Shown here: positions 1 to 64,000 of the stretch, piece after piece
Numbering within the stretch: position 1 is the first letter of the stretch
Layout: every line of letters starts with the position of its first letter
Origin: Ephemerocybe angulata
Lineage: Eukaryota; Basidiomycota; Agaricomycetes; Agaricales; Psathyrellaceae
Length of the DNA: 64,000 bases
NCBI GenBank assembly: GCA_013368325.1
Contig: JAACJK010000061.1
Location: 186,001 to 250,000 of the forward strand
Direction: 5' to 3'
Notes under the pieces: model-generated
Seen by the model: only the letters and a program-made list of their open reading frames with translations
What the model was told of the DNA's origin: nothing
Database searches by the model: none
Translations under genes and position numbers: made by a program

Positions 1-2879
1 GGGTCAAGTGGAATGGATGTGGAAATGACATCGTTGAGGTACTGAATAACACGAGCGCGAAATACGGAGTCTTCAGCTATACGTGATTTCAATTCATCAG
101 GATCAGGGGCACCCCGCAGCCATACGAACATGTGACAGTGCAGAGATCCTCGACCCTGGGCTTCAACCATACCGTAATAACCACTAACACTGCCCAAGAC
201 TCCAAAATCATCCCAAGAATCAATAGACTTGAAATTCAGAAGAGCCGCGATGAAGGCTCGCATGTATTTTTCGAAGAATGTAACCCCAAGGGTAGGATTG
301 CGAGATATAAGGCAGGATTGACTGTAGTACCTTGGAACATCTGTGTCAGGGAGATTATCAATATCCACATCGCTTCCAGCAAGTACTTTGACCAAAGGAT
401 GGTAGATATCTGCTGGATTGACAGTAATAAAGAAGCTTGGCATACCAAGTTCAATTATTAGCCCTCGTACCTCATTTCGTCTCGTTATTTTGCTGGATGC
501 AGAACCCGGAACATTGGAAGTAATAGCATTGATCTCGTGCATAAGTTTCACCACTCGTCGTTCCTCCTCGGTAGATGGCACAAATTTTCCAGGCTCTTGC
601 ATTTTTTGAGTAACGACATGTACTGTCAGATGCGATAGCTCTCCAAATTCAGTTGCGAAATGCTGAAAGTTGGCACGTTTGACCTTACAAGCAGTCTTGC
701 GCAAGACTTCTCGTCGCTGAATGATGTTAAAGGCTGTAAACAGGAAAGAATAATGCTCTTGAAATCTGCGATCAGCTAGAGAAAAACAATGTCGGACATG
801 TCGGATCAATGATAAGGGAGTTGAACGAGAGGGATGCTCGAAGCCTCCAAGTCCAAAAGGAAAGAGAGTCGGATACATCATGGGGAATAGGGATGGATTG
901 TTAAACTCGTTCACAGGGTCAGGGTCGTGAGGTATTTGGATATGGCCTCCATCTAAATTCTTCACATGTCGTGAAGCTGCAATGCGAAGCTGATTAGGTG
1001 TAGCTGTATCTGCGAGATTGGTGATAATGGTCTTTGAGAACTCAAGAGGTACATGAGTAGGTGGTGGGGGTGCTTCACAATCAAGCTGGGCTTCATTGAC
1101 ATTTGAGATTTGGTCGGCAATATCAGAAGAAGAGGAAGGATCAACATTGTCATACCTGCTGGTCACAACATCGAGGGTGGAGGATGACGCATGAACATTG
1201 ATTTTAACAGGGAGTACGATTTCTTCTTCGGTTATGGAATTCAAAACACCATAATCAATTTCGATATCATGATATAGCGAGTTGTTTGCCTTTAACCACT
1301 CTAGTGCCACTCGCACTCGATGTGGACGGATACAAAGAGGTTTAGCCTTTTTGCGAAGCCATTCATTGGTAGGTTTATATGAGCCAACAAAAACCACAAC
1401 AATTGGATTGGCAAGGTCTTCAAGAGCAGGAGGCAAAGTCGCAGCAACAGCAGAGGGATCCTGAGGATAAATCACAATATTCCCGCGGAAACCCCGTTGT
1501 TGAGTTGGTGAGGCCTGGTCATCATCCGGATTTTCGGTGTCATTGCCCGTGTGTTCACGAAGACGATCTTCACGTAGTTGTATGACCCAGACCTTCGACC
1601 GACAGCGAGCTACCATGGCCTCCTCAACAACAGTAAGATCAAGCAATTCGGGAGGCATGAGTCCAGTATAATTGTGATTTGCTAGGGCAAGTGGCGGGGT
1701 TTTTGCCGTCTTTTGATAGCAGTAACACTCCTTACAAAGGCGGACCATATAGCGGCTAGAGTGATCGAGATACACACCAGAAGGTTCCAAGAGGACGTTG
1801 CGATGTGATAGGAAGGGGCTTTGGTCTCGAAAACAGTGAGGGGAATCAGGGTGGTATTGAGGGTCGACAGGCGAATTTGTTGAGGGTTGTAGGCGAACAT
1901 CAGGCCGCTGGAAACAATCAAAATTCAGGTCATTCGCAGGGATTTCACGACAATTGTCGCGCAAAAAGGATCCAGCACAAGAAGCACAAGCAACGGTTGA
2001 TGCCTGATTGGACGCGGTTAGGTTAAGAAATCGTCTAACGCAGTCATCTTTCAATTCAGTAGATGGCAGATGAGGCCATGTAGTACGCAACTGTTCGAGA
2101 GTTTCGCCAGGAGAAGGGCTGTCGTGTGAATGAGGATTATCATGCCAATGAAGCAATCGAGATCGCAATGAAGAGATATGGCCCTGGAGTAATTTCTGTA
2201 GTACACGCATCCCGCCCTTCGGAGGGTGGGGAATATGCAATACATCGAGTAAATGATGCAAAGAAGAGGTAGGAAAAGAAGTACGCATAACTGTTAGCAA
2301 CCGAACAGTGTTAACAAGGGACGTATAATCATCATTGGCCTGTGGATCTTCGCAGTCAATACCGCTGAGATTTGTCTTAGAAGAAGCTGTCGAGAGAACA
2401 GATGAGAAATGACGACAAGAAGGGTGATCATCATCATCAGATACTCGCGAACAATCCCCCGATAAGAAATGTTGCAACAATAAGTCCTGCAGTTGGTAAC
2501 GAGAGGTGATTAAGACAGAAAATGGGACTCCATGGGACGATGCGAGGTTGCGAAGATAGCCATGACGGATGAGTGTTTGCCGACAACTTGATACTGTCGA
2601 AGAATGTCCACGGTGGTCAAGAGCATGATGATCCATGAGACGACGCAGTTGATCGACATCGTTCGTGAACGGATTCGATAGCAAGCCATGATTACGAGAG
2701 GAACTGAGGAAGACCTCACACTGCGACGATCCCGAAGGATTGTGAATCTGACGTGGTGGAAGAAGGGACGAGGACGGTGTATTGGAGGAGTGGCATTCGG
2801 ATGATAGTGATGGTACAGGGTGAGCGTCCGAGCTCTGAGGTGCCGCGTCCGAGCGTACACCAGCAGTGAATGATGTCGT
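1..2879 (-). pseudogene. Helitron Rep/helicase gene, main part (runs off left edge)
   Basis: On the minus strand one frame is open from the element A junction at 2879 to base 1, about 959 codons, and continues beyond the window. Helitron Rep nicks and joins single-stranded DNA for rolling-circle transposition. Seen: a fungal-type N-terminal region with paired cysteines (CASCAG; LCKECYCYQ, about 1705-1735), then the Helitron_like_N region with YPTLFPFGLGG (about 850-885), RRFQEHYSFLF, and the HUH metal motif HCHMF at 126-140 inside GRGSLHCHMFVWL. The catalytic tyrosines and the helicase domain would lie left of base 1. The 5' part of the gene is at 51510-51929. The two parts join in frame once element A and one TCGT copy are removed. 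Disrupted by insertion; the coding frame itself is undamaged in what is visible. Confidence 0.85.
2876..2879. repeat. Target-site duplication of element A (left, TCGT)
   Basis: TCGT lies directly before the TGAT start of element A and again directly after its end at 51506-51509. Keeping one copy restores the Helitron reading frame. Confidence 0.85.
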
Positions 2880-4237
2880 TGATGCGCCTTCAGCGCGTCT
2901 ACCCACTAAAAATCGCGATTTACCTTAATAAATACGCGATTCCCACTGCATATCATCTATCAAAAGACCTGCACCAATGTAAAGGGGAACAAGAGTCAGA
3001 GCCGAGCCCAGAGCTGCTGACTTAGCCTCTCTGACCTACGCGCGGGACTACGAGAAGTGACGAGTAGCCTCAAGCAGGTAAGACCTACCTTCGCGAGACA
3101 CTTGCTACTTTAAGGAGACACGCGCGGGACAACTATGGGATCGACTTGGCAAGTAACGGACATAGGCAGAGTAGTGCATATCAATGGGAAGCCCCCTACC
3201 CATCCCTTCGTATCTCGCGAGAACACTCTCGCCACACCCAGAGTCGAGAGATCACCGTGACATCAGTAGTCGAGAGGGATTGCACCCGAGCCCCTGATAA
3301 GCGCCGGAGTATAGCTCCCGCGCGACTTGATCTTCGCGAGAGGTGGCACGTCGAGAGGTCGATCACACCTCGAGATGTTCGCAATCAAACCACGTCTCGG
3401 GAAAGTTCTGGGATCGCCATCGGCTGAGGGGAGAACTCAGTACAGGCACCCGCGTGTAACACAGGAGAGGTGGAACCGGCACATCTTAGGCGCCCGCACG
3501 GTCTCCCAGCCCGGGTATCGGAATGATCACCCCCGGGCTCCACTCTATCAGAGGGGAACCACAATCAGAGATAAGAATAGGTCGTCCCACACGAGACGGG
3601 TGGCGCGGCATGTACGAAGAAGTCGGTTGGTGGCAACGGCACAGTCTTGGGTATTTACCCGGGCGCTAATTGGCCTTGAGTTCAACCTCGAGAGGTCTTC
3701 CCTCCTATCTCTATGTTTCACTTGGACTGTTCTGGAATGTATCGCGATCGCATGTGTTTCTCATCTGTTTGTCTTCGAGCTTGTTTGTAAATATTCGGCA
3801 TGTACTTAAGTCTCGCGAGTAGTTTAGAGAAAATCAGTTACCCCCCAGTTTTCATCTTTCAAGTCTCTAAGTCAAAGTCTAAAGTCTAGCCGTCGCGCTA
3901 TCTGTCTGTCTGTCTGTCTGTCTGGTCGTCGTGCCAATTGTCTTTAAGTTTTCTGTTCCTTTTGCGAAGCTCTCGAGCCTAGTGAAAGCCCTCTCGTGGT
4001 AGCGACCTCGTCCTCCCGAGACCCCACCCTCTCATCGAGAACCTATATCACCCCGAAGCGCGGTCGAGTCTAGAACTCCCCTTCAAACTTGCTAGTTGCG
4101 AGTACCTTAGAGTCGACCTAGTCCTCTAGTCCAATACATTACTTTGCCCGCTCTACCTCGAGCGAGTTGCCCCTCAGCTACCCTAGTGTGGTTGTGTGTG
4201 TGTTGTGTGTTGTGTTTGTTGTTTTGGTTAGAGGCGT
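2880..4237 (+). repeat. 5' LTR of element A, first part (split by element B)
   Basis: Matches 50117-51474 of the 3' LTR. The remaining 35 bp (18716-18750) lie on the far side of element B. 1358 + 35 - 4 (the duplicated GCGT) gives 1389 bp, exactly the length of the 3' LTR. It contains a short (TCTG)n run near 3899-3922 and a TG-rich stretch near 4190-4225. The small open frames in it recur in the other LTR copy and have no coding character. Confidence 0.92.
4234..4237. repeat. Target-site duplication of element B (left, GCGT)
   Basis: GCGT precedes element B and recurs at 18716-18719. The uninterrupted 3' LTR of A has a single GCGT at the matching place. Confidence 0.85.
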
Positions 4238-5449
4238 TGATACGACCGTGGACTATTTTCGCGGTTTTACGGTCGTATGTGTAAAGGTCGTAGCACCGAC
4301 TCGAGCACTAAGCACTACACCGCTTACATTGGCCTCCAAGATCAGAACCTGGGATTGAGACAAAAGGGAGCACTTCAGACGCCGCTTGAGTAGGGGGACA
4401 CTGGTGATCACTAGTAAGACGGATTAGTACTGAAACCGCCTCAGGGTGACTGAGCGGTTTGACAAGTCGTGTACGAAAGGTCTTAGAGTCCTGGTGCGAG
4501 CGAAACACTTAGGGCGCCAGCAACAACAACCCCTCCTCGCCACCCAAGGGTACCACACCTGGCAAGTCGGATAACGAGTCAGGCCGTCTGAATTCTCAAA
4601 CAAAGGATCCCCGCTCAATCGAGCAAGGAAAGGCAAGGCAGCGCAGGGATACCAGGCAGCAGGAGCAACGGCACTCGCGGCACTCGGAGTTTTCCGACCG
4701 CGTCGGCAAAACCCGAAACTCGGCACGGGCGGCTTCAGACTTAGACGTTTCACGCGAGGCGGTCTCGTCAGCCCAAGGCTGTCCGACCACACACGGAAAA
4801 AGGGTAACAGGAATAACAGGGGTGAGTCCCTCGAAATGCAAGGGAGCTCCACAACGGAGAGTCCAAGCGCGAGAGGGATAAGCCCGCGTCACTATAAAAG
4901 GAAAACAGGGTCATCAATAACGGAGCGGCATCCTCGGCATGCTGCGCCGCGTCCAACTTGGCGCGAAACCAAGCAACAACCGACTCAAGCCTCGCGACCG
5001 CACGACTTAGCACCCTAGAAAATTGAAGGAAAATCGTAGACGGCGTGACTGTGACCAAGGGGGGTCACACTATAAAAGTAAAACCGCGTAGCACTTAGTT
5101 TCTTCAGCTTGTATACTTCAGATTTAATCTCTCTCTCTCAATCGTACTTTGTGTCTCTTTCATTACGCCGCGTCGGCTTTTGAGGATTCGTGAAACGGAA
5201 ACTGGAACGCTTTGCCTACTGAGTCGAGACATACTACTTCCTCAGTCCGCTTAGTTAAATAGACTTGCCTACGCCTCTCACGAGCGTAGTCTCTTCTTGG
5301 AGTTGGTTTTGTGTGGTGTGTAACCGTCGAGAATTGTACCCTCCGGCCACGCCGCTCTCTTCCAACGAACTCAGCCTTTGTGTTTGTGTGGTTGGTTTTG
5401 GTTGCAAACGATTGTCATCGTTTGTGTCTTTTCTCCGCACTTCGCATCA
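4238..5449 (+). repeat. 5' LTR of element B
   Basis: 1212 bp, TGATACG...GCATCA, same as 17504-18715. It opens with a 9-bp inverted repeat (TACGACCGT 4241-4249, ACGGTCGTA 4269-4277). Two TATAAAAG boxes lie at about 4891 and 5070; the second is well placed for the transcription start of the element. Open frames inside it are identical in both copies and look incidental. Confidence 0.93.
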
Positions 5450-5452
5450 AAT

Positions 5453-5470
5453 TGGAGCCCACCGCGAGGG
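5453..5470 (+). other. Primer-binding site of element B
   Basis: TGGAGCCCACCGCGAGGG starts 3 nt after the LTR. It begins with TGG, complementary to a tRNA CCA end. The same 18 nt follow the 5' LTRs of A and C. Confidence 0.85.
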
Positions 5471-5807
5471 AGGTGAAGAATCGGTTTCACACCTCCTCTC
5501 CAACAAAGTAGAACAGGAAAAGGGGTTGCTTTGAGCAAAAGCAACAAATACCAACACGCCTACTTCAAGCGGGTCGCAACCCGTAGCTACTAGGCAAACT
5601 AGGAACTCTCAGTCAGCTGGTGCGGTCGACGTTAGACAGTATCCTAGCACGAGAAAAGTAAAGGCAGCAAAGAGTCGAAGAGCAGACACTCCAGACTCGA
5701 CAGAACAGGAAACTTTCGAAGAAGCTCTTGAACAATTTGGGAGCCCGCTTACCGAATTATCTTCAGAATCGGAAATAGAATCGGAACTCTTATTACCAAA
5801 GAGAAAA
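5471..5807 (+). other. Leader of element B with AUG-less open gag frame
   Basis: From about 5536 the gag frame is open without any ATG up to 5808 (about 90 codons, S/T/R/E-rich). It could be untranslated leader or a non-AUG extension of Gag. Comparable open, ATG-free stretches occur at the same place in A and C. Confidence 0.5.
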
Positions 5808-7241
5808 ATGGGTGATTCAGACAGCAGCAACTCGGGCAATGCCAGGAGTAGGAAGGATAAGATGCCTAGTCTCTTTTCCACTAACAGGCCTACTTATGAT
5901 CCCGCTTCACCCGCAAGCGCGATCAAGTTCTTGAACGGCGTAGAAGTGGCAGCCAAGGCGGCTGGGATCTTAGAGAAGGACCAGGAAGTGGTAGAGCAAG
6001 CGTTGGCCTACCTAGACTTGGACATTGCTAGAAAATGGGCACAGCTGACGGGAGGACAAGCTCCCTTTAGTTGGGCAAACTGGAGAAAGGCCGTGGAAAG
6101 TACCTTACCCAAGACTGTTCGCTATAAAGGAGGATCCATAGAACGGCTTGAAAAGCTCTGCGCTGCGTTAATCGTCCGTCCTATTGGAAAAGACGAGCGG
6201 CCTGGCTATTACGACTTTATGTTGGGGTTCAAAGCAGAGGCGAAGCCGCTCATCGAAGAGGTGCCGCCGCTGGTTTCGAACCGTGACTTGGTCAAGCGGT
6301 TCTTGGAATGTCTGAAGCCCAGCTTCCGGGAAGTGTTAAGGGAAAGGTTGGAGACCAAAGGGGTTGCCAATGGTCGCACCTTGGAAGATCCTTGGGGAAT
6401 CATAGAAGTCATGGAGCATGCCACTAAACTGGTTGACGCCGCGGCAGATGGACCGTTTGGACTTCTCGCCGAGGAAGAGTCACAAGCTACTTATAAAAGG
6501 TCGAGCCCTAGCGGCAAGATGACAGTAGCCCGTGAAGCCGAAGTCAAGCAGGAAGACTTCTCCTCTCATTTCCAGGATGTCTTCGCAGGCATGGATACTT
6601 TCAAAACGGAAATCCAGAAATTAAGCGCTAAGTTAAGCGCCCTAGAAACAGGAGCGGCTCGCCAGACTTACGTCCAAGCCCAGAAGCCGCCGTATGCACC
6701 TTCAGGAGGGGCGAGCAGTGCGATGAAGCCAGGCATGTATCCAAAGCCGCCTGGAGCTAACTTCTCGTGCTTCTACTGCGGGGTGGCAGGTCATGGCATT
6801 GGCGAGTGCGCAGAAATGGAAAAAGATAGAGCGGCCGGGAAGTTCACTCAACAGATTCCGAGGGGTCCTATCTACGTGAATAATACCCTTGTGCGCTCTC
6901 GTCACCCAGACGGGTCTACTATGAAGCAAAGAGTGGATCAGGCTTGGGCAGGAGGCGCCTCGGTCAATTATCAGGAAGAACACACCCCTTATTACGACGC
7001 CTATGGACAGGAGTGGGACGACGAGTTGGTGACACACGAAGTCTTCCACCAGACTATCGCAGGCATGACCAACCAAATCTTGTCTGCGATGGGAAAGGAG
7101 ACTCCGGCCCCAGCTGCGCCGCCTCCTCCTGAACCAACAGCTCGTGATGTTCTCTTAGCGGTCCAGGATCTGGGCAAGCGGGTTGGTGCCATTGAGCAAT
7201 ACGCGATTAACACGCGCGCCAACCAGGAACGGGATTTTTGA
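5808..7241 (+). CDS. gag: Gag of element B
   Basis: 477 codons from the first ATG, which has a strong context (A at -3, G at +4). Gag forms the particle that packages element RNA. Seen: a capsid-like helical region (about residues 25-230), then a single CCHC zinc knuckle CFYCGVAGHGIGEC (C-x2-C-x4-H-x4-C) near residue 325, then a tail with a proline run near residue 435. It ends GAT TTT TGA. The heptamer GGATTTT (7232-7238) sits in the right phase for a -1 shift into pro, whose frame is open from 7211. Confidence 0.9.
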   Translation: MGDSDSSNSGNARSRKDKMPSLFSTNRPTYDPASPASAIKFLNGVEVAAKAAGILEKDQEVVEQALAYLDLDIARKWAQLTGGQAPFSWANWRKAVESTLPKTVRYKGGSIERLEKLCAALIVRPIGKDERPGYYDFMLGFKAEAKPLIEEVPPLVSNRDLVKRFLECLKPSFREVLRERLETKGVANGRTLEDPWGIIEVMEHATKLVDAAADGPFGLLAEEESQATYKRSSPSGKMTVAREAEVKQEDFSSHFQDVFAGMDTFKTEIQKLSAKLSALETGAARQTYVQAQKPPYAPSGGASSAMKPGMYPKPPGANFSCFYCGVAGHGIGECAEMEKDRAAGKFTQQIPRGPIYVNNTLVRSRHPDGSTMKQRVDQAWAGGASVNYQEEHTPYYDAYGQEWDDELVTHEVFHQTIAGMTNQILSAMGKETPAPAAPPPPEPTARDVLLAVQDLGKRVGAIEQYAINTRANQERDF

Positions 7242-8533
7242 AGAGCTCGAGGAAGGGACACCCGAATCCTCCTCGAGCGAGTGGAAGTAAGCCCCGGGCA
7301 GCTTCAGTAGAAACAGAAACGGAGAGCGAAGATGAAGAAGAGGAAGAGGTAGTCAGAAAAATAGGAAAACCCAAAAACAATACAAAACAGAGGTTGGAAC
7401 CACACGGCTTGGAAATCATCTCGCCGCCTAGGCCGAAGATGTTCCCATATGTCGATGTTCCACCTCTACGGACGCAGCCCGTCCCGGCGGAAAGGAGGGA
7501 GGAAGCGCCTGGCGCGCGACCTGATCCCAAACCGCCTAGGCAGGGAGAAAAAGGGGTACAGCCCAAGCGGACTAGCAGTATAGACAAAGCAAGGGTTGTG
7601 GAGGTGATCAGCGAGGTCTTTAAAATGACTTACCCTGTAACCATCCAGGACCTCTTGTCTTTGTCTCCAGCTGCCCGCACGGCGGCGCAAGAAATCATGA
7701 AGAAAAGGAGACCGGCTGGAGCAAAGTCAGAATCCGAACGAGACGCAGCGCGAAGACTTCAAGCGGCGTTATCAGAGGAACTGATGGAGATCAACTTGAA
7801 CTTAGGTTTGACAGAGGAAGAGGCCGAAAAGGAATTGCTAGGCATATTCCTAGGGGAGACCGGTTCGGAAGACAGTACGGAGGCTACACCAATGGTGGAA
7901 ACTTTTGTGCAGTTGGGACCTGAGGATTTACCTCTCGGAGAGGCGTATCAAGCAGACGGCGTGGAACGCATACCCGATGGGTCACTCATTATCCCCGACC
8001 CGGTTGAAATCTTCCTACAGACCGACGACCCCGCTCGACAGAGGGGCAAGCCCCTGATCACCGCTTCAGAATCACTACCCATTCGCGCTTTCTTTCCCCG
8101 CATCAACAACGCGAAACATGAAGAGGCCATCTTCGATGAAGGCTCTCAAGTGTGTTCGTGCAGTGAGGAGTCAGCATTGAAGTTGGGCATTGGCTGGGAT
8201 CCGGACTTCGTGATTGGACTTCAGTCCTCTAACAAGACCACGGCTTCCTCTCTAGGATTGGCTAGGAACGTGCCCATAGATTGTGGAAACGGAGTGGTAG
8301 CATATGTGCAGCTTCATGTTGTACGCAACGCTGCGTACCGCTTCTTACTAGGAAGGCCGTTCTTGGCGGTCATGAGAGCAGTATCGGCCTGCCACGCAGA
8401 CGGTAGCCATACCATCACGCTGACTGACCCGAACAATGAGCGCAGAATCACTATCCCTTCCTACCCTAGGGGGAAGATTCCTGCGCAGTTCGAGGCTGAA
8501 GCGGGAGAGCATTTTCGGCTCTCGAGGATTTGA
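7238..8533 (+). CDS. pro: Protease of element B (-1 frame relative to Gag)
   Basis: About 431 codons without an ATG at its start; the first codons overlap the gag stop, so it is probably made as a Gag-Pro fusion by -1 frameshifting. An acidic, charged linker precedes the aspartic protease fold: the active-site loop FDEGSQ at about residue 300 and LLGRPF at about residue 371. The usual D-T/S-G loop is D-E-G here. It ends ATT TGA at 8531-8533 and overlaps pol in the next -1 frame. Known family role: cleavage of Gag and Pol. Confidence 0.85.
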   Translation: MKSSRKGHPNPPRASGSKPRAASVETETESEDEEEEEVVRKIGKPKNNTKQRLEPHGLEIISPPRPKMFPYVDVPPLRTQPVPAERREEAPGARPDPKPPRQGEKGVQPKRTSSIDKARVVEVISEVFKMTYPVTIQDLLSLSPAARTAAQEIMKKRRPAGAKSESERDAARRLQAALSEELMEINLNLGLTEEEAEKELLGIFLGETGSEDSTEATPMVETFVQLGPEDLPLGEAYQADGVERIPDGSLIIPDPVEIFLQTDDPARQRGKPLITASESLPIRAFFPRINNAKHEEAIFDEGSQVCSCSEESALKLGIGWDPDFVIGLQSSNKTTASSLGLARNVPIDCGNGVVAYVQLHVVRNAAYRFLLGRPFLAVMRAVSACHADGSHTITLTDPNNERRITIPSYPRGKIPAQFEAEAGEHFRLSRI

Positions 8534-11500
8534 TCGATGATCAAGGAGAGGTCGCACTGTTGGTGGAAATGGACGAGAGCGGCTTCGCGCGCTTCTCAGG
8601 CCTCGCAGTGCCGGGTCAGAAAGAGGGCTTTACAGAAAATGAGTTGAAAACCATATATCTACAACAGGCATTAAAGGAAACAGGTGATCAAAAGGCAAAA
8701 GACGTGTTCGAACAATACCTCCAGACGGGCGCTAAAACAAGCGCCGAGGCACAACCTTCGGGTAATCCGAACAAGGCAGGCGGGGTGAAAGGAGTTTCCA
8801 AAGGAACCAAGTACAAACCGGTTGACAAGAAAGTGAGGCCGGTATATGGAATAGTTCCGGAGGAGTTCCAAGTGGTACGCGAAATTAAGGGAGATCCCTT
8901 AGCAGGGATGCCTGAATTGCCTACGCACCCGCCTGAGTTCACACCCAAGGGGCGGTACACGCAAGAAAGGATGGAGATGTTCGATAAAGCCCATCCAGGG
9001 TTCTGGACGGATGAAGAAAGGAAACTGGCGCATCATCTAATGGCCGAACAAAACGAGGCTTTTGCATGGGAAGAGTCTGAACGGGGCAAGTTCCGCGAGG
9101 ACTTCTTTCCCCCAGTAAAAATCCCGACTGTCCCGCACGAACCCTGGGTCCTGAAGAACATCCCCATCCCTCCTTTCCTCTTCTCACAAATCTGCGATAT
9201 CATCAAAGGCAAAATAGATTCTGGTGTGTATGAACCCTCGTCATCCTCATATAGGAGCCGTTGGTTCTGCGTTCTCAAGAAGGATGGAAAAAGTCTACGC
9301 CTCGTACATTCTTTGGAGCCGCTTAACGCCGTAACCATTGCACACTCAGGCCTCCCACCTCTCACCGAGGAGTTGGCGGCCCGATTTGCAGGGTATGCGT
9401 GCGGCACCACCATGGACTTGTATGTGGGATATGACGAGCGGATTCTGGATGAGCGGTATCGGGACTTGACCACTTTTCAAACACCGTTTGGAGCCATGCG
9501 GCTTGTAACGCTACCCATGGGCTGGACTAACTCTGTACCCATCTTCCACGAAGATGTAACTACTATCCTTCAACCTGAGATCCCGGAGTGGACTGAGCCG
9601 TTTGTAGATGATGTTCCAGTAAGGGGACCGAAGACGCGGTACGAACTGCCAGGAGGCGGCTTCGAAACTATCCCCGAGAATCCTGAGATTCGAAGGTTCG
9701 TTTGGGAACATTTAACAGTGGTCAATAGGATTATACAAAGGATGAAGTATTGCGGGGGTACATTTTCTGGGAAGAAAACGTTCCTGTGTGTGCCGGAATT
9801 CACAGTGGTGGGGCACTTGTGCTCATACGAGGGCAGGAAACCAACTGAGGACCGCGTAGGAGTAATCTCCAGATGGGGTCCTTGTCGCGACGTTTCGGAC
9901 GTCAGAGCATTCCTAGGAACCGTTGGCACGTTCAGGATCTTTATTCCGGGCTATGCCACGCGGGCTAGCGCCATCCAGAAACTCACGAAAAAGGAGATAA
10001 GGTTCGAGTGGGGGCCTGAGCAGGATGCAGCAATGGAGGACTTGAAAACGGCAGTAAGCGAGGCGCCAGTATTAAAACCACTGGATGTCACCTCTGGGAT
10101 GCCAGTCAAGCTCTCAGTAGACACCTCGTACATTGCAGTTGGATGGTACATCAGTCAGCAGGACCCAACTGACCCCAAGAAATGGCATTATGCCAAGTTC
10201 GGGTCGACCCTGCTGAAGCCGCCTGAAGCTAACTACTCTCAGCCCAAGCGAGAACTCTATGGCTTGGTGAGAGCACTCAAGGAAAATGAGTACATGCTCA
10301 TCATGGCCAGGCCGCTCATCGTGGAGACGGATGCGCAATATATCCAGGGGATGCTCAAGAATCCTCAGCTGGGGCCGAATGCCACCATTAACCGTTGGAT
10401 CGAACAGGTTCGGAAGTTCCAGTTTGAGTTACAACATGTGCCAGGGAAGACGTTCGCAGCGGACGGTCTCTCCAGGCGGCGTGCACAGCCAGGCGACCCG
10501 CCTAGAAAGGAGTTCGAGGAAATAATGGACATAGACCCGGACGAACCTATCACATTCTCCAAACCTAACCCTGAGGATCCTGAGCCGCTCGAGTTTGAAG
10601 ACTTCAAGCACCTCATTGATACGAGGGGAGGTTATCTACAGGAGATTTGTGAAGAGGAGGCGTCCGAGGCTTGGGTAGAAACGGGTTTTCATAGTGACGC
10701 CGCTCAGATGGCAGCCATCAATATGTTAGAGGTAAATAGGCGCGCCAGGGACCCACAAGGTCCCACAACTAGCGATATCCTCGTAAACGTAGAGGTGCTG
10801 CCGGAACATTCAGATGAGGGTTACCCTTCTGAATGGAGAACGGCGTCCGCATTACGCATGGATGCTTGGTTACCTATAATTCGTCTCTGGTTCCTGCAGA
10901 AGGACAGGACGCGGATGCCGCGAGGCGTGGAAAAAGGGGAATGGGATAAGTTCAAGCGGGCAGCGCAGCACTTCTTCTTGGGAAAGGACGGTCGACTCTT
11001 CAGGAAAGAAAATGGGTATGGTATGCATCAGTTGGTCGTGGGTTCAGAAAAACGCATGTATATGCTTAAAGCGGCCCACGATGCTATGGGACACCGCGGG
11101 ACCTTCGCTACCAAGGGATTACTATTGAAGCGGGTATGGTGGCCGGAGCTGGATCGGGACGTTGAAAACTACGTTAAAACGTGCCTGCTCTGTCAACAGC
11201 GCCAGAAGCTCCTAGTCAAAATCCCTCCAATTGTGACTGAAACCCCGTCGGTGTTCCAGACGGTGCACATCGATGTCATGCACATGAGCCCGGCCAGTAA
11301 CGGCTGTGGGTACATTGTGCATGGGAGAGACCATTTGACATCCTGGATGGAAGGGAGGCCGCTCCGGAAGGAAAATGCGGCGGCTGTAGGCGCCTGGCTT
11401 TTCGAAGACATTATCTGTCGATGGGGTTGCCTAAGGGAAATTGTCACTGACAACGGGAAGCCCATGATTGCAGCAGTGGAATGGCTCGAGAAGAAGTATG

Positions 11501-12294
11501 GGATTAAGAAAATCGCTATCTCAGGATACAACTCGAGGGCAAACGGGAAGATCGAGCGGCCTCATTGGGACGTCCGACAGAGCCTGTACAAAGCCACGGG
11601 GGGTGACGCGAGTAAGTGGTATTGGTTCTTCCACCATGTTATGTGGGCGGACCGCATTACTATCCGAAAACGCCTGGGATGCTCGCCTTTCTTTCTCCTA
11701 ACAGGCGCGGAGCCTGTCACGCCGCTTGACGTCCAGGAAGCCACTTGGCTAACTGAGCCGCCCACGGGTATGATGTCTACGGAGGACTTGATAGCCTCCC
11801 GGGCTAGGGCTCTGGCTAAACATCAGACTCACGTCAGCTCGGTCATGACCAGGATCAGCGAGGAGAAACGGCGTCGTGTCGCTGCCTACGCTGAAGCTAA
11901 CAGGGCTACTATCAAGAACTGGAATTTCAAACGGGGTGACTTGGTTCTGATGCGTAACACGAACATTGAGTCGAGCCTGAATAAGAAGATGAAGCCGCGT
12001 TATCTGGGTCCCATGGTTGTGGTATCACGAAACCTGGGCGGCGCGTATATCTTGGCGGAACTTAATGGAGCGGTCCATCAGAGCAAGGTTGGCGCTTTTA
12101 GGGTGGTTCCTTACTACCCCAGGAAGGCTATACCTCTGGAAAAGGACTTCATGGAAAACATAGATATTGATAATAATACACTGGCAGAAATGGAACTATC
12201 TTTGGATGATGGGGAACAGGGGGAACACAGGGATTTTAATTTTATGGGAATGGGGAAACTGCAAACCTTGGATGAAAATGCGGAGGAAGATTAG
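8530..12294 (+). CDS. pol: Pol of element B: reverse transcriptase, RNase H, integrase (-1 frame relative to Pro)
   Basis: About 1254 codons. Order: a linker (1-170); reverse transcriptase with YRSRWFCVLKKDGK and the catalytic box FVDD (about 358-361, in place of YxDD); RNase H with VDTSY (D531), KRELYG and ETDAQYI; integrase with an HHCC zinc site (HDAMGH ... CLLCQ), then D in HIDVMH, D974 in TDNGK and E1009 in KIERPH. The last two are separated by 34 residues. A C-terminal GPMVVV...AYIL module follows. RT before integrase identifies Ty3/Gypsy. The frame is open through the pro overlap; the probable slip site is 8509-8515. The stop TAG overlaps the stop of the antisense gene. Confidence 0.92.
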   Translation: MIDDQGEVALLVEMDESGFARFSGLAVPGQKEGFTENELKTIYLQQALKETGDQKAKDVFEQYLQTGAKTSAEAQPSGNPNKAGGVKGVSKGTKYKPVDKKVRPVYGIVPEEFQVVREIKGDPLAGMPELPTHPPEFTPKGRYTQERMEMFDKAHPGFWTDEERKLAHHLMAEQNEAFAWEESERGKFREDFFPPVKIPTVPHEPWVLKNIPIPPFLFSQICDIIKGKIDSGVYEPSSSSYRSRWFCVLKKDGKSLRLVHSLEPLNAVTIAHSGLPPLTEELAARFAGYACGTTMDLYVGYDERILDERYRDLTTFQTPFGAMRLVTLPMGWTNSVPIFHEDVTTILQPEIPEWTEPFVDDVPVRGPKTRYELPGGGFETIPENPEIRRFVWEHLTVVNRIIQRMKYCGGTFSGKKTFLCVPEFTVVGHLCSYEGRKPTEDRVGVISRWGPCRDVSDVRAFLGTVGTFRIFIPGYATRASAIQKLTKKEIRFEWGPEQDAAMEDLKTAVSEAPVLKPLDVTSGMPVKLSVDTSYIAVGWYISQQDPTDPKKWHYAKFGSTLLKPPEANYSQPKRELYGLVRALKENEYMLIMARPLIVETDAQYIQGMLKNPQLGPNATINRWIEQVRKFQFELQHVPGKTFAADGLSRRRAQPGDPPRKEFEEIMDIDPDEPITFSKPNPEDPEPLEFEDFKHLIDTRGGYLQEICEEEASEAWVETGFHSDAAQMAAINMLEVNRRARDPQGPTTSDILVNVEVLPEHSDEGYPSEWRTASALRMDAWLPIIRLWFLQKDRTRMPRGVEKGEWDKFKRAAQHFFLGKDGRLFRKENGYGMHQLVVGSEKRMYMLKAAHDAMGHRGTFATKGLLLKRVWWPELDRDVENYVKTCLLCQQRQKLLVKIPPIVTETPSVFQTVHIDVMHMSPASNGCGYIVHGRDHLTSWMEGRPLRKENAAAVGAWLFEDIICRWGCLREIVTDNGKPMIAAVEWLEKKYGIKKIAISGYNSRANGKIERPHWDVRQSLYKATGGDASKWYWFFHHVMWADRITIRKRLGCSPFFLLTGAEPVTPLDVQEATWLTEPPTGMMSTEDLIASRARALAKHQTHVSSVMTRISEEKRRRVAAYAEANRATIKNWNFKRGDLVLMRNTNIESSLNKKMKPRYLGPMVVVSRNLGGAYILAELNGAVHQSKVGAFRVVPYYPRKAIPLEKDFMENIDIDNNTLAEMELSLDDGEQGEHRDFNFMGMGKLQTLDENAEED

Positions 12295-13886
12295 GCTGAT
12301 GCCTCGTCACTTTCTTCAGCCGGCGAGCTGCCATCCTCGTACACCGACACTGACCCTTCGGGTTCGTCAACGGACATCGCCTCTTCGTCTTCGGACGTGG
12401 GGATTGATACCACTTCATCTGCTTCGTGCAGGGCGGGCTCGGACGGTTCAGCAACGGTGCGAGCGCGGGTCTCACTGGAGGAGGCAGGTACACCGACCAC
12501 GGCGCCGCGTGCGGGCGTGGCGGGCTGTACCTTCTTCGACGGGGACCGAGCGGTCTTGGGGATGGGGTCGCGACGCGTCCATGCGCCCGGCTTCGACGTC
12601 TCTTCCTTCGTCTCCGCGGTCTTGTTGCTCCGCGTGGTTCGGGTGACCTCCTGCTTGGAGGTCTCCTGAACTTCCCCCTTCTTGACCTCCTTCTGTTGCT
12701 CCTTCTTCTCCGTCACCTCTTTCTCGGTCTTGGTACCTTTCTGTACCTCCTTCTTCTTCTCCTCCTTCCCACGACGTTTCTTCTCCTTCGCCGAAATCTC
12801 CCCGCTCGCGACCGCCTTCCCCTGCTTCTTCGTCTCCTTCTTCGCTTCGACTGCTGGACCTGGCGCGGCCTTCGCCTCGCGCTGCTCTTGCTGCATCTGC
12901 TGAGCGGTGGCGGCGATGGCGGCGTTCATGGCTGCGGCTTCGTTCGCCTCGCGGGCGGCTTGGAGCGTCTGTTGGCGCGTCTGAGTATCCTCCCACGAGC
13001 GTCGAAGTAAGGCGTGGATGCCGAGTAGCTGCTCGATCTCGAACAGCGTCACGTTCATACGTGCGGAGAGTAAAGCGGAGGCTTGGTGGAGTTCCTCCTC
13101 GTCCAAGGACGCGGAGGGCATCGACGCGGTCACTTTCCCTGCTTCCGCTAGGATCGTGCGAGTATGCGCGGTGTCGCGCGGCGCTGGGACCGACTCTGGT
13201 CATAACAGCGTCGTCAGCGTATACCTGCGTGAGGCGGTACATGGAGAAGTGCGTACGGGGTGGAGCAGGGCGGGTTGTGGGTGCTGCACGATTTCCAGCG
13301 GCCCACTCGCTCAACTGGGGAGTAATGAGTCAGTTTGGGGGAGGGCGCTTAACCGGCAATCAAATAGGCGCTCACCGTGCGCTTCTGGGTTGGGCGGCCT
13401 GCGTTGCTCGGCCCAAAGTCAGGGAGCGGCCCGAGGTCTGTCATGGTGGAATCAAAGTCGGTCTGACCGGACTGGGCGGCTCGGCTTCGCTCGCGCAGCA
13501 GCTGGATGCGATCCTTGAAAGTACGAGGGAAGTGATTCTCCATGCTGGCCTGCTGGCTGGCCGTGTTGAACTCCGTTAGGAAGTTGTTCACCTTGGTGAG
13601 GAACTTTCCAACGTAGGATTCGCGCAGGGTGGCAGGATCGGACTCGATCCATGCCAGCTACAGGGTCGCGTGAAGATGAGCGGTGTGTAAACAGGAGTGC
13701 GGAACGTACGGCCTCCTCCAGGCCTGCCATCATGCGCGTGGCGTACTCTCTCAGCGCCGGGTCATCGCGCGCCTCGAAGGCTTGCTGCCGCTTCAAGTAT
13801 TCGGTGGTCGACGATAGGGCGTCATACCCTTTGGTGATAACGGACGTGCTTGAACGCCCGGCGGGTGTACTACTGGAATTGGCCAT
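12291..13886 (-). CDS. Antisense gene B2 (unknown function), spliced
   Basis: Opposite strand to gag-pol. It starts at ATG 13886. Exon 1 (MANSSSTPAG...) ends before a 52-nt intron (about 13654-13705, GTACGT...TGTAG). Exon 2 has a helical QQAS/LLRERSRAAQ region. After a further intron region (about 13138-13370, exact borders unresolved) comes the last exon to 12291: helical, with heptad-like QQMQQEQ, a very long Lys/Glu-rich stretch, and an acidic Ser-rich end. A TATA-like TTTATAAAAA lies 45-54 nt upstream. I recognise no known domain. Coiled-coil and charged composition suggest a binding or scaffold protein; that is inference only. Its stop TAA (12293-12291) overlaps the pol stop. Confidence 0.65.
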
Positions 13887-14496
13887 GTTATCTGAAGCGG
13901 TTTGACAAGGCCAGGCGGCGTGGCTTTGCGTTTTTATAAAGCATGTGAGACCCCGCCTGCTCCAAATCGTGAATGTTCCATGGATTTCTCGAGCGGGGTG
14001 TGTCTCGGTGTGAGACTCTGACCGGGGACGATCAGTCTGAGTTTGGGGGAGGGGGACCCGGGTTTGAATTCTCCTGGAGCTCAACCCGATCAATATTCCC
14101 AATACAACTCCAACTCAAAAGGATACAGGTCGTCACTAACCTGGCGATTGACTCAGATCCGGAGACACTTTACCGTCAGATTCAGAGGCTCACATAAGGT
14201 CACACACTGAGATTGGAGCAAGATAGGTGGAAATCGGGTAACAAATAAAAACAGGCATTGGAACTACAAGAATAGGACTACAAGATAGTGGGACAAGGAT
14301 AATTGGATACAAATATTGGGAATAGCGGAACGCGAAGTCCAAAACAAACGTACAAGGGACAAGGAACGAGGTCGACTACGAAGTAAGGAGTTAGTTTGGG
14401 GGATGCGGAACGAGAAGAAGAGTAGAACTTACCGAAGAAAGGGGAAGAGATAAGGAGAGGCGGCGTACAACGAACAACTACAAACCGACGCCGCTT
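13887..14496. promoter_or_regulatory. Spacer between antisense genes B1 and B2, with B2 promoter and PPT-like copies
   Basis: Holds the presumed B2 TATA box (minus strand, 13931-13940) and two copies of the 3' polypurine-tract core AGTTTGGGGGA (14040-14050 and 14393-14403). A third internal copy is at 13332-13342 in the B2 intron region. No open frame with coding character seen. Confidence 0.5.
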
Positions 14497-16809
14497 CTAT
14501 CCAACGACCTCGTGCTCCCCGGACTCACCGTTCTCACTCTCGACCTCGGTATCGCCCTCCTCGTCGACGTTGGCAGGAGCGGCCTCCTCCTCCTCCTCCT
14601 TCTCTTCTTCGTCTGACGTCAGGTCTCCCCCGACGTAGATCCGCTGGTCGACCGACTCGCGTACCTTCTCCTTCCCCTTGCCCTTACCCTCGGCCGCCTG
14701 CTTCTCGCGCTTCTCCTGTCGCGCCGCCTGGTGGTTGAGCGTGATCCTCGCACTTCGAGGATTAAACTGACGAGGTGCAGGCGGGGCGGGAGGTAAGTCG
14801 TGCTCGAGCACGTCTTGGGAAGGCGAAGCGGTTCCAACACGAGCACGGGCATCGATGGTGATGGACTCATCCGTGACCCTAGTCAGAAGGGCGTTCTGGG
14901 TGCGAGGGTGGAACTCCACCTGGGTAAGCGGGTCGGCTTCGGCGAACGCAATGATCTCAGTCAACGCGTCGAGATCCACCGCGTCGCCTACCAACTGGCG
15001 CAAGTGGTTGTGCCAGGAGCTATTGACGTTGCGTCGGAACCTGTTGGACAGGTCCTTCGCGTACGCCAGAGCCCGCTCCTCAGCGTCCTCATACAGAGCG
15101 TAGAGGACGCGAGCGGACCCCAGCTCCTGCATGATCAGGCGGGCCAGGGTTTGGACTCCTAGAAAATGGTTAGAAATTAATAGAAAAGGAGGAAATAAAA
15201 TTGGACTTACGACGCGGCGCGAGCTCGTCTATCAGGGAAAGGGACCCATCTCGTGCGGGACGGGGTGCCGTGAACTGGAACCCACAACAAGCGGCCTTGG
15301 TAGCAGCACACTGGTCACAACGAGTACCTCCCAAGAGGTCTCCGCCTGTACAGTCGATACCTCGACCCGCGCAGGTAGCGCAGGCGAAGCGGTGCTATCA
15401 ACATGACAGGGAGTAAGAAAAAGAATGGGATAGGAAAACGGAATGACTTACACGAGACTCGGGGTTCTGAACCGCCGGCTTGGTGAGGGTCTTGAAGAAC
15501 GGGGCGGCGTCAGTCAAGGGACCTTCCCGATACATCTTCGTAGCCCCGTCCTCCCTGATCGTCGCCGGGTTCTCGTCGGTCAAGTTCCTCTCGGCACCAT
15601 ACGCCCAGTGCCCGTTCGGCAGCTCGTTCCCATCCTGATCAACGAGCCTCTTCTTGAAGTTGTTGGGGTAAGGAAGGAGGATGTCGGGCGGGGTGATACC
15701 AGCTGGGTGGAATTTGTCGTCAGGGCGGAACAAGTACATGGCGCGTTTGCGCATCCCTTCGTACGGCGTCACTCCTACCGTCTTGACCGGCGTCTCTGGC
15801 ACCTCGCCTGAGGGGCCCGCTCCAACACGACCCTTACCCTTCTCACGCTTCTTCCCCTCCTTCGAATCGTCGGTCTTGCGCTTCTTGGGCGGCGGAGGCG
15901 AGTCGGAAGGGACGGAGATGGCTTGCTGAGGAGACGAGCCCGCTGTAGATAAGCGCGGCTCCCGAGCACGCTTGATGGGTGTGACTGGCGATGAGAGGAC
16001 ATTGGAGGGTCCCGCTACAGGTCCACTCTCCCCGGTGGGAGGACGAACCCGACTTGGCACCTCGATGAACGGTCGAAGTCTGGACACAGCAGCGGCGTCG
16101 GCCACTAACGAGTCGTACGCGGCGTCACGCAGAGGAATCCAGGCGGGGCCGTCATAGAGGAAGGATGGTCGAGAAGAGAATCCAGGTGGTGGAGGTGGTG
16201 GTGCAAGGTCGCCGTCAGCAAAGTCATGAAGGGGACCGAAAGACAACAGACTTTTGTTTGATGAACTATCGGTCTCTTCAAGCTTGAAAGGAAAAATGAG
16301 ATCTGAGACCTGTGAAACACCATAAGTCAGATCGAAAATCGGAAAAAGGAGAAACACAGGAACTTACGGAGGGGCTCCGATCGGCGCCGGCGAGGACTGG
16401 TGGAGCGGGGTCAGGACCTGGGAACCCGAGGAAGCTCCCTTGTGGCCTGGGATTGGCTTCGAGCCACCAGAACAAGTGTAGGGCCAGGCGGTCCGAGTAC
16501 GACGCCCCATCGAGGGCTAGCCAGAGGCGAGAGACGTGCTGACGGAAACATTCGAAGACGGGGTCCTCCCCGAGATCGAAGTCCGCAGCGGCTACAGCCT
16601 AAAACATGGAGCAGCGTCAGTGGGGATCTGTAAATAGAGGAAAACGGACTTACCATCTCATGAACCATGCTTTCAAGGTGGTGCTTCATGATGCCGCGCT
16701 TGCGATTGGTCTTACCAGGTGGAATGCCGCCGCCTCCGGTGCAGCAGTAAGGTTGGATGGCGCGAGAGGCAGAGTAGAGAGTAGGGAAGCGGGTTGCGAG
16801 AGAATCCAT
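14497..16809 (-). CDS. Antisense gene B1 with cysteine-rich exon, spliced
   Basis: Starts at ATG 16809 (MDSLATRFP); a TATA-like CTATAAGA is 40 nt upstream. Exons read: 16809-16654; 16598 to about 16370 (FECFRQHVSRLWLALDG); about 16308-15450, a long exon with a proline run, a basic PPPPKKRK patch like a nuclear localisation signal, and VTPYEGMRKRAM; about 15395-15210, cysteine-rich (CATCAGRGIDC ... RCDQCAATKAACC); and about 15160-14497, helical, ending in an acidic Glu-run tail. Introns have GT-AG ends. The Cys pattern resembles a zinc site and matches the one in antisense gene A1. Function unknown. The basic patch, Cys cluster and acidic tail would suit a nuclear nucleic-acid-binding protein (inference). 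Confidence 0.7.
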
Positions 16810-17490
16810 GTTGGGAAAACTGGACTTGAACGCACGCGTTGACACGGCTCTTATAGCTTTCGCCCCTCCTCTACAAGCCTCATCGCGATGGGATCGTAAT
16901 AAGCAGCTCAAAAGGAAGAGGAACTAGGAAACATACCTATGGCAAGAAAGAAGCGGCCTGTATGTCTAGCCGGAACTTGGAAAGAAGCGCGCTAAACGGC
17001 GAGTTCGACCCTCGTTCGAGACGGCAACATAAGAACCGACGCTGCGTAGGAACCCGAATGGAAAAGGAAGAACCTCTCATGTCAGAGCCAACTCTGACAT
17101 GGAACGGCGTATGTTTCGAGCCACGAACTGGGTAAGAAGAGCGCTAAGAGGGAAGGGTTCGACGAGAGTTCGAAACAAGGCGCTTAAACCGCCTCGAACT
17201 AGGAAAGAAGCCGGGGACGTGTTTAAACACCGGACCCGCTTCTTTCCGAGCCACGCCGGCCAAGTTAGCAGGGAAACAGAAGTTGGGCTTGAGCGGTTCT
17301 GGCAGAATCACTCGCGCCGGCTAAATGGGACTTGCGAAATTAGGAAAGAAGCAGAAAGCTAAGCGCCCGGGCGAAACAAGCGCGCGTCGGTAGCCGAGGA
17401 AGCGGGAGCAGTTGTTCGGCCGCCGCGCCAAATCAGGCTGGAAATGGAAACCGCGCACGCTGCACGTCTGACTGGGGACAGTCGAGACCT
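16810..17490. other. Non-coding region of element B upstream of B1
   Basis: Contains the B1 TATA-like box (16849-16856) and then about 600 bp without a credible gene. Just before the polypurine tract it has GGGGACAGTCGAGA, which is also found at this place in A and C. Confidence 0.5.
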
Positions 17491-17503
17491 AGTTTGGGGG
17501 AGA
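17491..17503 (+). other. 3' polypurine tract of element B
   Basis: AGTTTGGGGGAGA directly abuts the 3' LTR and would prime plus-strand DNA synthesis. Confidence 0.85.
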
Positions 17504-18715
17504 TGATACGACCGTGGACTATTTTCGCGGTTTTACGGTCGTATGTGTAAAGGTCGTAGCACCGACTCGAGCACTAAGCACTACACCGCTTACATTGGCC
17601 TCCAAGATCAGAACCTGGGATTGAGACAAAAGGGAGCACTTCAGACGCCGCTTGAGTAGGGGGACACTGGTGATCACTAGTAAGACGGATTAGTACTGAA
17701 ACCGCCTCAGGGTGACTGAGCGGTTTGACAAGTCGTGTACGAAAGGTCTTAGAGTCCTGGTGCGAGCGAAACACTTAGGGCGCCAGCAACAACAACCCCT
17801 CCTCGCCACCCAAGGGTACCACACCTGGCAAGTCGGATAACGAGTCAGGCCGTCTGAATTCTCAAACAAAGGATCCCCGCTCAATCGAGCAAGGAAAGGC
17901 AAGGCAGCGCAGGGATACCAGGCAGCAGGAGCAACGGCACTCGCGGCACTCGGAGTTTTCCGACCGCGTCGGCAAAACCCGAAACTCGGCACGGGCGGCT
18001 TCAGACTTAGACGTTTCACGCGAGGCGGTCTCGTCAGCCCAAGGCTGTCCGACCACACACGGAAAAAGGGTAACAGGAATAACAGGGGTGAGTCCCTCGA
18101 AATGCAAGGGAGCTCCACAACGGAGAGTCCAAGCGCGAGAGGGATAAGCCCGCGTCACTATAAAAGGAAAACAGGGTCATCAATAACGGAGCGGCATCCT
18201 CGGCATGCTGCGCCGCGTCCAACTTGGCGCGAAACCAAGCAACAACCGACTCAAGCCTCGCGACCGCACGACTTAGCACCCTAGAAAATTGAAGGAAAAT
18301 CGTAGACGGCGTGACTGTGACCAAGGGGGGTCACACTATAAAAGTAAAACCGCGTAGCACTTAGTTTCTTCAGCTTGTATACTTCAGATTTAATCTCTCT
18401 CTCTCAATCGTACTTTGTGTCTCTTTCATTACGCCGCGTCGGCTTTTGAGGATTCGTGAAACGGAAACTGGAACGCTTTGCCTACTGAGTCGAGACATAC
18501 TACTTCCTCAGTCCGCTTAGTTAAATAGACTTGCCTACGCCTCTCACGAGCGTAGTCTCTTCTTGGAGTTGGTTTTGTGTGGTGTGTAACCGTCGAGAAT
18601 TGTACCCTCCGGCCACGCCGCTCTCTTCCAACGAACTCAGCCTTTGTGTTTGTGTGGTTGGTTTTGGTTGCAAACGATTGTCATCGTTTGTGTCTTTTCT
18701 CCGCACTTCGCATCA
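17504..18715 (+). repeat. 3' LTR of element B
   Basis: 1212 bp; no difference from 4238-5449 found in the parts compared. This suggests a recent insertion. Confidence 0.93.
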
Positions 18716-18750
18716 GCGTGTTTGGCTCTTAGCCCCGTAGCCGCACATCA
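18716..18750 (+). repeat. 5' LTR of element A, last 35 bp
   Basis: Begins with the second GCGT copy (18716-18719) and ends CACATCA. It is the continuation of 2880-4237 and matches the end of the 3' LTR (51471-51505). Confidence 0.92.
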
Positions 18751-18752
18751 TC

Positions 18753-18770
18753 TGGAGCCCACCGCGAGGG
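18753..18770 (+). other. Primer-binding site of element A
   Basis: The same 18 nt (TGGAGCCCACCGCGAGGG) as in B and C, 2 nt after the LTR. Confidence 0.85.
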
Positions 18771-19310
18771 GGAGTCAGAATCGATCAAAGCTTCATTCGT
18801 GATCAAGCTCTCGAGCGAGATCCGTTTGTCCGTTTCAGATAGTAAACGAGTTCTATCAACATAGCGTCGAGAAGACCTGTGCTTGATAAAGGAAAAGGAG
18901 TAGAGCGACCCAGGAAGAACCCAGTTCTCCCTAGTCAACCCGTTGGAACCCAACCTTCCGTTCGCGCGCGAACGAGAACAGCTGTTGCCGAAGCAGGAAC
19001 AGAACTAGTTGCCTTTGATAACTATCCCAGACCAGGGACAAGTTTCCAAGCACCTACGAACGCGAAAGCGAGAAGCAGCAGAGTCGTACCACCGGCTGTA
19101 CCTCCTACCAGAACCCGCCAAGTCGCCCCGTTCACGAGAGGAAAACCTCGAACTACCGCACTTGCGCTAGCCTCGAAATCCAATCGCGTAGAACCCGCGC
19201 GCAATCCGAGACGAGAAAGTAGAGAAAGTTCGCAATCCACGAACTCCAGTCGCAGACGCCGTAGAAACCGCAGACATTCGAGTAGCAGTCAATTATCAAC
19301 GACCCCTACC
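18771..19310 (+). other. Leader of element A with AUG-less open gag frame
   Basis: The gag frame is open from 18846 with no ATG until 19311 (155 codons). The predicted peptide is rich in Arg, Ser, Pro and Thr and ends in an Arg cluster before the Gag ATG. It may be a non-AUG N-terminal extension or simply leader. Confidence 0.5.
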
Positions 19311-20960
19311 ATGGCTGGCGAACAAGCGCGAATCCGAGCCCTCGATCCTGATGCCACTGGCGAAGGATTCCCTGGGCTCCCTATGTCGAATAAAAACTTC
19401 CCGAATAGTTATTCCGCGAATCGTCCTAAGTACGATTCTACGAAACCAGAGGAGTTCCTAGAGTATGTGAGACAAGTAGAGGATGTGATCAGCGCATGCG
19501 AAATCATCCCGGATCGCTTGAAGAAGAAGGCATTGGTTCACTTCCGAGATGTGTCGGAACAGAGTCTCTGGACAACGCTACCTGAATATAAAACGGGTAC
19601 CTACGCGGAGTTCAAAGAGAAACTGTTCTTGTACCATCCTACCGCAGCGCTACAGAACCGCGGCAGTCTAGCCCGGATCCAGCTGTTGTGCGCGAGGCAC
19701 CAAGGGATAGGTCTAGACGCGAGTCATACCCTATTGCAGTTCGCGCTGAAGTTCAGGGCCGAGGCAGCTAAACTCGAGAAACATCTCATGAGCAACAATG
19801 AATTGGTTAACCTTTTCTTGGGCGCGTTAGATGAGCCTTTCCGTACGAAAGCATGGGAGGTACTCTCGAAAGAAGCCGAAACGGATGACACCCTGGAAGT
19901 CGTTGCAGGAGAGAAGATCATTCCGTTTGACCGATGGATCTCGTGTGCTGAAAAGTTGGCGGTTCAGAGAGAACGCTTTGGAGAAAGGTTCGGAGGAAAG
20001 AAGGGAGGTATCTTGGCTAAACCCTCGGTCGTCTCTGCCACCCCGAGCACTCCAGCAGTGAATCCCGCGGCCCCATCTAAGTTGTACGAGCCCGGTTGGA
20101 ACGACGAGCCCACTGTGAAAGTCGAGTACGAGGACCTCGAACACCGAGTTCTGCAAGGAGTGAGTTCTTTGCTAGACCAGAAATTGAGTGCCATCGATAA
20201 AAAGATGATCTCTCGGGATGCCTACATGGAAACTCAACTCGAGGAGTTGCGCGCTGGTCAAGGACGCGCTGACAAGTTCATGCGTCAGCCCAACAACTTC
20301 GCGGTTGCAACCCAGCAGAACAATCCAGGCTCGAGAGGGGGCTTTGGATTCGGGAACAATACGAGAGGACCACCTCCTAGCGCGGGGTCGATTTGCTACT
20401 ACTGTAATGGACAGGGTCACTTCGCGAACGACTGTCAAGCCAAGCAGAAACATATCAGCGAAGGCAAGATTGTATCGGGACCGGATGGGACCTTCGACAA
20501 GCATGGTAATCGCCTGCGCAATATGCCCGGCACCTCCTTGAAAGAGGTAGTAGACAAACTGCCCATGCCCACGGCTAGCCAGAACGTCCAGCACTACTAT
20601 GATGACAGTGCGGACTATGTGCGCGACCAGTTCCATCAAGCGCCGTACCAGGAATCAGAAATGATTACTCGGGACGAAATGAACATTCTGCGAGACGAGA
20701 TTTATCATCTGAGTTCCTTAAGGGAACAAGGATCGTCCGCGCGAGCCAAGAGCATGCAGCCACAGGCCCAGTTCGTACAGAAACCAGTGGTCGAGCCTTG
20801 GAAGGAGCTCCAGCAGGAGCAGAAGCGGAGCAATCAATTGATGTCCCAATTAGTCGCGGCACTTACCCCGATGGTTGGGAGGAATCAATTCCCTTTGCAG
20901 ACGCGGTCTGGAGCGAACCAAGGTGGCGAGGATGATGAGGGTTTTCTCAGCGACCCGTGA
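19311..20960 (+). CDS. gag: Gag of element A
   Basis: 549 residues from the first ATG (CCTACCATGGC, strong context). Capsid-like helical region with YSANRPKYDS and LEYVRQVEDV, parallel to STNRPTYDP in B, then the CCHC knuckle CYYCNGQGHFANDC, then a Gln-rich tail. The codons before the stop are GGT TTT CTC AGC GAC CCG TGA. GGGTTTT (20939-20945) is a canonical -1 slippery heptamer in the correct phase, and the -1 frame is open from there into pro. Confidence 0.9.
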   Translation: MAGEQARIRALDPDATGEGFPGLPMSNKNFPNSYSANRPKYDSTKPEEFLEYVRQVEDVISACEIIPDRLKKKALVHFRDVSEQSLWTTLPEYKTGTYAEFKEKLFLYHPTAALQNRGSLARIQLLCARHQGIGLDASHTLLQFALKFRAEAAKLEKHLMSNNELVNLFLGALDEPFRTKAWEVLSKEAETDDTLEVVAGEKIIPFDRWISCAEKLAVQRERFGERFGGKKGGILAKPSVVSATPSTPAVNPAAPSKLYEPGWNDEPTVKVEYEDLEHRVLQGVSSLLDQKLSAIDKKMISRDAYMETQLEELRAGQGRADKFMRQPNNFAVATQQNNPGSRGGFGFGNNTRGPPPSAGSICYYCNGQGHFANDCQAKQKHISEGKIVSGPDGTFDKHGNRLRNMPGTSLKEVVDKLPMPTASQNVQHYYDDSADYVRDQFHQAPYQESEMITRDEMNILRDEIYHLSSLREQGSSARAKSMQPQAQFVQKPVVEPWKELQQEQKRSNQLMSQLVAALTPMVGRNQFPLQTRSGANQGGEDDEGFLSDP

Positions 20961-22323
20961 AGGACACTGCCGTCGCGAAAAGAACCGTTGGTCGCGACAA
21001 GGCAAGCCCGGAGGTGCGTAACAACAAACCCAGCAGAAAAGCCACGGTAGAGGATGAGGAAGACGATGAGGATGAGGAGCCAATAAAGAGAGGGCCGCCG
21101 TCAGGAGTAAAGAAGGTCTTTAATCCGCGAGCACCTCGAGGAGTGCGGTTCGAAACGGTAGAAGTTGGGGGACGAGTCAAGCGGCGCCTAAGTTGAAAGA
21201 CCGGCCCTTTGTACTAGTACCACCACTCAAAACGACTCCGTTGAAAACAACACCTCGCGAGGATGTCCAGCAAGGGAGAGAAGGTCGTCCCGATCCTAAA
21301 ACAGCGTTGCCTCACCTAGAGAAGAAGGGACCAGCGTATCAGCATAAGGCGCCGATTGAGGAAGCCGAGTCGCTGAGCCGCATTATGGAGGAGTTACTGA
21401 GTACGAGGTTCACTACGAGTCTTAAGGACTTGGCAAGCATTTCGGCACCTGCCCGCGAGTACTTGAAAAAGATGATAACCAAGAAGAAGATTGCGATTGA
21501 TAATAAGGAAAAAGCCTCGGATCTCGAGTACCAAATCATCGCTCTCATCGACTTGATGTCTACTGAGTACAAAGCTCGCGCGGTACAAATGTGCAACATC
21601 TTAGAGGCAGAAGAGGAGTTGGGCGAAATGGAGATCCCCGATCCTGAGAGAGAAGAAGAGGAAGAACCAGGGACTGTAAGAGTTGAACAAGTCTTCATGC
21701 AGTTGGAAGAGCTGCCTCCCGCGCAAGTCTTTCTGGCACAAGGAATTCCATCGGTACCCGACGGAGCCTTCGTAGTTAGTGACCCCGTGGAGCAGTATCT
21801 AAATTCATTGGAAGATGGAGAAGAGCCGCGACCAATTCTGGTAGCGCGCGAATCCGTGTCTCTGAGAACCGTCTACCCGAGTATCAATAAATCGGGTAAG
21901 GTAGAAGTCCTCTTGGATACGGGCTCCCAGATCTGTTCCATGGATGCAGATGTGGCGAGACGTCTGGGAATCTCATTCGATCCAGATATCGTCATTCACC
22001 TCCAGTCCGCAAACCGAACGACAGAAAAGACTCTAGGTCTAGCTAGAAACATCGAGTTCGACTTCGATGGAGTAACGGCATATATCCAGCTTCACATCAT
22101 TCGCCGTCCAGCGTATGATGTTCTTCTCGGGAGGCCTTTCGACGTCGCTATGTCAAGCGAGGTCAAGAACAACACCCGCGGCGAGCAGCAGATCACACTC
22201 TGCGATCCCAACACGGGCAAGAGGATTACCATTGCCACCAGCCCTCGAGGCAAACCACCCCCGCACGTTAGAAAAGAGATGCTTGACGCTCAAGAAGTAA
22301 ATTTTCGAGCCTCGAGGATCTGA
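20957..22323 (+). CDS. pro: Protease of element A (frameshifted copy)
   Basis: Entered from gag by a -1 shift. The first 79 codons (acidic linker) stop at 21196. The rest continues from about 21193 in the next -1 frame. B and C read through this place in one frame, so this is probably a small indel in A rather than another programmed shift. Active-site loop LDTGSQ (canonical D-T-G) at about 21913-21930 and LLGRPF near 22128. It ends ATC TGA at 22321-22323. Upstream, AAATTTT (22299-22305) is a canonical slippery heptamer in phase for the shift into pol. Confidence 0.75.
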
Positions 22324-25300
22324 TCAACGGTGATCAGGGGGAAGTGGGTCTAATCCTCGAGAGAGATGACAGGACTGGCGAGATTAGCCTAACCCAAGTC
22401 GTGAGACCCACAGAGAGCGTATTCAGCCAAGAAGAGTTACAGAGAGCATATCTGCAGTCGTACTTCGAGGGAACTCCAGAAGGCGACGAAGATGACAGAA
22501 AAGGACGAGAGGTATTTCAAAACTACCTCTCGACCATAGAAAACCCAGATAGCGAAAAGAGAGTACAGTTAGTCGTGGAGACGCAACCAGCGATGACCTC
22601 CCAAGATCAGAAAGCGAAAGCCAAAGTCAAGGGAGTCTCGAAGGGCACGAAATACAAGAAGGTGGCTGATAAAGTCAAACCGGTTATGGGGCACTTAGAC
22701 GAGAGGTTTCGCATCATTAGGGACATTAAAGGTGACCCGCTCGCGAACCTCCCTGAGCTACCAACTAGACCTTCGGAGTTCAAACCCACTGGGCGCTACA
22801 CACAAGAGAGGAAGGAGGACATGGACAAGCTGCATAAAGGGGACTTCTTGTGGGACGAAGAAAGGAAACTACTACATAACTTCGTCTCGATACATGAAGA
22901 AGGCTTCGCTTGGGATGATTCCGAAAGGGGGAGCTTTAAACCAGAGTTCTTCCCGCCAGTAGAGATACCCACGACCCCTCACACCCCTTGGGCGCTTAGA
23001 AACATTCCTATTCCCCCAGGCTTGTATGATCGCGTGTGTGCCATGATCAAGAGCAAAATAGATGCCGGCGTGTACGAGCCTTCGAACTCATCGTACAGGT
23101 CGAGGTGGTTTTGCGTGTTGAAGAAAGATGGGGAGAGTCTGAGGATTGTACACAGCTTAGAACCGCTGAACGCAGTTACAATCGCTCACTCGGGCGTGCC
23201 CCCAGCAACGGAAGAGTTGGCGAGTAAGTTCGCAGGAAGGTCGTGTGGAGGCTGTCTGGATTTATATGTAGGATACGACGAGAGGTTATTATCACCTTCC
23301 TCGCGAGACCTCACCACATTCCAAACACCCTTCGGTGCGATGAGATTGGTAACCCTACCCATGGGATGGACCAATTCCGTGCCCATCTTCCACGACGATG
23401 TCACCCATATCTTACAAGAAGAAATACCAGAAGTCACTTGGCCGTTTTTGGATGATGTGCCCGTAGGCGGACCTCGTACTAGATACGAGAAAGCCGACGG
23501 TACGTACGAGACTATACCCGAGAACCCTGGTATCCGAAGATTTGTATGGGAGCATTTCCAGAATCTCAACCGCGTAGTGGAGAGAATGAAGTACAGTGGC
23601 GGCACATTCTCAGGAAAGAAGTCCGTACTGTGCGCAGACGAGTTTGTGGTGGTTGGCCATTTATGTACCTATGAAGGTCGGAAGCCACTACCAGAGAGAG
23701 TAGGCGTCATCGAGAGGTGGGGACCTTGTCAGTCTGTCAGCGATGTCCGCGCCTTCCTAGGAACAGTGGGGACGATGAGGATATTTATCCGTGACTATGC
23801 TAAACGCGCAGACGCGATCCAGAAGCTGACAAGGATTGACCAACCGTTCGAGTGGGGAGAAGCTCAGGACGCCGCGATGCGAGACTTAAAGGATGCAGTC
23901 CGAGACGCACCATGCCTAAGATCCCTGGACTATGATGTTAACACCGAGATCAAGCTCTCAGTCGACACGTCCTACAAAGCGATCGGCTGGTACATAAGTC
24001 AACAAGACATTGCAGACCTTAAGAAGTGGTGGTACGCGCGGTTCGGCTCGACTACCATGACTCCGCGCGAGGCTCGCTACTCCCAACCAAAACGAGAGTT
24101 ATTCGGATTGATGAGAGCATTGCAGGAGAACAAATACTGGCTCATTGGCTGCAGACGTCTAGTGGTAGAAACCGATGCTCAATACATCAAAGGAATGCTC
24201 AACAATCCGGAAATGGGTCCTAACGCTACCATTAACCGATGGATTGAGAACATTCTGATGTATCACTTCGAGCTACGGCACGTAGCAGGCAAGACCTTTG
24301 CCGCGGATGGACTTTCCAGGCGTGATCGCATGCCCGAGGATCCGCCGCACCAGCCCTACGACCACCAGGGAGAATCGGGCGACGGACTGAGAGGATACTC
24401 GAAACCTAACCCAGAGGATCCGGACCCGCTCGACTTCGAGGACTTCAAACATGAGATTGACACGCGAGGAGGATATCTCCTCAATGTCACGATCCCTGAA
24501 GCCGATTTCGAGGATGACAGAGTTCTGACTGGTGTCTCGCGACATGTCCGAACGGCGACGCGAGCACAGTTGGTCAACGTCGAGATGTTGCCAGATGCAG
24601 AGTTGAAAATGGATGAAGAAGAGATAGAGGCGTACGATGACGCGAGACGATCCCAACAAGCGCGGGACACAGACGAGCGCCTACCCAAAATAGCTAAGTG
24701 GCTAAAGGGGCCGCTACAAGCGCCCGAGGGATTGAAGCCGGCAGATGTGGGCAAGTGGGTCCGAGAGTGCAGCCATTACTTCGAAAAAGAAGGAAAGCTG
24801 TATCGAAGACAAACTGGTCACCCACAGCTAGTTGTGCCTAAGGAGAACCGTATGTACATGATGAGGGCCGCACACGACGCACTTGGACACCGAGGCGCGT
24901 GGGCCACCACTCAGGTTCTACTGAAGCGCTTCTGGTGGCCTGAACTCGAAGGAGATGTGAACTGGTATGTAAAGACCTGTCACGTTTGCCAGCTGAGGAC
25001 GAAGCTACTGTTGAAGATCCCACCACAAGTCACGGATACTCCGTCGATCTTCCAAGTGTTGCACGCGGATGTGTTGCAAATGACTCCCGCGAGCAACGGC
25101 TGCAAGTACATTGTGCATGGTCGGTGTGCGCTGTCTTCTTGGATGGAGGGCAAGCCCTTGAAAGAAGAAACAGGCGCACAGATCGGCGCGTGGTTATTGG
25201 AGATCATCACGAGATGGGGATGCATGAGGGAGATTGTTACGGACAACGGAGGCGCGTTCGTGAAGGCTACGAAATGGCTTGAGGATAAGTATGGCATTAA

Positions 25301-26069
25301 GGGTATTAAGATCTCGCCGTACAACTCTAAGGCCAATGGTCGGATCGAGCGTCCCCACTACGACGTCCGCGACATGCTGTTTAAAGCAACCAATGGAGTC
25401 GCGAAACAATGGTACTGGTACTTCCAACACATTATGTGGGCGGACCGCGTTACGGTACGACGTCGATTCGGAGTCTCTCCGTTCTTCATGGTCACCGGCG
25501 CGGAACCAGTTCTGCCATTAGACATCCAGGAGGCAACTTGGCTAGTCGAGCCTCCAAGCGGTCCTATGACCACAGAGGAGCTTCTGGCGCAGCGCGCGAA
25601 AGGTTTAGCTAAGCATAGGGACTTAGTCGAGAACATGAGGAGTCGAGTTGATAAGGAGAAAAGAGAACGCGTCGTGAAGTACGAAAAGGAGTATGCAAGG
25701 ACAATCCGAGACTTCAAATTCAAACGCGGGGACTTAGTATTAATGCGCAATACGAGCATTGAGAAAAGCCTCGACAAGAAAATGAAGCCGCGGTATTTAG
25801 GCCCTTTGGTGGTGATTGCACGTAATAAGGGAGGAGCGTACATTCTCGCAGAGATGGATGGTGCCGTCTTACAGAGCGCCGTGGGTGCCTTCAGAGTCAT
25901 CCCATATCACGCGAGGAAACGCATTCCTCTCCCTGCGTCAATTCATGACTTCATCGACATAGAGCCGTCCACGCTGGAAGAGATGGAAGAAGAGTCAGAA
26001 ACAGGGTACATTGAGGACTTAGCATTTAAAGGAATGCCGAGAGGTGACCCTGAGGAAGACGACGATTAG
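22320..26069 (+). CDS. pol: Pol of element A: RT, RNase H, integrase
   Basis: About 1249 codons, open throughout, -1 relative to pro; no ATG at its start. RT with YRSRWFCVLKKDGE and the box FLDD; RNase H with VDTSY and ETDAQYI; integrase zinc site HDALGH ... CHVCQ; D-D-E as ADVLQM, TDNGGAF and GRIERPH, with 34 residues between the last two acidic residues as in B. C-terminal GPLVV...AYILAE module. It is colinear with B and C but clearly diverged, so these are separate families of one lineage. The ORF looks intact; function depends on the damaged pro upstream. Confidence 0.9.
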   Translation: MINGDQGEVGLILERDDRTGEISLTQVVRPTESVFSQEELQRAYLQSYFEGTPEGDEDDRKGREVFQNYLSTIENPDSEKRVQLVVETQPAMTSQDQKAKAKVKGVSKGTKYKKVADKVKPVMGHLDERFRIIRDIKGDPLANLPELPTRPSEFKPTGRYTQERKEDMDKLHKGDFLWDEERKLLHNFVSIHEEGFAWDDSERGSFKPEFFPPVEIPTTPHTPWALRNIPIPPGLYDRVCAMIKSKIDAGVYEPSNSSYRSRWFCVLKKDGESLRIVHSLEPLNAVTIAHSGVPPATEELASKFAGRSCGGCLDLYVGYDERLLSPSSRDLTTFQTPFGAMRLVTLPMGWTNSVPIFHDDVTHILQEEIPEVTWPFLDDVPVGGPRTRYEKADGTYETIPENPGIRRFVWEHFQNLNRVVERMKYSGGTFSGKKSVLCADEFVVVGHLCTYEGRKPLPERVGVIERWGPCQSVSDVRAFLGTVGTMRIFIRDYAKRADAIQKLTRIDQPFEWGEAQDAAMRDLKDAVRDAPCLRSLDYDVNTEIKLSVDTSYKAIGWYISQQDIADLKKWWYARFGSTTMTPREARYSQPKRELFGLMRALQENKYWLIGCRRLVVETDAQYIKGMLNNPEMGPNATINRWIENILMYHFELRHVAGKTFAADGLSRRDRMPEDPPHQPYDHQGESGDGLRGYSKPNPEDPDPLDFEDFKHEIDTRGGYLLNVTIPEADFEDDRVLTGVSRHVRTATRAQLVNVEMLPDAELKMDEEEIEAYDDARRSQQARDTDERLPKIAKWLKGPLQAPEGLKPADVGKWVRECSHYFEKEGKLYRRQTGHPQLVVPKENRMYMMRAAHDALGHRGAWATTQVLLKRFWWPELEGDVNWYVKTCHVCQLRTKLLLKIPPQVTDTPSIFQVLHADVLQMTPASNGCKYIVHGRCALSSWMEGKPLKEETGAQIGAWLLEIITRWGCMREIVTDNGGAFVKATKWLEDKYGIKGIKISPYNSKANGRIERPHYDVRDMLFKATNGVAKQWYWYFQHIMWADRVTVRRRFGVSPFFMVTGAEPVLPLDIQEATWLVEPPSGPMTTEELLAQRAKGLAKHRDLVENMRSRVDKEKRERVVKYEKEYARTIRDFKFKRGDLVLMRNTSIEKSLDKKMKPRYLGPLVVIARNKGGAYILAEMDGAVLQSAVGAFRVIPYHARKRIPLPASIHDFIDIEPSTLEEMEEESETGYIEDLAFKGMPRGDPEEDDD

Positions 26070-26109
26070 GTCGAGCGGTTCGCAGAGTCATCGAGGACGA
26101 TGATTTTTT

Positions 26110-26122
26110 AGTTGGGGGGAGA
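26110..26122 (+). other. Internal copy of the polypurine tract of element A
   Basis: AGTTGGGGGGAGA, identical to the true 3' polypurine tract at 50104-50116, lies 40 nt after the pol stop. It may act as a second plus-strand primer site or mark an old boundary. The stretch 26070-26314 contains nothing else I can name. Confidence 0.5.
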
Positions 26123-26314
26123 GAGAGGGTACTACCCGAACTCAATACTTAACATAAAGATTATCTTACTCCGAAATTTTGCGATTTTAGAGAAAGGTCC
26201 AAACGAGAATCATATTGACATCGAAAGCGGAAAACTAGAGAGCAAAAACCGTTCGAAGGGACTACGCGATTAGACTAAAGCTGGTTCAGCGGATCCAAGA
26301 CTACTAAAGCGAAC

Positions 26315-27253
26315 CTAAGTAGAGGTAGAAGGAGCAGAAGAAGAAGCAGCAGAGTTGTCGTTGAGAGAAAGAAGAGAAGCCTTCAAAGTGGTGTACTCCT
26401 CGTTGAGGATCTGCCAGAAACCAGTGTAGATCTGAAGCTTGTGAATAACCTGCAACATGACGCCGCGGGTCTCGCCAATAATAACACGGAGGTTCTCCTC
26501 GTTCTGAGTCTGGTTGGCGAAGTCGCGAACCAACTTGAGCGAGTTGGAGACCACTCCCTGAACGTACTGGTTAGAGATCGCGCGATCATCGACTACAAGA
26601 GAGAGTAAGCCCGAGGACATAAGGAAATCGAAGGGAGAAGGCGCACTGTACTCAACGAGGTTACCGTCAGGGAAAAGACGGTTCCCAGAGCCTCGAGAAC
26701 CAGAAGCCTGAGCCTCGCGATGAACCTCTCCCTGGCGAGACCTCTTGTTGTTAACTTGCTGGGCCTTCATAAACATAGGAGAACCGGTGTCCATGTTAGG
26801 AACCTGAGAGTGGTCCAACATGCGGACTCCGCCGGACGAATTGGTGCTACCACCACGAGTGGGACGAGTACGAGAGCCCTAGGAACGAAGTCAGAAGGAG
26901 AAAGTGGGAAGAAAGAAAGACGCATACCCCAGCAGCACCGCCGCGAGCAGAACGGCCGCGACGAGCATTGTTGGCAGAGGCATCGGCCATGACCACATCC
27001 TGAGGTTCCAAGAAGGTGATCTCCTAGAGAACGCGAGAGTAAGTGACGGGCTACAGGAGAGAAACATAGGATACGTACCTCAATGTCCTCAGGGGCAGGA
27101 GCACTAGCCTTAGCTTTACCCTTAGAGGGAGCACTCTCCTCAGCCGGAGTAACAGACTCAGCGACAGGGAACAAGACGCCTAGGGAGAGGATGAATCAGA
27201 GAAGAGAAGATAAGACGATGAAGGAGAGTACGCACGAGCCAAGGAAGACGCGG
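26315..27253 (-). pseudogene. Antisense gene A2, 3' part (split by element C)
   Basis: Minus-strand exons of a gene that begins at 46984. Here: a short piece next to the element C junction, an Ala/Lys-rich exon (27178 to about 27081), an exon with ARRGRSARGG (about 27030-26930), and a long last exon (about 26880-26315) with FDFLMSSGLLSLVVDD and a helical QVIHKLQIYTGFWQILNEEY region, ending Ser-rich. Introns are about 50-60 nt with GT-AG ends. No domain recognised. Removing element C and one GCGG joins the frame with 46409-46735. Confidence 0.6.
27250..27253. repeat. Target-site duplication of element C (left, GCGG)
   Basis: GCGG flanks element C at 27250-27253 and 46409-46412. Confidence 0.85.
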
Positions 27254-28919
27254 TGATACGACCGAAGTCGAAATCGCGGAATTTCGCGCGTTTTCGCCTC
27301 CGGAGCGGTACCCATCGACCTCGTAGGCGTGTCTCGTCCTCAGTAAACTTGCCCGGCTCTCAGAACTTACCTCTGAGACCCGTCACCAGCCTCTCGTGTG
27401 CTCGAGCGCGAGAGGACGGCGTACCTTAAGTCAGACGTACGATGGTTGGCGGGAATAAAGGACCAGCTTGTGGTCCCGTCGACGGAACCCAGGATGGTTC
27501 TCGAAACCGTTAAATAACATACCATTAACTGTACGCTAAGTACAGGGTAATCTAAACCTACCTACGTCGAAGACAAGTTGAGCCGCGCTAGGCAAGCGCG
27601 CGCCCAACTGGTGCGCCTCTACCCTAATCGAGAAGAACGTCAGCATCGTCTCCCGCTCCGCCCGTACGGCCCCGAACCTGACCACTTACCAGAAGCCTCG
27701 GATTTCGCTATGTCCTCGCCCCACCTTGGTTTCGAAGCCCCTCGCATGCGTTGGAGAACCCGCCAAGACCGAGTCACAGTCAGCTAGATACAGAAATAGA
27801 TTGGAAACAATAAGACATACCTTCAGAAGAAGACGGCTCAGTCAGCGTACACCTCGAGGAGGGTACGCGTCACCCTAGGGGCCTCGAAGAGCGGACCAGA
27901 GAAGCCTTCCTCGAGGAAAGGAAGCACACGCAAGACGCGTGGGGCGCAAGCGCACAAAGCGCGCCGCTTCGGCAACACGCGAGGGCGCATGGACACGTCT
28001 TGGCCGAACGGCGGCACTCACCTTCTCCCTCGGAAAACCCACTTCCCCGTGTATTTAGAACCCCCTTCCTTCCGATACTGTATTCCGTCCTTTTCTTGGC
28101 GTTTGTTCGTGGCTTGTGTTTGTGGTGTTGGCAGTTTTGTATTGTGTCGTATATACTGGATCGATCTGTAAAAGATAGTTAGCGAATAGTACCCCCTTTG
28201 TGGACTTTACCTGTGTGATCTTTCCACCTGTGACGTCCCTCGAGTCGATTCTCGCGTTCCACGACGCGATCGAGTCCTCGAAACCTACGAGTTTTCCTCT
28301 CGTAGTTCCGTGCCCAGCCTAGTTTCCGTCCGTCTGTTGCCCAGCCGTCTTCCTCCGTGTACCATACATACCTAGAAACTTGTTAGCATACCCAGACCTC
28401 AGAATAGAAACTTACCTTAAGCCCCAGACGTGTGTAGAGCGAGGGCGAGTCCAAGCAATCCCATCCTGATCCATCTCGGCGATCGCCGACTTCCCATCAG
28501 TCACGCGGTTTAGTCAGCACCGCGCGCGCTCGTTGCCTACATAAGCGCCCGTTCCCCAGATCGATTTCTGTGCTCTTTGCACGCACCAGAAAATCACGAG
28601 AAAATCTTCTTAATTCCTAAGAATATTCGTTACCCTAGAATCAATTTTACCGTCCTCCGAAGATAGACAGGAAGCCGTCCTATCAGGACCACCGAACTTT
28701 GGACAGCTGAGAACTCCGCGGATTTTCCCTAAGTCGATTTTGAGTACCTCAGAGCTCCCAATAAAATCCAATAAAATCGTCATAATTCTCAGAAATATTT
28801 AGAACATAGGATCCAGGATTCTCTAGCCTAGTATCGTTATAGAATCGTCTTAACGGACGAGCGTTGGTGTGTTTGTGTTGGGTGTGAGCATTTTCCGTGC
28901 TCACGTCCGCTTCTCATCA
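27254..28919 (+). repeat. 5' LTR of element C
   Basis: 1666 bp, TGATACGACCG...CTCATCA. The first 11 nt are shared with the LTR of B; most of the rest is different. It holds a CGAAAT/ATTTCG inverted repeat near its start. Small open frames recur identically in the 3' LTR and are not treated as genes. Confidence 0.92.
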
Positions 28920-28921
28920 TC

Positions 28922-28939
28922 TGGAGCCCACCGCGAGGG
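28922..28939 (+). other. Primer-binding site of element C
   Basis: The same 18-nt site as A and B, 2 nt after the LTR. Confidence 0.85.
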
Positions 28940-29661
28940 AGTTATATATTTTAACTCTCTTCTACCCGCACCCGCGAGGTCCGAACTCTAGCCTTAGATA
29001 GAACTCAGAAGTAGGTACAATATATTAGACTTGTACAGAATACAGAAAATCCCAAAGAACCCTTACAAAAGTGAGTTCCTCAGCCGGAACGAGACGAACT
29101 CGGCACAACCGAGGTAACAGCCCAGAGACAGAGGTCGATTTCTCCAAATCTCCCTTGGGAGAACTCAAGAAACGACTCCGTGAATCGAAAGCCGCGCAAC
29201 AAGCCGCAGCCGCGCAAAGAAACTCGCCGAGCCCCACCGGGTCGTCCAGCAGTCAGGTACATCGACCCCAAAGCCCTACCTTCCAGGGTGTACTCAGCTT
29301 CCCAGCCCTACAACCGGCCGCAGCTAGCGTCGCCCCTGAGACTCCACCCGCTCGAGATTTCCCAGAATTTGACTCACCGTCCGATTCTGACGAAGTCAAC
29401 CGATTATTGCAGAACTCTGAAGGTTGGAACTCATCCAGACCCCAGAGTCCCGAATTTCCTGAGAACCCTAGGAGTCCGACTCCGAGCAGCTCTAGTGAAA
29501 ACGAATACAGCGATTCGGCGAGGAGCTACTCACCTGAGTTAGGTCCAGAGGCCTTCGTACCCGGATACTTCGTTACTCCTCCGCAGACCCCTCCTCCACG
29601 CCCTAAACGCGTCAGGAAACACAAAACCGAAAGAGAGAGAAATAGAGCAAGTAAGAAAACC
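28940..29661 (+). other. Leader of element C with long AUG-less open gag frame
   Basis: The gag frame is open from 29029 to 29662 without any ATG (211 codons), coding an S/P/R/E-rich peptide with DFSKSPLGELKKRL. A GTG at 29071 is the first near-cognate start. It is the longest of the three ATG-free extensions. Confidence 0.5.
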
Positions 29662-31212
29662 ATGTCTACCTCTAAGATACGCATGCCCGCGCCGTACGGC
29701 CAGAATCACCCTATGTACGATCCGGAAGAGCCTGGGTCAGCAGAGAGGTTCTTCGACGAAGTCGAAATGGCTGCCACAGAAGCGGGTCTGGATGATGCGG
29801 CCACTATTATAAAGTGGGCGTTATCGTACTTACCACAGGCAATAAAGAAAAGATGGGCGCAACTTACGAAGAACGGTGCCAGTCAGCGATCGTTCGCGGA
29901 ATGGAGGGCTGAGGTAATGAAAATCTTACCGAGGCGCGCACAAGAAGAAGCTGGAGCCCTGGTTCGACTAGATGCATTGGTCACGAAGTGGACACGAGAC
30001 CCCATTAGTCGTCACGATCGAACTGACTTCTATGACTTTACCCTGGGATTTGTGGCCGAAGCACGGGCGGTAAAAGCAGCGATCTCCAACCGAGAGTTAG
30101 TAAGGATGTACTTACGCTGTCTTACGGCCGCGTTTAGAGAAAGGCTGCAAGAAAAGTTGACGCCCGGAACGAATAGGTCGGCTGAAGATCCCTATGAGTG
30201 GGAAGACGTGGTTGCGACAGCCCAGAGCCTAGTAGCAGGGGGCACAACAGGTCCTTTCGGTGACCTCAGCCTCGAGCCATCCACACGAGACTACGCTCGT
30301 GTAAAACTAGAGTCGGGTGGTGGTGGAGGAGGATCGAAAGCTATCGAAACTCTTCGCGTCAAGCAGGAAGAGTTAGATAGTAATTTCCAGACTATGTTAA
30401 GCAAACTAGATGTGCTGGGAATCCAGATGAAAGAGATAGTCACTCAGAGGGAATCGCCCCACGCACCTACAGCAGCTGTATTCCAACAGACAACTGCCCC
30501 GCAGCCGACTTCTTACAATCATCCAACTCAACATCCCAGGCAAGGTCTGTATACGAGACCTCCAAACCAGCCGTTCAATACACCCCCGCGCGTATGCTAC
30601 TACTGTAAGGCAGAAGGACACATGCTCATGGCGTGTCCTACACTTAACACAGACAAAGCAACGGGGCGAGTCACCCAACGGGGATATAATATCTACGTTA
30701 ACAGCCGACAGCTCTCCAAGGACAGTCCCGATGGGCTGAGCATGAAGCAGAGGGCCGATGCCATTCTCGCAGGTACCTACCACCCTCCGGCGATGGTCAA
30801 TTTGCTGACCGCGGAAGATTGGGGACATACCGAAGAGAATGCGCTGATCTTCTTTCAGTCAGAACCTGAGACGGTCTCACACGCGGTGCTCCAACAATCT
30901 ATGGACAAGCTGCGGAGTGAGACACAAACGGCTATGAATGGGATGGCGGCTCATATTATCTCGTCGCTAAGGCCGAATGCACCTACTCCTCACTCACCCT
31001 ACCCCGCCCAACAGACTTCCGCACAATATGGGCCCTCATACGGGCAGCCCCTGTACTCCGCCCCACCGGAAAATCCGCTAAGTCCTCCTGTTCCCACGTC
31101 CACGAGCGACATCCGGGACATGTTCCAGTTGCTTGCCAAGCGCTTGGACGGTCTAGAACAATACCAGATACAGACTCGTAGTCATTCGACAGGAGGTGAG
31201 GGTTTTCGGTGA
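29662..31212 (+). CDS. gag: Gag of element C
   Basis: 516 residues from the first ATG (A at -3). GQNHPMYDPEEPGSAERFFDEVE corresponds to the start of the capsid-like region in B. CCHC knuckle CYYCKAEGHMLMAC near 30593-30634. The end reads GAG GGT TTT CGG TGA. GGGTTTT (31200-31206) is a canonical -1 slippery heptamer in phase, and the pro frame is open from it. Confidence 0.9.
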   Translation: MSTSKIRMPAPYGQNHPMYDPEEPGSAERFFDEVEMAATEAGLDDAATIIKWALSYLPQAIKKRWAQLTKNGASQRSFAEWRAEVMKILPRRAQEEAGALVRLDALVTKWTRDPISRHDRTDFYDFTLGFVAEARAVKAAISNRELVRMYLRCLTAAFRERLQEKLTPGTNRSAEDPYEWEDVVATAQSLVAGGTTGPFGDLSLEPSTRDYARVKLESGGGGGGSKAIETLRVKQEELDSNFQTMLSKLDVLGIQMKEIVTQRESPHAPTAAVFQQTTAPQPTSYNHPTQHPRQGLYTRPPNQPFNTPPRVCYYCKAEGHMLMACPTLNTDKATGRVTQRGYNIYVNSRQLSKDSPDGLSMKQRADAILAGTYHPPAMVNLLTAEDWGHTEENALIFFQSEPETVSHAVLQQSMDKLRSETQTAMNGMAAHIISSLRPNAPTPHSPYPAQQTSAQYGPSYGQPLYSAPPENPLSPPVPTSTSDIRDMFQLLAKRLDGLEQYQIQTRSHSTGGEGFR

Positions 31213-32015
31213 GCCCTCGCAAGCGAGGGCCACCCAACCCAAGGACCCGTGAGAAGGAGAATGAAGGAGGCGGAAATCGGAACGAGGAAGAGGAAAGGGA
31301 GGTGAGGAGAGAGTACGTACGGCCAGTACCTTACGTGCTGGTACCACCACAGCGGGTACAGCCCATACTTCCCCCTAAGAAAGTGACCTTTCAGGACCCA
31401 CCGTATGTAGAGACATTGGCTAAACCGGGTAAACCCAGAATCACACCTGAAGATCGAGAGAACGCGTTACAAGTGCTCTCCGAGATATTTAATAAGACTC
31501 ACCCTATCAGGTTGGTAGACCTACTAAAGTTATCCCCGCGTACGAGAGCACTTGCGACTGAGTTGATCAGAAAGAATAAGCTGAATAGAAGAGACGATGG
31601 AACTTTACCTCTACAAGAAGCGGTGGTGGAGCACTTGGAGGAAGTAAGTGGAGAATTGGGAATTGACGCGAGAAAATGGGAAAGCGAGATAATCGATCTC
31701 ATTAGCATAGAATCTACCGCTCCGCGCGAGAAAGAGGAGGCTGTTGAAGTGTTTTTACAAGACTTAGAGATACCGGAATATATTGTATCGGAAGGTTCGG
31801 GCGACGTACCCAAAGGTGCACTTATCTGCCCAGATCCGATCGAGACTTTCCTGGTAGAGAATTCCGGAGCGCTAGTAAAGGGAATGATAGCTGCAGCATC
31901 CTCAGAGAAAATTCGTACCTTCTTTCCAGTAGTGAATCGATGTCGCGAGGAAGAGGCGATCCTAGATGAAGGATCACAGGTGTGCTCGATCGGAGAAAGT
32001 ACGGCAGTAGCCCTA
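31209..32015 (+). pseudogene. pro: Protease of element C, 5' part (interrupted by Plavaka)
   Basis: Linker, then the aspartic protease active-site loop LDEGSQ (D at 31965). Like B it has D-E-G instead of D-T-G. The frame is broken at the TA insertion site 32014-32015. The right part is at 38520-38867. Net insertion is 6504 bp, a multiple of three, so loss of Plavaka with one TA restores the frame. Confidence 0.85.
32014..32015. repeat. TA target duplication of Plavaka (left)
   Basis: TA at 32014-32015 and 38518-38519. The reconstructed target is the palindrome CCCTAGGG, which by chance lengthens the apparent inverted repeat from 26 to 31 bp. Confidence 0.75.
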
Positions 32016-32041
32016 CTAATCAGGAAAAGGCCAGACGCGTG
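32016..32041 (+). repeat. Left terminal inverted repeat of Plavaka
   Basis: 26 bp, the exact reverse complement of 38492-38517. Confidence 0.92.
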
Positions 32042-32304
32042 GGAGCCGTGGGTCACGGCCATCACGCGTCCACGATCACCGTGGGCCCACGAGGAATAGC
32101 GTTGATCACGATGGAACGTGGCATCACGCTTCGCCGTGGGCAGCGTGGGCCACGCTCTCCACGATGCCCCCCACGGCGCTCACCACGCCTTCCACGCTAC
32201 CCACCACGCCTTCCACGCCGTCGCTCAATTGTCCGGATCCATTCAAAATCGACATATGGCATGAATGGGGGTTACTATTCGAGTGTATAAAGCATGTACA
32301 TGTT
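32042..32304. repeat. Left subterminal region of Plavaka rich in CGTGG/CCACG
   Basis: Many CCACG or CGTGG pentamers in both orientations, densest at 32042-32225, with the repeated phrase CCACGCCTTCCACGC. The same pentamers recur at the right end. They are likely transposase-binding sites (inference). Confidence 0.6.
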
Positions 32305-34519
32305 CTACTCGTCGTCGGAATCAGATATTACTACAACATCTCCTCCACCAGTTCCCGCTTCGCGCTCGGTCGTCTCGTCGTCATCGGCATCCGGGACTTC
32401 GATGGTAGGTAAGTCGGGAATGTACGCCTTCGTAGCTACCTCAATCTTCTGCCAGTGCTGGTCCTTGAGCTTCGTGATTTGAGAAGCATGGAAGTTGACA
32501 CGAGCGCCCCACGGCTTGGCCTCGAGTTTTGATTTGGTACCGAGCTCCATACCGCCCTTCCAAAATGACAGTGCCCGCTCGAGCTGCAAGGAGAAAATGT
32601 TATCAATGCACAATGAAGTGAACGGTGGGCTTACGGCGGTAGCAGCGAAAGCGAGAGCACCAACGGGGTGATTGAAGAAGAGCTCGCAACCCGCAATCGA
32701 GCTTTGGTGATATGCGTGGATGCGAAGGAGTAGTGGAGCACGGTAGCCGCCTTTCTGGGAAGCCGTTACAGGTGGGCAATAAGTAAAACTGAATAAGAAT
32801 AAGAGAAGTTGGTGCTCACCTTTGCGACGGGATCCTCGTAAACGTAACGGATTTCGCTCAGTTGCTCGGTGACGAATTTCGCTCGAGCTTCTTGGCGCTC
32901 AAATCCGGGCTCGGAACTGAAATGGGCGCTCACAACTTCAAGCGCTTCCTTCCCTATTTCGCTCCTCCATGTCCGAATAGCTGCTGCAGTCTACATCGTA
33001 GTCTGTTAGCTGATGTGACGTCTCGACGGTCTCGTGCATGTGAATGAAACTCACCACCTGCGAAAATAGCTTACTGAATGCGACGTCAGGTAGCGCGCGC
33101 TCCAATGCCTGGTGGATAACACCATCAAAATCTTCGTCGCTGTTGATGCTGAAGGCGTCGGGAAGGGTACCTGCCCAGGAATAGATCTCAGGCAGGACCT
33201 TGGCCTTCCAAACTCTCAGCTCCGACCCTGAAAAGGGCAAGTCCTTCGTTGAGTAGTTCGCCTTCTTCGGAACTGCAGCAGGGATAGCTGATGCCTTGAC
33301 CTGATCAGGGATTGTAACCCTGTTCAACGTGACCCCCATCTCCACATCGCGCATGGCGTTGTCAGGCTCGTACTATAACATGATACACAGCGTACTAACC
33401 TTTTTCGTTCCCTCCTTCTGCGATAGGGCGACCGCCTTCGACTGCCTCAGCACTGGCGCGGGTGGCTTCGGTTTCTCGGCGCTCGCATTCTGGAGCACTG
33501 GCTCCGACTTCACATTTTGGGCGACGGCGGCGAGCTGAACTTGTTTGGCATCTTTCAACTTCTTGTAGCCCTTCTTAAACCCTTCGAGTGGCGCCGAGGC
33601 CTTCTTGCTATTGATGAACGTCAACGATAACGTTACGATGTCAATTGCACATGGTTCAACGGCGACTCACCGGGAACGTCCATCGTCGGACTCTGAATCG
33701 CTCTTGCTCTCGTATTCCACCATCGCCTTCACACTGGAGTGGGTGGTGGGCTTAATTCTCCTCTTCTCGTTCACGGCCGACCGAAGAGCCCCCCTCGCTT
33801 TCTGCAAGTGGACAGTGAGTATGAGTTCATCTTGCGCAAAGATCCATACTCACCTTTTCTTTCTTCTTCGCTGCAGCCACCTTCTTCATCTCGCTGAACT
33901 GGGCGCGGAGGTCGGCATCACTGAGGTACGCAGCGCTGTCGTCCTCGGATTCCTCGCCAGCGGGTCCCTCACCAGACTGCTTCTTGGGCTTATAGGTGTC
34001 ACCGTCCAAGTCAGACTCCGCATTGAGATCGGCGTCACCGAGCCCTAGCCCATCCGAGTCCGATGTATCAGGTCCTATGAACTCGAAACCACCCGAGCTT
34101 GAAAAGCCCATATCAACGTCGGACGGTGGCGGAGCGGCTGGAGAAGCAGGCTCGTAGGATCTGTACGAAGCAATATCTGGGCGCTCAGCATTTCTCTGTT
34201 CAAGCTGGTGTTGGCGTTTCACCTCGTCCTCGATGGCGGCGATGGTGCTGATGTCCTGCTGCATTCTGTCCTCCTCATCCTGGTCCGCCTGCTCTGCTTT
34301 TCGCCTTTTCGCTAACTGCTTCTCTTTTGTAGTCTGGGATGGACGCTTGGCGGATGGTCTTGGGGCAGGAGGGACTTTGGAGTCGTGAAGGGTCGGGTTC
34401 AGGGCTGAGCGCGTCTGGCGGGGCTTCGACACGTCGATGGGCTCCGGGTCAGGGACAAACTCGGTCACCATCGTCCATGAAGGCTTGGCGCGGGGTTGCG
34501 GAGCCTTCCGAGTCGCCAT
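32305..34519 (-). CDS. Plavaka accessory gene (unknown function), seven exons
   Basis: ATG at 34519. Exons: 34519-33854, 33801-33671, 33607-33400, 33372-33055, 32990-32820, 32754-32635, 32583-32305. Introns are 47-65 nt with GT-AG ends, except one of 27 nt (33373-33399), which is oddly short but needed to avoid an in-frame stop. The protein has a disordered, acidic first half (KRRKAEQADQDEEDRM, SGEGPAGEESEDD), a basic middle (KKASAPLEGFKKGYKKLKD), a folded-looking second half (LRVWKAKVLPEIYSWAG; WRSEIGKEALEVVSAHF; PLLLRIHAYHQSS) and an acidic end DVVVISDSDDE, which resembles a SUMO-interaction motif. Domain not recognised. It is divergent from the transposase across a 202-bp spacer. Confidence 0.75.
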
Positions 34520-34721
34520 GTCAAGCAAGGGCAACGGGGAAGGGAGCGGTGATGGTGGAGAGGAGCAAGTCGGGGAGGGCTTGTCCGCGTCAGCGACGCC
34601 CCGATAATTTTCGCGGCAATTTCCGTACGCACGATTTCGTTCGAGTGTTCGACTCCCCTTGTTCCATACATTACTTCCAATCAATTTACTCTACGCTCAC
34701 GCCTCTTCTTTCGCGCCCAAA
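34520..34721. promoter_or_regulatory. Bidirectional promoter of the Plavaka transposon
   Basis: A 202-bp spacer between the divergent start codons of the accessory gene and the transposase. No clear TATA box seen. Confidence 0.5.
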
Positions 34722-37700
34722 ATGCCACCTCGTTCTCGAAACTCCCGTCAGCCCATCGCCAGCCGACTGCCTTGCACGGTTACTGGCTGTCATCAGACCT
34801 TCGCCTCACAACAGGGCCGCACGAAGCACGTCAGAAGTCTGCATCGAAGCATGGACGGCCACATACGTGCACCAATTCCAAGACCATTAGTGAACGTACC
34901 TGCAGAGGAGAATATGGAGCTGGGCGGTGGATTTGAGGATGGCCAAGGAGCTCAGGGTGCACCGTTTGGGCCAGAGCAGACGCCTGAGCCTGAAGCGCCG
35001 GGTTCCCCTTCCACGGAAGAACGACCAAAGGGTGTAACGAGACACCCCCATCCTTATCTTACTGGTGAGCTTCCTAAACGCTTTTGAAATGATCAGCGTT
35101 TCTGAGATACCACAGGTAGCATCTATGATGAACGCGGACGCCCACTTCCGAAAGGATCAGCACCACCTCCTCTCACAAATCGCAAACCCGACGACTGGAC
35201 ACCCTTTGAAGATAGCCTACAGTTCTGTATCGCCGACTTTCTCTACCGACGCGAAGAAATGTCACAGGAGAACATCAACACTCTCCTCAACCTTTGGGGA
35301 CTCTCGGTGATGCAGCACGGCGCGACGTTTGGGCCATTCGATAATTACAAGCACATTTTCGACACTATCGACGATATCGAGCAGGGAGACGCACCGTGGA
35401 TGTGCATGAAGGTTTCGATCAACGAGCAGCTCGACGAAACGGCGCAGAGCTGGAAGAAGAAGGAATACGAACTTTGGTTCCGAGACCCAGACGTCGTCCT
35501 ATCGAACATGCTCAGTAACCCCGATTTCGATGGTCAATTCGACTATCAGCCGTATGTCGAAGTTGACGAGAACAACAAGCGTCGATGGAGTGATTATATG
35601 TCCGGAAACTACTCCTGGAGGCAGGCGGTACGTCCATGACACACTTAACTCAGAGACTGGGACCTGACGGCATTGCCTTCAGGATGCAATCTACGAGGCT
35701 GACAAGAGTACACGGGGTGCTACATATGTTTCCATTGTACTTGGTGCCGACAAGACGACGGTTTCGGTCAGGACTGGAGATACCGAGTACCACCCCCTTT
35801 ATCTCACCATCGGGAATGTCCACAACAACGTCCGGCGTGGGCATCGAAGTGCCGTAGTTCCAATCGCGTTCCTCGCGATTCCTAAAGGTATGTATTACCA
35901 GCATTCTCATGGTGGCCTACTGATCTCAAAGAGGCTTTAGGAGACCGTCAGCACGATAACGACGCCGATTTCCGTCGATTTAAGAGCCAGCTATACCATT
36001 CGTCAATAGCCGCCATTTTCGAGACCGTCAAGAAATATATGACCACCCCCGTTCTGCGTCGATGCCCAGATGGCCATTTCCGCCGTATCATCTTCGATTT
36101 TGGCGCGTTCATCGCAGACTACCCCGAGCAAGTGATGCTTGCTGGCGTGGTACAAAACTGGTGCTGCCGGTACGTGTTGGAGATGTCAGTAACATTCGGC
36201 GTTCGCAACTTACACTATCCTTTTCAGTTGCACTGCTCTACCATCTGATATCGACGGTATCGGTGATCCGCGTACAAATGAACTGCTCGACCGCTTGCTT
36301 GAAGTTCCATCCATGACACACCAGAAGATATGGGACGAATACGGCTTTAACACCAGCGTTATTGTGAGTGCTATATATTCTAGTGACGAAGTACGTACTG
36401 ACTGCGGCATCGACCGTCATTCACATAGCCTTTCACTCGTGATTACCCACGCGCTGAGATATACAAGATTCTTTCCTCGGACCTGCTTCACCAAGTGATC
36501 AAAGGAACGTTCAAGGATCACCTCGTCACCTGGGTAGAAGAGTATCTGAACATAGCCCACGAGAAAGCAGATGCGAACACGATCATGGACGAGATTGACC
36601 GACGGTACGTACCATTCATTTTGCTTCACGAGACTTCCCTGGTTATTGAAACGGAGCGTTAGACTTGCAGCCGTTCCCCCATTCTCAGGCCTTCGACGCT
36701 TTAAGCAAGGTCGAAGGTTCAAGCAATGGACTGGAGACGATTCTAAGGCACTGATGAAGGTATGTACGGTGGCGCTGTCCCGGCGCCTCACGCACTAATG
36801 TTTTCGTTCCAAAGATCTATATTGCTGCTATCAAGGGCTTGGTACCACCGGAGGTCGTGAAGTGCTTCACCGCATTCATGGATTTCTGCTACATCGTCCG
36901 CCGCAACGACCTCGACACCGACGCTCTTGCCATGCTCAAGGACGCCCTTAAGCGGTTCCACCAGTATCGAGAGTTCTTTCGCACCTACGGAGTTCGTGGT
37001 GACGGCTTCTCCTTACCACGCCAACACTCCCTCGTTCATTACGCCGACCATATTCGAAACTTCGGTGCGCCAAATGGACTGTGCTCGTCAATAACAGAGT
37101 CCCGCCATATCACTGCTGTCAAAAAGCCATGGCGTCGATCGAACCGGTATCAAGCTCTCGGCCAGATGCTTCTGATTAACCAGAGGCTCGACAAACTGGC
37201 ACTTGCTCGTACGCACTACACAGCGCGAGGGATGCTCCGCCCAGAGCACTCTAGATTCCTGGCCCCAATAGCCCCGGTGAAAGTCTCAAAGCCTGGCAAT
37301 GAGGACGACGAAGATGAGGACGATGAGGCCGGAGGAGCAGTGGATGGGGAGCGTGTGCTGGCAGACGTGAAGCTTGCCCGTACTCGATGTGCGTTCCACC
37401 AGTGTCTCTATTCTGCGAAGCATTCTAACCTGTAATAATAGATAAGCTGTTCTCGACCCCAGCGGAGCTTGGTGAAAAGCTTGGGATAGACGATTTCCCT
37501 TCCATGCTTGAGACTTTCCTTCGTGGTCAGCTGGGCTACAACGACTCGGATGACGAGTACTCTGACGACGAGGACGACAGGAAGATCGACTATATCTCCT
37601 CAATATCCACCTACCGTTCCGCCGTCGCCACGTTCTACGCACCCAGCGACATATGCGGAATCCGAGGTATGCGACGCGAGTGGATTCGATGCACGCCGTC

Positions 37701-38106
37701 ATGGAGGAAAGGTGGTCCCCGACGCGACTGCGTCTACCTCGTTGAGGATGACTCAAAGCCGGGGTTCCGGGGACTCAATGTTGTGCGTGTGAAGGCGTTC
37801 ATGTCATTCAATTACGAGGGGACGGAGTACCCGTGTGCTGCTGTGGAATGGTTCAAGAAGGTTGGTCGGCGTCCGGATGACGAAACGGGGATGTGGATTG
37901 TCAAGCCTGACATGTCGAGTGGCGAGCGGGATGTAACCGTGGTTCATATTGACTCGATTCTCCGTTCTGCACACCTTATTCCTGTTTACGGCTCTTACTA
38001 CCCTACGATACCCCCAGACTACGACCACAACGACTCCTTAGACGACTTCCAAGCCTATCACGTTAATAAGTACATAGACCACCATGCGAATGAGATAGCT
38101 TTCTGA
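34722..38106 (+). CDS. Plavaka transposase, nine exons
   Basis: Exons 34722-35064, 35116-35627, 35683-35887, 35941-36169, 36228-36363, 36429-36604, 36663-36759, 36815-37388, 37442-38106. They sum to 2937 nt (979 codons including stop) with no internal stop. N-terminal C2H2 finger (C-x4-C-x12-H-x4-H) near residue 19. Family signatures follow: DDWTPFEDSLQF, NPDFDGQFDYQPY, YHPLYLTIGNVHNNVRRGHR, CPDGHFRRIIFDFG, DLLHQVIKGTFKDH, FKQWTGDDSKALMK, GFSLPRQHSLVHY, GAPNGLCSSITESRH. These match the conserved catalytic core of Plavaka transposases as I know them. All introns are 50-65 nt. Intact, hence possibly functional. Confidence 0.92.
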
Positions 38107-38491
38107 ATACGTACCATTTTGCGCCCTCCAACTTCGTATCCTCATAATCCCGCCCGAAGTGTTGAGCGAACGAACCAGCGACGAGATTTCGAACAGCGGG
38201 GAACGGTGATACCAGCAAAGGAGTAGAGTGAGCAGCATCAAGCCCAGCCAGATGTTCCGCTCAACGGTGAGACCAAGGAAAGCGGTTTACATCTGGGTGC
38301 ATGTGCCTGGCGCTGCTCAGAGTCGGAGGGTTGAGGGGGCGGTGGTGGTGGAACGAACGGTCGCTGGCAGGGCGTGGGCGCGTGGAACGGGAACAAAATC
38401 GTGGGACCGTGGCGAACCATTTCGATCCGTGGCCGACCGTGGCGGTGTTGGCCCCACGGATCGCTGTTCCCATCACGGTCCCCACGCTCCT
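38107..38491. repeat. Right subterminal region of Plavaka
   Basis: No gene. About 38340-38491 is dense in CGTGG/CCACG pentamers (GTGGGACCGTGGC, CCGTGGCCGACCGTGG), mirroring the left end. Confidence 0.6.
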
Positions 38492-38517
38492 CACGCGTCT
38501 GGCCTTTTCCTGATTAG
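38492..38517 (-). repeat. Right terminal inverted repeat of Plavaka
   Basis: 26 bp, exact reverse complement of 32016-32041; followed by TA (38518-38519). Confidence 0.92.
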
Positions 38518-38519
38518 TA

Positions 38520-38867
38520 GGGATCAGCTGGGATCCCGCCCTGAGGATAGGACTCCAGTCTTCCAACAAGACCACTTCTACGACGCTGGGTCTCGCTCGC
38601 AACGTACCCATACATTGCGGAAATGAAGTGATAGCATACGTGCAATTGCACGTTGCGCGAGACACGGCCTATAAAGTGTTGTTAGGGAGACCCTTTTTGA
38701 CCGCCATGAGTGCGACGTCGGCGAGCAAACCAGATGGTACGCACACCATTTCACTCGTAGACCCCAACAATGCCAGGCAGATCACCATCCCTACGTTTCC
38801 ACGGGGTACCATACCGGAGCAATACCGAGAGAGGATCGAGGGGAGTTTTCGGGCTTCGATGATCTGA
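38520..38867 (+). pseudogene. pro: Protease of element C, 3' part
   Basis: Continues 31209-32015 after Plavaka: ISWDP, GLQSSNKTT, LGLARNVPIHC and LLGRPF, colinear with B. It ends ATC TGA at 38865-38867. The TTTTC slip region at 38843-38849 precedes the shift into pol. Confidence 0.85.
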
Positions 38868-41800
38868 GCCATGCTCAAGGAGATGTCGCCTGCATTATCG
38901 AGTTCTCTGAAACGGGTTTGCCGAGGGTTGTATCCGTAACAGAGGCTGCGAACGGGAAAGAGTTCGAATCAGAAGAAATCAAGGTACTATACCTAGCCCA
39001 AGCGTTGGAAAATGAGAATGTGGACCATAGAGACAGAGAGACTTTCGCGCAGTTTATGCAGAGCTCGAAGGACTCGGAGAACGAGCGCACGACCACGGGG
39101 CATAGGCCCCAGAACAAACCCAAGATTAAGGGGGTAAGCTCTGGGAAGAAGTATAAACCTGTAGATAAGAAGGTCAGACCCGTATATACTACTAGCCCAG
39201 AAGAGTTTCGTATAGTCAGGGAAATTAAAGGAGATCCCCTCAAGAACTTAGAAAAATTGCCCACTCATCCGCCAGAATACTCACCTACCGGGAGGTATAC
39301 CCAAGAAAGGAAGGATTGGTTCGATAGTGCGCATCCAGGATTTTGGCTACCAGAAGAACGAAAGCTTATGCATCACTTCATGTCGGTGCAGGAGGAAGCG
39401 TTCGCATGGGAAGAGAGCGAGCGAGGCCGCTTCAAACCCGAATATTTCAAGCCAGTGAAAATAGCTACCATACCTCATACTCCATGGGTAGAACGCCAAG
39501 GACCCATAGCTCCCTACCTCTTCGACGCCCTGTGCGATATGATGAGAAGTAAGATCGAAGCGGGAGTGTGGGAACCGTCGAACTCATCTTATCGAAGTCG
39601 GTGGTTCTGCGTTTTAAAGAAAGACGGGAAAAGCCTGAGGATCGTGCATAGCTTGGAACCGCTGAATGCGGTAACCATCGCGCACTCGGGTTTGCCCCCG
39701 AACGTGGAAGAACTCGCTTCGAGGTTCGCAGGACTCTCATGCGGGACGACGATGGATTTGTATGTCGGATACGACGAACGCCTACTAGACGAGTCCTCGA
39801 GGGACTTAACCACTTTTCAGACCCCCTTCGGCGCAATGCGGTTAGTTACCTTGCCCATGGGGTGGACCAATTCGGTCCCAATATTCCACGACGATGTAGC
39901 TACGATCCTGCAACCAGAAATTCCGAAATATACAGAGCCTTTTATAGATGATGTGCATATCAAGGGGCCAAAGAGTAGGTACATCCAGCCTGGAGGCACG
40001 TATGAAACTATTCCCGAAAATAGCGGAATCCGTCGTTTCGTCTGGGAGCATCTAAACGATGTACACAGAATTACGGAAAGAATGAAATATTGTGGAGGGA
40101 CTTTTTCTGGAAAGAAAACGAACCTCTGCAGATCAGAGTTTACGGTAGTAGGGCATCAGGTCTCCTATGAAGGGCGTAAACCAACCCCAGACCGAGTGGG
40201 AGTAATTATGCGTTGGGGAGAGTGTCGAGATTTGTCTGAAGTTCGTACCTTTTTAGGTACCATCGGAACGTTCAGAATATTTATTCGAGATTATGCTACA
40301 AGAGCAGAACCCATCCAAAAACTCACGCGAAAGAACACCCCGTTTGTGTGGGGTCCAGAACAAGAGGCTGCTATGGAGGACTTAAAGAAGGCGCTTAAAG
40401 AAGCGCCCCTCCTGAAACCCCTCGACGTGACAAGCGGACTTCCCCTGAAACTTTCAGTCGATACTTCGTACATTGCAGTGGGGTGGTATCTAAGCCAGAA
40501 GAACTCACACAGCGAGGAGGGATGGAACTTCATTAGATTTGGGTCGACGTTACTTAACGAGACCGAGGCCAACTATTCCCAGCCCAAACGGGAACTCTAC
40601 GGGCTTATGAGAGCACTAAAAGAAAACGAATATAGCCTTATTATGGCGCGCCCACTCATCATTGAGACAGACGCAAAGTACATCCACGGGATGTTGAAGA
40701 ACCCGGGTGCCGCGCCCAATGCGACCATCAATCGGTGGATAGAACAAGTACGCAAATTTACCTTTAAACTAGAGCACGTCTCCGGAAAGACCTTCGCACT
40801 CGCAGATGGCCTTTCAAGACGGCGAGGACAGCCAGGTGATTCCCCGCGACAGGAATTCCCCGAGTGCGAGGATGTCGACGAGAACAGCGAGATAACTTAC
40901 TCCAAGAAGTACTCATGGGATGAGGACCCTCTGGAGTTCGAAAAATTCAAACACGAGATAGACTCTCGAGGAGGATATCTGCAAGAGATCGTCAGCGAGC
41001 CCCGGCTGGATGAAGAATCAGTAGACGAATTCATCGACCTCGCCCACGAACGGGCGATACTTAGCAAAGCAGAACATCGGCGCCATCTGGAAACATACCT
41101 TCTACAAGAACTAAGTCAAGGGGGACCACTAGACATCCTCACCTTGAAAGAAATGACCCATATCGACCCAGCGGAAGACGCGCCGGAGCCGTACCCAGTT
41201 CAGATAAGAACGGCGCAAGCAAAACGGATGGACGCATGGATCCCCTATATCACTCAGTGGCTGCGAGACCCGCGTGCGAGACCAACTGAGATAGCGAGTT
41301 CCGAGTGGCAGGCTTTCGAACGACTGGCAAAGAAGTGTTTTACAGCCGAGGACGGCCGTCTTTTTCGAAAGGAAGACGGGGAGGGGCATCATCGCCTATA
41401 TGTAGACCAGAACCAGAGAATGAGAATCATGAGACACTCACACGATTCGAATGGTCATCGAGGGGCGTATGCGACTCGCGTATTTATTTCGAAGAGGTTT
41501 TGGTGGCCGGAGCTGGTAAGCGATGTAGAATGGTACGTCAAGACGTGCGTACTATGCCAGCATAGACAGAAATTATTGGTAAAAATCCCACCTACAGTAA
41601 CGGAAACGCCATCCATATTCCAAGTGGTTCATATAGACACCCTGCACATGACTCCGAAGAGCAATGGCTGCGGATATATCGTACACGGAAGGTGTGCACT
41701 CACTTCATGGATGGAGGGGAAGCCTCTGAAACAAGAGAGTGGAGCCGCTATAGGAGCTTGGTTATTTTCAGATATAATCTGCAGGTGGGGGTGCCTTAGA

Positions 41801-42691
41801 AGAATCGTTACAGATAACGGAGCACCGATTATCGCAGCGGTGAAGTGGATAGAAAGAAAGTATGGCATTAAAGGTATATCCATATCAGGATATAACTCGA
41901 AGGCCAACGGACGCATAGAGAGACCGCATTGGGACGTGCGGCAAAGCTTGTACAAAGCTACGGGTGGAGACGTTAGTAAATGGTTCTGGTTTTTCGACCA
42001 CGTAATGTGGGCCGATCGTATTACCGTTCGAAAACGTCTCGGATGCTCACCATTTTTCCTGCTAACGGGGGCGGAACCGGTGACTCCATTAGACGTACAG
42101 GAAGCAACGTGGCTCGTAGAGCCACCCAGCGGACTGATTTCCACAGAAGAGCTCATTGCATCCAGAGCACGAGCACTGGCGAAGCATCAGACGCACGTTG
42201 AGCAGGCGATGTTACGAGTCGATGCTGAGAAACGGAGGCGTGTTGCGGAATATCAGAACGCCAATGCGGCCACTATAAAATCTTGGAACTTTAAGAGAGG
42301 AGATTTGGTCTTAATGCGAAATACCTCGATTGAAAGTAGCCTCAACAAAAAGATGAAACCCAGGTACTTGGGACCCTTAGTCGTAGTAGCAAGGAATAAG
42401 GGAGGGGCTTACATCCTCGCGGAACTCAATGGAGCCGTTTATCAGAGCAAAATCGCAGCGTACAGAGTTATTCCGTACTACGCGAGAACATCGATCAAAT
42501 TAGAAGACATACCTGGCTGGGGTCTAGATATTGACCAAGAAACTTTAGAAAACTTAGAGAATTCAGAGGAAAGTGGGGAGCAGAAAAACGTCGATTTTAA
42601 CTTCAATCGTATGCCTATACTACGGACAGGACAGGAGGACGATGAAGAAGAAAACGCTGAGGAAACAGACAGTGAGAACTACGACGAATAA
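38864..42691 (+). CDS. pol: Pol of element C: RT, RNase H, integrase
   Basis: About 1275 codons, -1 relative to pro, intact. RT with YRSRWFCVLKKDGK and FIDD; RNase H with VDTSY, KRELYG and ETDAKYI; integrase zinc site HDSNGH ... CVLCQ; acidic triad in HIDTLHM, TDNGAPI and GRIERPHW. C-terminal GPLVVVARNKGGAYIL. It is closer to B than to A in most blocks. It begins without ATG, as in the other two elements, and ends in an acidic tail. Confidence 0.92.
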   Translation: MSHAQGDVACIIEFSETGLPRVVSVTEAANGKEFESEEIKVLYLAQALENENVDHRDRETFAQFMQSSKDSENERTTTGHRPQNKPKIKGVSSGKKYKPVDKKVRPVYTTSPEEFRIVREIKGDPLKNLEKLPTHPPEYSPTGRYTQERKDWFDSAHPGFWLPEERKLMHHFMSVQEEAFAWEESERGRFKPEYFKPVKIATIPHTPWVERQGPIAPYLFDALCDMMRSKIEAGVWEPSNSSYRSRWFCVLKKDGKSLRIVHSLEPLNAVTIAHSGLPPNVEELASRFAGLSCGTTMDLYVGYDERLLDESSRDLTTFQTPFGAMRLVTLPMGWTNSVPIFHDDVATILQPEIPKYTEPFIDDVHIKGPKSRYIQPGGTYETIPENSGIRRFVWEHLNDVHRITERMKYCGGTFSGKKTNLCRSEFTVVGHQVSYEGRKPTPDRVGVIMRWGECRDLSEVRTFLGTIGTFRIFIRDYATRAEPIQKLTRKNTPFVWGPEQEAAMEDLKKALKEAPLLKPLDVTSGLPLKLSVDTSYIAVGWYLSQKNSHSEEGWNFIRFGSTLLNETEANYSQPKRELYGLMRALKENEYSLIMARPLIIETDAKYIHGMLKNPGAAPNATINRWIEQVRKFTFKLEHVSGKTFALADGLSRRRGQPGDSPRQEFPECEDVDENSEITYSKKYSWDEDPLEFEKFKHEIDSRGGYLQEIVSEPRLDEESVDEFIDLAHERAILSKAEHRRHLETYLLQELSQGGPLDILTLKEMTHIDPAEDAPEPYPVQIRTAQAKRMDAWIPYITQWLRDPRARPTEIASSEWQAFERLAKKCFTAEDGRLFRKEDGEGHHRLYVDQNQRMRIMRHSHDSNGHRGAYATRVFISKRFWWPELVSDVEWYVKTCVLCQHRQKLLVKIPPTVTETPSIFQVVHIDTLHMTPKSNGCGYIVHGRCALTSWMEGKPLKQESGAAIGAWLFSDIICRWGCLRRIVTDNGAPIIAAVKWIERKYGIKGISISGYNSKANGRIERPHWDVRQSLYKATGGDVSKWFWFFDHVMWADRITVRKRLGCSPFFLLTGAEPVTPLDVQEATWLVEPPSGLISTEELIASRARALAKHQTHVEQAMLRVDAEKRRRVAEYQNANAATIKSWNFKRGDLVLMRNTSIESSLNKKMKPRYLGPLVVVARNKGGAYILAELNGAVYQSKIAAYRVIPYYARTSIKLEDIPGWGLDIDQETLENLENSEESGEQKNVDFNFNRMPILRTGQEDDEEENAEETDSENYDE

Positions 42692-42739
42692 CGTTCCAGA
42701 ACCTACAGAACCTTCGAACAGACACGAACAGAGCATCAC

Positions 42740-44210
42740 CTAGTCGCTACGGTAGCCCTGGGGGAGCTCAGAGAGATCGCTCTCGTCTCCTGACTCGATC
42801 TCATCCTCCTCCTCCTCAGAAACATCCCCCTCGGAGACCACCATGCGCACATCTTCAGCCTCGACCTCATCGGCCCAAGTCTTCCTGGCACGAGTGCTAC
42901 GAACGGGGTTAGCGCGAGCTTTACCCTTGTCCCGAGACGAAGAAGCGACGGGAGTCTCGACGGGCGCTTCGACCTGAGTCTCAACCGGAGTGGCGATGGC
43001 CTTGATGACACGGGAGCGAGATCCACGAAGAGCCTTCGGAGGAGGACCGCGCGTAGTACCACGAAGGTTGACCACGACGCGATCCTCGGTGAGTTCGTTG
43101 CGACGAGTGGGAGCGACGGCACGACGAGAGGAAGGAGTGCGGTCGTCGGGGGTAAGAGTGTCGGCAGGAGCGATGCGAGAAGGAACGACGTCGTAGCTGT
43201 CGAGATGGACACGCAGGACCTCGGTCTTCGCGTCGTGCTGACGACCCAGACCGACCCAAAGCTCTTGCATAACGTCCATTTGGCTTTCCAGCCCGAACAT
43301 TTGGGTGCGGATTGCCATCAGCCCACCCACAATCCGAGCCTCGGGTCCATCAGCCTCGGCGTCGCCCATAGAAATGAGTTCGCGAGTACGGCGCGTTAAG
43401 CCGTAGAAGTTGGGGGGACCTTGAGTCGGGGTCCTCCAGTCTGCACGAACAAAACAGTTAAGAATAGGAACAACAAGAAAAGAAATGAGTGAATACGCAC
43501 TCTGAGCAGCGGAGCCGCCGCCGGAGCGAGCTACAACGCGCGTCTTGTTAGGAAGAGTCGTTTCGCCGGTAGACTGTAGAAGAGTCAGTAAACGAAAGGC
43601 AGAGACAAAGGAAGAAAGCTACTAACCGGGCGCTTGGTACCACGAGAAGCGCCGGCACCTCCAGAGGCGCCAGACTTGCCGTCGCGCCAAGTGGAGACTG
43701 CCATGTCGCCGGGAAGCATCTTCCCCTCCTAGGTACGACAGAAGCGAGATTAGTTTCGACAAAAGAAAGAAAAAGAACGAGGAACGCACTTTGATACGGC
43801 GGCACTTGGTCACAATCGCGCCGAGACGCTCACGGAGCTCGGGATCGACCAAGGGGGTCTCGCCGGGCTTGGTACACTTCGCCAGGATAGCCAACACGCT
43901 CTGCAGCTTGGAACACTTGATACCGAGGTTGGGGTTCCCTAACCAGTAGGGGCTTCCCTCCCCGTGGATAATCTAGAAAAGGGAGTGAGGAAAATCAGGC
44001 CTAGAGATACTACAAGAAACAAAGAGAAAGCTTACGAAGGCTTCGACCTTGTAAAGGTACTTGAGCTCCAGCAGCTTGGCGGCGATTTGAGTATTGTCCA
44101 TCCCCTTGAAGAGGGCGTCGAAGATCTCTTGCGGATAGTCACCGTTGATCTTGAGGTCGTTCTCGGCGAAGTCGGCGCAAGATTGGGCGGATTGGATAGT
44201 ATCGGACATG
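42740..44210 (-). CDS. Antisense gene C1 (unknown function), spliced
   Basis: ATG at 44210 with TATAAATA on the same strand at 44281-44274, 64 nt upstream. Exon 1 (MSDTIQSAQS...LLELKYLYKVEAF) ends near 44037. The next exon (about 43970-43792) has KCSKLQSVLAILAKC and LRERLGAIVTKCRRIK. Short exons follow around 43730-43626 (GDMAVSTWRDGKSG...SRGTKRP) and 43560-43503. A last exon ending at 42740 has a helical AIRTQMFGLESQMDVMQELW part, a basic SRDKGKARANP part and an acidic EEEEDEIESGDES end. GT-AG introns of about 50-70 nt. Function unknown. It ends 48 nt from the pol stop, convergent. Confidence 0.65.
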
Positions 44211-44729
44211 GTAGAAAGCGGAATGAGTAAACGATGGAGGATCGAATGAAGAGTGAAGAAAAACATACCTGCTTATTTATACCAGAACATACGACGCGTC
44301 GGGTGCAGTCGAACCCGGGGACGTGGCCAAACATATCCTATGGTTGGAGATCGGGTCCATCGCTGAAGGCGGTACTGGATCGATCCGACGCGTGCAACAC
44401 AGAGACGCGTGAACACATCCCCAGATGCAGGAGGGCGCTCCAAAGAAGTCGAGGGTCAGTATGGATCTGTCAGGCGCCCTGACAGCGGGAGTAAAACCAA
44501 AACGGGGCACCGCGACACCGATTTTGGACAAAGTCCGAAAAACCGCCGGTCCGAGGCCAAGCAATCGGCGCTTGTTGGAACTCCCATAAGCAGTGCGCGA
44601 GAACATAGAAATGGAAGGGTTAGAATGGCGCTAAGGAATAGAGAAGCGGGGCATAAACAAGAAGTAGTCAAGGAACAGGCTTACCAAGGAAAGCGCAGAG
44701 ACGACCGCCTGAGGACAGTCGAGATCTAA
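44211..44729. other. Non-coding region of element C before the polypurine tract
   Basis: Contains the C1 TATA box (44274-44281) and otherwise no credible gene. It ends with TGAGGACAGTCGAGAT, conserved at this position in A and B. Confidence 0.5.
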
Positions 44730-44742
44730 AGTCCGGGGGAGA
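44730..44742 (+). other. 3' polypurine tract of element C
   Basis: AGTCCGGGGGAGA directly before the 3' LTR. Confidence 0.8.
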
Positions 44743-46408
44743 TGATACGACCGAAGTCGAAATCGCGGAATTTCGCGCGTTTTCGCCTCCGGAGCGGTAC
44801 CCATCGACCTCGTAGGCGTGTCTCGTCCTCAGTAAACTTGCCCGGCTCTCAGAACTTACCTCTGAGACCCGTCACCAGCCTCTCGTGTGCTCGAGCGCGA
44901 GAGGACGGCGTACCTTAAGTCAGACGTACGATGGTTGGCGGGAATAAAGGACCAGCTTGTGGTCCCGTCGACGGAACCCAGGATGGTTCTCGAAACCGTT
45001 AAATAACATACCATTAACTGTACGCTAAGTACAGGGTAATCTAAACCTACCTACGTCGAAGACAAGTTGAGCCGCGCTAGGCAAGCGCGCGCCCAACTGG
45101 TGCGCCTCTACCCTAATCGAGAAGAACGTCAGCATCGTCTCCCGCTCCGCCCGTACGGCCCCGAACCTGACCACTTACCAGAAGCCTCGGATTTCGCTAT
45201 GTCCTCGCCCCACCTTGGTTTCGAAGCCCCTCGCATGCGTTGGAGAACCCGCCAAGACCGAGTCACAGTCAGCTAGATACAGAAATAGATTGGAAACAAT
45301 AAGACATACCTTCAGAAGAAGACGGCTCAGTCAGCGTACACCTCGAGGAGGGTACGCGTCACCCTAGGGGCCTCGAAGAGCGGACCAGAGAAGCCTTCCT
45401 CGAGGAAAGGAAGCACACGCAAGACGCGTGGGGCGCAAGCGCACAAAGCGCGCCGCTTCGGCAACACGCGAGGGCGCATGGACACGTCTTGGCCGAACGG
45501 CGGCACTCACCTTCTCCCTCGGAAAACCCACTTCCCCGTGTATTTAGAACCCCCTTCCTTCCGATACTGTATTCCGTCCTTTTCTTGGCGTTTGTTCGTG
45601 GCTTGTGTTTGTGGTGTTGGCAGTTTTGTATTGTGTCGTATATACTGGATCGATCTGTAAAAGATAGTTAGCGAATAGTACCCCCTTTGTGGACTTTACC
45701 TGTGTGATCTTTCCACCTGTGACGTCCCTCGAGTCGATTCTCGCGTTCCACGACGCGATCGAGTCCTCGAAACCTACGAGTTTTCCTCTCGTAGTTCCGT
45801 GCCCAGCCTAGTTTCCGTCCGTCTGTTGCCCAGCCGTCTTCCTCCGTGTACCATACATACCTAGAAACTTGTTAGCATACCCAGACCTCAGAATAGAAAC
45901 TTACCTTAAGCCCCAGACGTGTGTAGAGCGAGGGCGAGTCCAAGCAATCCCATCCTGATCCATCTCGGCGATCGCCGACTTCCCATCAGTCACGCGGTTT
46001 AGTCAGCACCGCGCGCGCTCGTTGCCTACATAAGCGCCCGTTCCCCAGATCGATTTCTGTGCTCTTTGCACGCACCAGAAAATCACGAGAAAATCTTCTT
46101 AATTCCTAAGAATATTCGTTACCCTAGAATCAATTTTACCGTCCTCCGAAGATAGACAGGAAGCCGTCCTATCAGGACCACCGAACTTTGGACAGCTGAG
46201 AACTCCGCGGATTTTCCCTAAGTCGATTTTGAGTACCTCAGAGCTCCCAATAAAATCCAATAAAATCGTCATAATTCTCAGAAATATTTAGAACATAGGA
46301 TCCAGGATTCTCTAGCCTAGTATCGTTATAGAATCGTCTTAACGGACGAGCGTTGGTGTGTTTGTGTTGGGTGTGAGCATTTTCCGTGCTCACGTCCGCT
46401 TCTCATCA
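44743..46408 (+). repeat. 3' LTR of element C
   Basis: 1666 bp; no difference from 27254-28919 found where compared. Confidence 0.92.
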
Positions 46409-46984
46409 GCGGTAGACTTCGCGGCACGAACAGTGGCATCGCCATCGGCCGCGGTAGCCGCAGAAGCAGCGGTAGGCATCGGGGTATCCTGACGCGGACC
46501 ATAACTTTCGCGGCACTCGCCCAGGTACTTGAGAACCAGCTCGAGCTTCTCGTTATCCGGAGGCGTGACCTCGCGAGAGGAGAACGCGGCCTGGTGAGCA
46601 GTCAACGCGGCATGGAGTTTCCCAACGATGCGACGGTGACGAGAGTTGTGCTTAAGAACGGCTTCGACTGCAGGTGGCTCCTATGAGAAGGGTCAGTCGC
46701 GGGGTAAGGAGATCTGTAAGAACCGAACGTACAACGAGGTCAAACAAGCCCTCTTGGGCGCGACTAACCGCGTTGGCGGCACGAGGGTTCAAGGTCTTGG
46801 AACCAGGAAGGATGTGCTTGAGGCAATCGTTGCGAACTTGGGTGAGGGACGTAATGCTGGTCCCTAAGAGGTGGTCTTCAAGGTCATTCGCACCTTCATT
46901 GAAAGTGCGAAGGATAGACCTGGGAGACGCCGGAGCAGCAGCCTCAGGAGGAGGAGAAGGAGAAGGGGAAGGAACGACAGGCAT
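46409..46984 (-). pseudogene. Antisense gene A2, 5' part (split by element C)
   Basis: Starts at ATG 46984 with TATAAATA on the same strand at 47046-47039. Exon 1 (46984-46733) has a proline run, then SILRTFNEGANDLEDHLLG and AVSRAQEGLFDL. An intron of about 52 nt (GTACGT...CATAG) follows. Exon 2 has VEAVLKHNSRHRRIVGKLHAA and KLELVLKYLGECRES and is cut by element C at the GCGG duplication. The remaining exons are at 26315-27253. No known domain. Confidence 0.6.
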
Positions 46985-47637
46985 TGAGAGAGAGAAGGTC
47001 GAGTAAATCGATGCTGAAAAGGAGAGAAAACTCCCCAGTATTTATACTCGAGAGAGAACTGGAGCGGGAACAGGGGTCTAAGTCATAATCTAGCATTGGG
47101 TCTCGGAGTCCGGCACCCAGAGATGGCGACATGTGAGGTAGCGCGTGGAATAGGATGCCAGAATAGCTCGGCGCGAGGAATATCGCGCTGCAGCGAAGCT
47201 GAGAGGAATTGCACGCGTGAAACGCTATGGAAGGGGAGCGTAATTGCACCCGCGCGCCATCAAACAGGGGGGCGCTTAACGGCTAAACCGAGATCTCGAG
47301 GACCGTGACTACGACGAAGGTTCCAGGCGAGAGGTGCGATCGACAAGGTCGAGCCCCTGTCGATCCTCCGCCATGATACCAAGAAGTGAAGTCGAGAGAT
47401 AGAGAAATCTTACCTCGAGAGGTGAACCTCAGCCGTTCACACGGGCGCTTAAACGCGCGAGTCAGATCAACCGTTCTGAATGCCAAGATACGAAGTACGA
47501 TGCATTGGAGACGGCGGTAAATACGGTACATGAAGAGTCCAGGGTGATAGGGAGTATGTAATATGTACGGGAGTCAGTGTCTGTTTGGGAGCAAAGAGTC
47601 CAAGAAAAGAGGTCCAAGAAAAGAAGAAGCCGAGCGC
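46985..47637. other. Spacer between antisense genes A2 and A1
   Basis: Holds the A2 TATA box near 47039. I see no gene in the rest. Confidence 0.45.
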
Positions 47638-49692
47638 CTAAGCAACGGGGGGAGCGTCCTGCGCGTCCACCGGGGCCTCGCCTTCGCCCTCCTCCTCGTC
47701 GATGGGAACATCCCCGTCACGAACCTCGCCTCCCTGCTCCTGTTCGACCGAGAGGTCGTCCTCGACCTGCGAAGACGAACCTGACGAAGGGAGAACCGCG
47801 ATTTGAGGAACGGCGGACGACGACGACGAAGGAAGGGGACCGAGATCAGGACTGATGAAGTTGGAAGGGTTGACGACGGGGAAGGCGATGGTGCCCTCGC
47901 TGGTGCCTCGGTCCTGAGCGGCGGCATACCAAGCCGGGGGAGCGATGTTATTGATGAGCTCGTCGGAACCACAGTCGCGAGTGCTGTTCAAGATGTTCGC
48001 CAGGAACGACTGAACAGCATCGACCTTGAGGGCCTGGAACTCGCAGGTCTTGCGCATTTCCTCGTACAGCGCGTGGTCGGCGACGAGCATCTGGTAGACG
48101 CGATTGGTATCTAGAGGCCAAGAGATATGAGTAAACACCAAGACAAGAGAAGGAAACGGGTTGGACGTACGGTTGACGCTCGGCGCCTGACTCGTAAGGA
48201 ACTCCATCTCTCGGACTTGAGCCAACGTGACGCGGGGAGGGCGCGACGAGGGCGCCCACGAGCACGACTGGCTCGAAGTCTTACAGGCCGAGCACTTCCC
48301 GTTGGGGTCTTTCGGGTCCACGACGCACTCTTGAAGTGCACCTCGAGCGAGGCAGCGACCACAAGGAAGAGGTGGCTAGGGTCCGGCGCGTGAGTAAGAA
48401 AGAGATGAAGCAAGGAAGAGAAACGAACCCTGGGAGCAGGCGTGGTGACGCGCTTGAGGAGCTTGACGTCGGCGCGAGACGAGAGGAGTTCGGAGGGCGG
48501 CAACAGGTGTTGAAGGACTTCGGCCATGGCGATCTGATGCGCTTGAAAGGCGGCGGCCTGCCTCGCAGCAGTAAGTTGCCTTCGGCTTTGCGCCTCGTCG
48601 ACCTCACCCTCGCCGTCGCCCCCAGCATCCTCAGCATCGCCCCCAGCGTCTCCAACGAAGTCCCCGGTAATGCTGGAAGAGCTGCTAGACGAAGCGGCAT
48701 CGTCGGACTGTTCAGGATCATAGGAGTCGACGTCGATCGCAGTCCTAGCATTCTTAGGAACGTGAGGGCGAAGTTGATGGGCAGTGTACAGAGAGGGCGG
48801 AGGCTGCGTGGCACGGCCCTTGCCTTTTGAAGACGAAGTTTTGGCAGACGACGAGGGACCAGCACCGCGGGATGACGAAGTCGGCTCGACTTTGATCTTC
48901 TTGAGGGGAGGCGGCTGCACGCCCAAGAACTGTTCAGATAAGTCGACCGAGACGAGTGGAGAAAACGAGACGTACCCCAGTGTCACCGGAGGACTTGCGC
49001 TTGGACGGAACCTCGGCAGGACGAGGAGAACTGGGATCGGCCACTTGGCGTCGCCGACCGACGTCCTTGGTCTCACCGAGCGAAATAGGCGCCGGTTGCG
49101 TCGCAATCCGCTCTCGGGTGCCTGGAGCTTTCGGACGCGAAGTGGAGGGTTTGGAACTGGAGATGTGCGCGTTGACGCTGGAGAAGGATGTGAGTACACC
49201 GCCAAAACGGGCATCGAAGCTACGCACCGGGCAAGGGGCGCGGACACCGTGCCGTGAGCTTTCCGAGAGGAACCCGAGGAAGGGGCCTTGGACGAAGGAG
49301 GTGTAGCGGGAGTAGGCCAGTCGGAGGGCGGAGGATTAGGTGGAAAGAGGGGCGCGGCCCACTGAGCTTTGGGATCGAGCGCCGACGAAAGGGAGCGTTT
49401 GGTTTTCTTATCAGAAGTGGCCTGGCCGAGGTAGTACGCTATGTAGCTGCGAAAAGCGGGGAAGTTGGGATGCTGAGTTAGCAGAGGGTTGGTATGGATG
49501 AGTTGCTGTGGATCGAGAAAGAAAAGAACTCTTAGCGTCCGATCGTAGAGCAGACGAGAGTCGGCTTACCACTACGCGGATCCACTGATCGTAGAAGGCG
49601 TTTAGCTTTTGAAGACTCCAGTCCGGGGACGCCGTCGCCACCTGAAGCGCAGCCACCATCTCGGCGGCCATACCAAGGGAAGGATCGGCCAT
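47638..49692 (-). CDS. Antisense gene A1 with cysteine-rich exon, spliced
   Basis: ATG at 49692 (MADPSLGMAAEMVAAL). A weak TATA-like ATATAGCC is about 75 nt upstream. Exons include WSLQKLNAFYDQWIRVV, FPAFRSYIAYYLGQATSDKKTKRSL, an Ala/Ser/Pro-rich part, PPPLKKIKVEP (basic, NLS-like), a helical AAFQAHQIAMAEVLQHLL part, a cysteine-rich exon (about 48353-48175; RCLARGALQEC ... KCSACKTSSQSC), and a last exon (about 48110-47638) with HALYEEMRKTCEFQALKVDAVQSFL and an acidic tail. The order (helical start, basic patch, Cys exon, helical exon, acidic tail) matches B1. Function unknown. Some exon borders are approximate. Confidence 0.65.
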
Positions 49693-50103
49693 CGGTGTAG
49701 AGAGAGAAGAGAGGAGAGAGTACGAAGAGAGGCGAAGCGCGAGTGAGAAAGTCCCCAAGAAGACCGGGCTATATGTGAAGACAAATGTGACATTTGTGAC
49801 ATGAGCCCGGGAATGGATAACGCAGAAGAATCCTGGGAGAACATTCAGAGCGCGCTTCGAATGACATGACATGTCGAGAACTACGCGAGAAGGATGTGAC
49901 GCGGGCTAAACCTGCAAGCACCGGGAAAAACTTAGAATCAATAGAGTCGAGGGTACAGGGTTGTTAAGACGTCTCGGGATCAGAATGAACCGGGGACCTC
50001 GCGGCAAAGGACTGAGGCGAGGCAGACAGGTCGGTGAACTCGCGAGAGGACAAGAACGAAGTTGGGTAGCGGTATCAAAAGGACTGAGGACAGTCTAGAT
50101 TTC
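49693..50103. other. Non-coding region of element A before the polypurine tract
   Basis: Upstream region of A1 with a purine-rich tract and a CAAATGTGACATTTG palindrome near 49784-49798. It ends with TGAGGACAGTCTAGAT, conserved in B and C. No gene seen. Confidence 0.45.
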
Positions 50104-50116
50104 AGTTGGGGGGAGA
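50104..50116 (+). other. 3' polypurine tract of element A
   Basis: AGTTGGGGGGAGA directly before the 3' LTR. An exact copy lies at 26110-26122. Confidence 0.85.
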
Positions 50117-51505
50117 TGATGCGCCTTCAGCGCGTCTACCCACTAAAAATCGCGATTTACCTTAATAAATACGCGATTCCCACTGCATATCATCTATCAA
50201 AAGACCTGCACCAATGTAAAGGGGAACAAGAGTCAGAGCCGAGCCCAGAGCTGCTGACTTAGCCTCTCTGACCTACGCGCGGGACTACGAGAAGTGACGA
50301 GTAGCCTCAAGCAGGTAAGACCTACCTTCGCGAGACACTTGCTACTTTAAGGAGACACGCGCGGGACAACTATGGGATCGACTTGGCAAGTAACGGACAT
50401 AGGCAGAGTAGTGCATATCAATGGGAAGCCCCCTACCCATCCCTTCGTATCTCGCGAGAACACTCTCGCCACACCCAGAGTCGAGAGATCACCGTGACAT
50501 CAGTAGTCGAGAGGGATTGCACCCGAGCCCCTGATAAGCGCCGGAGTATAGCTCCCGCGCGACTTGATCTTCGCGAGAGGTGGCACGTCGAGAGGTCGAT
50601 CACACCTCGAGATGTTCGCAATCAAACCACGTCTCGGGAAAGTTCTGGGATCGCCATCGGCTGAGGGGAGAACTCAGTACAGGCACCCGCGTGTAACACA
50701 GGAGAGGCGGAACCGGCACATCTTAGGCGCCCGCACGGTCTCCCAGCCCGGGTATCGGAATGATCACCCCCGGGCTCCACTCTATCAGAGGGGAACCACA
50801 ATCAGAGATAAGAATAGGTCGTCCCACACGAGACGGGTGGCGCGGCGTGTACGAAGAAGTCGGTTGGTGGCAACGGCACAGTCTTGGGTATTTACCCGGG
50901 CGCTAATTGGCCTTGAGTTCAACCTCGAGAGGTCTTCCCTCCTATCTCTATGTTTCACTTGGACTGTTCTGGAATGTATCGCGATCGCATGTGTTTCTCA
51001 TCTGTTTGTCTTCGAGCTTGTTTGTAAATATTCGGCATGTACTTAAGTCTCGCGAGTAGTTTAGAGAAAATCAGTTACCCCCCAGTTTTCATCTTTCAAG
51101 TCTCTAAGTCAAAGTCTAAAGTCTAGCCGTCGCGCTATCTGTCTGTCTGTCTGTCTGTCTGGTCGTCGTGCCAATTGTCTTTAAGTTTTCTGTTCCTTTT
51201 GCGAAGCTCTCGAGCCTAGTGAAAGCCCTCTCGTGGTAGCGACCTCGTCCTCCCGAGACCCCACCCTCTCATCGAGAACCTATATCACCCCGAAGCGCGG
51301 TCGAGTCTAGAACTCCCCTTCAAACTTGCTAGTTGCGAGTACCTTAGAGTCGACCTAGTCCTCTAGTCCAATACATTACTTTGCCCGCTCTACCTCGAGC
51401 GAGTTGCCCCTCAGCTACCCTAGTGTGGTTGTGTGTGTGTTGTGTGTTGTGTTTGTTGTTTTGGTTAGAGGCGTGTTTGGCTCTTAGCCCCGTAGCCGCA
51501 CATCA
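50117..51505 (+). repeat. 3' LTR of element A
   Basis: 1389 bp, uninterrupted; matches the split 5' LTR with at least two base differences. Followed by TCGT (51506-51509). Confidence 0.93.
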
Positions 51506-51509
51506 TCGT

Positions 51510-51929
51510 AGATCGTGCATCCAAGCCTGGAGGGGGAGCATCCGAGCGCCCGGTTGTCGCAGGCATGGTTGGAGGATCGACTCGTCCCGAGAATCCCAGG
51601 ACAGGAGGAGCGCTGGAGGAGTGATCTACAGAAAATGAGTCACGGCCATAGAAACGTTAACAAGACTCACCGGGAGGTGCACAATAAGGCAAGTACTGAA
51701 GACCATCTGGAAAAGAAACGAGAACGTCGGCGCCAAGAATGACATCAAAAGCCCCACAGTCAGGAAGATATGCTGGAGAGAACGGAACAGTCTGCGCAGA
51801 GTAAGGAAACCGGACAGTGAAGGTAACGGTTGCCGACCGAGGCTGCAGGAACCGAGAAGAGACAACAGTCTGAGTGTGGTCAGAGCGAGCGAGCCGGGGA
51901 ACGAGACCAGCAACAAGATGCGATGCCAT
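51510..51929 (-). pseudogene. Helitron Rep/helicase gene, 5' part (split by element A)
   Basis: Minus strand. Likely start ATG at 51929 (MASHLVAG); the frame is open further upstream to 52136. Exon 1 ends at 51671. A 45-nt intron (51670-51626) has donor GTGAGT and acceptor CTGTAG. Exon 2 runs from 51625 to the element A junction and continues at 2879. The intron is required because its unspliced form has an in-frame stop. Exon 1 contains FDVILGADVL, which resembles the second conserved motif of retropepsin-like proteases; no matching D-T-G loop was seen. The start assignment is moderately sure; the frame continuity across element A is clear. Confidence 0.7.
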
Positions 51930-53598
51930 GATGGATGAAGAACCTGTATTCTCTCCCCCCATTTCAACTATATAACGAAAAAGTGAAACCAAGGTCTCAC
52001 CACACCTAGACAAGGAGCTAACGGTGGAGAAGTGAAACGTAGGAAAGGGCAGAACCCACGTCGCGAAAGTAAAAGGAGACGTGAGCGGACCGGATTGCGG
52101 AGTGAGAAAAAAGGCCGGACCGATACATGGTTTCACGCGCTGGGATTTTGAGGGGTGTGTAGACCCACTACTTGAAGTAGCGGGAACTTGTTTTACAGCG
52201 TTTTACAGAACGTGCCCTTACCGCATGTCTGGGCCGCTCTCTGTACGGGTATTTCCGAGGCCCCTCAGGTCCGAATGGAGTCACCGGGCGCGTCGCACCC
52301 AGCCGAGTCCCTGCACCCACATGTACCCACATCATCAATCAAGCTTGGGCTTGACCTTGAAGATGACTGAGTTCGTTCAGAATGTTGTGAGAATGTAGTA
52401 GAAGTGCGAATCGTTTCTCCTGTTGAACGCCAAACAATAGATCTCACAATTTGGCCACTAACCAGAGTGTTGAATGTTGCACACCAAGTGGGAAAAGTGT
52501 GAGGGATAAAAATGTTTTATCTATCAATATGTATAACTCGAATAAGGCTCCGCAAGAATCCAAGTCCAGTGGACGCCTTCTAGCATGAACAGAGTCTGAG
52601 GGAGTTACGAGGGAGGCCTTCGGCCAGTGTAGCAGCAATCGAGTGGTTCCGAATAGGCAGCTCCAGACCGTCTTTATTGCTGTTCTATTCGGAGATTGCA
52701 CCTTCCCACTGGACGATGGACGTGTGTCATGATGTTGCATCAGCCGGGCTACTTGCTATCTTGGAGCCAAGTTCCTCTCTCAAGTTGCTATTGTGCTGAT
52801 AATTGACACTTCTAGGTCATGATACTAACATGTACTTGAAGTTCCAACTCTCGGGCTTAAGAAAAATAGGGAAGGCAGTGGACACCTTTCTGTAATTTGA
52901 CCAAAACCTGACTGGCCCCGAGGTCCCACTATTTGGCTAGCGGACATGATCCGTGCATGTCACCCAACACTTATTGGACGTGTGCTACCACCGAGCCGCT
53001 GTGGCTCGCGTGCGGTTCACCGTAAATTGACCCGTTTTACCGTAAATTGGTGTAAAACGTTCTGAAATAAGTTCTTATTGAACTTATTGCACTTATCTTA
53101 CAAGCAAACCACTTAGAAAGTGTCCGGCACGGTGATCAGCTCAAGCGCAGAGTCCAGACGCGTTTGAGGCCGCGTGAATCGGGATTGCCTAAAACGCGTG
53201 TGTCCAGTACGCGTCGCGACGCGTGCCGCGTGCGTGCAGTAAGGTGGTCTTTGCCTGGTGGGTTTTCAGTTGCATACGGGTATTTCAGGTGCTACATGCC
53301 AGTATATAGTATACAGAGTTGAACCTGAGCTCCAAAAATGCAAGCAGGCTACACTTATTCCGGAGCTGCCTAACTGAGCACTATCTAGTTGACCCTGAAG
53401 GCGTATTTCGCTTCATTTTAGCTTTCCCACCACCAGTATTGCTCTTGTCGTCCCTTACGACACCATTTGGGCTGTTGGACAGGGGTATGGCAAAGGTCTC
53501 GGGTTTCCTGTTTGTTCGATCGTGCTGCAGCCGGACTCCGATCACTTTGTCTCTGGCACAGCTCAACGCCTGTAACATATTTTCTGAATCCCGCCACC
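51930..53598. other. Intergenic region between the Helitron gene and the recombinase gene
   Basis: No gene supported. The Helitron 5' terminus should lie here or further right but has no recognisable mark. There is a direct repeat ACCGTAAATTG at 53019-53029 and 53039-53049. Confidence 0.4.
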
Positions 53599-55877
53599 AT
53601 GGCACGCCCAAAAAAGCAAAGCTCGACCCCTGACTCTACTTGCTCTACCAAGGCCTCTGATACCTTGGCAACACTAGAAGCTGCGTGCCACGACAGCATT
53701 GACAAGTACGGGCTCTCCAAGACGACTACGAGCACCTACAGCGGCTACACCGGGAACACGCGCACCTTCCTCGAGAATCTCATCGAAGAGAGGAAGAGGC
53801 TGCGTGTAAAGGACCACATATCAAATACAGAGCTCGCCCATGCCCTCGACAAAGTTCCTAACCGGTACTCGTCTTACGTTCTGCAACTGTTTATTGGGCA
53901 GAAGTGTTGTACAGGGGAGAAGCGGTGTGGAAAGTCCACGGCAGAGGGGATTTATAGTGCCTGGGTTAAAGAGTGGTCAAAATCGTGAGCATCATTATGT
54001 CGAGTCTCTTGCCTTGAGTTAACTAATGGACCTGAACATACTGCAGCGGGTACGGAGGGGACTATCATTGCGACCCAAAGACTGGGAAGGTAATGGGATG
54101 CCCCGCAAAGGCATACGAGGTCAAGCAGCTCGTACGGTCAGTCAAAGCTCGGGCAGCACAGCGAGGTGAAGCCACAGAACGCCATCACGCTGAGGCGATT
54201 ACCATTGAGGATATGCGCGCCATCATGGACTGGTCGGAGGTCATTTGCCCGGACAGCGCCCTCGAAAACCCACTTTTGAGCAATCCAGATGCCGCGAAGA
54301 TTATGGATAAACATGGGCTGTATCGAGCATTCTCTACAACAGCATTTACTATGTTCACAAGGTGAGTTGTTACCTGCTTCAGTAACGGGTTGCAGGCGTC
54401 GAGTTAACTCTGGTTTAGAAACTTTGAGACATGTAATATACGTTACGGCGATTTAGACTTCAACGGGAGGGGCCCAGCACCAAAGTACAATCCATTTATT
54501 GGCGTTGAACTTTCTGAGCGGAAGGGATGGCAGAAGGCTGCTGGAAATGATGGTGTGATAGGTTAGTACATTGTCCTTCCAGATTCGACGTTCCGTGACA
54601 CTGACAATGAGCGCAGATCAAACATATGAGATCTATGAGCAGCCGAACCACCGTGAAATAGACATGTACACGCACTTACCCCGTTGGCTCAAATACCTCA
54701 GCCTTCGACTTGGACGACCTCTCCATCGCGACGACTACATCTTTCCATACATCGCTCCGAATGGAGTTGTGCACCCAAACACACCAGTGTCCTATGACAC
54801 CGTTCAGAACTTACTCCAAGAGTTCGCCTCGGGGGCGGGGTTGGGGAAGACACTCACAACTCACTGTTTTCGACGTGGAGGGGCGCAATACCGCTTCATG
54901 TACGCAGCCGTTGCAGAGCGTTGGTCTTTGAATGCAATCCAATGGTGGGGCGGTTGGGCGGTTGGAGAAGGGGTAAGTCATCTCCCGTTTGGGGTTCCGA
55001 CGTCTACTAATCAATAACTTTCAGGTCGACGTTCTCCTGCGCTATCTCGTCAACTCGCTGCACAACGTCGAGAACAACTATCGTAGTGCGCTTGATCCAG
55101 ATCGGGGTGCACTTGGTGATAAGCGTGTGCTTCTGGGAAGTGACCGCCCCTGTGACCCTGTCTCGCAGGAAGATATCCTCGATCTGAAAGCGTGCTTGGC
55201 CGAGAAGATGGAGCAACTTGCAATTACCCTCACTCAGAACACCCGCTCCGCCATTACTCCGTCGCCCTCTGCATCCTGTAACCCAACTGCAACAAACCCA
55301 AGCCCGTATTCCTCTGTGCCTTTGCCACCATCACCATCTCCGTCGTTCGGGGTCCCACCAAATCTGCCGACTTCGAGTACCTGTACAATGGTGCAGCCGA
55401 CATTGGCAACCACGGCCTCTGCTTGCCGCCGCCGCGTAGTAGCCATTCCAGGCGTCTATATTCCCAACCTCCCCGCAGGTGCAGGCGCATGGCGGGAGGC
55501 CATACAGCAATGGGAGGGGGGAGGTGCTGATAATATACTCCCTCTCCGAGATTGGCCTCCCGCGTGGTATACCGGCGATATGAGAACCACATTTGGTTCG
55601 AAACGCGGTGACCGTAAGACTGTTGCCGAGGAGTTCTATAGGTGAGCTAATTGCTTTTATGGGGATTACCAGAGTAGTACTCACCAAATATCTGCTTTTT
55701 AGACTTAACAGAGACGAAGAAATGTTTATTCAACTTTACCCCGAGGCAGGCAAAGGGTTTCGTGCCCTTCTGACTGCTATCCAGGCACGCTCGCCCACAC
55801 ATGTAGGTCGACGTCGTACAAGTAAGCGCGGGCGCCCTGAAGAGCGCGACTCATGTTCCGACCCCCATACAACTTAG
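53599..55877 (+). CDS. Tyrosine recombinase (DNA breaking-rejoining enzyme), six exons
   Basis: Starts at ATG 53599 in a near-perfect Kozak context (GCCACCATGGC). Exons 53599-53984, 54047-54361, 54419-54561, 54617-54972, 55025-55641, 55703-55877 sum to 1992 nt (663 residues). An N-terminal helical SAM-like region (STYSGYTGNTRTFLENL) is followed by the catalytic domain: candidate first Arg in MFTRNFETCNIRYGDLDF, HxxR box as THCFRRGG, W in WWGGW, and the catalytic Tyr probably in LLRY. The Pro/Ser-rich linker and C-terminal WREAIQQW ... WPPAWYTG region resemble other agaricomycete recombinases. Such enzymes cut and rejoin DNA through a 3'-phosphotyrosine. It could belong to a Crypton-like element, but no boundaries were found. 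Gene model strong; biological role unknown. Confidence 0.82.
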
Positions 55878-58468
55878 ACAATAGAGATCTCGTAGTAATA
55901 CGTACCATTACAATAAACCATTTCATTAATTCACATCGGATGTTGCCAGGCAGCCAAGTGCGCAGCCCGTGCTTGAAGCCGATTGACTGGGACCTCTGGG
56001 TTAGATCCCTATGTCCAGCGGCTTCAAACAACAGGCTGCACATCGACACCTTGCACTGTGCCCTTTTATTTATCCAACCTCGGGCAGACTGCGCGCATCG
56101 CCGCCCGCGGACGCAGGACTGCAGAGTCACAGTTTGAAATATGTTCGTGCAGCGCTGCCCCAATGGCGATGGCCACACGCGCTGCACGTAGGCGTCATAA
56201 ATAAGATTCATATCCCAGTCAATCAACGGAATCTCACGTCGCGACCAAATATTAAACACAAGCGAGACGGCCGACGGTGCACCTTAAGCACAAAGGAACC
56301 CATCCCCAAGCGCACGGTCGACAGAGCACCCCTCACGCACAAGAAACGCACGAAACAGAGCCATGGGTGCACCTCACGCAAAGGAACCCATCCGCAAGTC
56401 GACGGAGCACCCCTCACGCACAAGAAACGCACGGAAAAGAGCTCTGAGCCATGGGTGCACCTCACGCAAGCACAACACACCCCAAAGCACAAGACACGCA
56501 CCCCAATCCGTGTACGATGCCGGGTGTGGCTTCAAGAACCGGGGGGATACGACCTGGCATTTGGGGCTGCGCACAAACTTCATGACTTACCGGCTTGGAA
56601 GGAGCGAGGTCGGTGGGGAGCGAAGGTGGGGAGCGAAGGTGAGAAAGGGCATGGTTATATACGAGAAAAGGGGTGCAGACAATTAATGAACTATGAATAT
56701 GAAGTAAGAAGGAAGCTCACCTTATAGCCGCCAACAATGCCCGGGCATTGTCATCATCAATGCAACGCGGTTTTGAATGGGCGTTACCGTATCGCGACAC
56801 CACTACGGAGAACACACAATCCACACAGCTGCCAAACAGCTGCAGAGCTGAGAGAAGGCACAAGAAGCAAGGAAAGAGAAGGGAGAAAGAGAGACAGAAA
56901 GAGAGCCGAGAGCCAAACCCCGCCGAGTCAGAAGCACCATTCATGCTTTGAATTCAGGGGAATTCAGGGTCGAGTCGCGTCGTTAACGCGACGCGACGAA
57001 CTCATTAATCTCGGTTCAACCGAGCGCCCGCCAGGGCCAGGGGCACACAATTCGATCAAAGCACGTGTAATATTGATTAAGATAAGGAAATAGATAAGAT
57101 TGCACGGGGAGCCGAATAGCCGGGCCTGCCGATCATGACAAATCTCGGCCAATCAGATGGCTGTGCCCGCCTGTAAAACGGGGTGGCGCGGGCAGCTCTG
57201 ATTGGGTGGAGACCGTAAAACATTCAGCATAAGCGGAAAGGGGTTTGAGCGGCCCCTGTCAGGACCAGCCCCTGTCCCTCCGTGGAATGCTCAATGCCGA
57301 GCGCCCAGCTCCTCCTTGGTTGCGCTTTTCCGGAGACTGCAAGCCAGAGTAAGCCGGGTATTGTGGCGAGGTGGGTCTACATGCAAGGAAGTCGTTAGTT
57401 CTTATCACAAACTCGAGTGACGTGTTCCCACTTGGATTCCAAATCTTTTGATAATCGTGTGCACGTGTGGCCCTAGCGCGCCTCTTGAGGCCTCTTGCCC
57501 CTCTTCTTGCGGCAGGAAGAGTACATGATGAATAAGAGGGTGTAGGCAAGGAAATATTAGTACGATGTGAAGGTGAAGGTTGACTTGGACCTCAAAAGTG
57601 TTGGTTGTTATGTTCATTGGGTCTCATGCTACCACTGTGAACGATCCGACCCTAACTATACCTAATATAGTAATGCATATCTAACGCTGCGTGTAGGATG
57701 TCACTGGAATTCTGCGCCAGGATACTTCTCGAGGCGCACCTGGGTCCTGGCCGCAAGGCACCCCCGAGTTTCGCTTTTTAGACGGTGGTCTCGATCTGCT
57801 GGGCTACTCAAGAGGCCCTAAAAGGTTCTGTCAGATGAATTGGGCTATAGTAGATAGCTTGAGGTCAGTATTTATCAGACTTTCAAGGATGTACAAGCCT
57901 GCAGAGCGGCATGCCTTCAGAAATTGCGCAAAGCGTGTCTTGATCACTCGAGTAGGCTTAGAGTATGCATGGAGACGTCAGGAGGATACAGAGATGAGGT
58001 ATAAGAGGGGACATTGTCATCGACGTTTGGGTATGAGGTTGACATCTTATAAGTAGACATGACGGTCGAAGGCAAGCCGCGTTCGAATATTCAAGTTGAC
58101 GCGCTGGCGCTGCCAAGATCTCCGATCTAATCTAATCTTTATTTACATATTATCTCTGTGCTATAACGCAAGTCGTACGCTAACTTCAACTTGAACATGG
58201 CATACACTACAATGGCTGCACCAATCTAATATCCCAACTACTGATATTAATTTGAACTGTATACCAAGTCCTTAGGAGACCATCGGATATGTCAGTATCT
58301 GCGGATCACTACTGATCTAAGTCGGCCACAAAGGCAAACACGGGCAATTTCAAGGCGATTCTCCTTCCTTAGAGCACTTGCCACTGTTTGTTTCACTAAT
58401 AGCCTTCCGACGCTCGTCTTTCACGATTTCTGACCTTACGGATTAAATCCTAGTCCCAGACGTTCGCA
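55878..58468. other. Intergenic region with minisatellite and hairpin
   Basis: No gene supported over about 2.6 kb; the open frames are short and inconsistent. It contains the 90-bp repeat at 56276-56476 and a possible 9-bp-stem hairpin at about 56974-56997. Confidence 0.5.
56276..56476. repeat. Minisatellite, about 90-bp unit, 2.2 copies
   Basis: Two imperfect copies and a partial third. Each begins TGCACCT(C/T)A, contains GGAACCCATCC, GCACCCCTCACGCACAAGAA and ends GAGCCATGGG. Confidence 0.7.
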
Positions 58469-61400
58469 ATGGTCCTCGGATTCCTTACTACAGTGTTTAA
58501 GCGCGAAAGGAAGAGGAGACCCCTTCTAATGCGTATGTGCTCGTGTCTGCATAATGATTGTGTCGTGCACACAAGCACAAGTCTCCAATTCATTATGTTA
58601 TTCCCTTTCTCTATACAGTGAAGGAAGCCATCTCAGCCTCATCCACCGTCGTCCTATTCTCGAAGCACCTGCAGCGGGAGATGGGCCAACACCGTGACGA
58701 TCCCGACATGAATCACCCTGGTAGGCCTCCTCCATCGCTGAGCCATACGTATTCAACTTACACGCGGCTTTTCGGTATAGCATTGAAGACCCTTGAAGTT
58801 CATTCAGACCCTGACTCCACTTGGGACTCTGGCGCGCGACATGCGGGGCGATGCTATCCTGGAACGAGGGTGAAAGTTCTCGACGAAATTCAACAAGTGT
58901 GGCAACACGAAACCTCCCTCAAGCGGCCTATTCTTGCGTTGATGGCGCCCGCTGGTGCTGGCAAGTCCACAATTATGCAGACACTTGCCGAAAGGATGGC
59001 TCGCGACACAGATTCGCACCCGGTTGTCACCTTCTTTCTCCATTCCACGCCGGACGGCAAAGAGAATAATTCGAAGCGCCTTGCTCCCACTCTCGCACTA
59101 GGAATGGCGAAGGCTTTCCCTGACACCCGCCCATATCTTATCGCAGCTATCGAACGGACTCCCGACATCTTCGGGAAACCGCTCGGGGAGCAGGTCGAAG
59201 AATTGATCAAGAAACCGATGAAACGTGTACTCAAAGAAGTTCCACGTATCCCCGGCTCAGACCTCGGCCTTATCATCATCCTCGACGGCCTGGACGAGTG
59301 CGACGGAAAAGAGCTAGCCAACATCCTGAACGCTATCCTCCCTCTTGTCGCCCACCCCGCATTGCATATCCGTGTCGCATTCTCTAGTCGCCCGGAGCAC
59401 GACATCCTAGAGGTGCTCAAAGACTCATTCGTCTGCGCGAAAACCGTCCAGATCCAACTAGACGAAACGTACTTGCCCTCAGCCGACATCGATCTATACG
59501 TCCGGGGCAGTCTCGAAAGGATACGTGCTGAGCGCATGCCAGACAAACCTAAAGAAGCATGGCCTCTGGAAACGGATGTCGCCGCGATCCGTGAAGTTTC
59601 GAGCGGCCATTTCATCTTCGCTTCGACGGCTCTCAAGTATATTGACGGTCACGATCCTTCCAGGCGGTTAAAAGAAGTTTTAGCGTGGTGCGCTCCCACT
59701 CCTCGAGATGACCACGTATCTGGTAGTCAGGTCCGCTCAGATGAGAACCCGCTCCAAAAACTCGATTCCCTTTATCGCAGCATCATCGATCGGGCAGCTA
59801 ACAAACTATATCCTGCCGACATCAATGCGTCTCGCCGGTTGATACTTTTCCTTTCTATGGTGCTAGGTATCCAGACCACTATGGTTGTGGAAATCAAGTC
59901 GATGTGGGTTTTGGAGAAATTCCTCAAAGTGGACCCAGGCGGCATTGCGCGCCGCTTGGAAGACCTCTCCTCCCTAGTCTATATGGGCAGCACTGCGGGA
60001 TATACGGCAATAGAGATAAGACTCTATCACAAATCGTTTATCGATTTCCTTAATGATCAGAGTCGCTGCGGTGACTTGTTCCTCGTGAATCCGGTCATGC
60101 AAGAGCTATGTATCTTGTGTACGCAGCACCTACTTGATCCGTCTCGTGCAAGTGAGTTTCCGAAATTGCTTTAACCATTGATTGACTCTTTCGGAGTCGA
60201 GAACTGACTTACTGGCAATTACTCTAGTCTTGTGGAGCGCCCTTGTCCTGAATAACGGAGACTGTGCGGTCGAGTCATATGCCTTCAGGTTTTGGGGGGC
60301 TCTCTTGGAAGCCGCGGCTCCATTCGACGAAGAGATGCTCCAGCTTCTGTCGGAGCTAAACTTGGATACCTGGAAGGTGGTTCTCAACGTACTGGACACG
60401 TGGGAGTTCTTCGTTTTTATGCAAAACGTAGGGAACTTCCTCAAACGCGTCTTATTCAATATGTTACCAAACAAAGCCCCACTCACGGTACGTTGATTGC
60501 GGTATTGTTCGACACACCAGCGTACTGAGAGAGAAACCAGGACCCCAGAGCCATCACCGCCTTCGAATCCTTCAGATACATGATGAGAGATGTAACCGAG
60601 ACCTGTCCTACTGCCCGGGACCCCGACGAACTTGGCGAACAGGAGTCGGAGGTGCAGAAACACAAATGGGTTAAAATCGACGACGAATTTTCTCGTGGCC
60701 TGGTCTTTCCTGAAGGCGAGTCTGAAGGACTTGATCTGGCGGCAAAGTGGCATTCGCTGGAATACACCATGAATCTTATGAAGGAGCAATCACAGCGCAA
60801 ACCCGACCGGCCCCTTGCTCAACTCGGGTTTATACTCGGGCATCGCTACACCGGGAAGACTTGCCTCCTCCGAATGGCTTGCTCATACAACAATTTCGAC
60901 GAGTGTCTAATACTCCTCTCTGCGACACCAAATGGGCGGGGTATCACTTTATCCTATTTCGTACAGACCGCTCCAGCGACGATGACTAGGAGTGGCGAAA
61001 TGCGGAAACGGCTGCATCGACGGGAGCTGTGCAGGTTTAAGGACTTGAAACGGCTCCTTCAGGAGCACAAAAGTGATCTCTTCCAGTATTTCTCGGGAAT
61101 CATGAAGGCGCAACGTCCAGACATTGAACGAGTTCCACTCCTCATCTTCGATGACTTTCATCTCCTCCAGGATGAACTTCAAGATGAGTTCATTGGCTAT
61201 ACCGCAGCAAGGCTATTGGAGATGCAGGAGTCATGGACGACACAAGGGGCATTTAGGATTGCTATTAGTAGCCGTCCCACGAATATCATTATCAAACAAC
61301 TCTGGGACATAAACCTACCAACCGCCTACTACATCAATCTGAACACAACCCATCGAGCAACAACTACCATCGAGCACCTGCTATACAAACGCCTCGTCGA

Positions 61401-61689
61401 GCATTATCCCCACCCTGTTGACGAGGGTCATCCAATACCGTCACCGGAGAATCTTAGCCATCTTGCATACTTACTGACCTCCACTTCGAGAAGATGGTAC
61501 CATACATCAAAGCTCTATCACTTCACCCTCATCAAGAACCCCTCTTTTTGGAGGGACATCCTAGATATGGATCGAGAGGCTGCCTTGAGAGCGTTGGATT
61601 GCTTGCCAGCCCCTTCACTTCCAGATTGGTATACCGCATATGTTCGGCTACATTTTTCCGATAAAGGTAGAACTATTGTACCGCTGTAG
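58469..61689 (+). CDS. NACHT NTPase (NLR-like), probably with a second P-loop module; four exons
   Basis: Proposed exons 58469-58532, 58619-60151, 60228-60487, 60541-61689, total 3006 nt (1001 residues), no internal stop, introns 86, 76 and 53 nt. Seen: NACHT domain with Walker A APAGAGKST and Walker B LIIILDGLDECDG, then RVAFSSRPEHD and a helical region ending NFLKRVLFNMLP. Exon 4 holds DLAAKWHSLEYT and a second P-loop, GHRYTGKT, with a Walker B-like LLIFDDFHLL and RIAISSRPTN. Fungal NACHT proteins are implicated in non-self recognition and regulated cell death (family knowledge). The first module (58619-60151) is secure. The joining of 60541-61689 to it is inferred from reading frame and splice sites; otherwise 60580-61689 is a separate adjacent gene of 369 codons. 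No effector domain is visible at the N-terminus. Confidence 0.75.
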
Positions 61690-61761
61690 CCTTCTATTCA
61701 ATACGATTGACAAACACTCATATTATCTTCGCTTTCAGTTCCGAGGAGGGGCGTTAGTACA

Positions 61762-62510
61762 TCATTGCTTTGGTCGCGACGGCGGCAAGCCCTGAGGCGT
61801 ATGGGACACTGGAGCACGGGTAGACGGCCTTGGATTATCAAGTTTTTCACCCCTGACTCCTTGCGTACCGTCCGATTGAGAGTCAGAGGCATGATGTTGC
61901 GCTATGGAACTCAGTAGCCGTATTGACTGGCCCGTCATCCTTTGCCGAAGCGTAGCTGGTGCACCCGGGAACGAGTGCTGTATATGTGAATCCGTCGATG
62001 GCCCGCTAGAGATTTGAATGCTAAGTTAAATAAAATCGCTACTCCATCTCAAAAGTGTGTGAGTGCGGATGCGTACGGCTGAGGGTTGGGTCCGACTGGC
62101 TATGAGAGCAGGTATCCGTGAGCGTTGAATTAGGAAGATGCTGGGACTCTTACATGATCATGACCATGCGGTACCTCATTTCTGAGGCCTGGGTTGTCTC
62201 GGAGAGGTTGAGGAGCGAATTGTAATCCTTGGGTCCCAGTACTGGCAGTAGAACGCCCAGATTTCGATGCCGGGAGGCTTTGGGACTTGCAGGGAGGCAT
62301 CGTACCGTAGGGCTTGGAGTTATAGTCACTGAGGTGGGGGAGAGGGCCATGCTTGCTTTTTTGCGTCAAGCCCTGCCCATATATACTACCGTGTTTCATT
62401 GTCCTTGCGACTGAACCACCAAATTTGACGCTTTGGATCGAGGACAAAGCGTCGTCGTGTGCCCCTCCTGGAAGGGGCATTGAGAGTGAGGGGTGATTGT
62501 ATAAAAACAA
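61762..62510 (-). CDS. Hypothetical low-complexity protein, weak model
   Basis: Minus strand. A 119-codon frame from ATG 62510 (Ser/Pro/Gly-rich) can be spliced (GTAAGAG donor near 62156) to a short exon and then, through a 37-nt intron (62042-62006), to a last exon with TLRQRMTGQSIRLLSSIAQHH ending at 61762. The short intron and low complexity make the model doubtful. No domain recognised. Confidence 0.25.
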
Positions 62511-64000
62511 TCACCTGGGTGGGCTTAGCATTGTGTACCCTAACGTCCTCATTGTCGTCGACTGTTGACCCGGAGAAGCAACTTATTCAAGTATCGCTCA
62601 CTACAGCCGTGGCGAACTCGTTGGGTGATAGAGAACGAAGACCGTGACATCGTCCGGGTAATTTGGGGGGAGAGGTGGGTGAAAAGAGGTGAAAAGGGAG
62701 ACAACGTTGCATATGCACGTGTTCAAGATAATTCGGAGTGCTTGGTTCTCTCGGTGTGGCGAAGACTTGAGCTTGTTCCCACAATATTAGTATGAAGGCC
62801 ATTGTTGGAGTATTTTCATTGTACTCATGAAGATAAAGAACGTATGGAGAGCCTCACGTGCTTGGATACGAGCCATGCTGTGTACCAAGCAGCCAACAAT
62901 GGTGGTGCTTCAAAGCGCCCGACGGGCGCCTAAATGATCCGTTTGTCCGAATTGGGTTGCGAGCACTGGCATCACCTGGCGAGGCCTCACGTGAGCCAAC
63001 AGTGGCTAGGGATGCTATATCGCGAGCTCGATATCGTAGGCTGCGCGGCAATGGGGTGGACATACAACGCCACAGCAATGTAAACCATTTAATCTTCAGA
63101 TCTTGTGGCCAGTCAAGTGGGACCCTCGTCGCCCACCCAAGTCAAACTCGACAACTTCATCTCTCCACTCAACCCTTGTCCTCCTTCGCTCAGTTTACCG
63201 ACTCAATTCCTCATTAAGCTTTCAACTAAGCACGATGAAGACACTTGTGCTCGAATTCGGATCGTATGTTGTTGTCAGGTGCGCGGTAGGGCAACTGTTG
63301 GGTACCATCGTGCGCCACCATATAGCCCAACCCTTTCCCAGTGAAGGACAAATTATATTTTATCAAGATGCCATATGGGCGGGCTAGGGGGCATGATTCT
63401 CGTGGCCATCCAGCACCTTCTTCAACTAATATCCGCAGGATGGCTCGGGAGGAGGGTGTGTGTTCTCGCCTTACACTTGGGCCTTCGAGAAGAAGACACG
63501 TCTCTGTCGACTTAATTGACTACTAGACGACAGTGAGCACATACACGAAGTCAGCTCAGAGTCCTTTTGCGTCTCCATCGCTATCCTCGCCAACGAAATG
63601 CCGGCTGGTGGGCGCCTTCTCAGGATTGGTCGGCGCCACAGTTCTGGCTTCTTGCACCCACTTAGGCAACGCCAGCAGTATTATGCGAACATTCTATGGG
63701 GGATCGTCGCCGCTCATGGTGGGAATGGCGCTAGGAGGTTCAGCGCCTTTTGTGGTGAAGGGGCCCCTTTCGTCGTAATAATCACATCGACTCATCTTGA
63801 GAGCCGATCCACCAACCCAAGAAGGACGAAAGGAACGAGCACTTAGCTGAACAGAGAGATCAATGTAATGGAACCTATAAATTAGGGAAACGGATTATAT
63901 AGACACAACACATGAAACCCCCCAAGCACGGCATAAATAGGACATCTATCGAGGAAGCACTGGTATTCTATAGGTTGGTAGAGCACGTCAAATCAGCAAC
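62511..64000. other. Right edge, no supported gene
   Basis: CT-rich sequence before an ATG at 63235 looks like a fungal 5' leader, and a frame at 63533-63778 has a hydrophobic stretch (LVGAFSGLVGATVLAS). Neither is long or consistent enough to call. Confidence 0.3.

Follow-up and report, generated by a model that had tools for sequence, protein, structure and literature searches.

The HBZ gene of HTLV-1 is antisense and spliced, lies close to the 3′ LTR, from which it is transcribed, and encodes a nuclear regulator, a bZIP protein. Antisense genes in LTR elements are also known from plants and fungi. The excerpt of the review used here gives Grande gene23, RIRE2, Retand and PvRetro13 as plant Ty3/Gypsy examples of such frames (aORF-3R), reports a promoter of its own and a nuclear protein for gene23, mentions the HTLV antisense promoter, and names Boty of Botrytis as a fungal Gypsy element with an antisense gene (PMC7264820); the word 'intron' does not occur in this excerpt. 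The Boty gene, brtn, was described in Botrytis cinerea by Zhao et al. 2011 (cited in PMC8365987).

We analysed a 64,000-nt stretch of the Ephemerocybe angulata genome (the window), in which self-comparison delineated three nested Ty3/Gypsy-type LTR elements (A, B and C; Table 1), with B inserted into the 5′ LTR of A and C into exon 2 of the antisense gene A2. The order of the pol domains (RT, RNase H, integrase), the LTRs, the PBS, the PPT and the short TSDs identify all three as Ty3/Gypsy LTR retrotransposons. The PBS TGGAGCCC, 4-bp TSDs, PPT and LTRs were seen in these elements, and Integrase_H2C2 and RT_RNaseH scored above the Pfam cut-off in each, with RVT_1 reaching just 13.8–21.9 bits (cut-off 29.6). 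The PPT-like sequence AGTTKGGGGGRG has five matches in the window (0.03 expected).

Table 1 Elements, pol frames, antisense genes and internal PPT-like copies in the window, in window coordinates
Feature	Position	Strand	Details
Element A (outermost)	2880..51505	+	LTR ends and TSD TCGT by eye; self-comparison
Element A LTRs	5′ LTR 2880-4237 plus 18720-18750; 3′ LTR 50117-51505	+	5′ LTR split by B
Element B	4238..18715	+	LTRs 4238-5449 and 17504-18715, identical; TSD GCGT
pol frame of B	8500..12294	+	RNase H, integrase zinc-binding; RT under cut-off
B2 (element B)	12291..13886	-	4 exons: 13886-13710, 13657-13376, 13314-13257, 13195-12291; 473 aa
PPT-like copy inside B (B2–B1 interval)	14040..14051	+	AGTTKGGGGGRG match
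B1 (element B)	14497..16809	-	5 exons: 16809-16654, 16598-16368, 16309-15452, 15394-15211, 15158-14497; 696 aa
pol frame of A	22287..26069	+	ORF list, Pfam search
PPT-like copy inside A (pol–A2 interval)	26110..26121	+	Own hairpin upstream
A2 3′ half	26315..27253	-	Rest of exon 2 27253-27236; exons 27179-27079, 27023-26928, 26878-26315
Element C	27254..46408	+	LTRs 27254-28919 and 44743-46408, identical; TSD GCGG
pol frame of C	38675..42691	+	ORF list, Pfam search
C1 (element C)	42740..44209	-	5 exons: 44209-44036, 43972-43790, 43728-43627, 43573-43501, 43440-42740; 410 aa
A2 5′ half	46409..46984	-	Exon 1 46984-46733; part of exon 2 46680-46409
A1 (element A)	47638..49692	-	6 exons: 49692-49570, 49505-49228, 49177-48976, 48914-48429 (or from 48929), 48375-48171, 48110-47638; 588 aa

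Five antisense units lie between pol and the 3′ LTR: A1 and A2 in A, B1 and B2 in B, and C1 in C. An earlier note on this DNA had described them as multi-intron genes opposite gag-pol, and all five were found where it placed them, the start of C1 one base lower. Each is a coding frame antisense to the element in the pol-3′ LTR interval, as in aORF-3R, and the modelled introns (three to five per gene, 49–64 nt, GT-AG) have consensus splice sites. For A2, read as a single gene from 46984 to 26315, the coordinates held but the intactness did not: because element C lies within exon 2, the halves are not one spliced gene in this copy. They adjoin in 27 of 29 other A2 loci (a single copy accounts for two of these loci), and the 3′ half also has matches elsewhere in its own genome.

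The likeness to plant antisense frames that had been proposed is borne out by position and orientation, and may extend to the presence in most copies of a family that the excerpt describes for aORF-3R (PMC7264820). Unlike those frames, the mushroom genes combine small introns, up to two genes per element and a fungal host, and no Pfam domain in common was found, the plant aORF domains (Transposase_28, SMC) having no Pfam match among the antisense proteins. Boty brtn, compared by its description only, likewise lies antisense, as an additional gene, in the Gypsy element of a fungus, but its host is an ascomycete. In contrast to HBZ, the promoters here appear to be internal, and the Pfam search of the antisense proteins revealed no bZIP. 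The suggestion of an undescribed fungal system therefore stands in part: an antisense gene in a fungal Gypsy element has its precedent in Boty, whereas the literature searched describes no single element lineage whose antisense genes have several introns each and encode two or more types of protein.

TATA boxes had been reported 40–64 nt upstream of four of the five genes. TATA-like boxes indeed precede four, starting at −46 (B1), −52 (B2), −62 (A2; TATAAATA) and −72 (C1), the last outside that range; upstream of A1 there is only ATATAG at −82. The B1 box reads TATAAG in the window copy, and eight other copies covering the site have TATAAAA (five), TACAAAA (two) or TATAAG (one). Three of five C1 relatives carry TATAAA at −66 to −85.

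We then compared copies located by the antisense gene itself, so that gene-less copies are uncounted: 11 for B1 (excluding a partial B copy, L036, and the C218 match), 27–28 alignment rows for A2 (one copy twice, L082/L083; in the A2c alignment the window copy is also present twice, as ref and L055) and seven loci for C1. Variable sites at first, second and third codon positions numbered 53:48:129 in B1 (p 2e-12), 19:13:56 in B2 (p 9e-9), 6:6:28 and 5:4:22 in the two A2 halves (p 6e-6 and 5e-5) and 63:44:156 in the C1 pair (p 2e-18). The dN/dS of the B1 window copy against the ten others was 0.126–0.329, with a median of 0.216 over the 54 (non-independent) pairs with dS > 0, and that of B2 was 0.024–0.17 in nine of ten comparisons. 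For C1 against its relative C143, dN/dS was 0.153 in the C1 frame, 1.48 and 1.58 in the shifted forward frames, and 1.47, 0.24 and 1.96 in the reverse frames; since the reverse frame with 0.24 shares third positions, the strand is fixed by the introns and splice sites and not by dN/dS alone. Among B1 indels shorter than 60 nt (one of 421 nt is thereby left out), five of seven in exons were multiples of three, and 30 of 33 in introns and flanks were not. B1, B2, A2 and C1 are thus under purifying selection in related copies, on which the earlier note had staked its proposal. A1 may be under such selection too, going by a single nucleotide pair (3:5:10, p 0.11) plus protein conservation. Decayed copies with frameshifts or a stop also occur (B_C190, B_C125 and the C218 copy of A2).

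Selection that acts on amino acid sequence and reading frame is not what one would predict if the antisense RNA itself mattered, pairing with genomic RNA to dampen or time transposition. Such a role is discussed in the excerpt (PMC7264820) and would suit genes convergent with pol, with B2 and the pol frame of B overlapping tail to tail by four bases; we nevertheless regard it as improbable.

Conservation extends from copies to divergent families. All six further C1 loci lie directly behind pol on the opposite strand, and a four-intron model (phases 0,0,0,1) fits C1 and five of these six relatives, with the motifs R..KR and DKGK; their splice sites were chosen by eye with C1 as a guide. This common model persists at 27–46% protein identity, and two of the spliced models (C215 and C60) equal NCBI proteins letter for letter. 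C143 has its splice sites at the same places, lacks an in-frame ATG close to where the gene should begin, and does not enter the protein alignment. Both strands of the window are rich in long open frames, which would make chance frames or a gene-finder artefact conceivable, but the shared intron model, the codon-position bias, the in-frame indels and the two exact matches to NCBI annotation leave this reading a vanishingly small probability and rule it out for B1, B2, A2 and C1.

At five of the six loci, the C1-type protein shows 31–47% identity, compared with 69–84% for the adjacent 3′ part of pol (at C143, both show ~80%); divergence so far beyond that of pol is expected of a factor tracking a changing target. 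B2 is probably a remote relative of C1, judging from a colinear hhalign match to the C1 family (215 columns, E 2.1e-4, probability 46%) and from intron 1 and the intron after KR, which lie at matching places by eye. Profile comparison showed no relation of A2 to the C1 family.

A1 and B1 have in common a six-cysteine, zinc-cluster-like exon, outside which they do not align, so that dN/dS between the two was impossible to obtain. The motif is CX2CX8CX10CX2CX6C in exon 5 of A1 and CX2CX6CX10CX2CX6C in exon 4 of B1. Gal4-type Zn2Cys6 (Zn_clus) domains are spaced CX2CX6CX5-12CX2CX6-8C, a pattern that B1 fits (2,6,10,2,6); the A1 spacing is 2,8,10,2,6. With E allowed up to 1, neither A1 nor B1 nor the A1 relatives P0014-P0019 matched Pfam Zn_clus, and the predicted structure of P0014 is poor (mean pLDDT 36.9), so the putative zinc cluster is deduced from the spacing of the cysteines. 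The six A1 cysteines are invariant in all six E. angulata homologues (48–97% identity). Five of these six NCBI homologues include FLGVQ at the uncertain intron 3 of A1, which puts the acceptor 15 nt earlier and makes the intron 46 nt long. B1 also contains an NLS-like PPPPKKRK (by eye), and four of the five proteins (A1, B1, B2 and C1) have acidic tails, with 13–19 D/E among the last 40 residues; A2 has none.

That selection keeps the antisense genes suggests that the elements use the encoded proteins. We lean towards the view that they are the elements' own accessory genes, which host RNA polymerase II would transcribe from small internal promoters in the 3′ LTR-pol interval and the host would splice. 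With their helical or zinc-cluster-like domains, basic NLS-like stretches and acidic tails, the products may be nuclear factors acting in trans on the expression of their own element, for instance by regulating its transcription or by countering silencing. We infer transcription, nuclear localisation and this regulatory role alike. The anti-silencing protein VANC of the VANDAL elements, an element-encoded factor that acts on the chromatin of its own element (PMC10398659), is a candidate functional parallel; its source is a plant DNA transposon, and the likeness is by analogy only.

Alternatively, the proteins might serve the retrotransposition cycle and not expression, by helping to assemble the particle, to bring the pre-integration complex into the nucleus or to select where it integrates. 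Selection between copies and the long helix predicted in a C1 relative are compatible with this, and such functions are discussed for plant aORFs in the excerpt (PMC7264820). However, a structural protein does not need an antisense gene to itself under a promoter of its own, and in Pfam and PDB sequence searches the antisense proteins resembled neither capsid nor integrase nor import factors; we consider a cycle role unlikely. The helical domain of that C1 relative had no clear counterpart in a structure search.

Under the regulatory reading, antisense orientation would let these genes keep their introns. An antisense-oriented intron is carried backwards in the sense genomic RNA and stays there unspliced, so reverse transcription preserves it, whereas copying via spliced RNA would strip introns from sense genes. 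The earlier argument that antisense introns would survive only if the antisense mRNAs are not the template for retrotransposition is hence right in substance, on established splicing knowledge. A retroelement can in this way hold multi-intron genes over long divergence. More speculatively, and with considerable doubt on our part, the antisense strand of this mushroom Gypsy lineage may be a refuge for intron-bearing genes stacked as 3′ modules, each formerly delimited by a hairpin-polypurine-tract unit of its own (with 14040 and 26110 as fossil copies). The products of these genes would then form a fast-evolving, self-specific nuclear system against host silencing, a retrotransposon counterpart of VANC.

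No antisense protein reached the Pfam cut-off. A1 and B1 lacked even weak matches, and sub-cut-off matches numbered three for B2, one for C1 and one for the A2 3′ half, plus three in the C1 set (one member each). Such Pfam-less families under selection offer a handle on the role of antisense accessory genes in LTR elements. Among the protein matches listed for B1, C1 and A1, none came from outside E. angulata; those listed include 2, 11 and 6 related NCBI 'hypothetical proteins' of this species, respectively, 19 in all. The antisense genes might be suspected of being captures from the host, or passengers that do nothing for the element, as intron-bearing genes resemble host genes and retroelements can transduce these (PMC7264820, excerpt). 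We judge this highly improbable, because the six further C1 loci all sit behind pol of the same element lineage, the searches with B1, C1 and A1 listed nothing but E. angulata members of these families, and purifying selection between copies disfavours it as an account of function. Mushroom genome annotation may count such element genes, like the 19 'hypothetical proteins', as host genes. The NCBI protein P0001 is 90% identical to B1 and differs in its exon 2 model; NCBI models of B1 and A1 relatives disagree in places with the models made here.

In the stretch from pol to the 3' LTR, all three nested Ty3/Gypsy elements of the window (A, B and C, with gag-pol on the plus strand) carry multi-exon genes on the minus strand, as the earlier note had proposed, with clean models for A1, B1, B2 and C1. 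Modelled introns (those of A2 in element A included) measure 49–64 nt and end in GT-AG. For A2, exons and introns are recognisable, yet the window copy is disrupted into two halves by C, which is inserted in exon 2. The halves are contiguous in 27 of 29 other A2 loci. For A1 intron 3, an acceptor 15 nt earlier may be an alternative, because FLGVQ is present there in five of six NCBI homologues. TATA boxes had been placed 40–64 nt upstream of four of the five genes; TATA-like boxes stand at −46 (B1), −52 (B2) and −62 (A2), but that of C1, at −72, falls outside this range, and upstream of A1 there is just ATATAG at −82. Over its full 64,000 bases, the minus strand has 18 matches to TATA[AT]A, and TATAAA lies at −66 to −85 in three of five C1 relatives.

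Features of the window and their positions
Feature	Position	Strand	Description
Element A	2880–51505	+	outermost of the nested set, by self-comparison
Element B	4238–18715	+	sits in 5' LTR of A
Element C	27254–46408	+	sits within A
A1	pol-to-3' LTR interval	−	6 exons, 588 aa
B1	pol-to-3' LTR interval	−	5 exons, 696 aa
B2	pol-to-3' LTR interval	−	4 exons, 473 aa
C1	pol-to-3' LTR interval	−	5 exons, 410 aa
AGTTKGGGGGRG copies	3' PPTs of A and B; internal 13332, 14040, 26110	+	
Palindrome sites	~50095–50116, 17470–17503, 26085–26122		also at loci L042, L045, L046, L051, L054

Purifying selection in related copies, the absence of which the earlier note had named as refuting, was found for B1, B2, A2 and C1 by codon-position bias, dN/dS or both. 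Among 11 copies of B1 (the window plus ten others), dN/dS against the window copy was 0.126–0.329 at dS 0.005–0.142, with a median of 0.216 over 54 pairs with dS above 0, and variable columns fell 53:48:129 by codon position (p = 2e-12). Five of the seven exon indels below 60 nt are multiples of three, both exceptions lying in the copy on contig C190, and 30 of 33 such indels in introns and flanks are not. Some copies are decayed: C125 carries a stop codon, C190 has two exon deletions of one base each, C13 has lost a donor GT, and C28, C47 and C103 lack large parts; where introns are present, their GT/AG ends are otherwise kept. For B2, compared over exons 1–3 and part of exon 4, variable sites are distributed 19:13:56 (p = 9e-9) and dN/dS is 0.024–0.17 in nine of ten comparisons, the tenth (C28) giving 0.631 on just three changes; the copy in C125 has an 11-nt gap. 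The two A2 halves gave 6:6:28 and 5:4:22; one copy, C218, has a broken frame. A1 may be under selection too, its 3' part giving 3:5:10 (p = 0.11; dN/dS 0.254) in a nucleotide comparison with one locus only, and as a protein A1 has six NCBI homologues of 48–97% identity, in which its six cysteines are invariant. C1 against its relative on C143 gave dS 0.894, dN 0.137 and dN/dS 0.153, versus 1.48 and 1.58 in the shifted forward frames and 1.47, 0.24 and 1.96 in the reverse frames. The reverse frame at 0.24 has third positions in common with the C1 frame, and the coding strand of C1 is decided by the splice sites. We are nearly certain that the antisense units are real, selected genes.

Searching the species' own genome (58.7 Mb, 232 contigs) with C1 yielded six further loci with 31–80% identity in exon 5; five of them, aligned over their full length, are 27–46% identical to C1. 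At all six, the gene lies behind the pol 3' end and runs opposite to it, pol is 69–84% identical in its 3' part to its counterpart in C, and in five the C1-type protein evolves much faster than pol. With splice sites chosen by eye and C1 as guide, a four-intron model of phases 0, 0, 0, 1 fits C1 and five of the six; at C134 one intron would require a GC donor, and C143 has splice sites at matching places but lacks an in-frame ATG close to where the start is expected. B2 is a probable, not proven, member of this family: hhalign gives a remote alignment of 215 columns at E 2.1e-4 and a probability of just 46%, and by eye two introns, the first and the one that follows the KR motif, are at the same places. 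The spliced models for C215 and C60 are letter-for-letter the NCBI proteins D9611_011098 and D9611_008634 of E. angulata. The nearest B1 protein (P0001, 654 aa) agrees with our model at most junctions and omits part of exon 2, P0002 departs further, and in two A1 homologues (P0015, P0016) the modelled intron 4 is read through.

A1 and B1 align within one exon, and no alignment was found between them outside it. This exon has six cysteines common to both, spaced 2,6,10,2,6 in B1 and 2,8,10,2,6 in A1, and is flanked in both by phase 0 and phase 1 introns, judging from exon lengths. The spacing resembles that of fungal Zn2Cys6 clusters; Pfam Zn_clus gave no match to either protein, the structure model of an A1 relative is poor, and we call the exon zinc-cluster-like, no more. 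Acidic tails (13–19 D/E among the last 40 residues) end A1, B1, B2 and C1, and none was found in the last 40 residues of A2. NLS-like basic stretches were noted by eye in B1 (PPPPKKRK) and C1 (RGTKR). For the C1 relative P0007, an all-helical domain is fairly well predicted at ~1–120 (pLDDT ~86), followed by a long predicted helix at 210–262, the remainder being mostly below pLDDT 50; a structural neighbour search with it gave no clear match.

Antisense genes in LTR elements are of a known kind, and a review calls for attention to antisense and spliced transcripts (PMC7264820). What is new, as far as the literature was searched, is the several introns: no account turned up of a fungal element whose antisense genes have multiple introns, nor of elements A, B and C themselves. 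Protein-database searches with B1, C1 and A1 gave relatives in E. angulata only, among the best candidates scored; distant relatives may exist beyond their reach, because the search requires shared five-residue words and scores the best candidates alone. Putative promoters of their own, presumed splicing by the host, proteins of a probably nuclear type and the outpacing of pol at five of six C1-type loci suggest factors that act on expression of the element itself. Antisense placement accounts for the persistence of the introns: splicing is strand-specific, and in the pol-sense genomic RNA from which copies are made the introns are reversed and remain unspliced. We lean modestly towards this explanation as a whole, regulatory role included, in which we infer transcription, location and role.

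AGTTKGGGGGRG, which is the core of the PPT in both A and B, has five copies in the window, all on the plus strand, where 0.03 would be expected. The core AGTTTGGGGG has extra copies at 13332, 14040 and 14393 in the 3' region of B (four in the window including the 3' PPT, against 0.11 expected), one of them within B2 intron 2. A conserved palindrome, GACTG-NGGA-CAGTC, lies ~16–25 nt upstream of the 3' PPT in A, B and five C1-family loci, its outer positions pairing too in most cases; it is imperfect in the window's C, and no PPT matched the search pattern in the stretch from C143. At the internal PPT copies, the stem is different but paired at 26110 and has a mismatch at 14040. As a control, 5000 positions were drawn at random from the window, and 6 of them had a stem of at least 5 around an RGGA loop 13–20 nt upstream. 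The orders pol, B2, internal PPT, B1, PPT in B, pol, C1, PPT in C and pol, internal PPT, A2, A1, PPT in A would be consistent with antisense modules having been added one after another at what were once 3' ends, a lead rather than a result. Among many A copies in the genome, A1 is strongly divergent (parts down to ~67% protein identity), and the main A2 exon on those contigs is mostly 97–99% identical; the 3' region of A copies looks mosaic.

The host elements share the PBS TGGAGCCCACCGCGAGGG, an LTR start read as TGAT and 4-bp TSDs (TCGT in A, GCGT in B, GCGG in C), and their LTR pairs are identical in B and in C and 99.85% identical in A over the aligned part. In the Pfam matches, RNase H and the zinc-binding domain of integrase come in the order of Gypsy elements; RVT_1 was matched only below the cut-off in all three pol frames, so the lineage is a somewhat divergent one within Gypsy. 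A Plavaka-type DNA transposon lies inside C at ~32100–38670, between upstream gag-like frames and the pol frame (PF18759, E 7e-28, frame 35106–35639). At the left window edge (3–2924, minus strand), Pfam matched a Helitron helicase-like domain and DUF6570, and A appears to be inserted at or in this region. To the right of the elements, 58558–61689 holds NPHP3_N/NACHT and AAA-type NTPase frames (Pfam), typical of fungal STAND genes.
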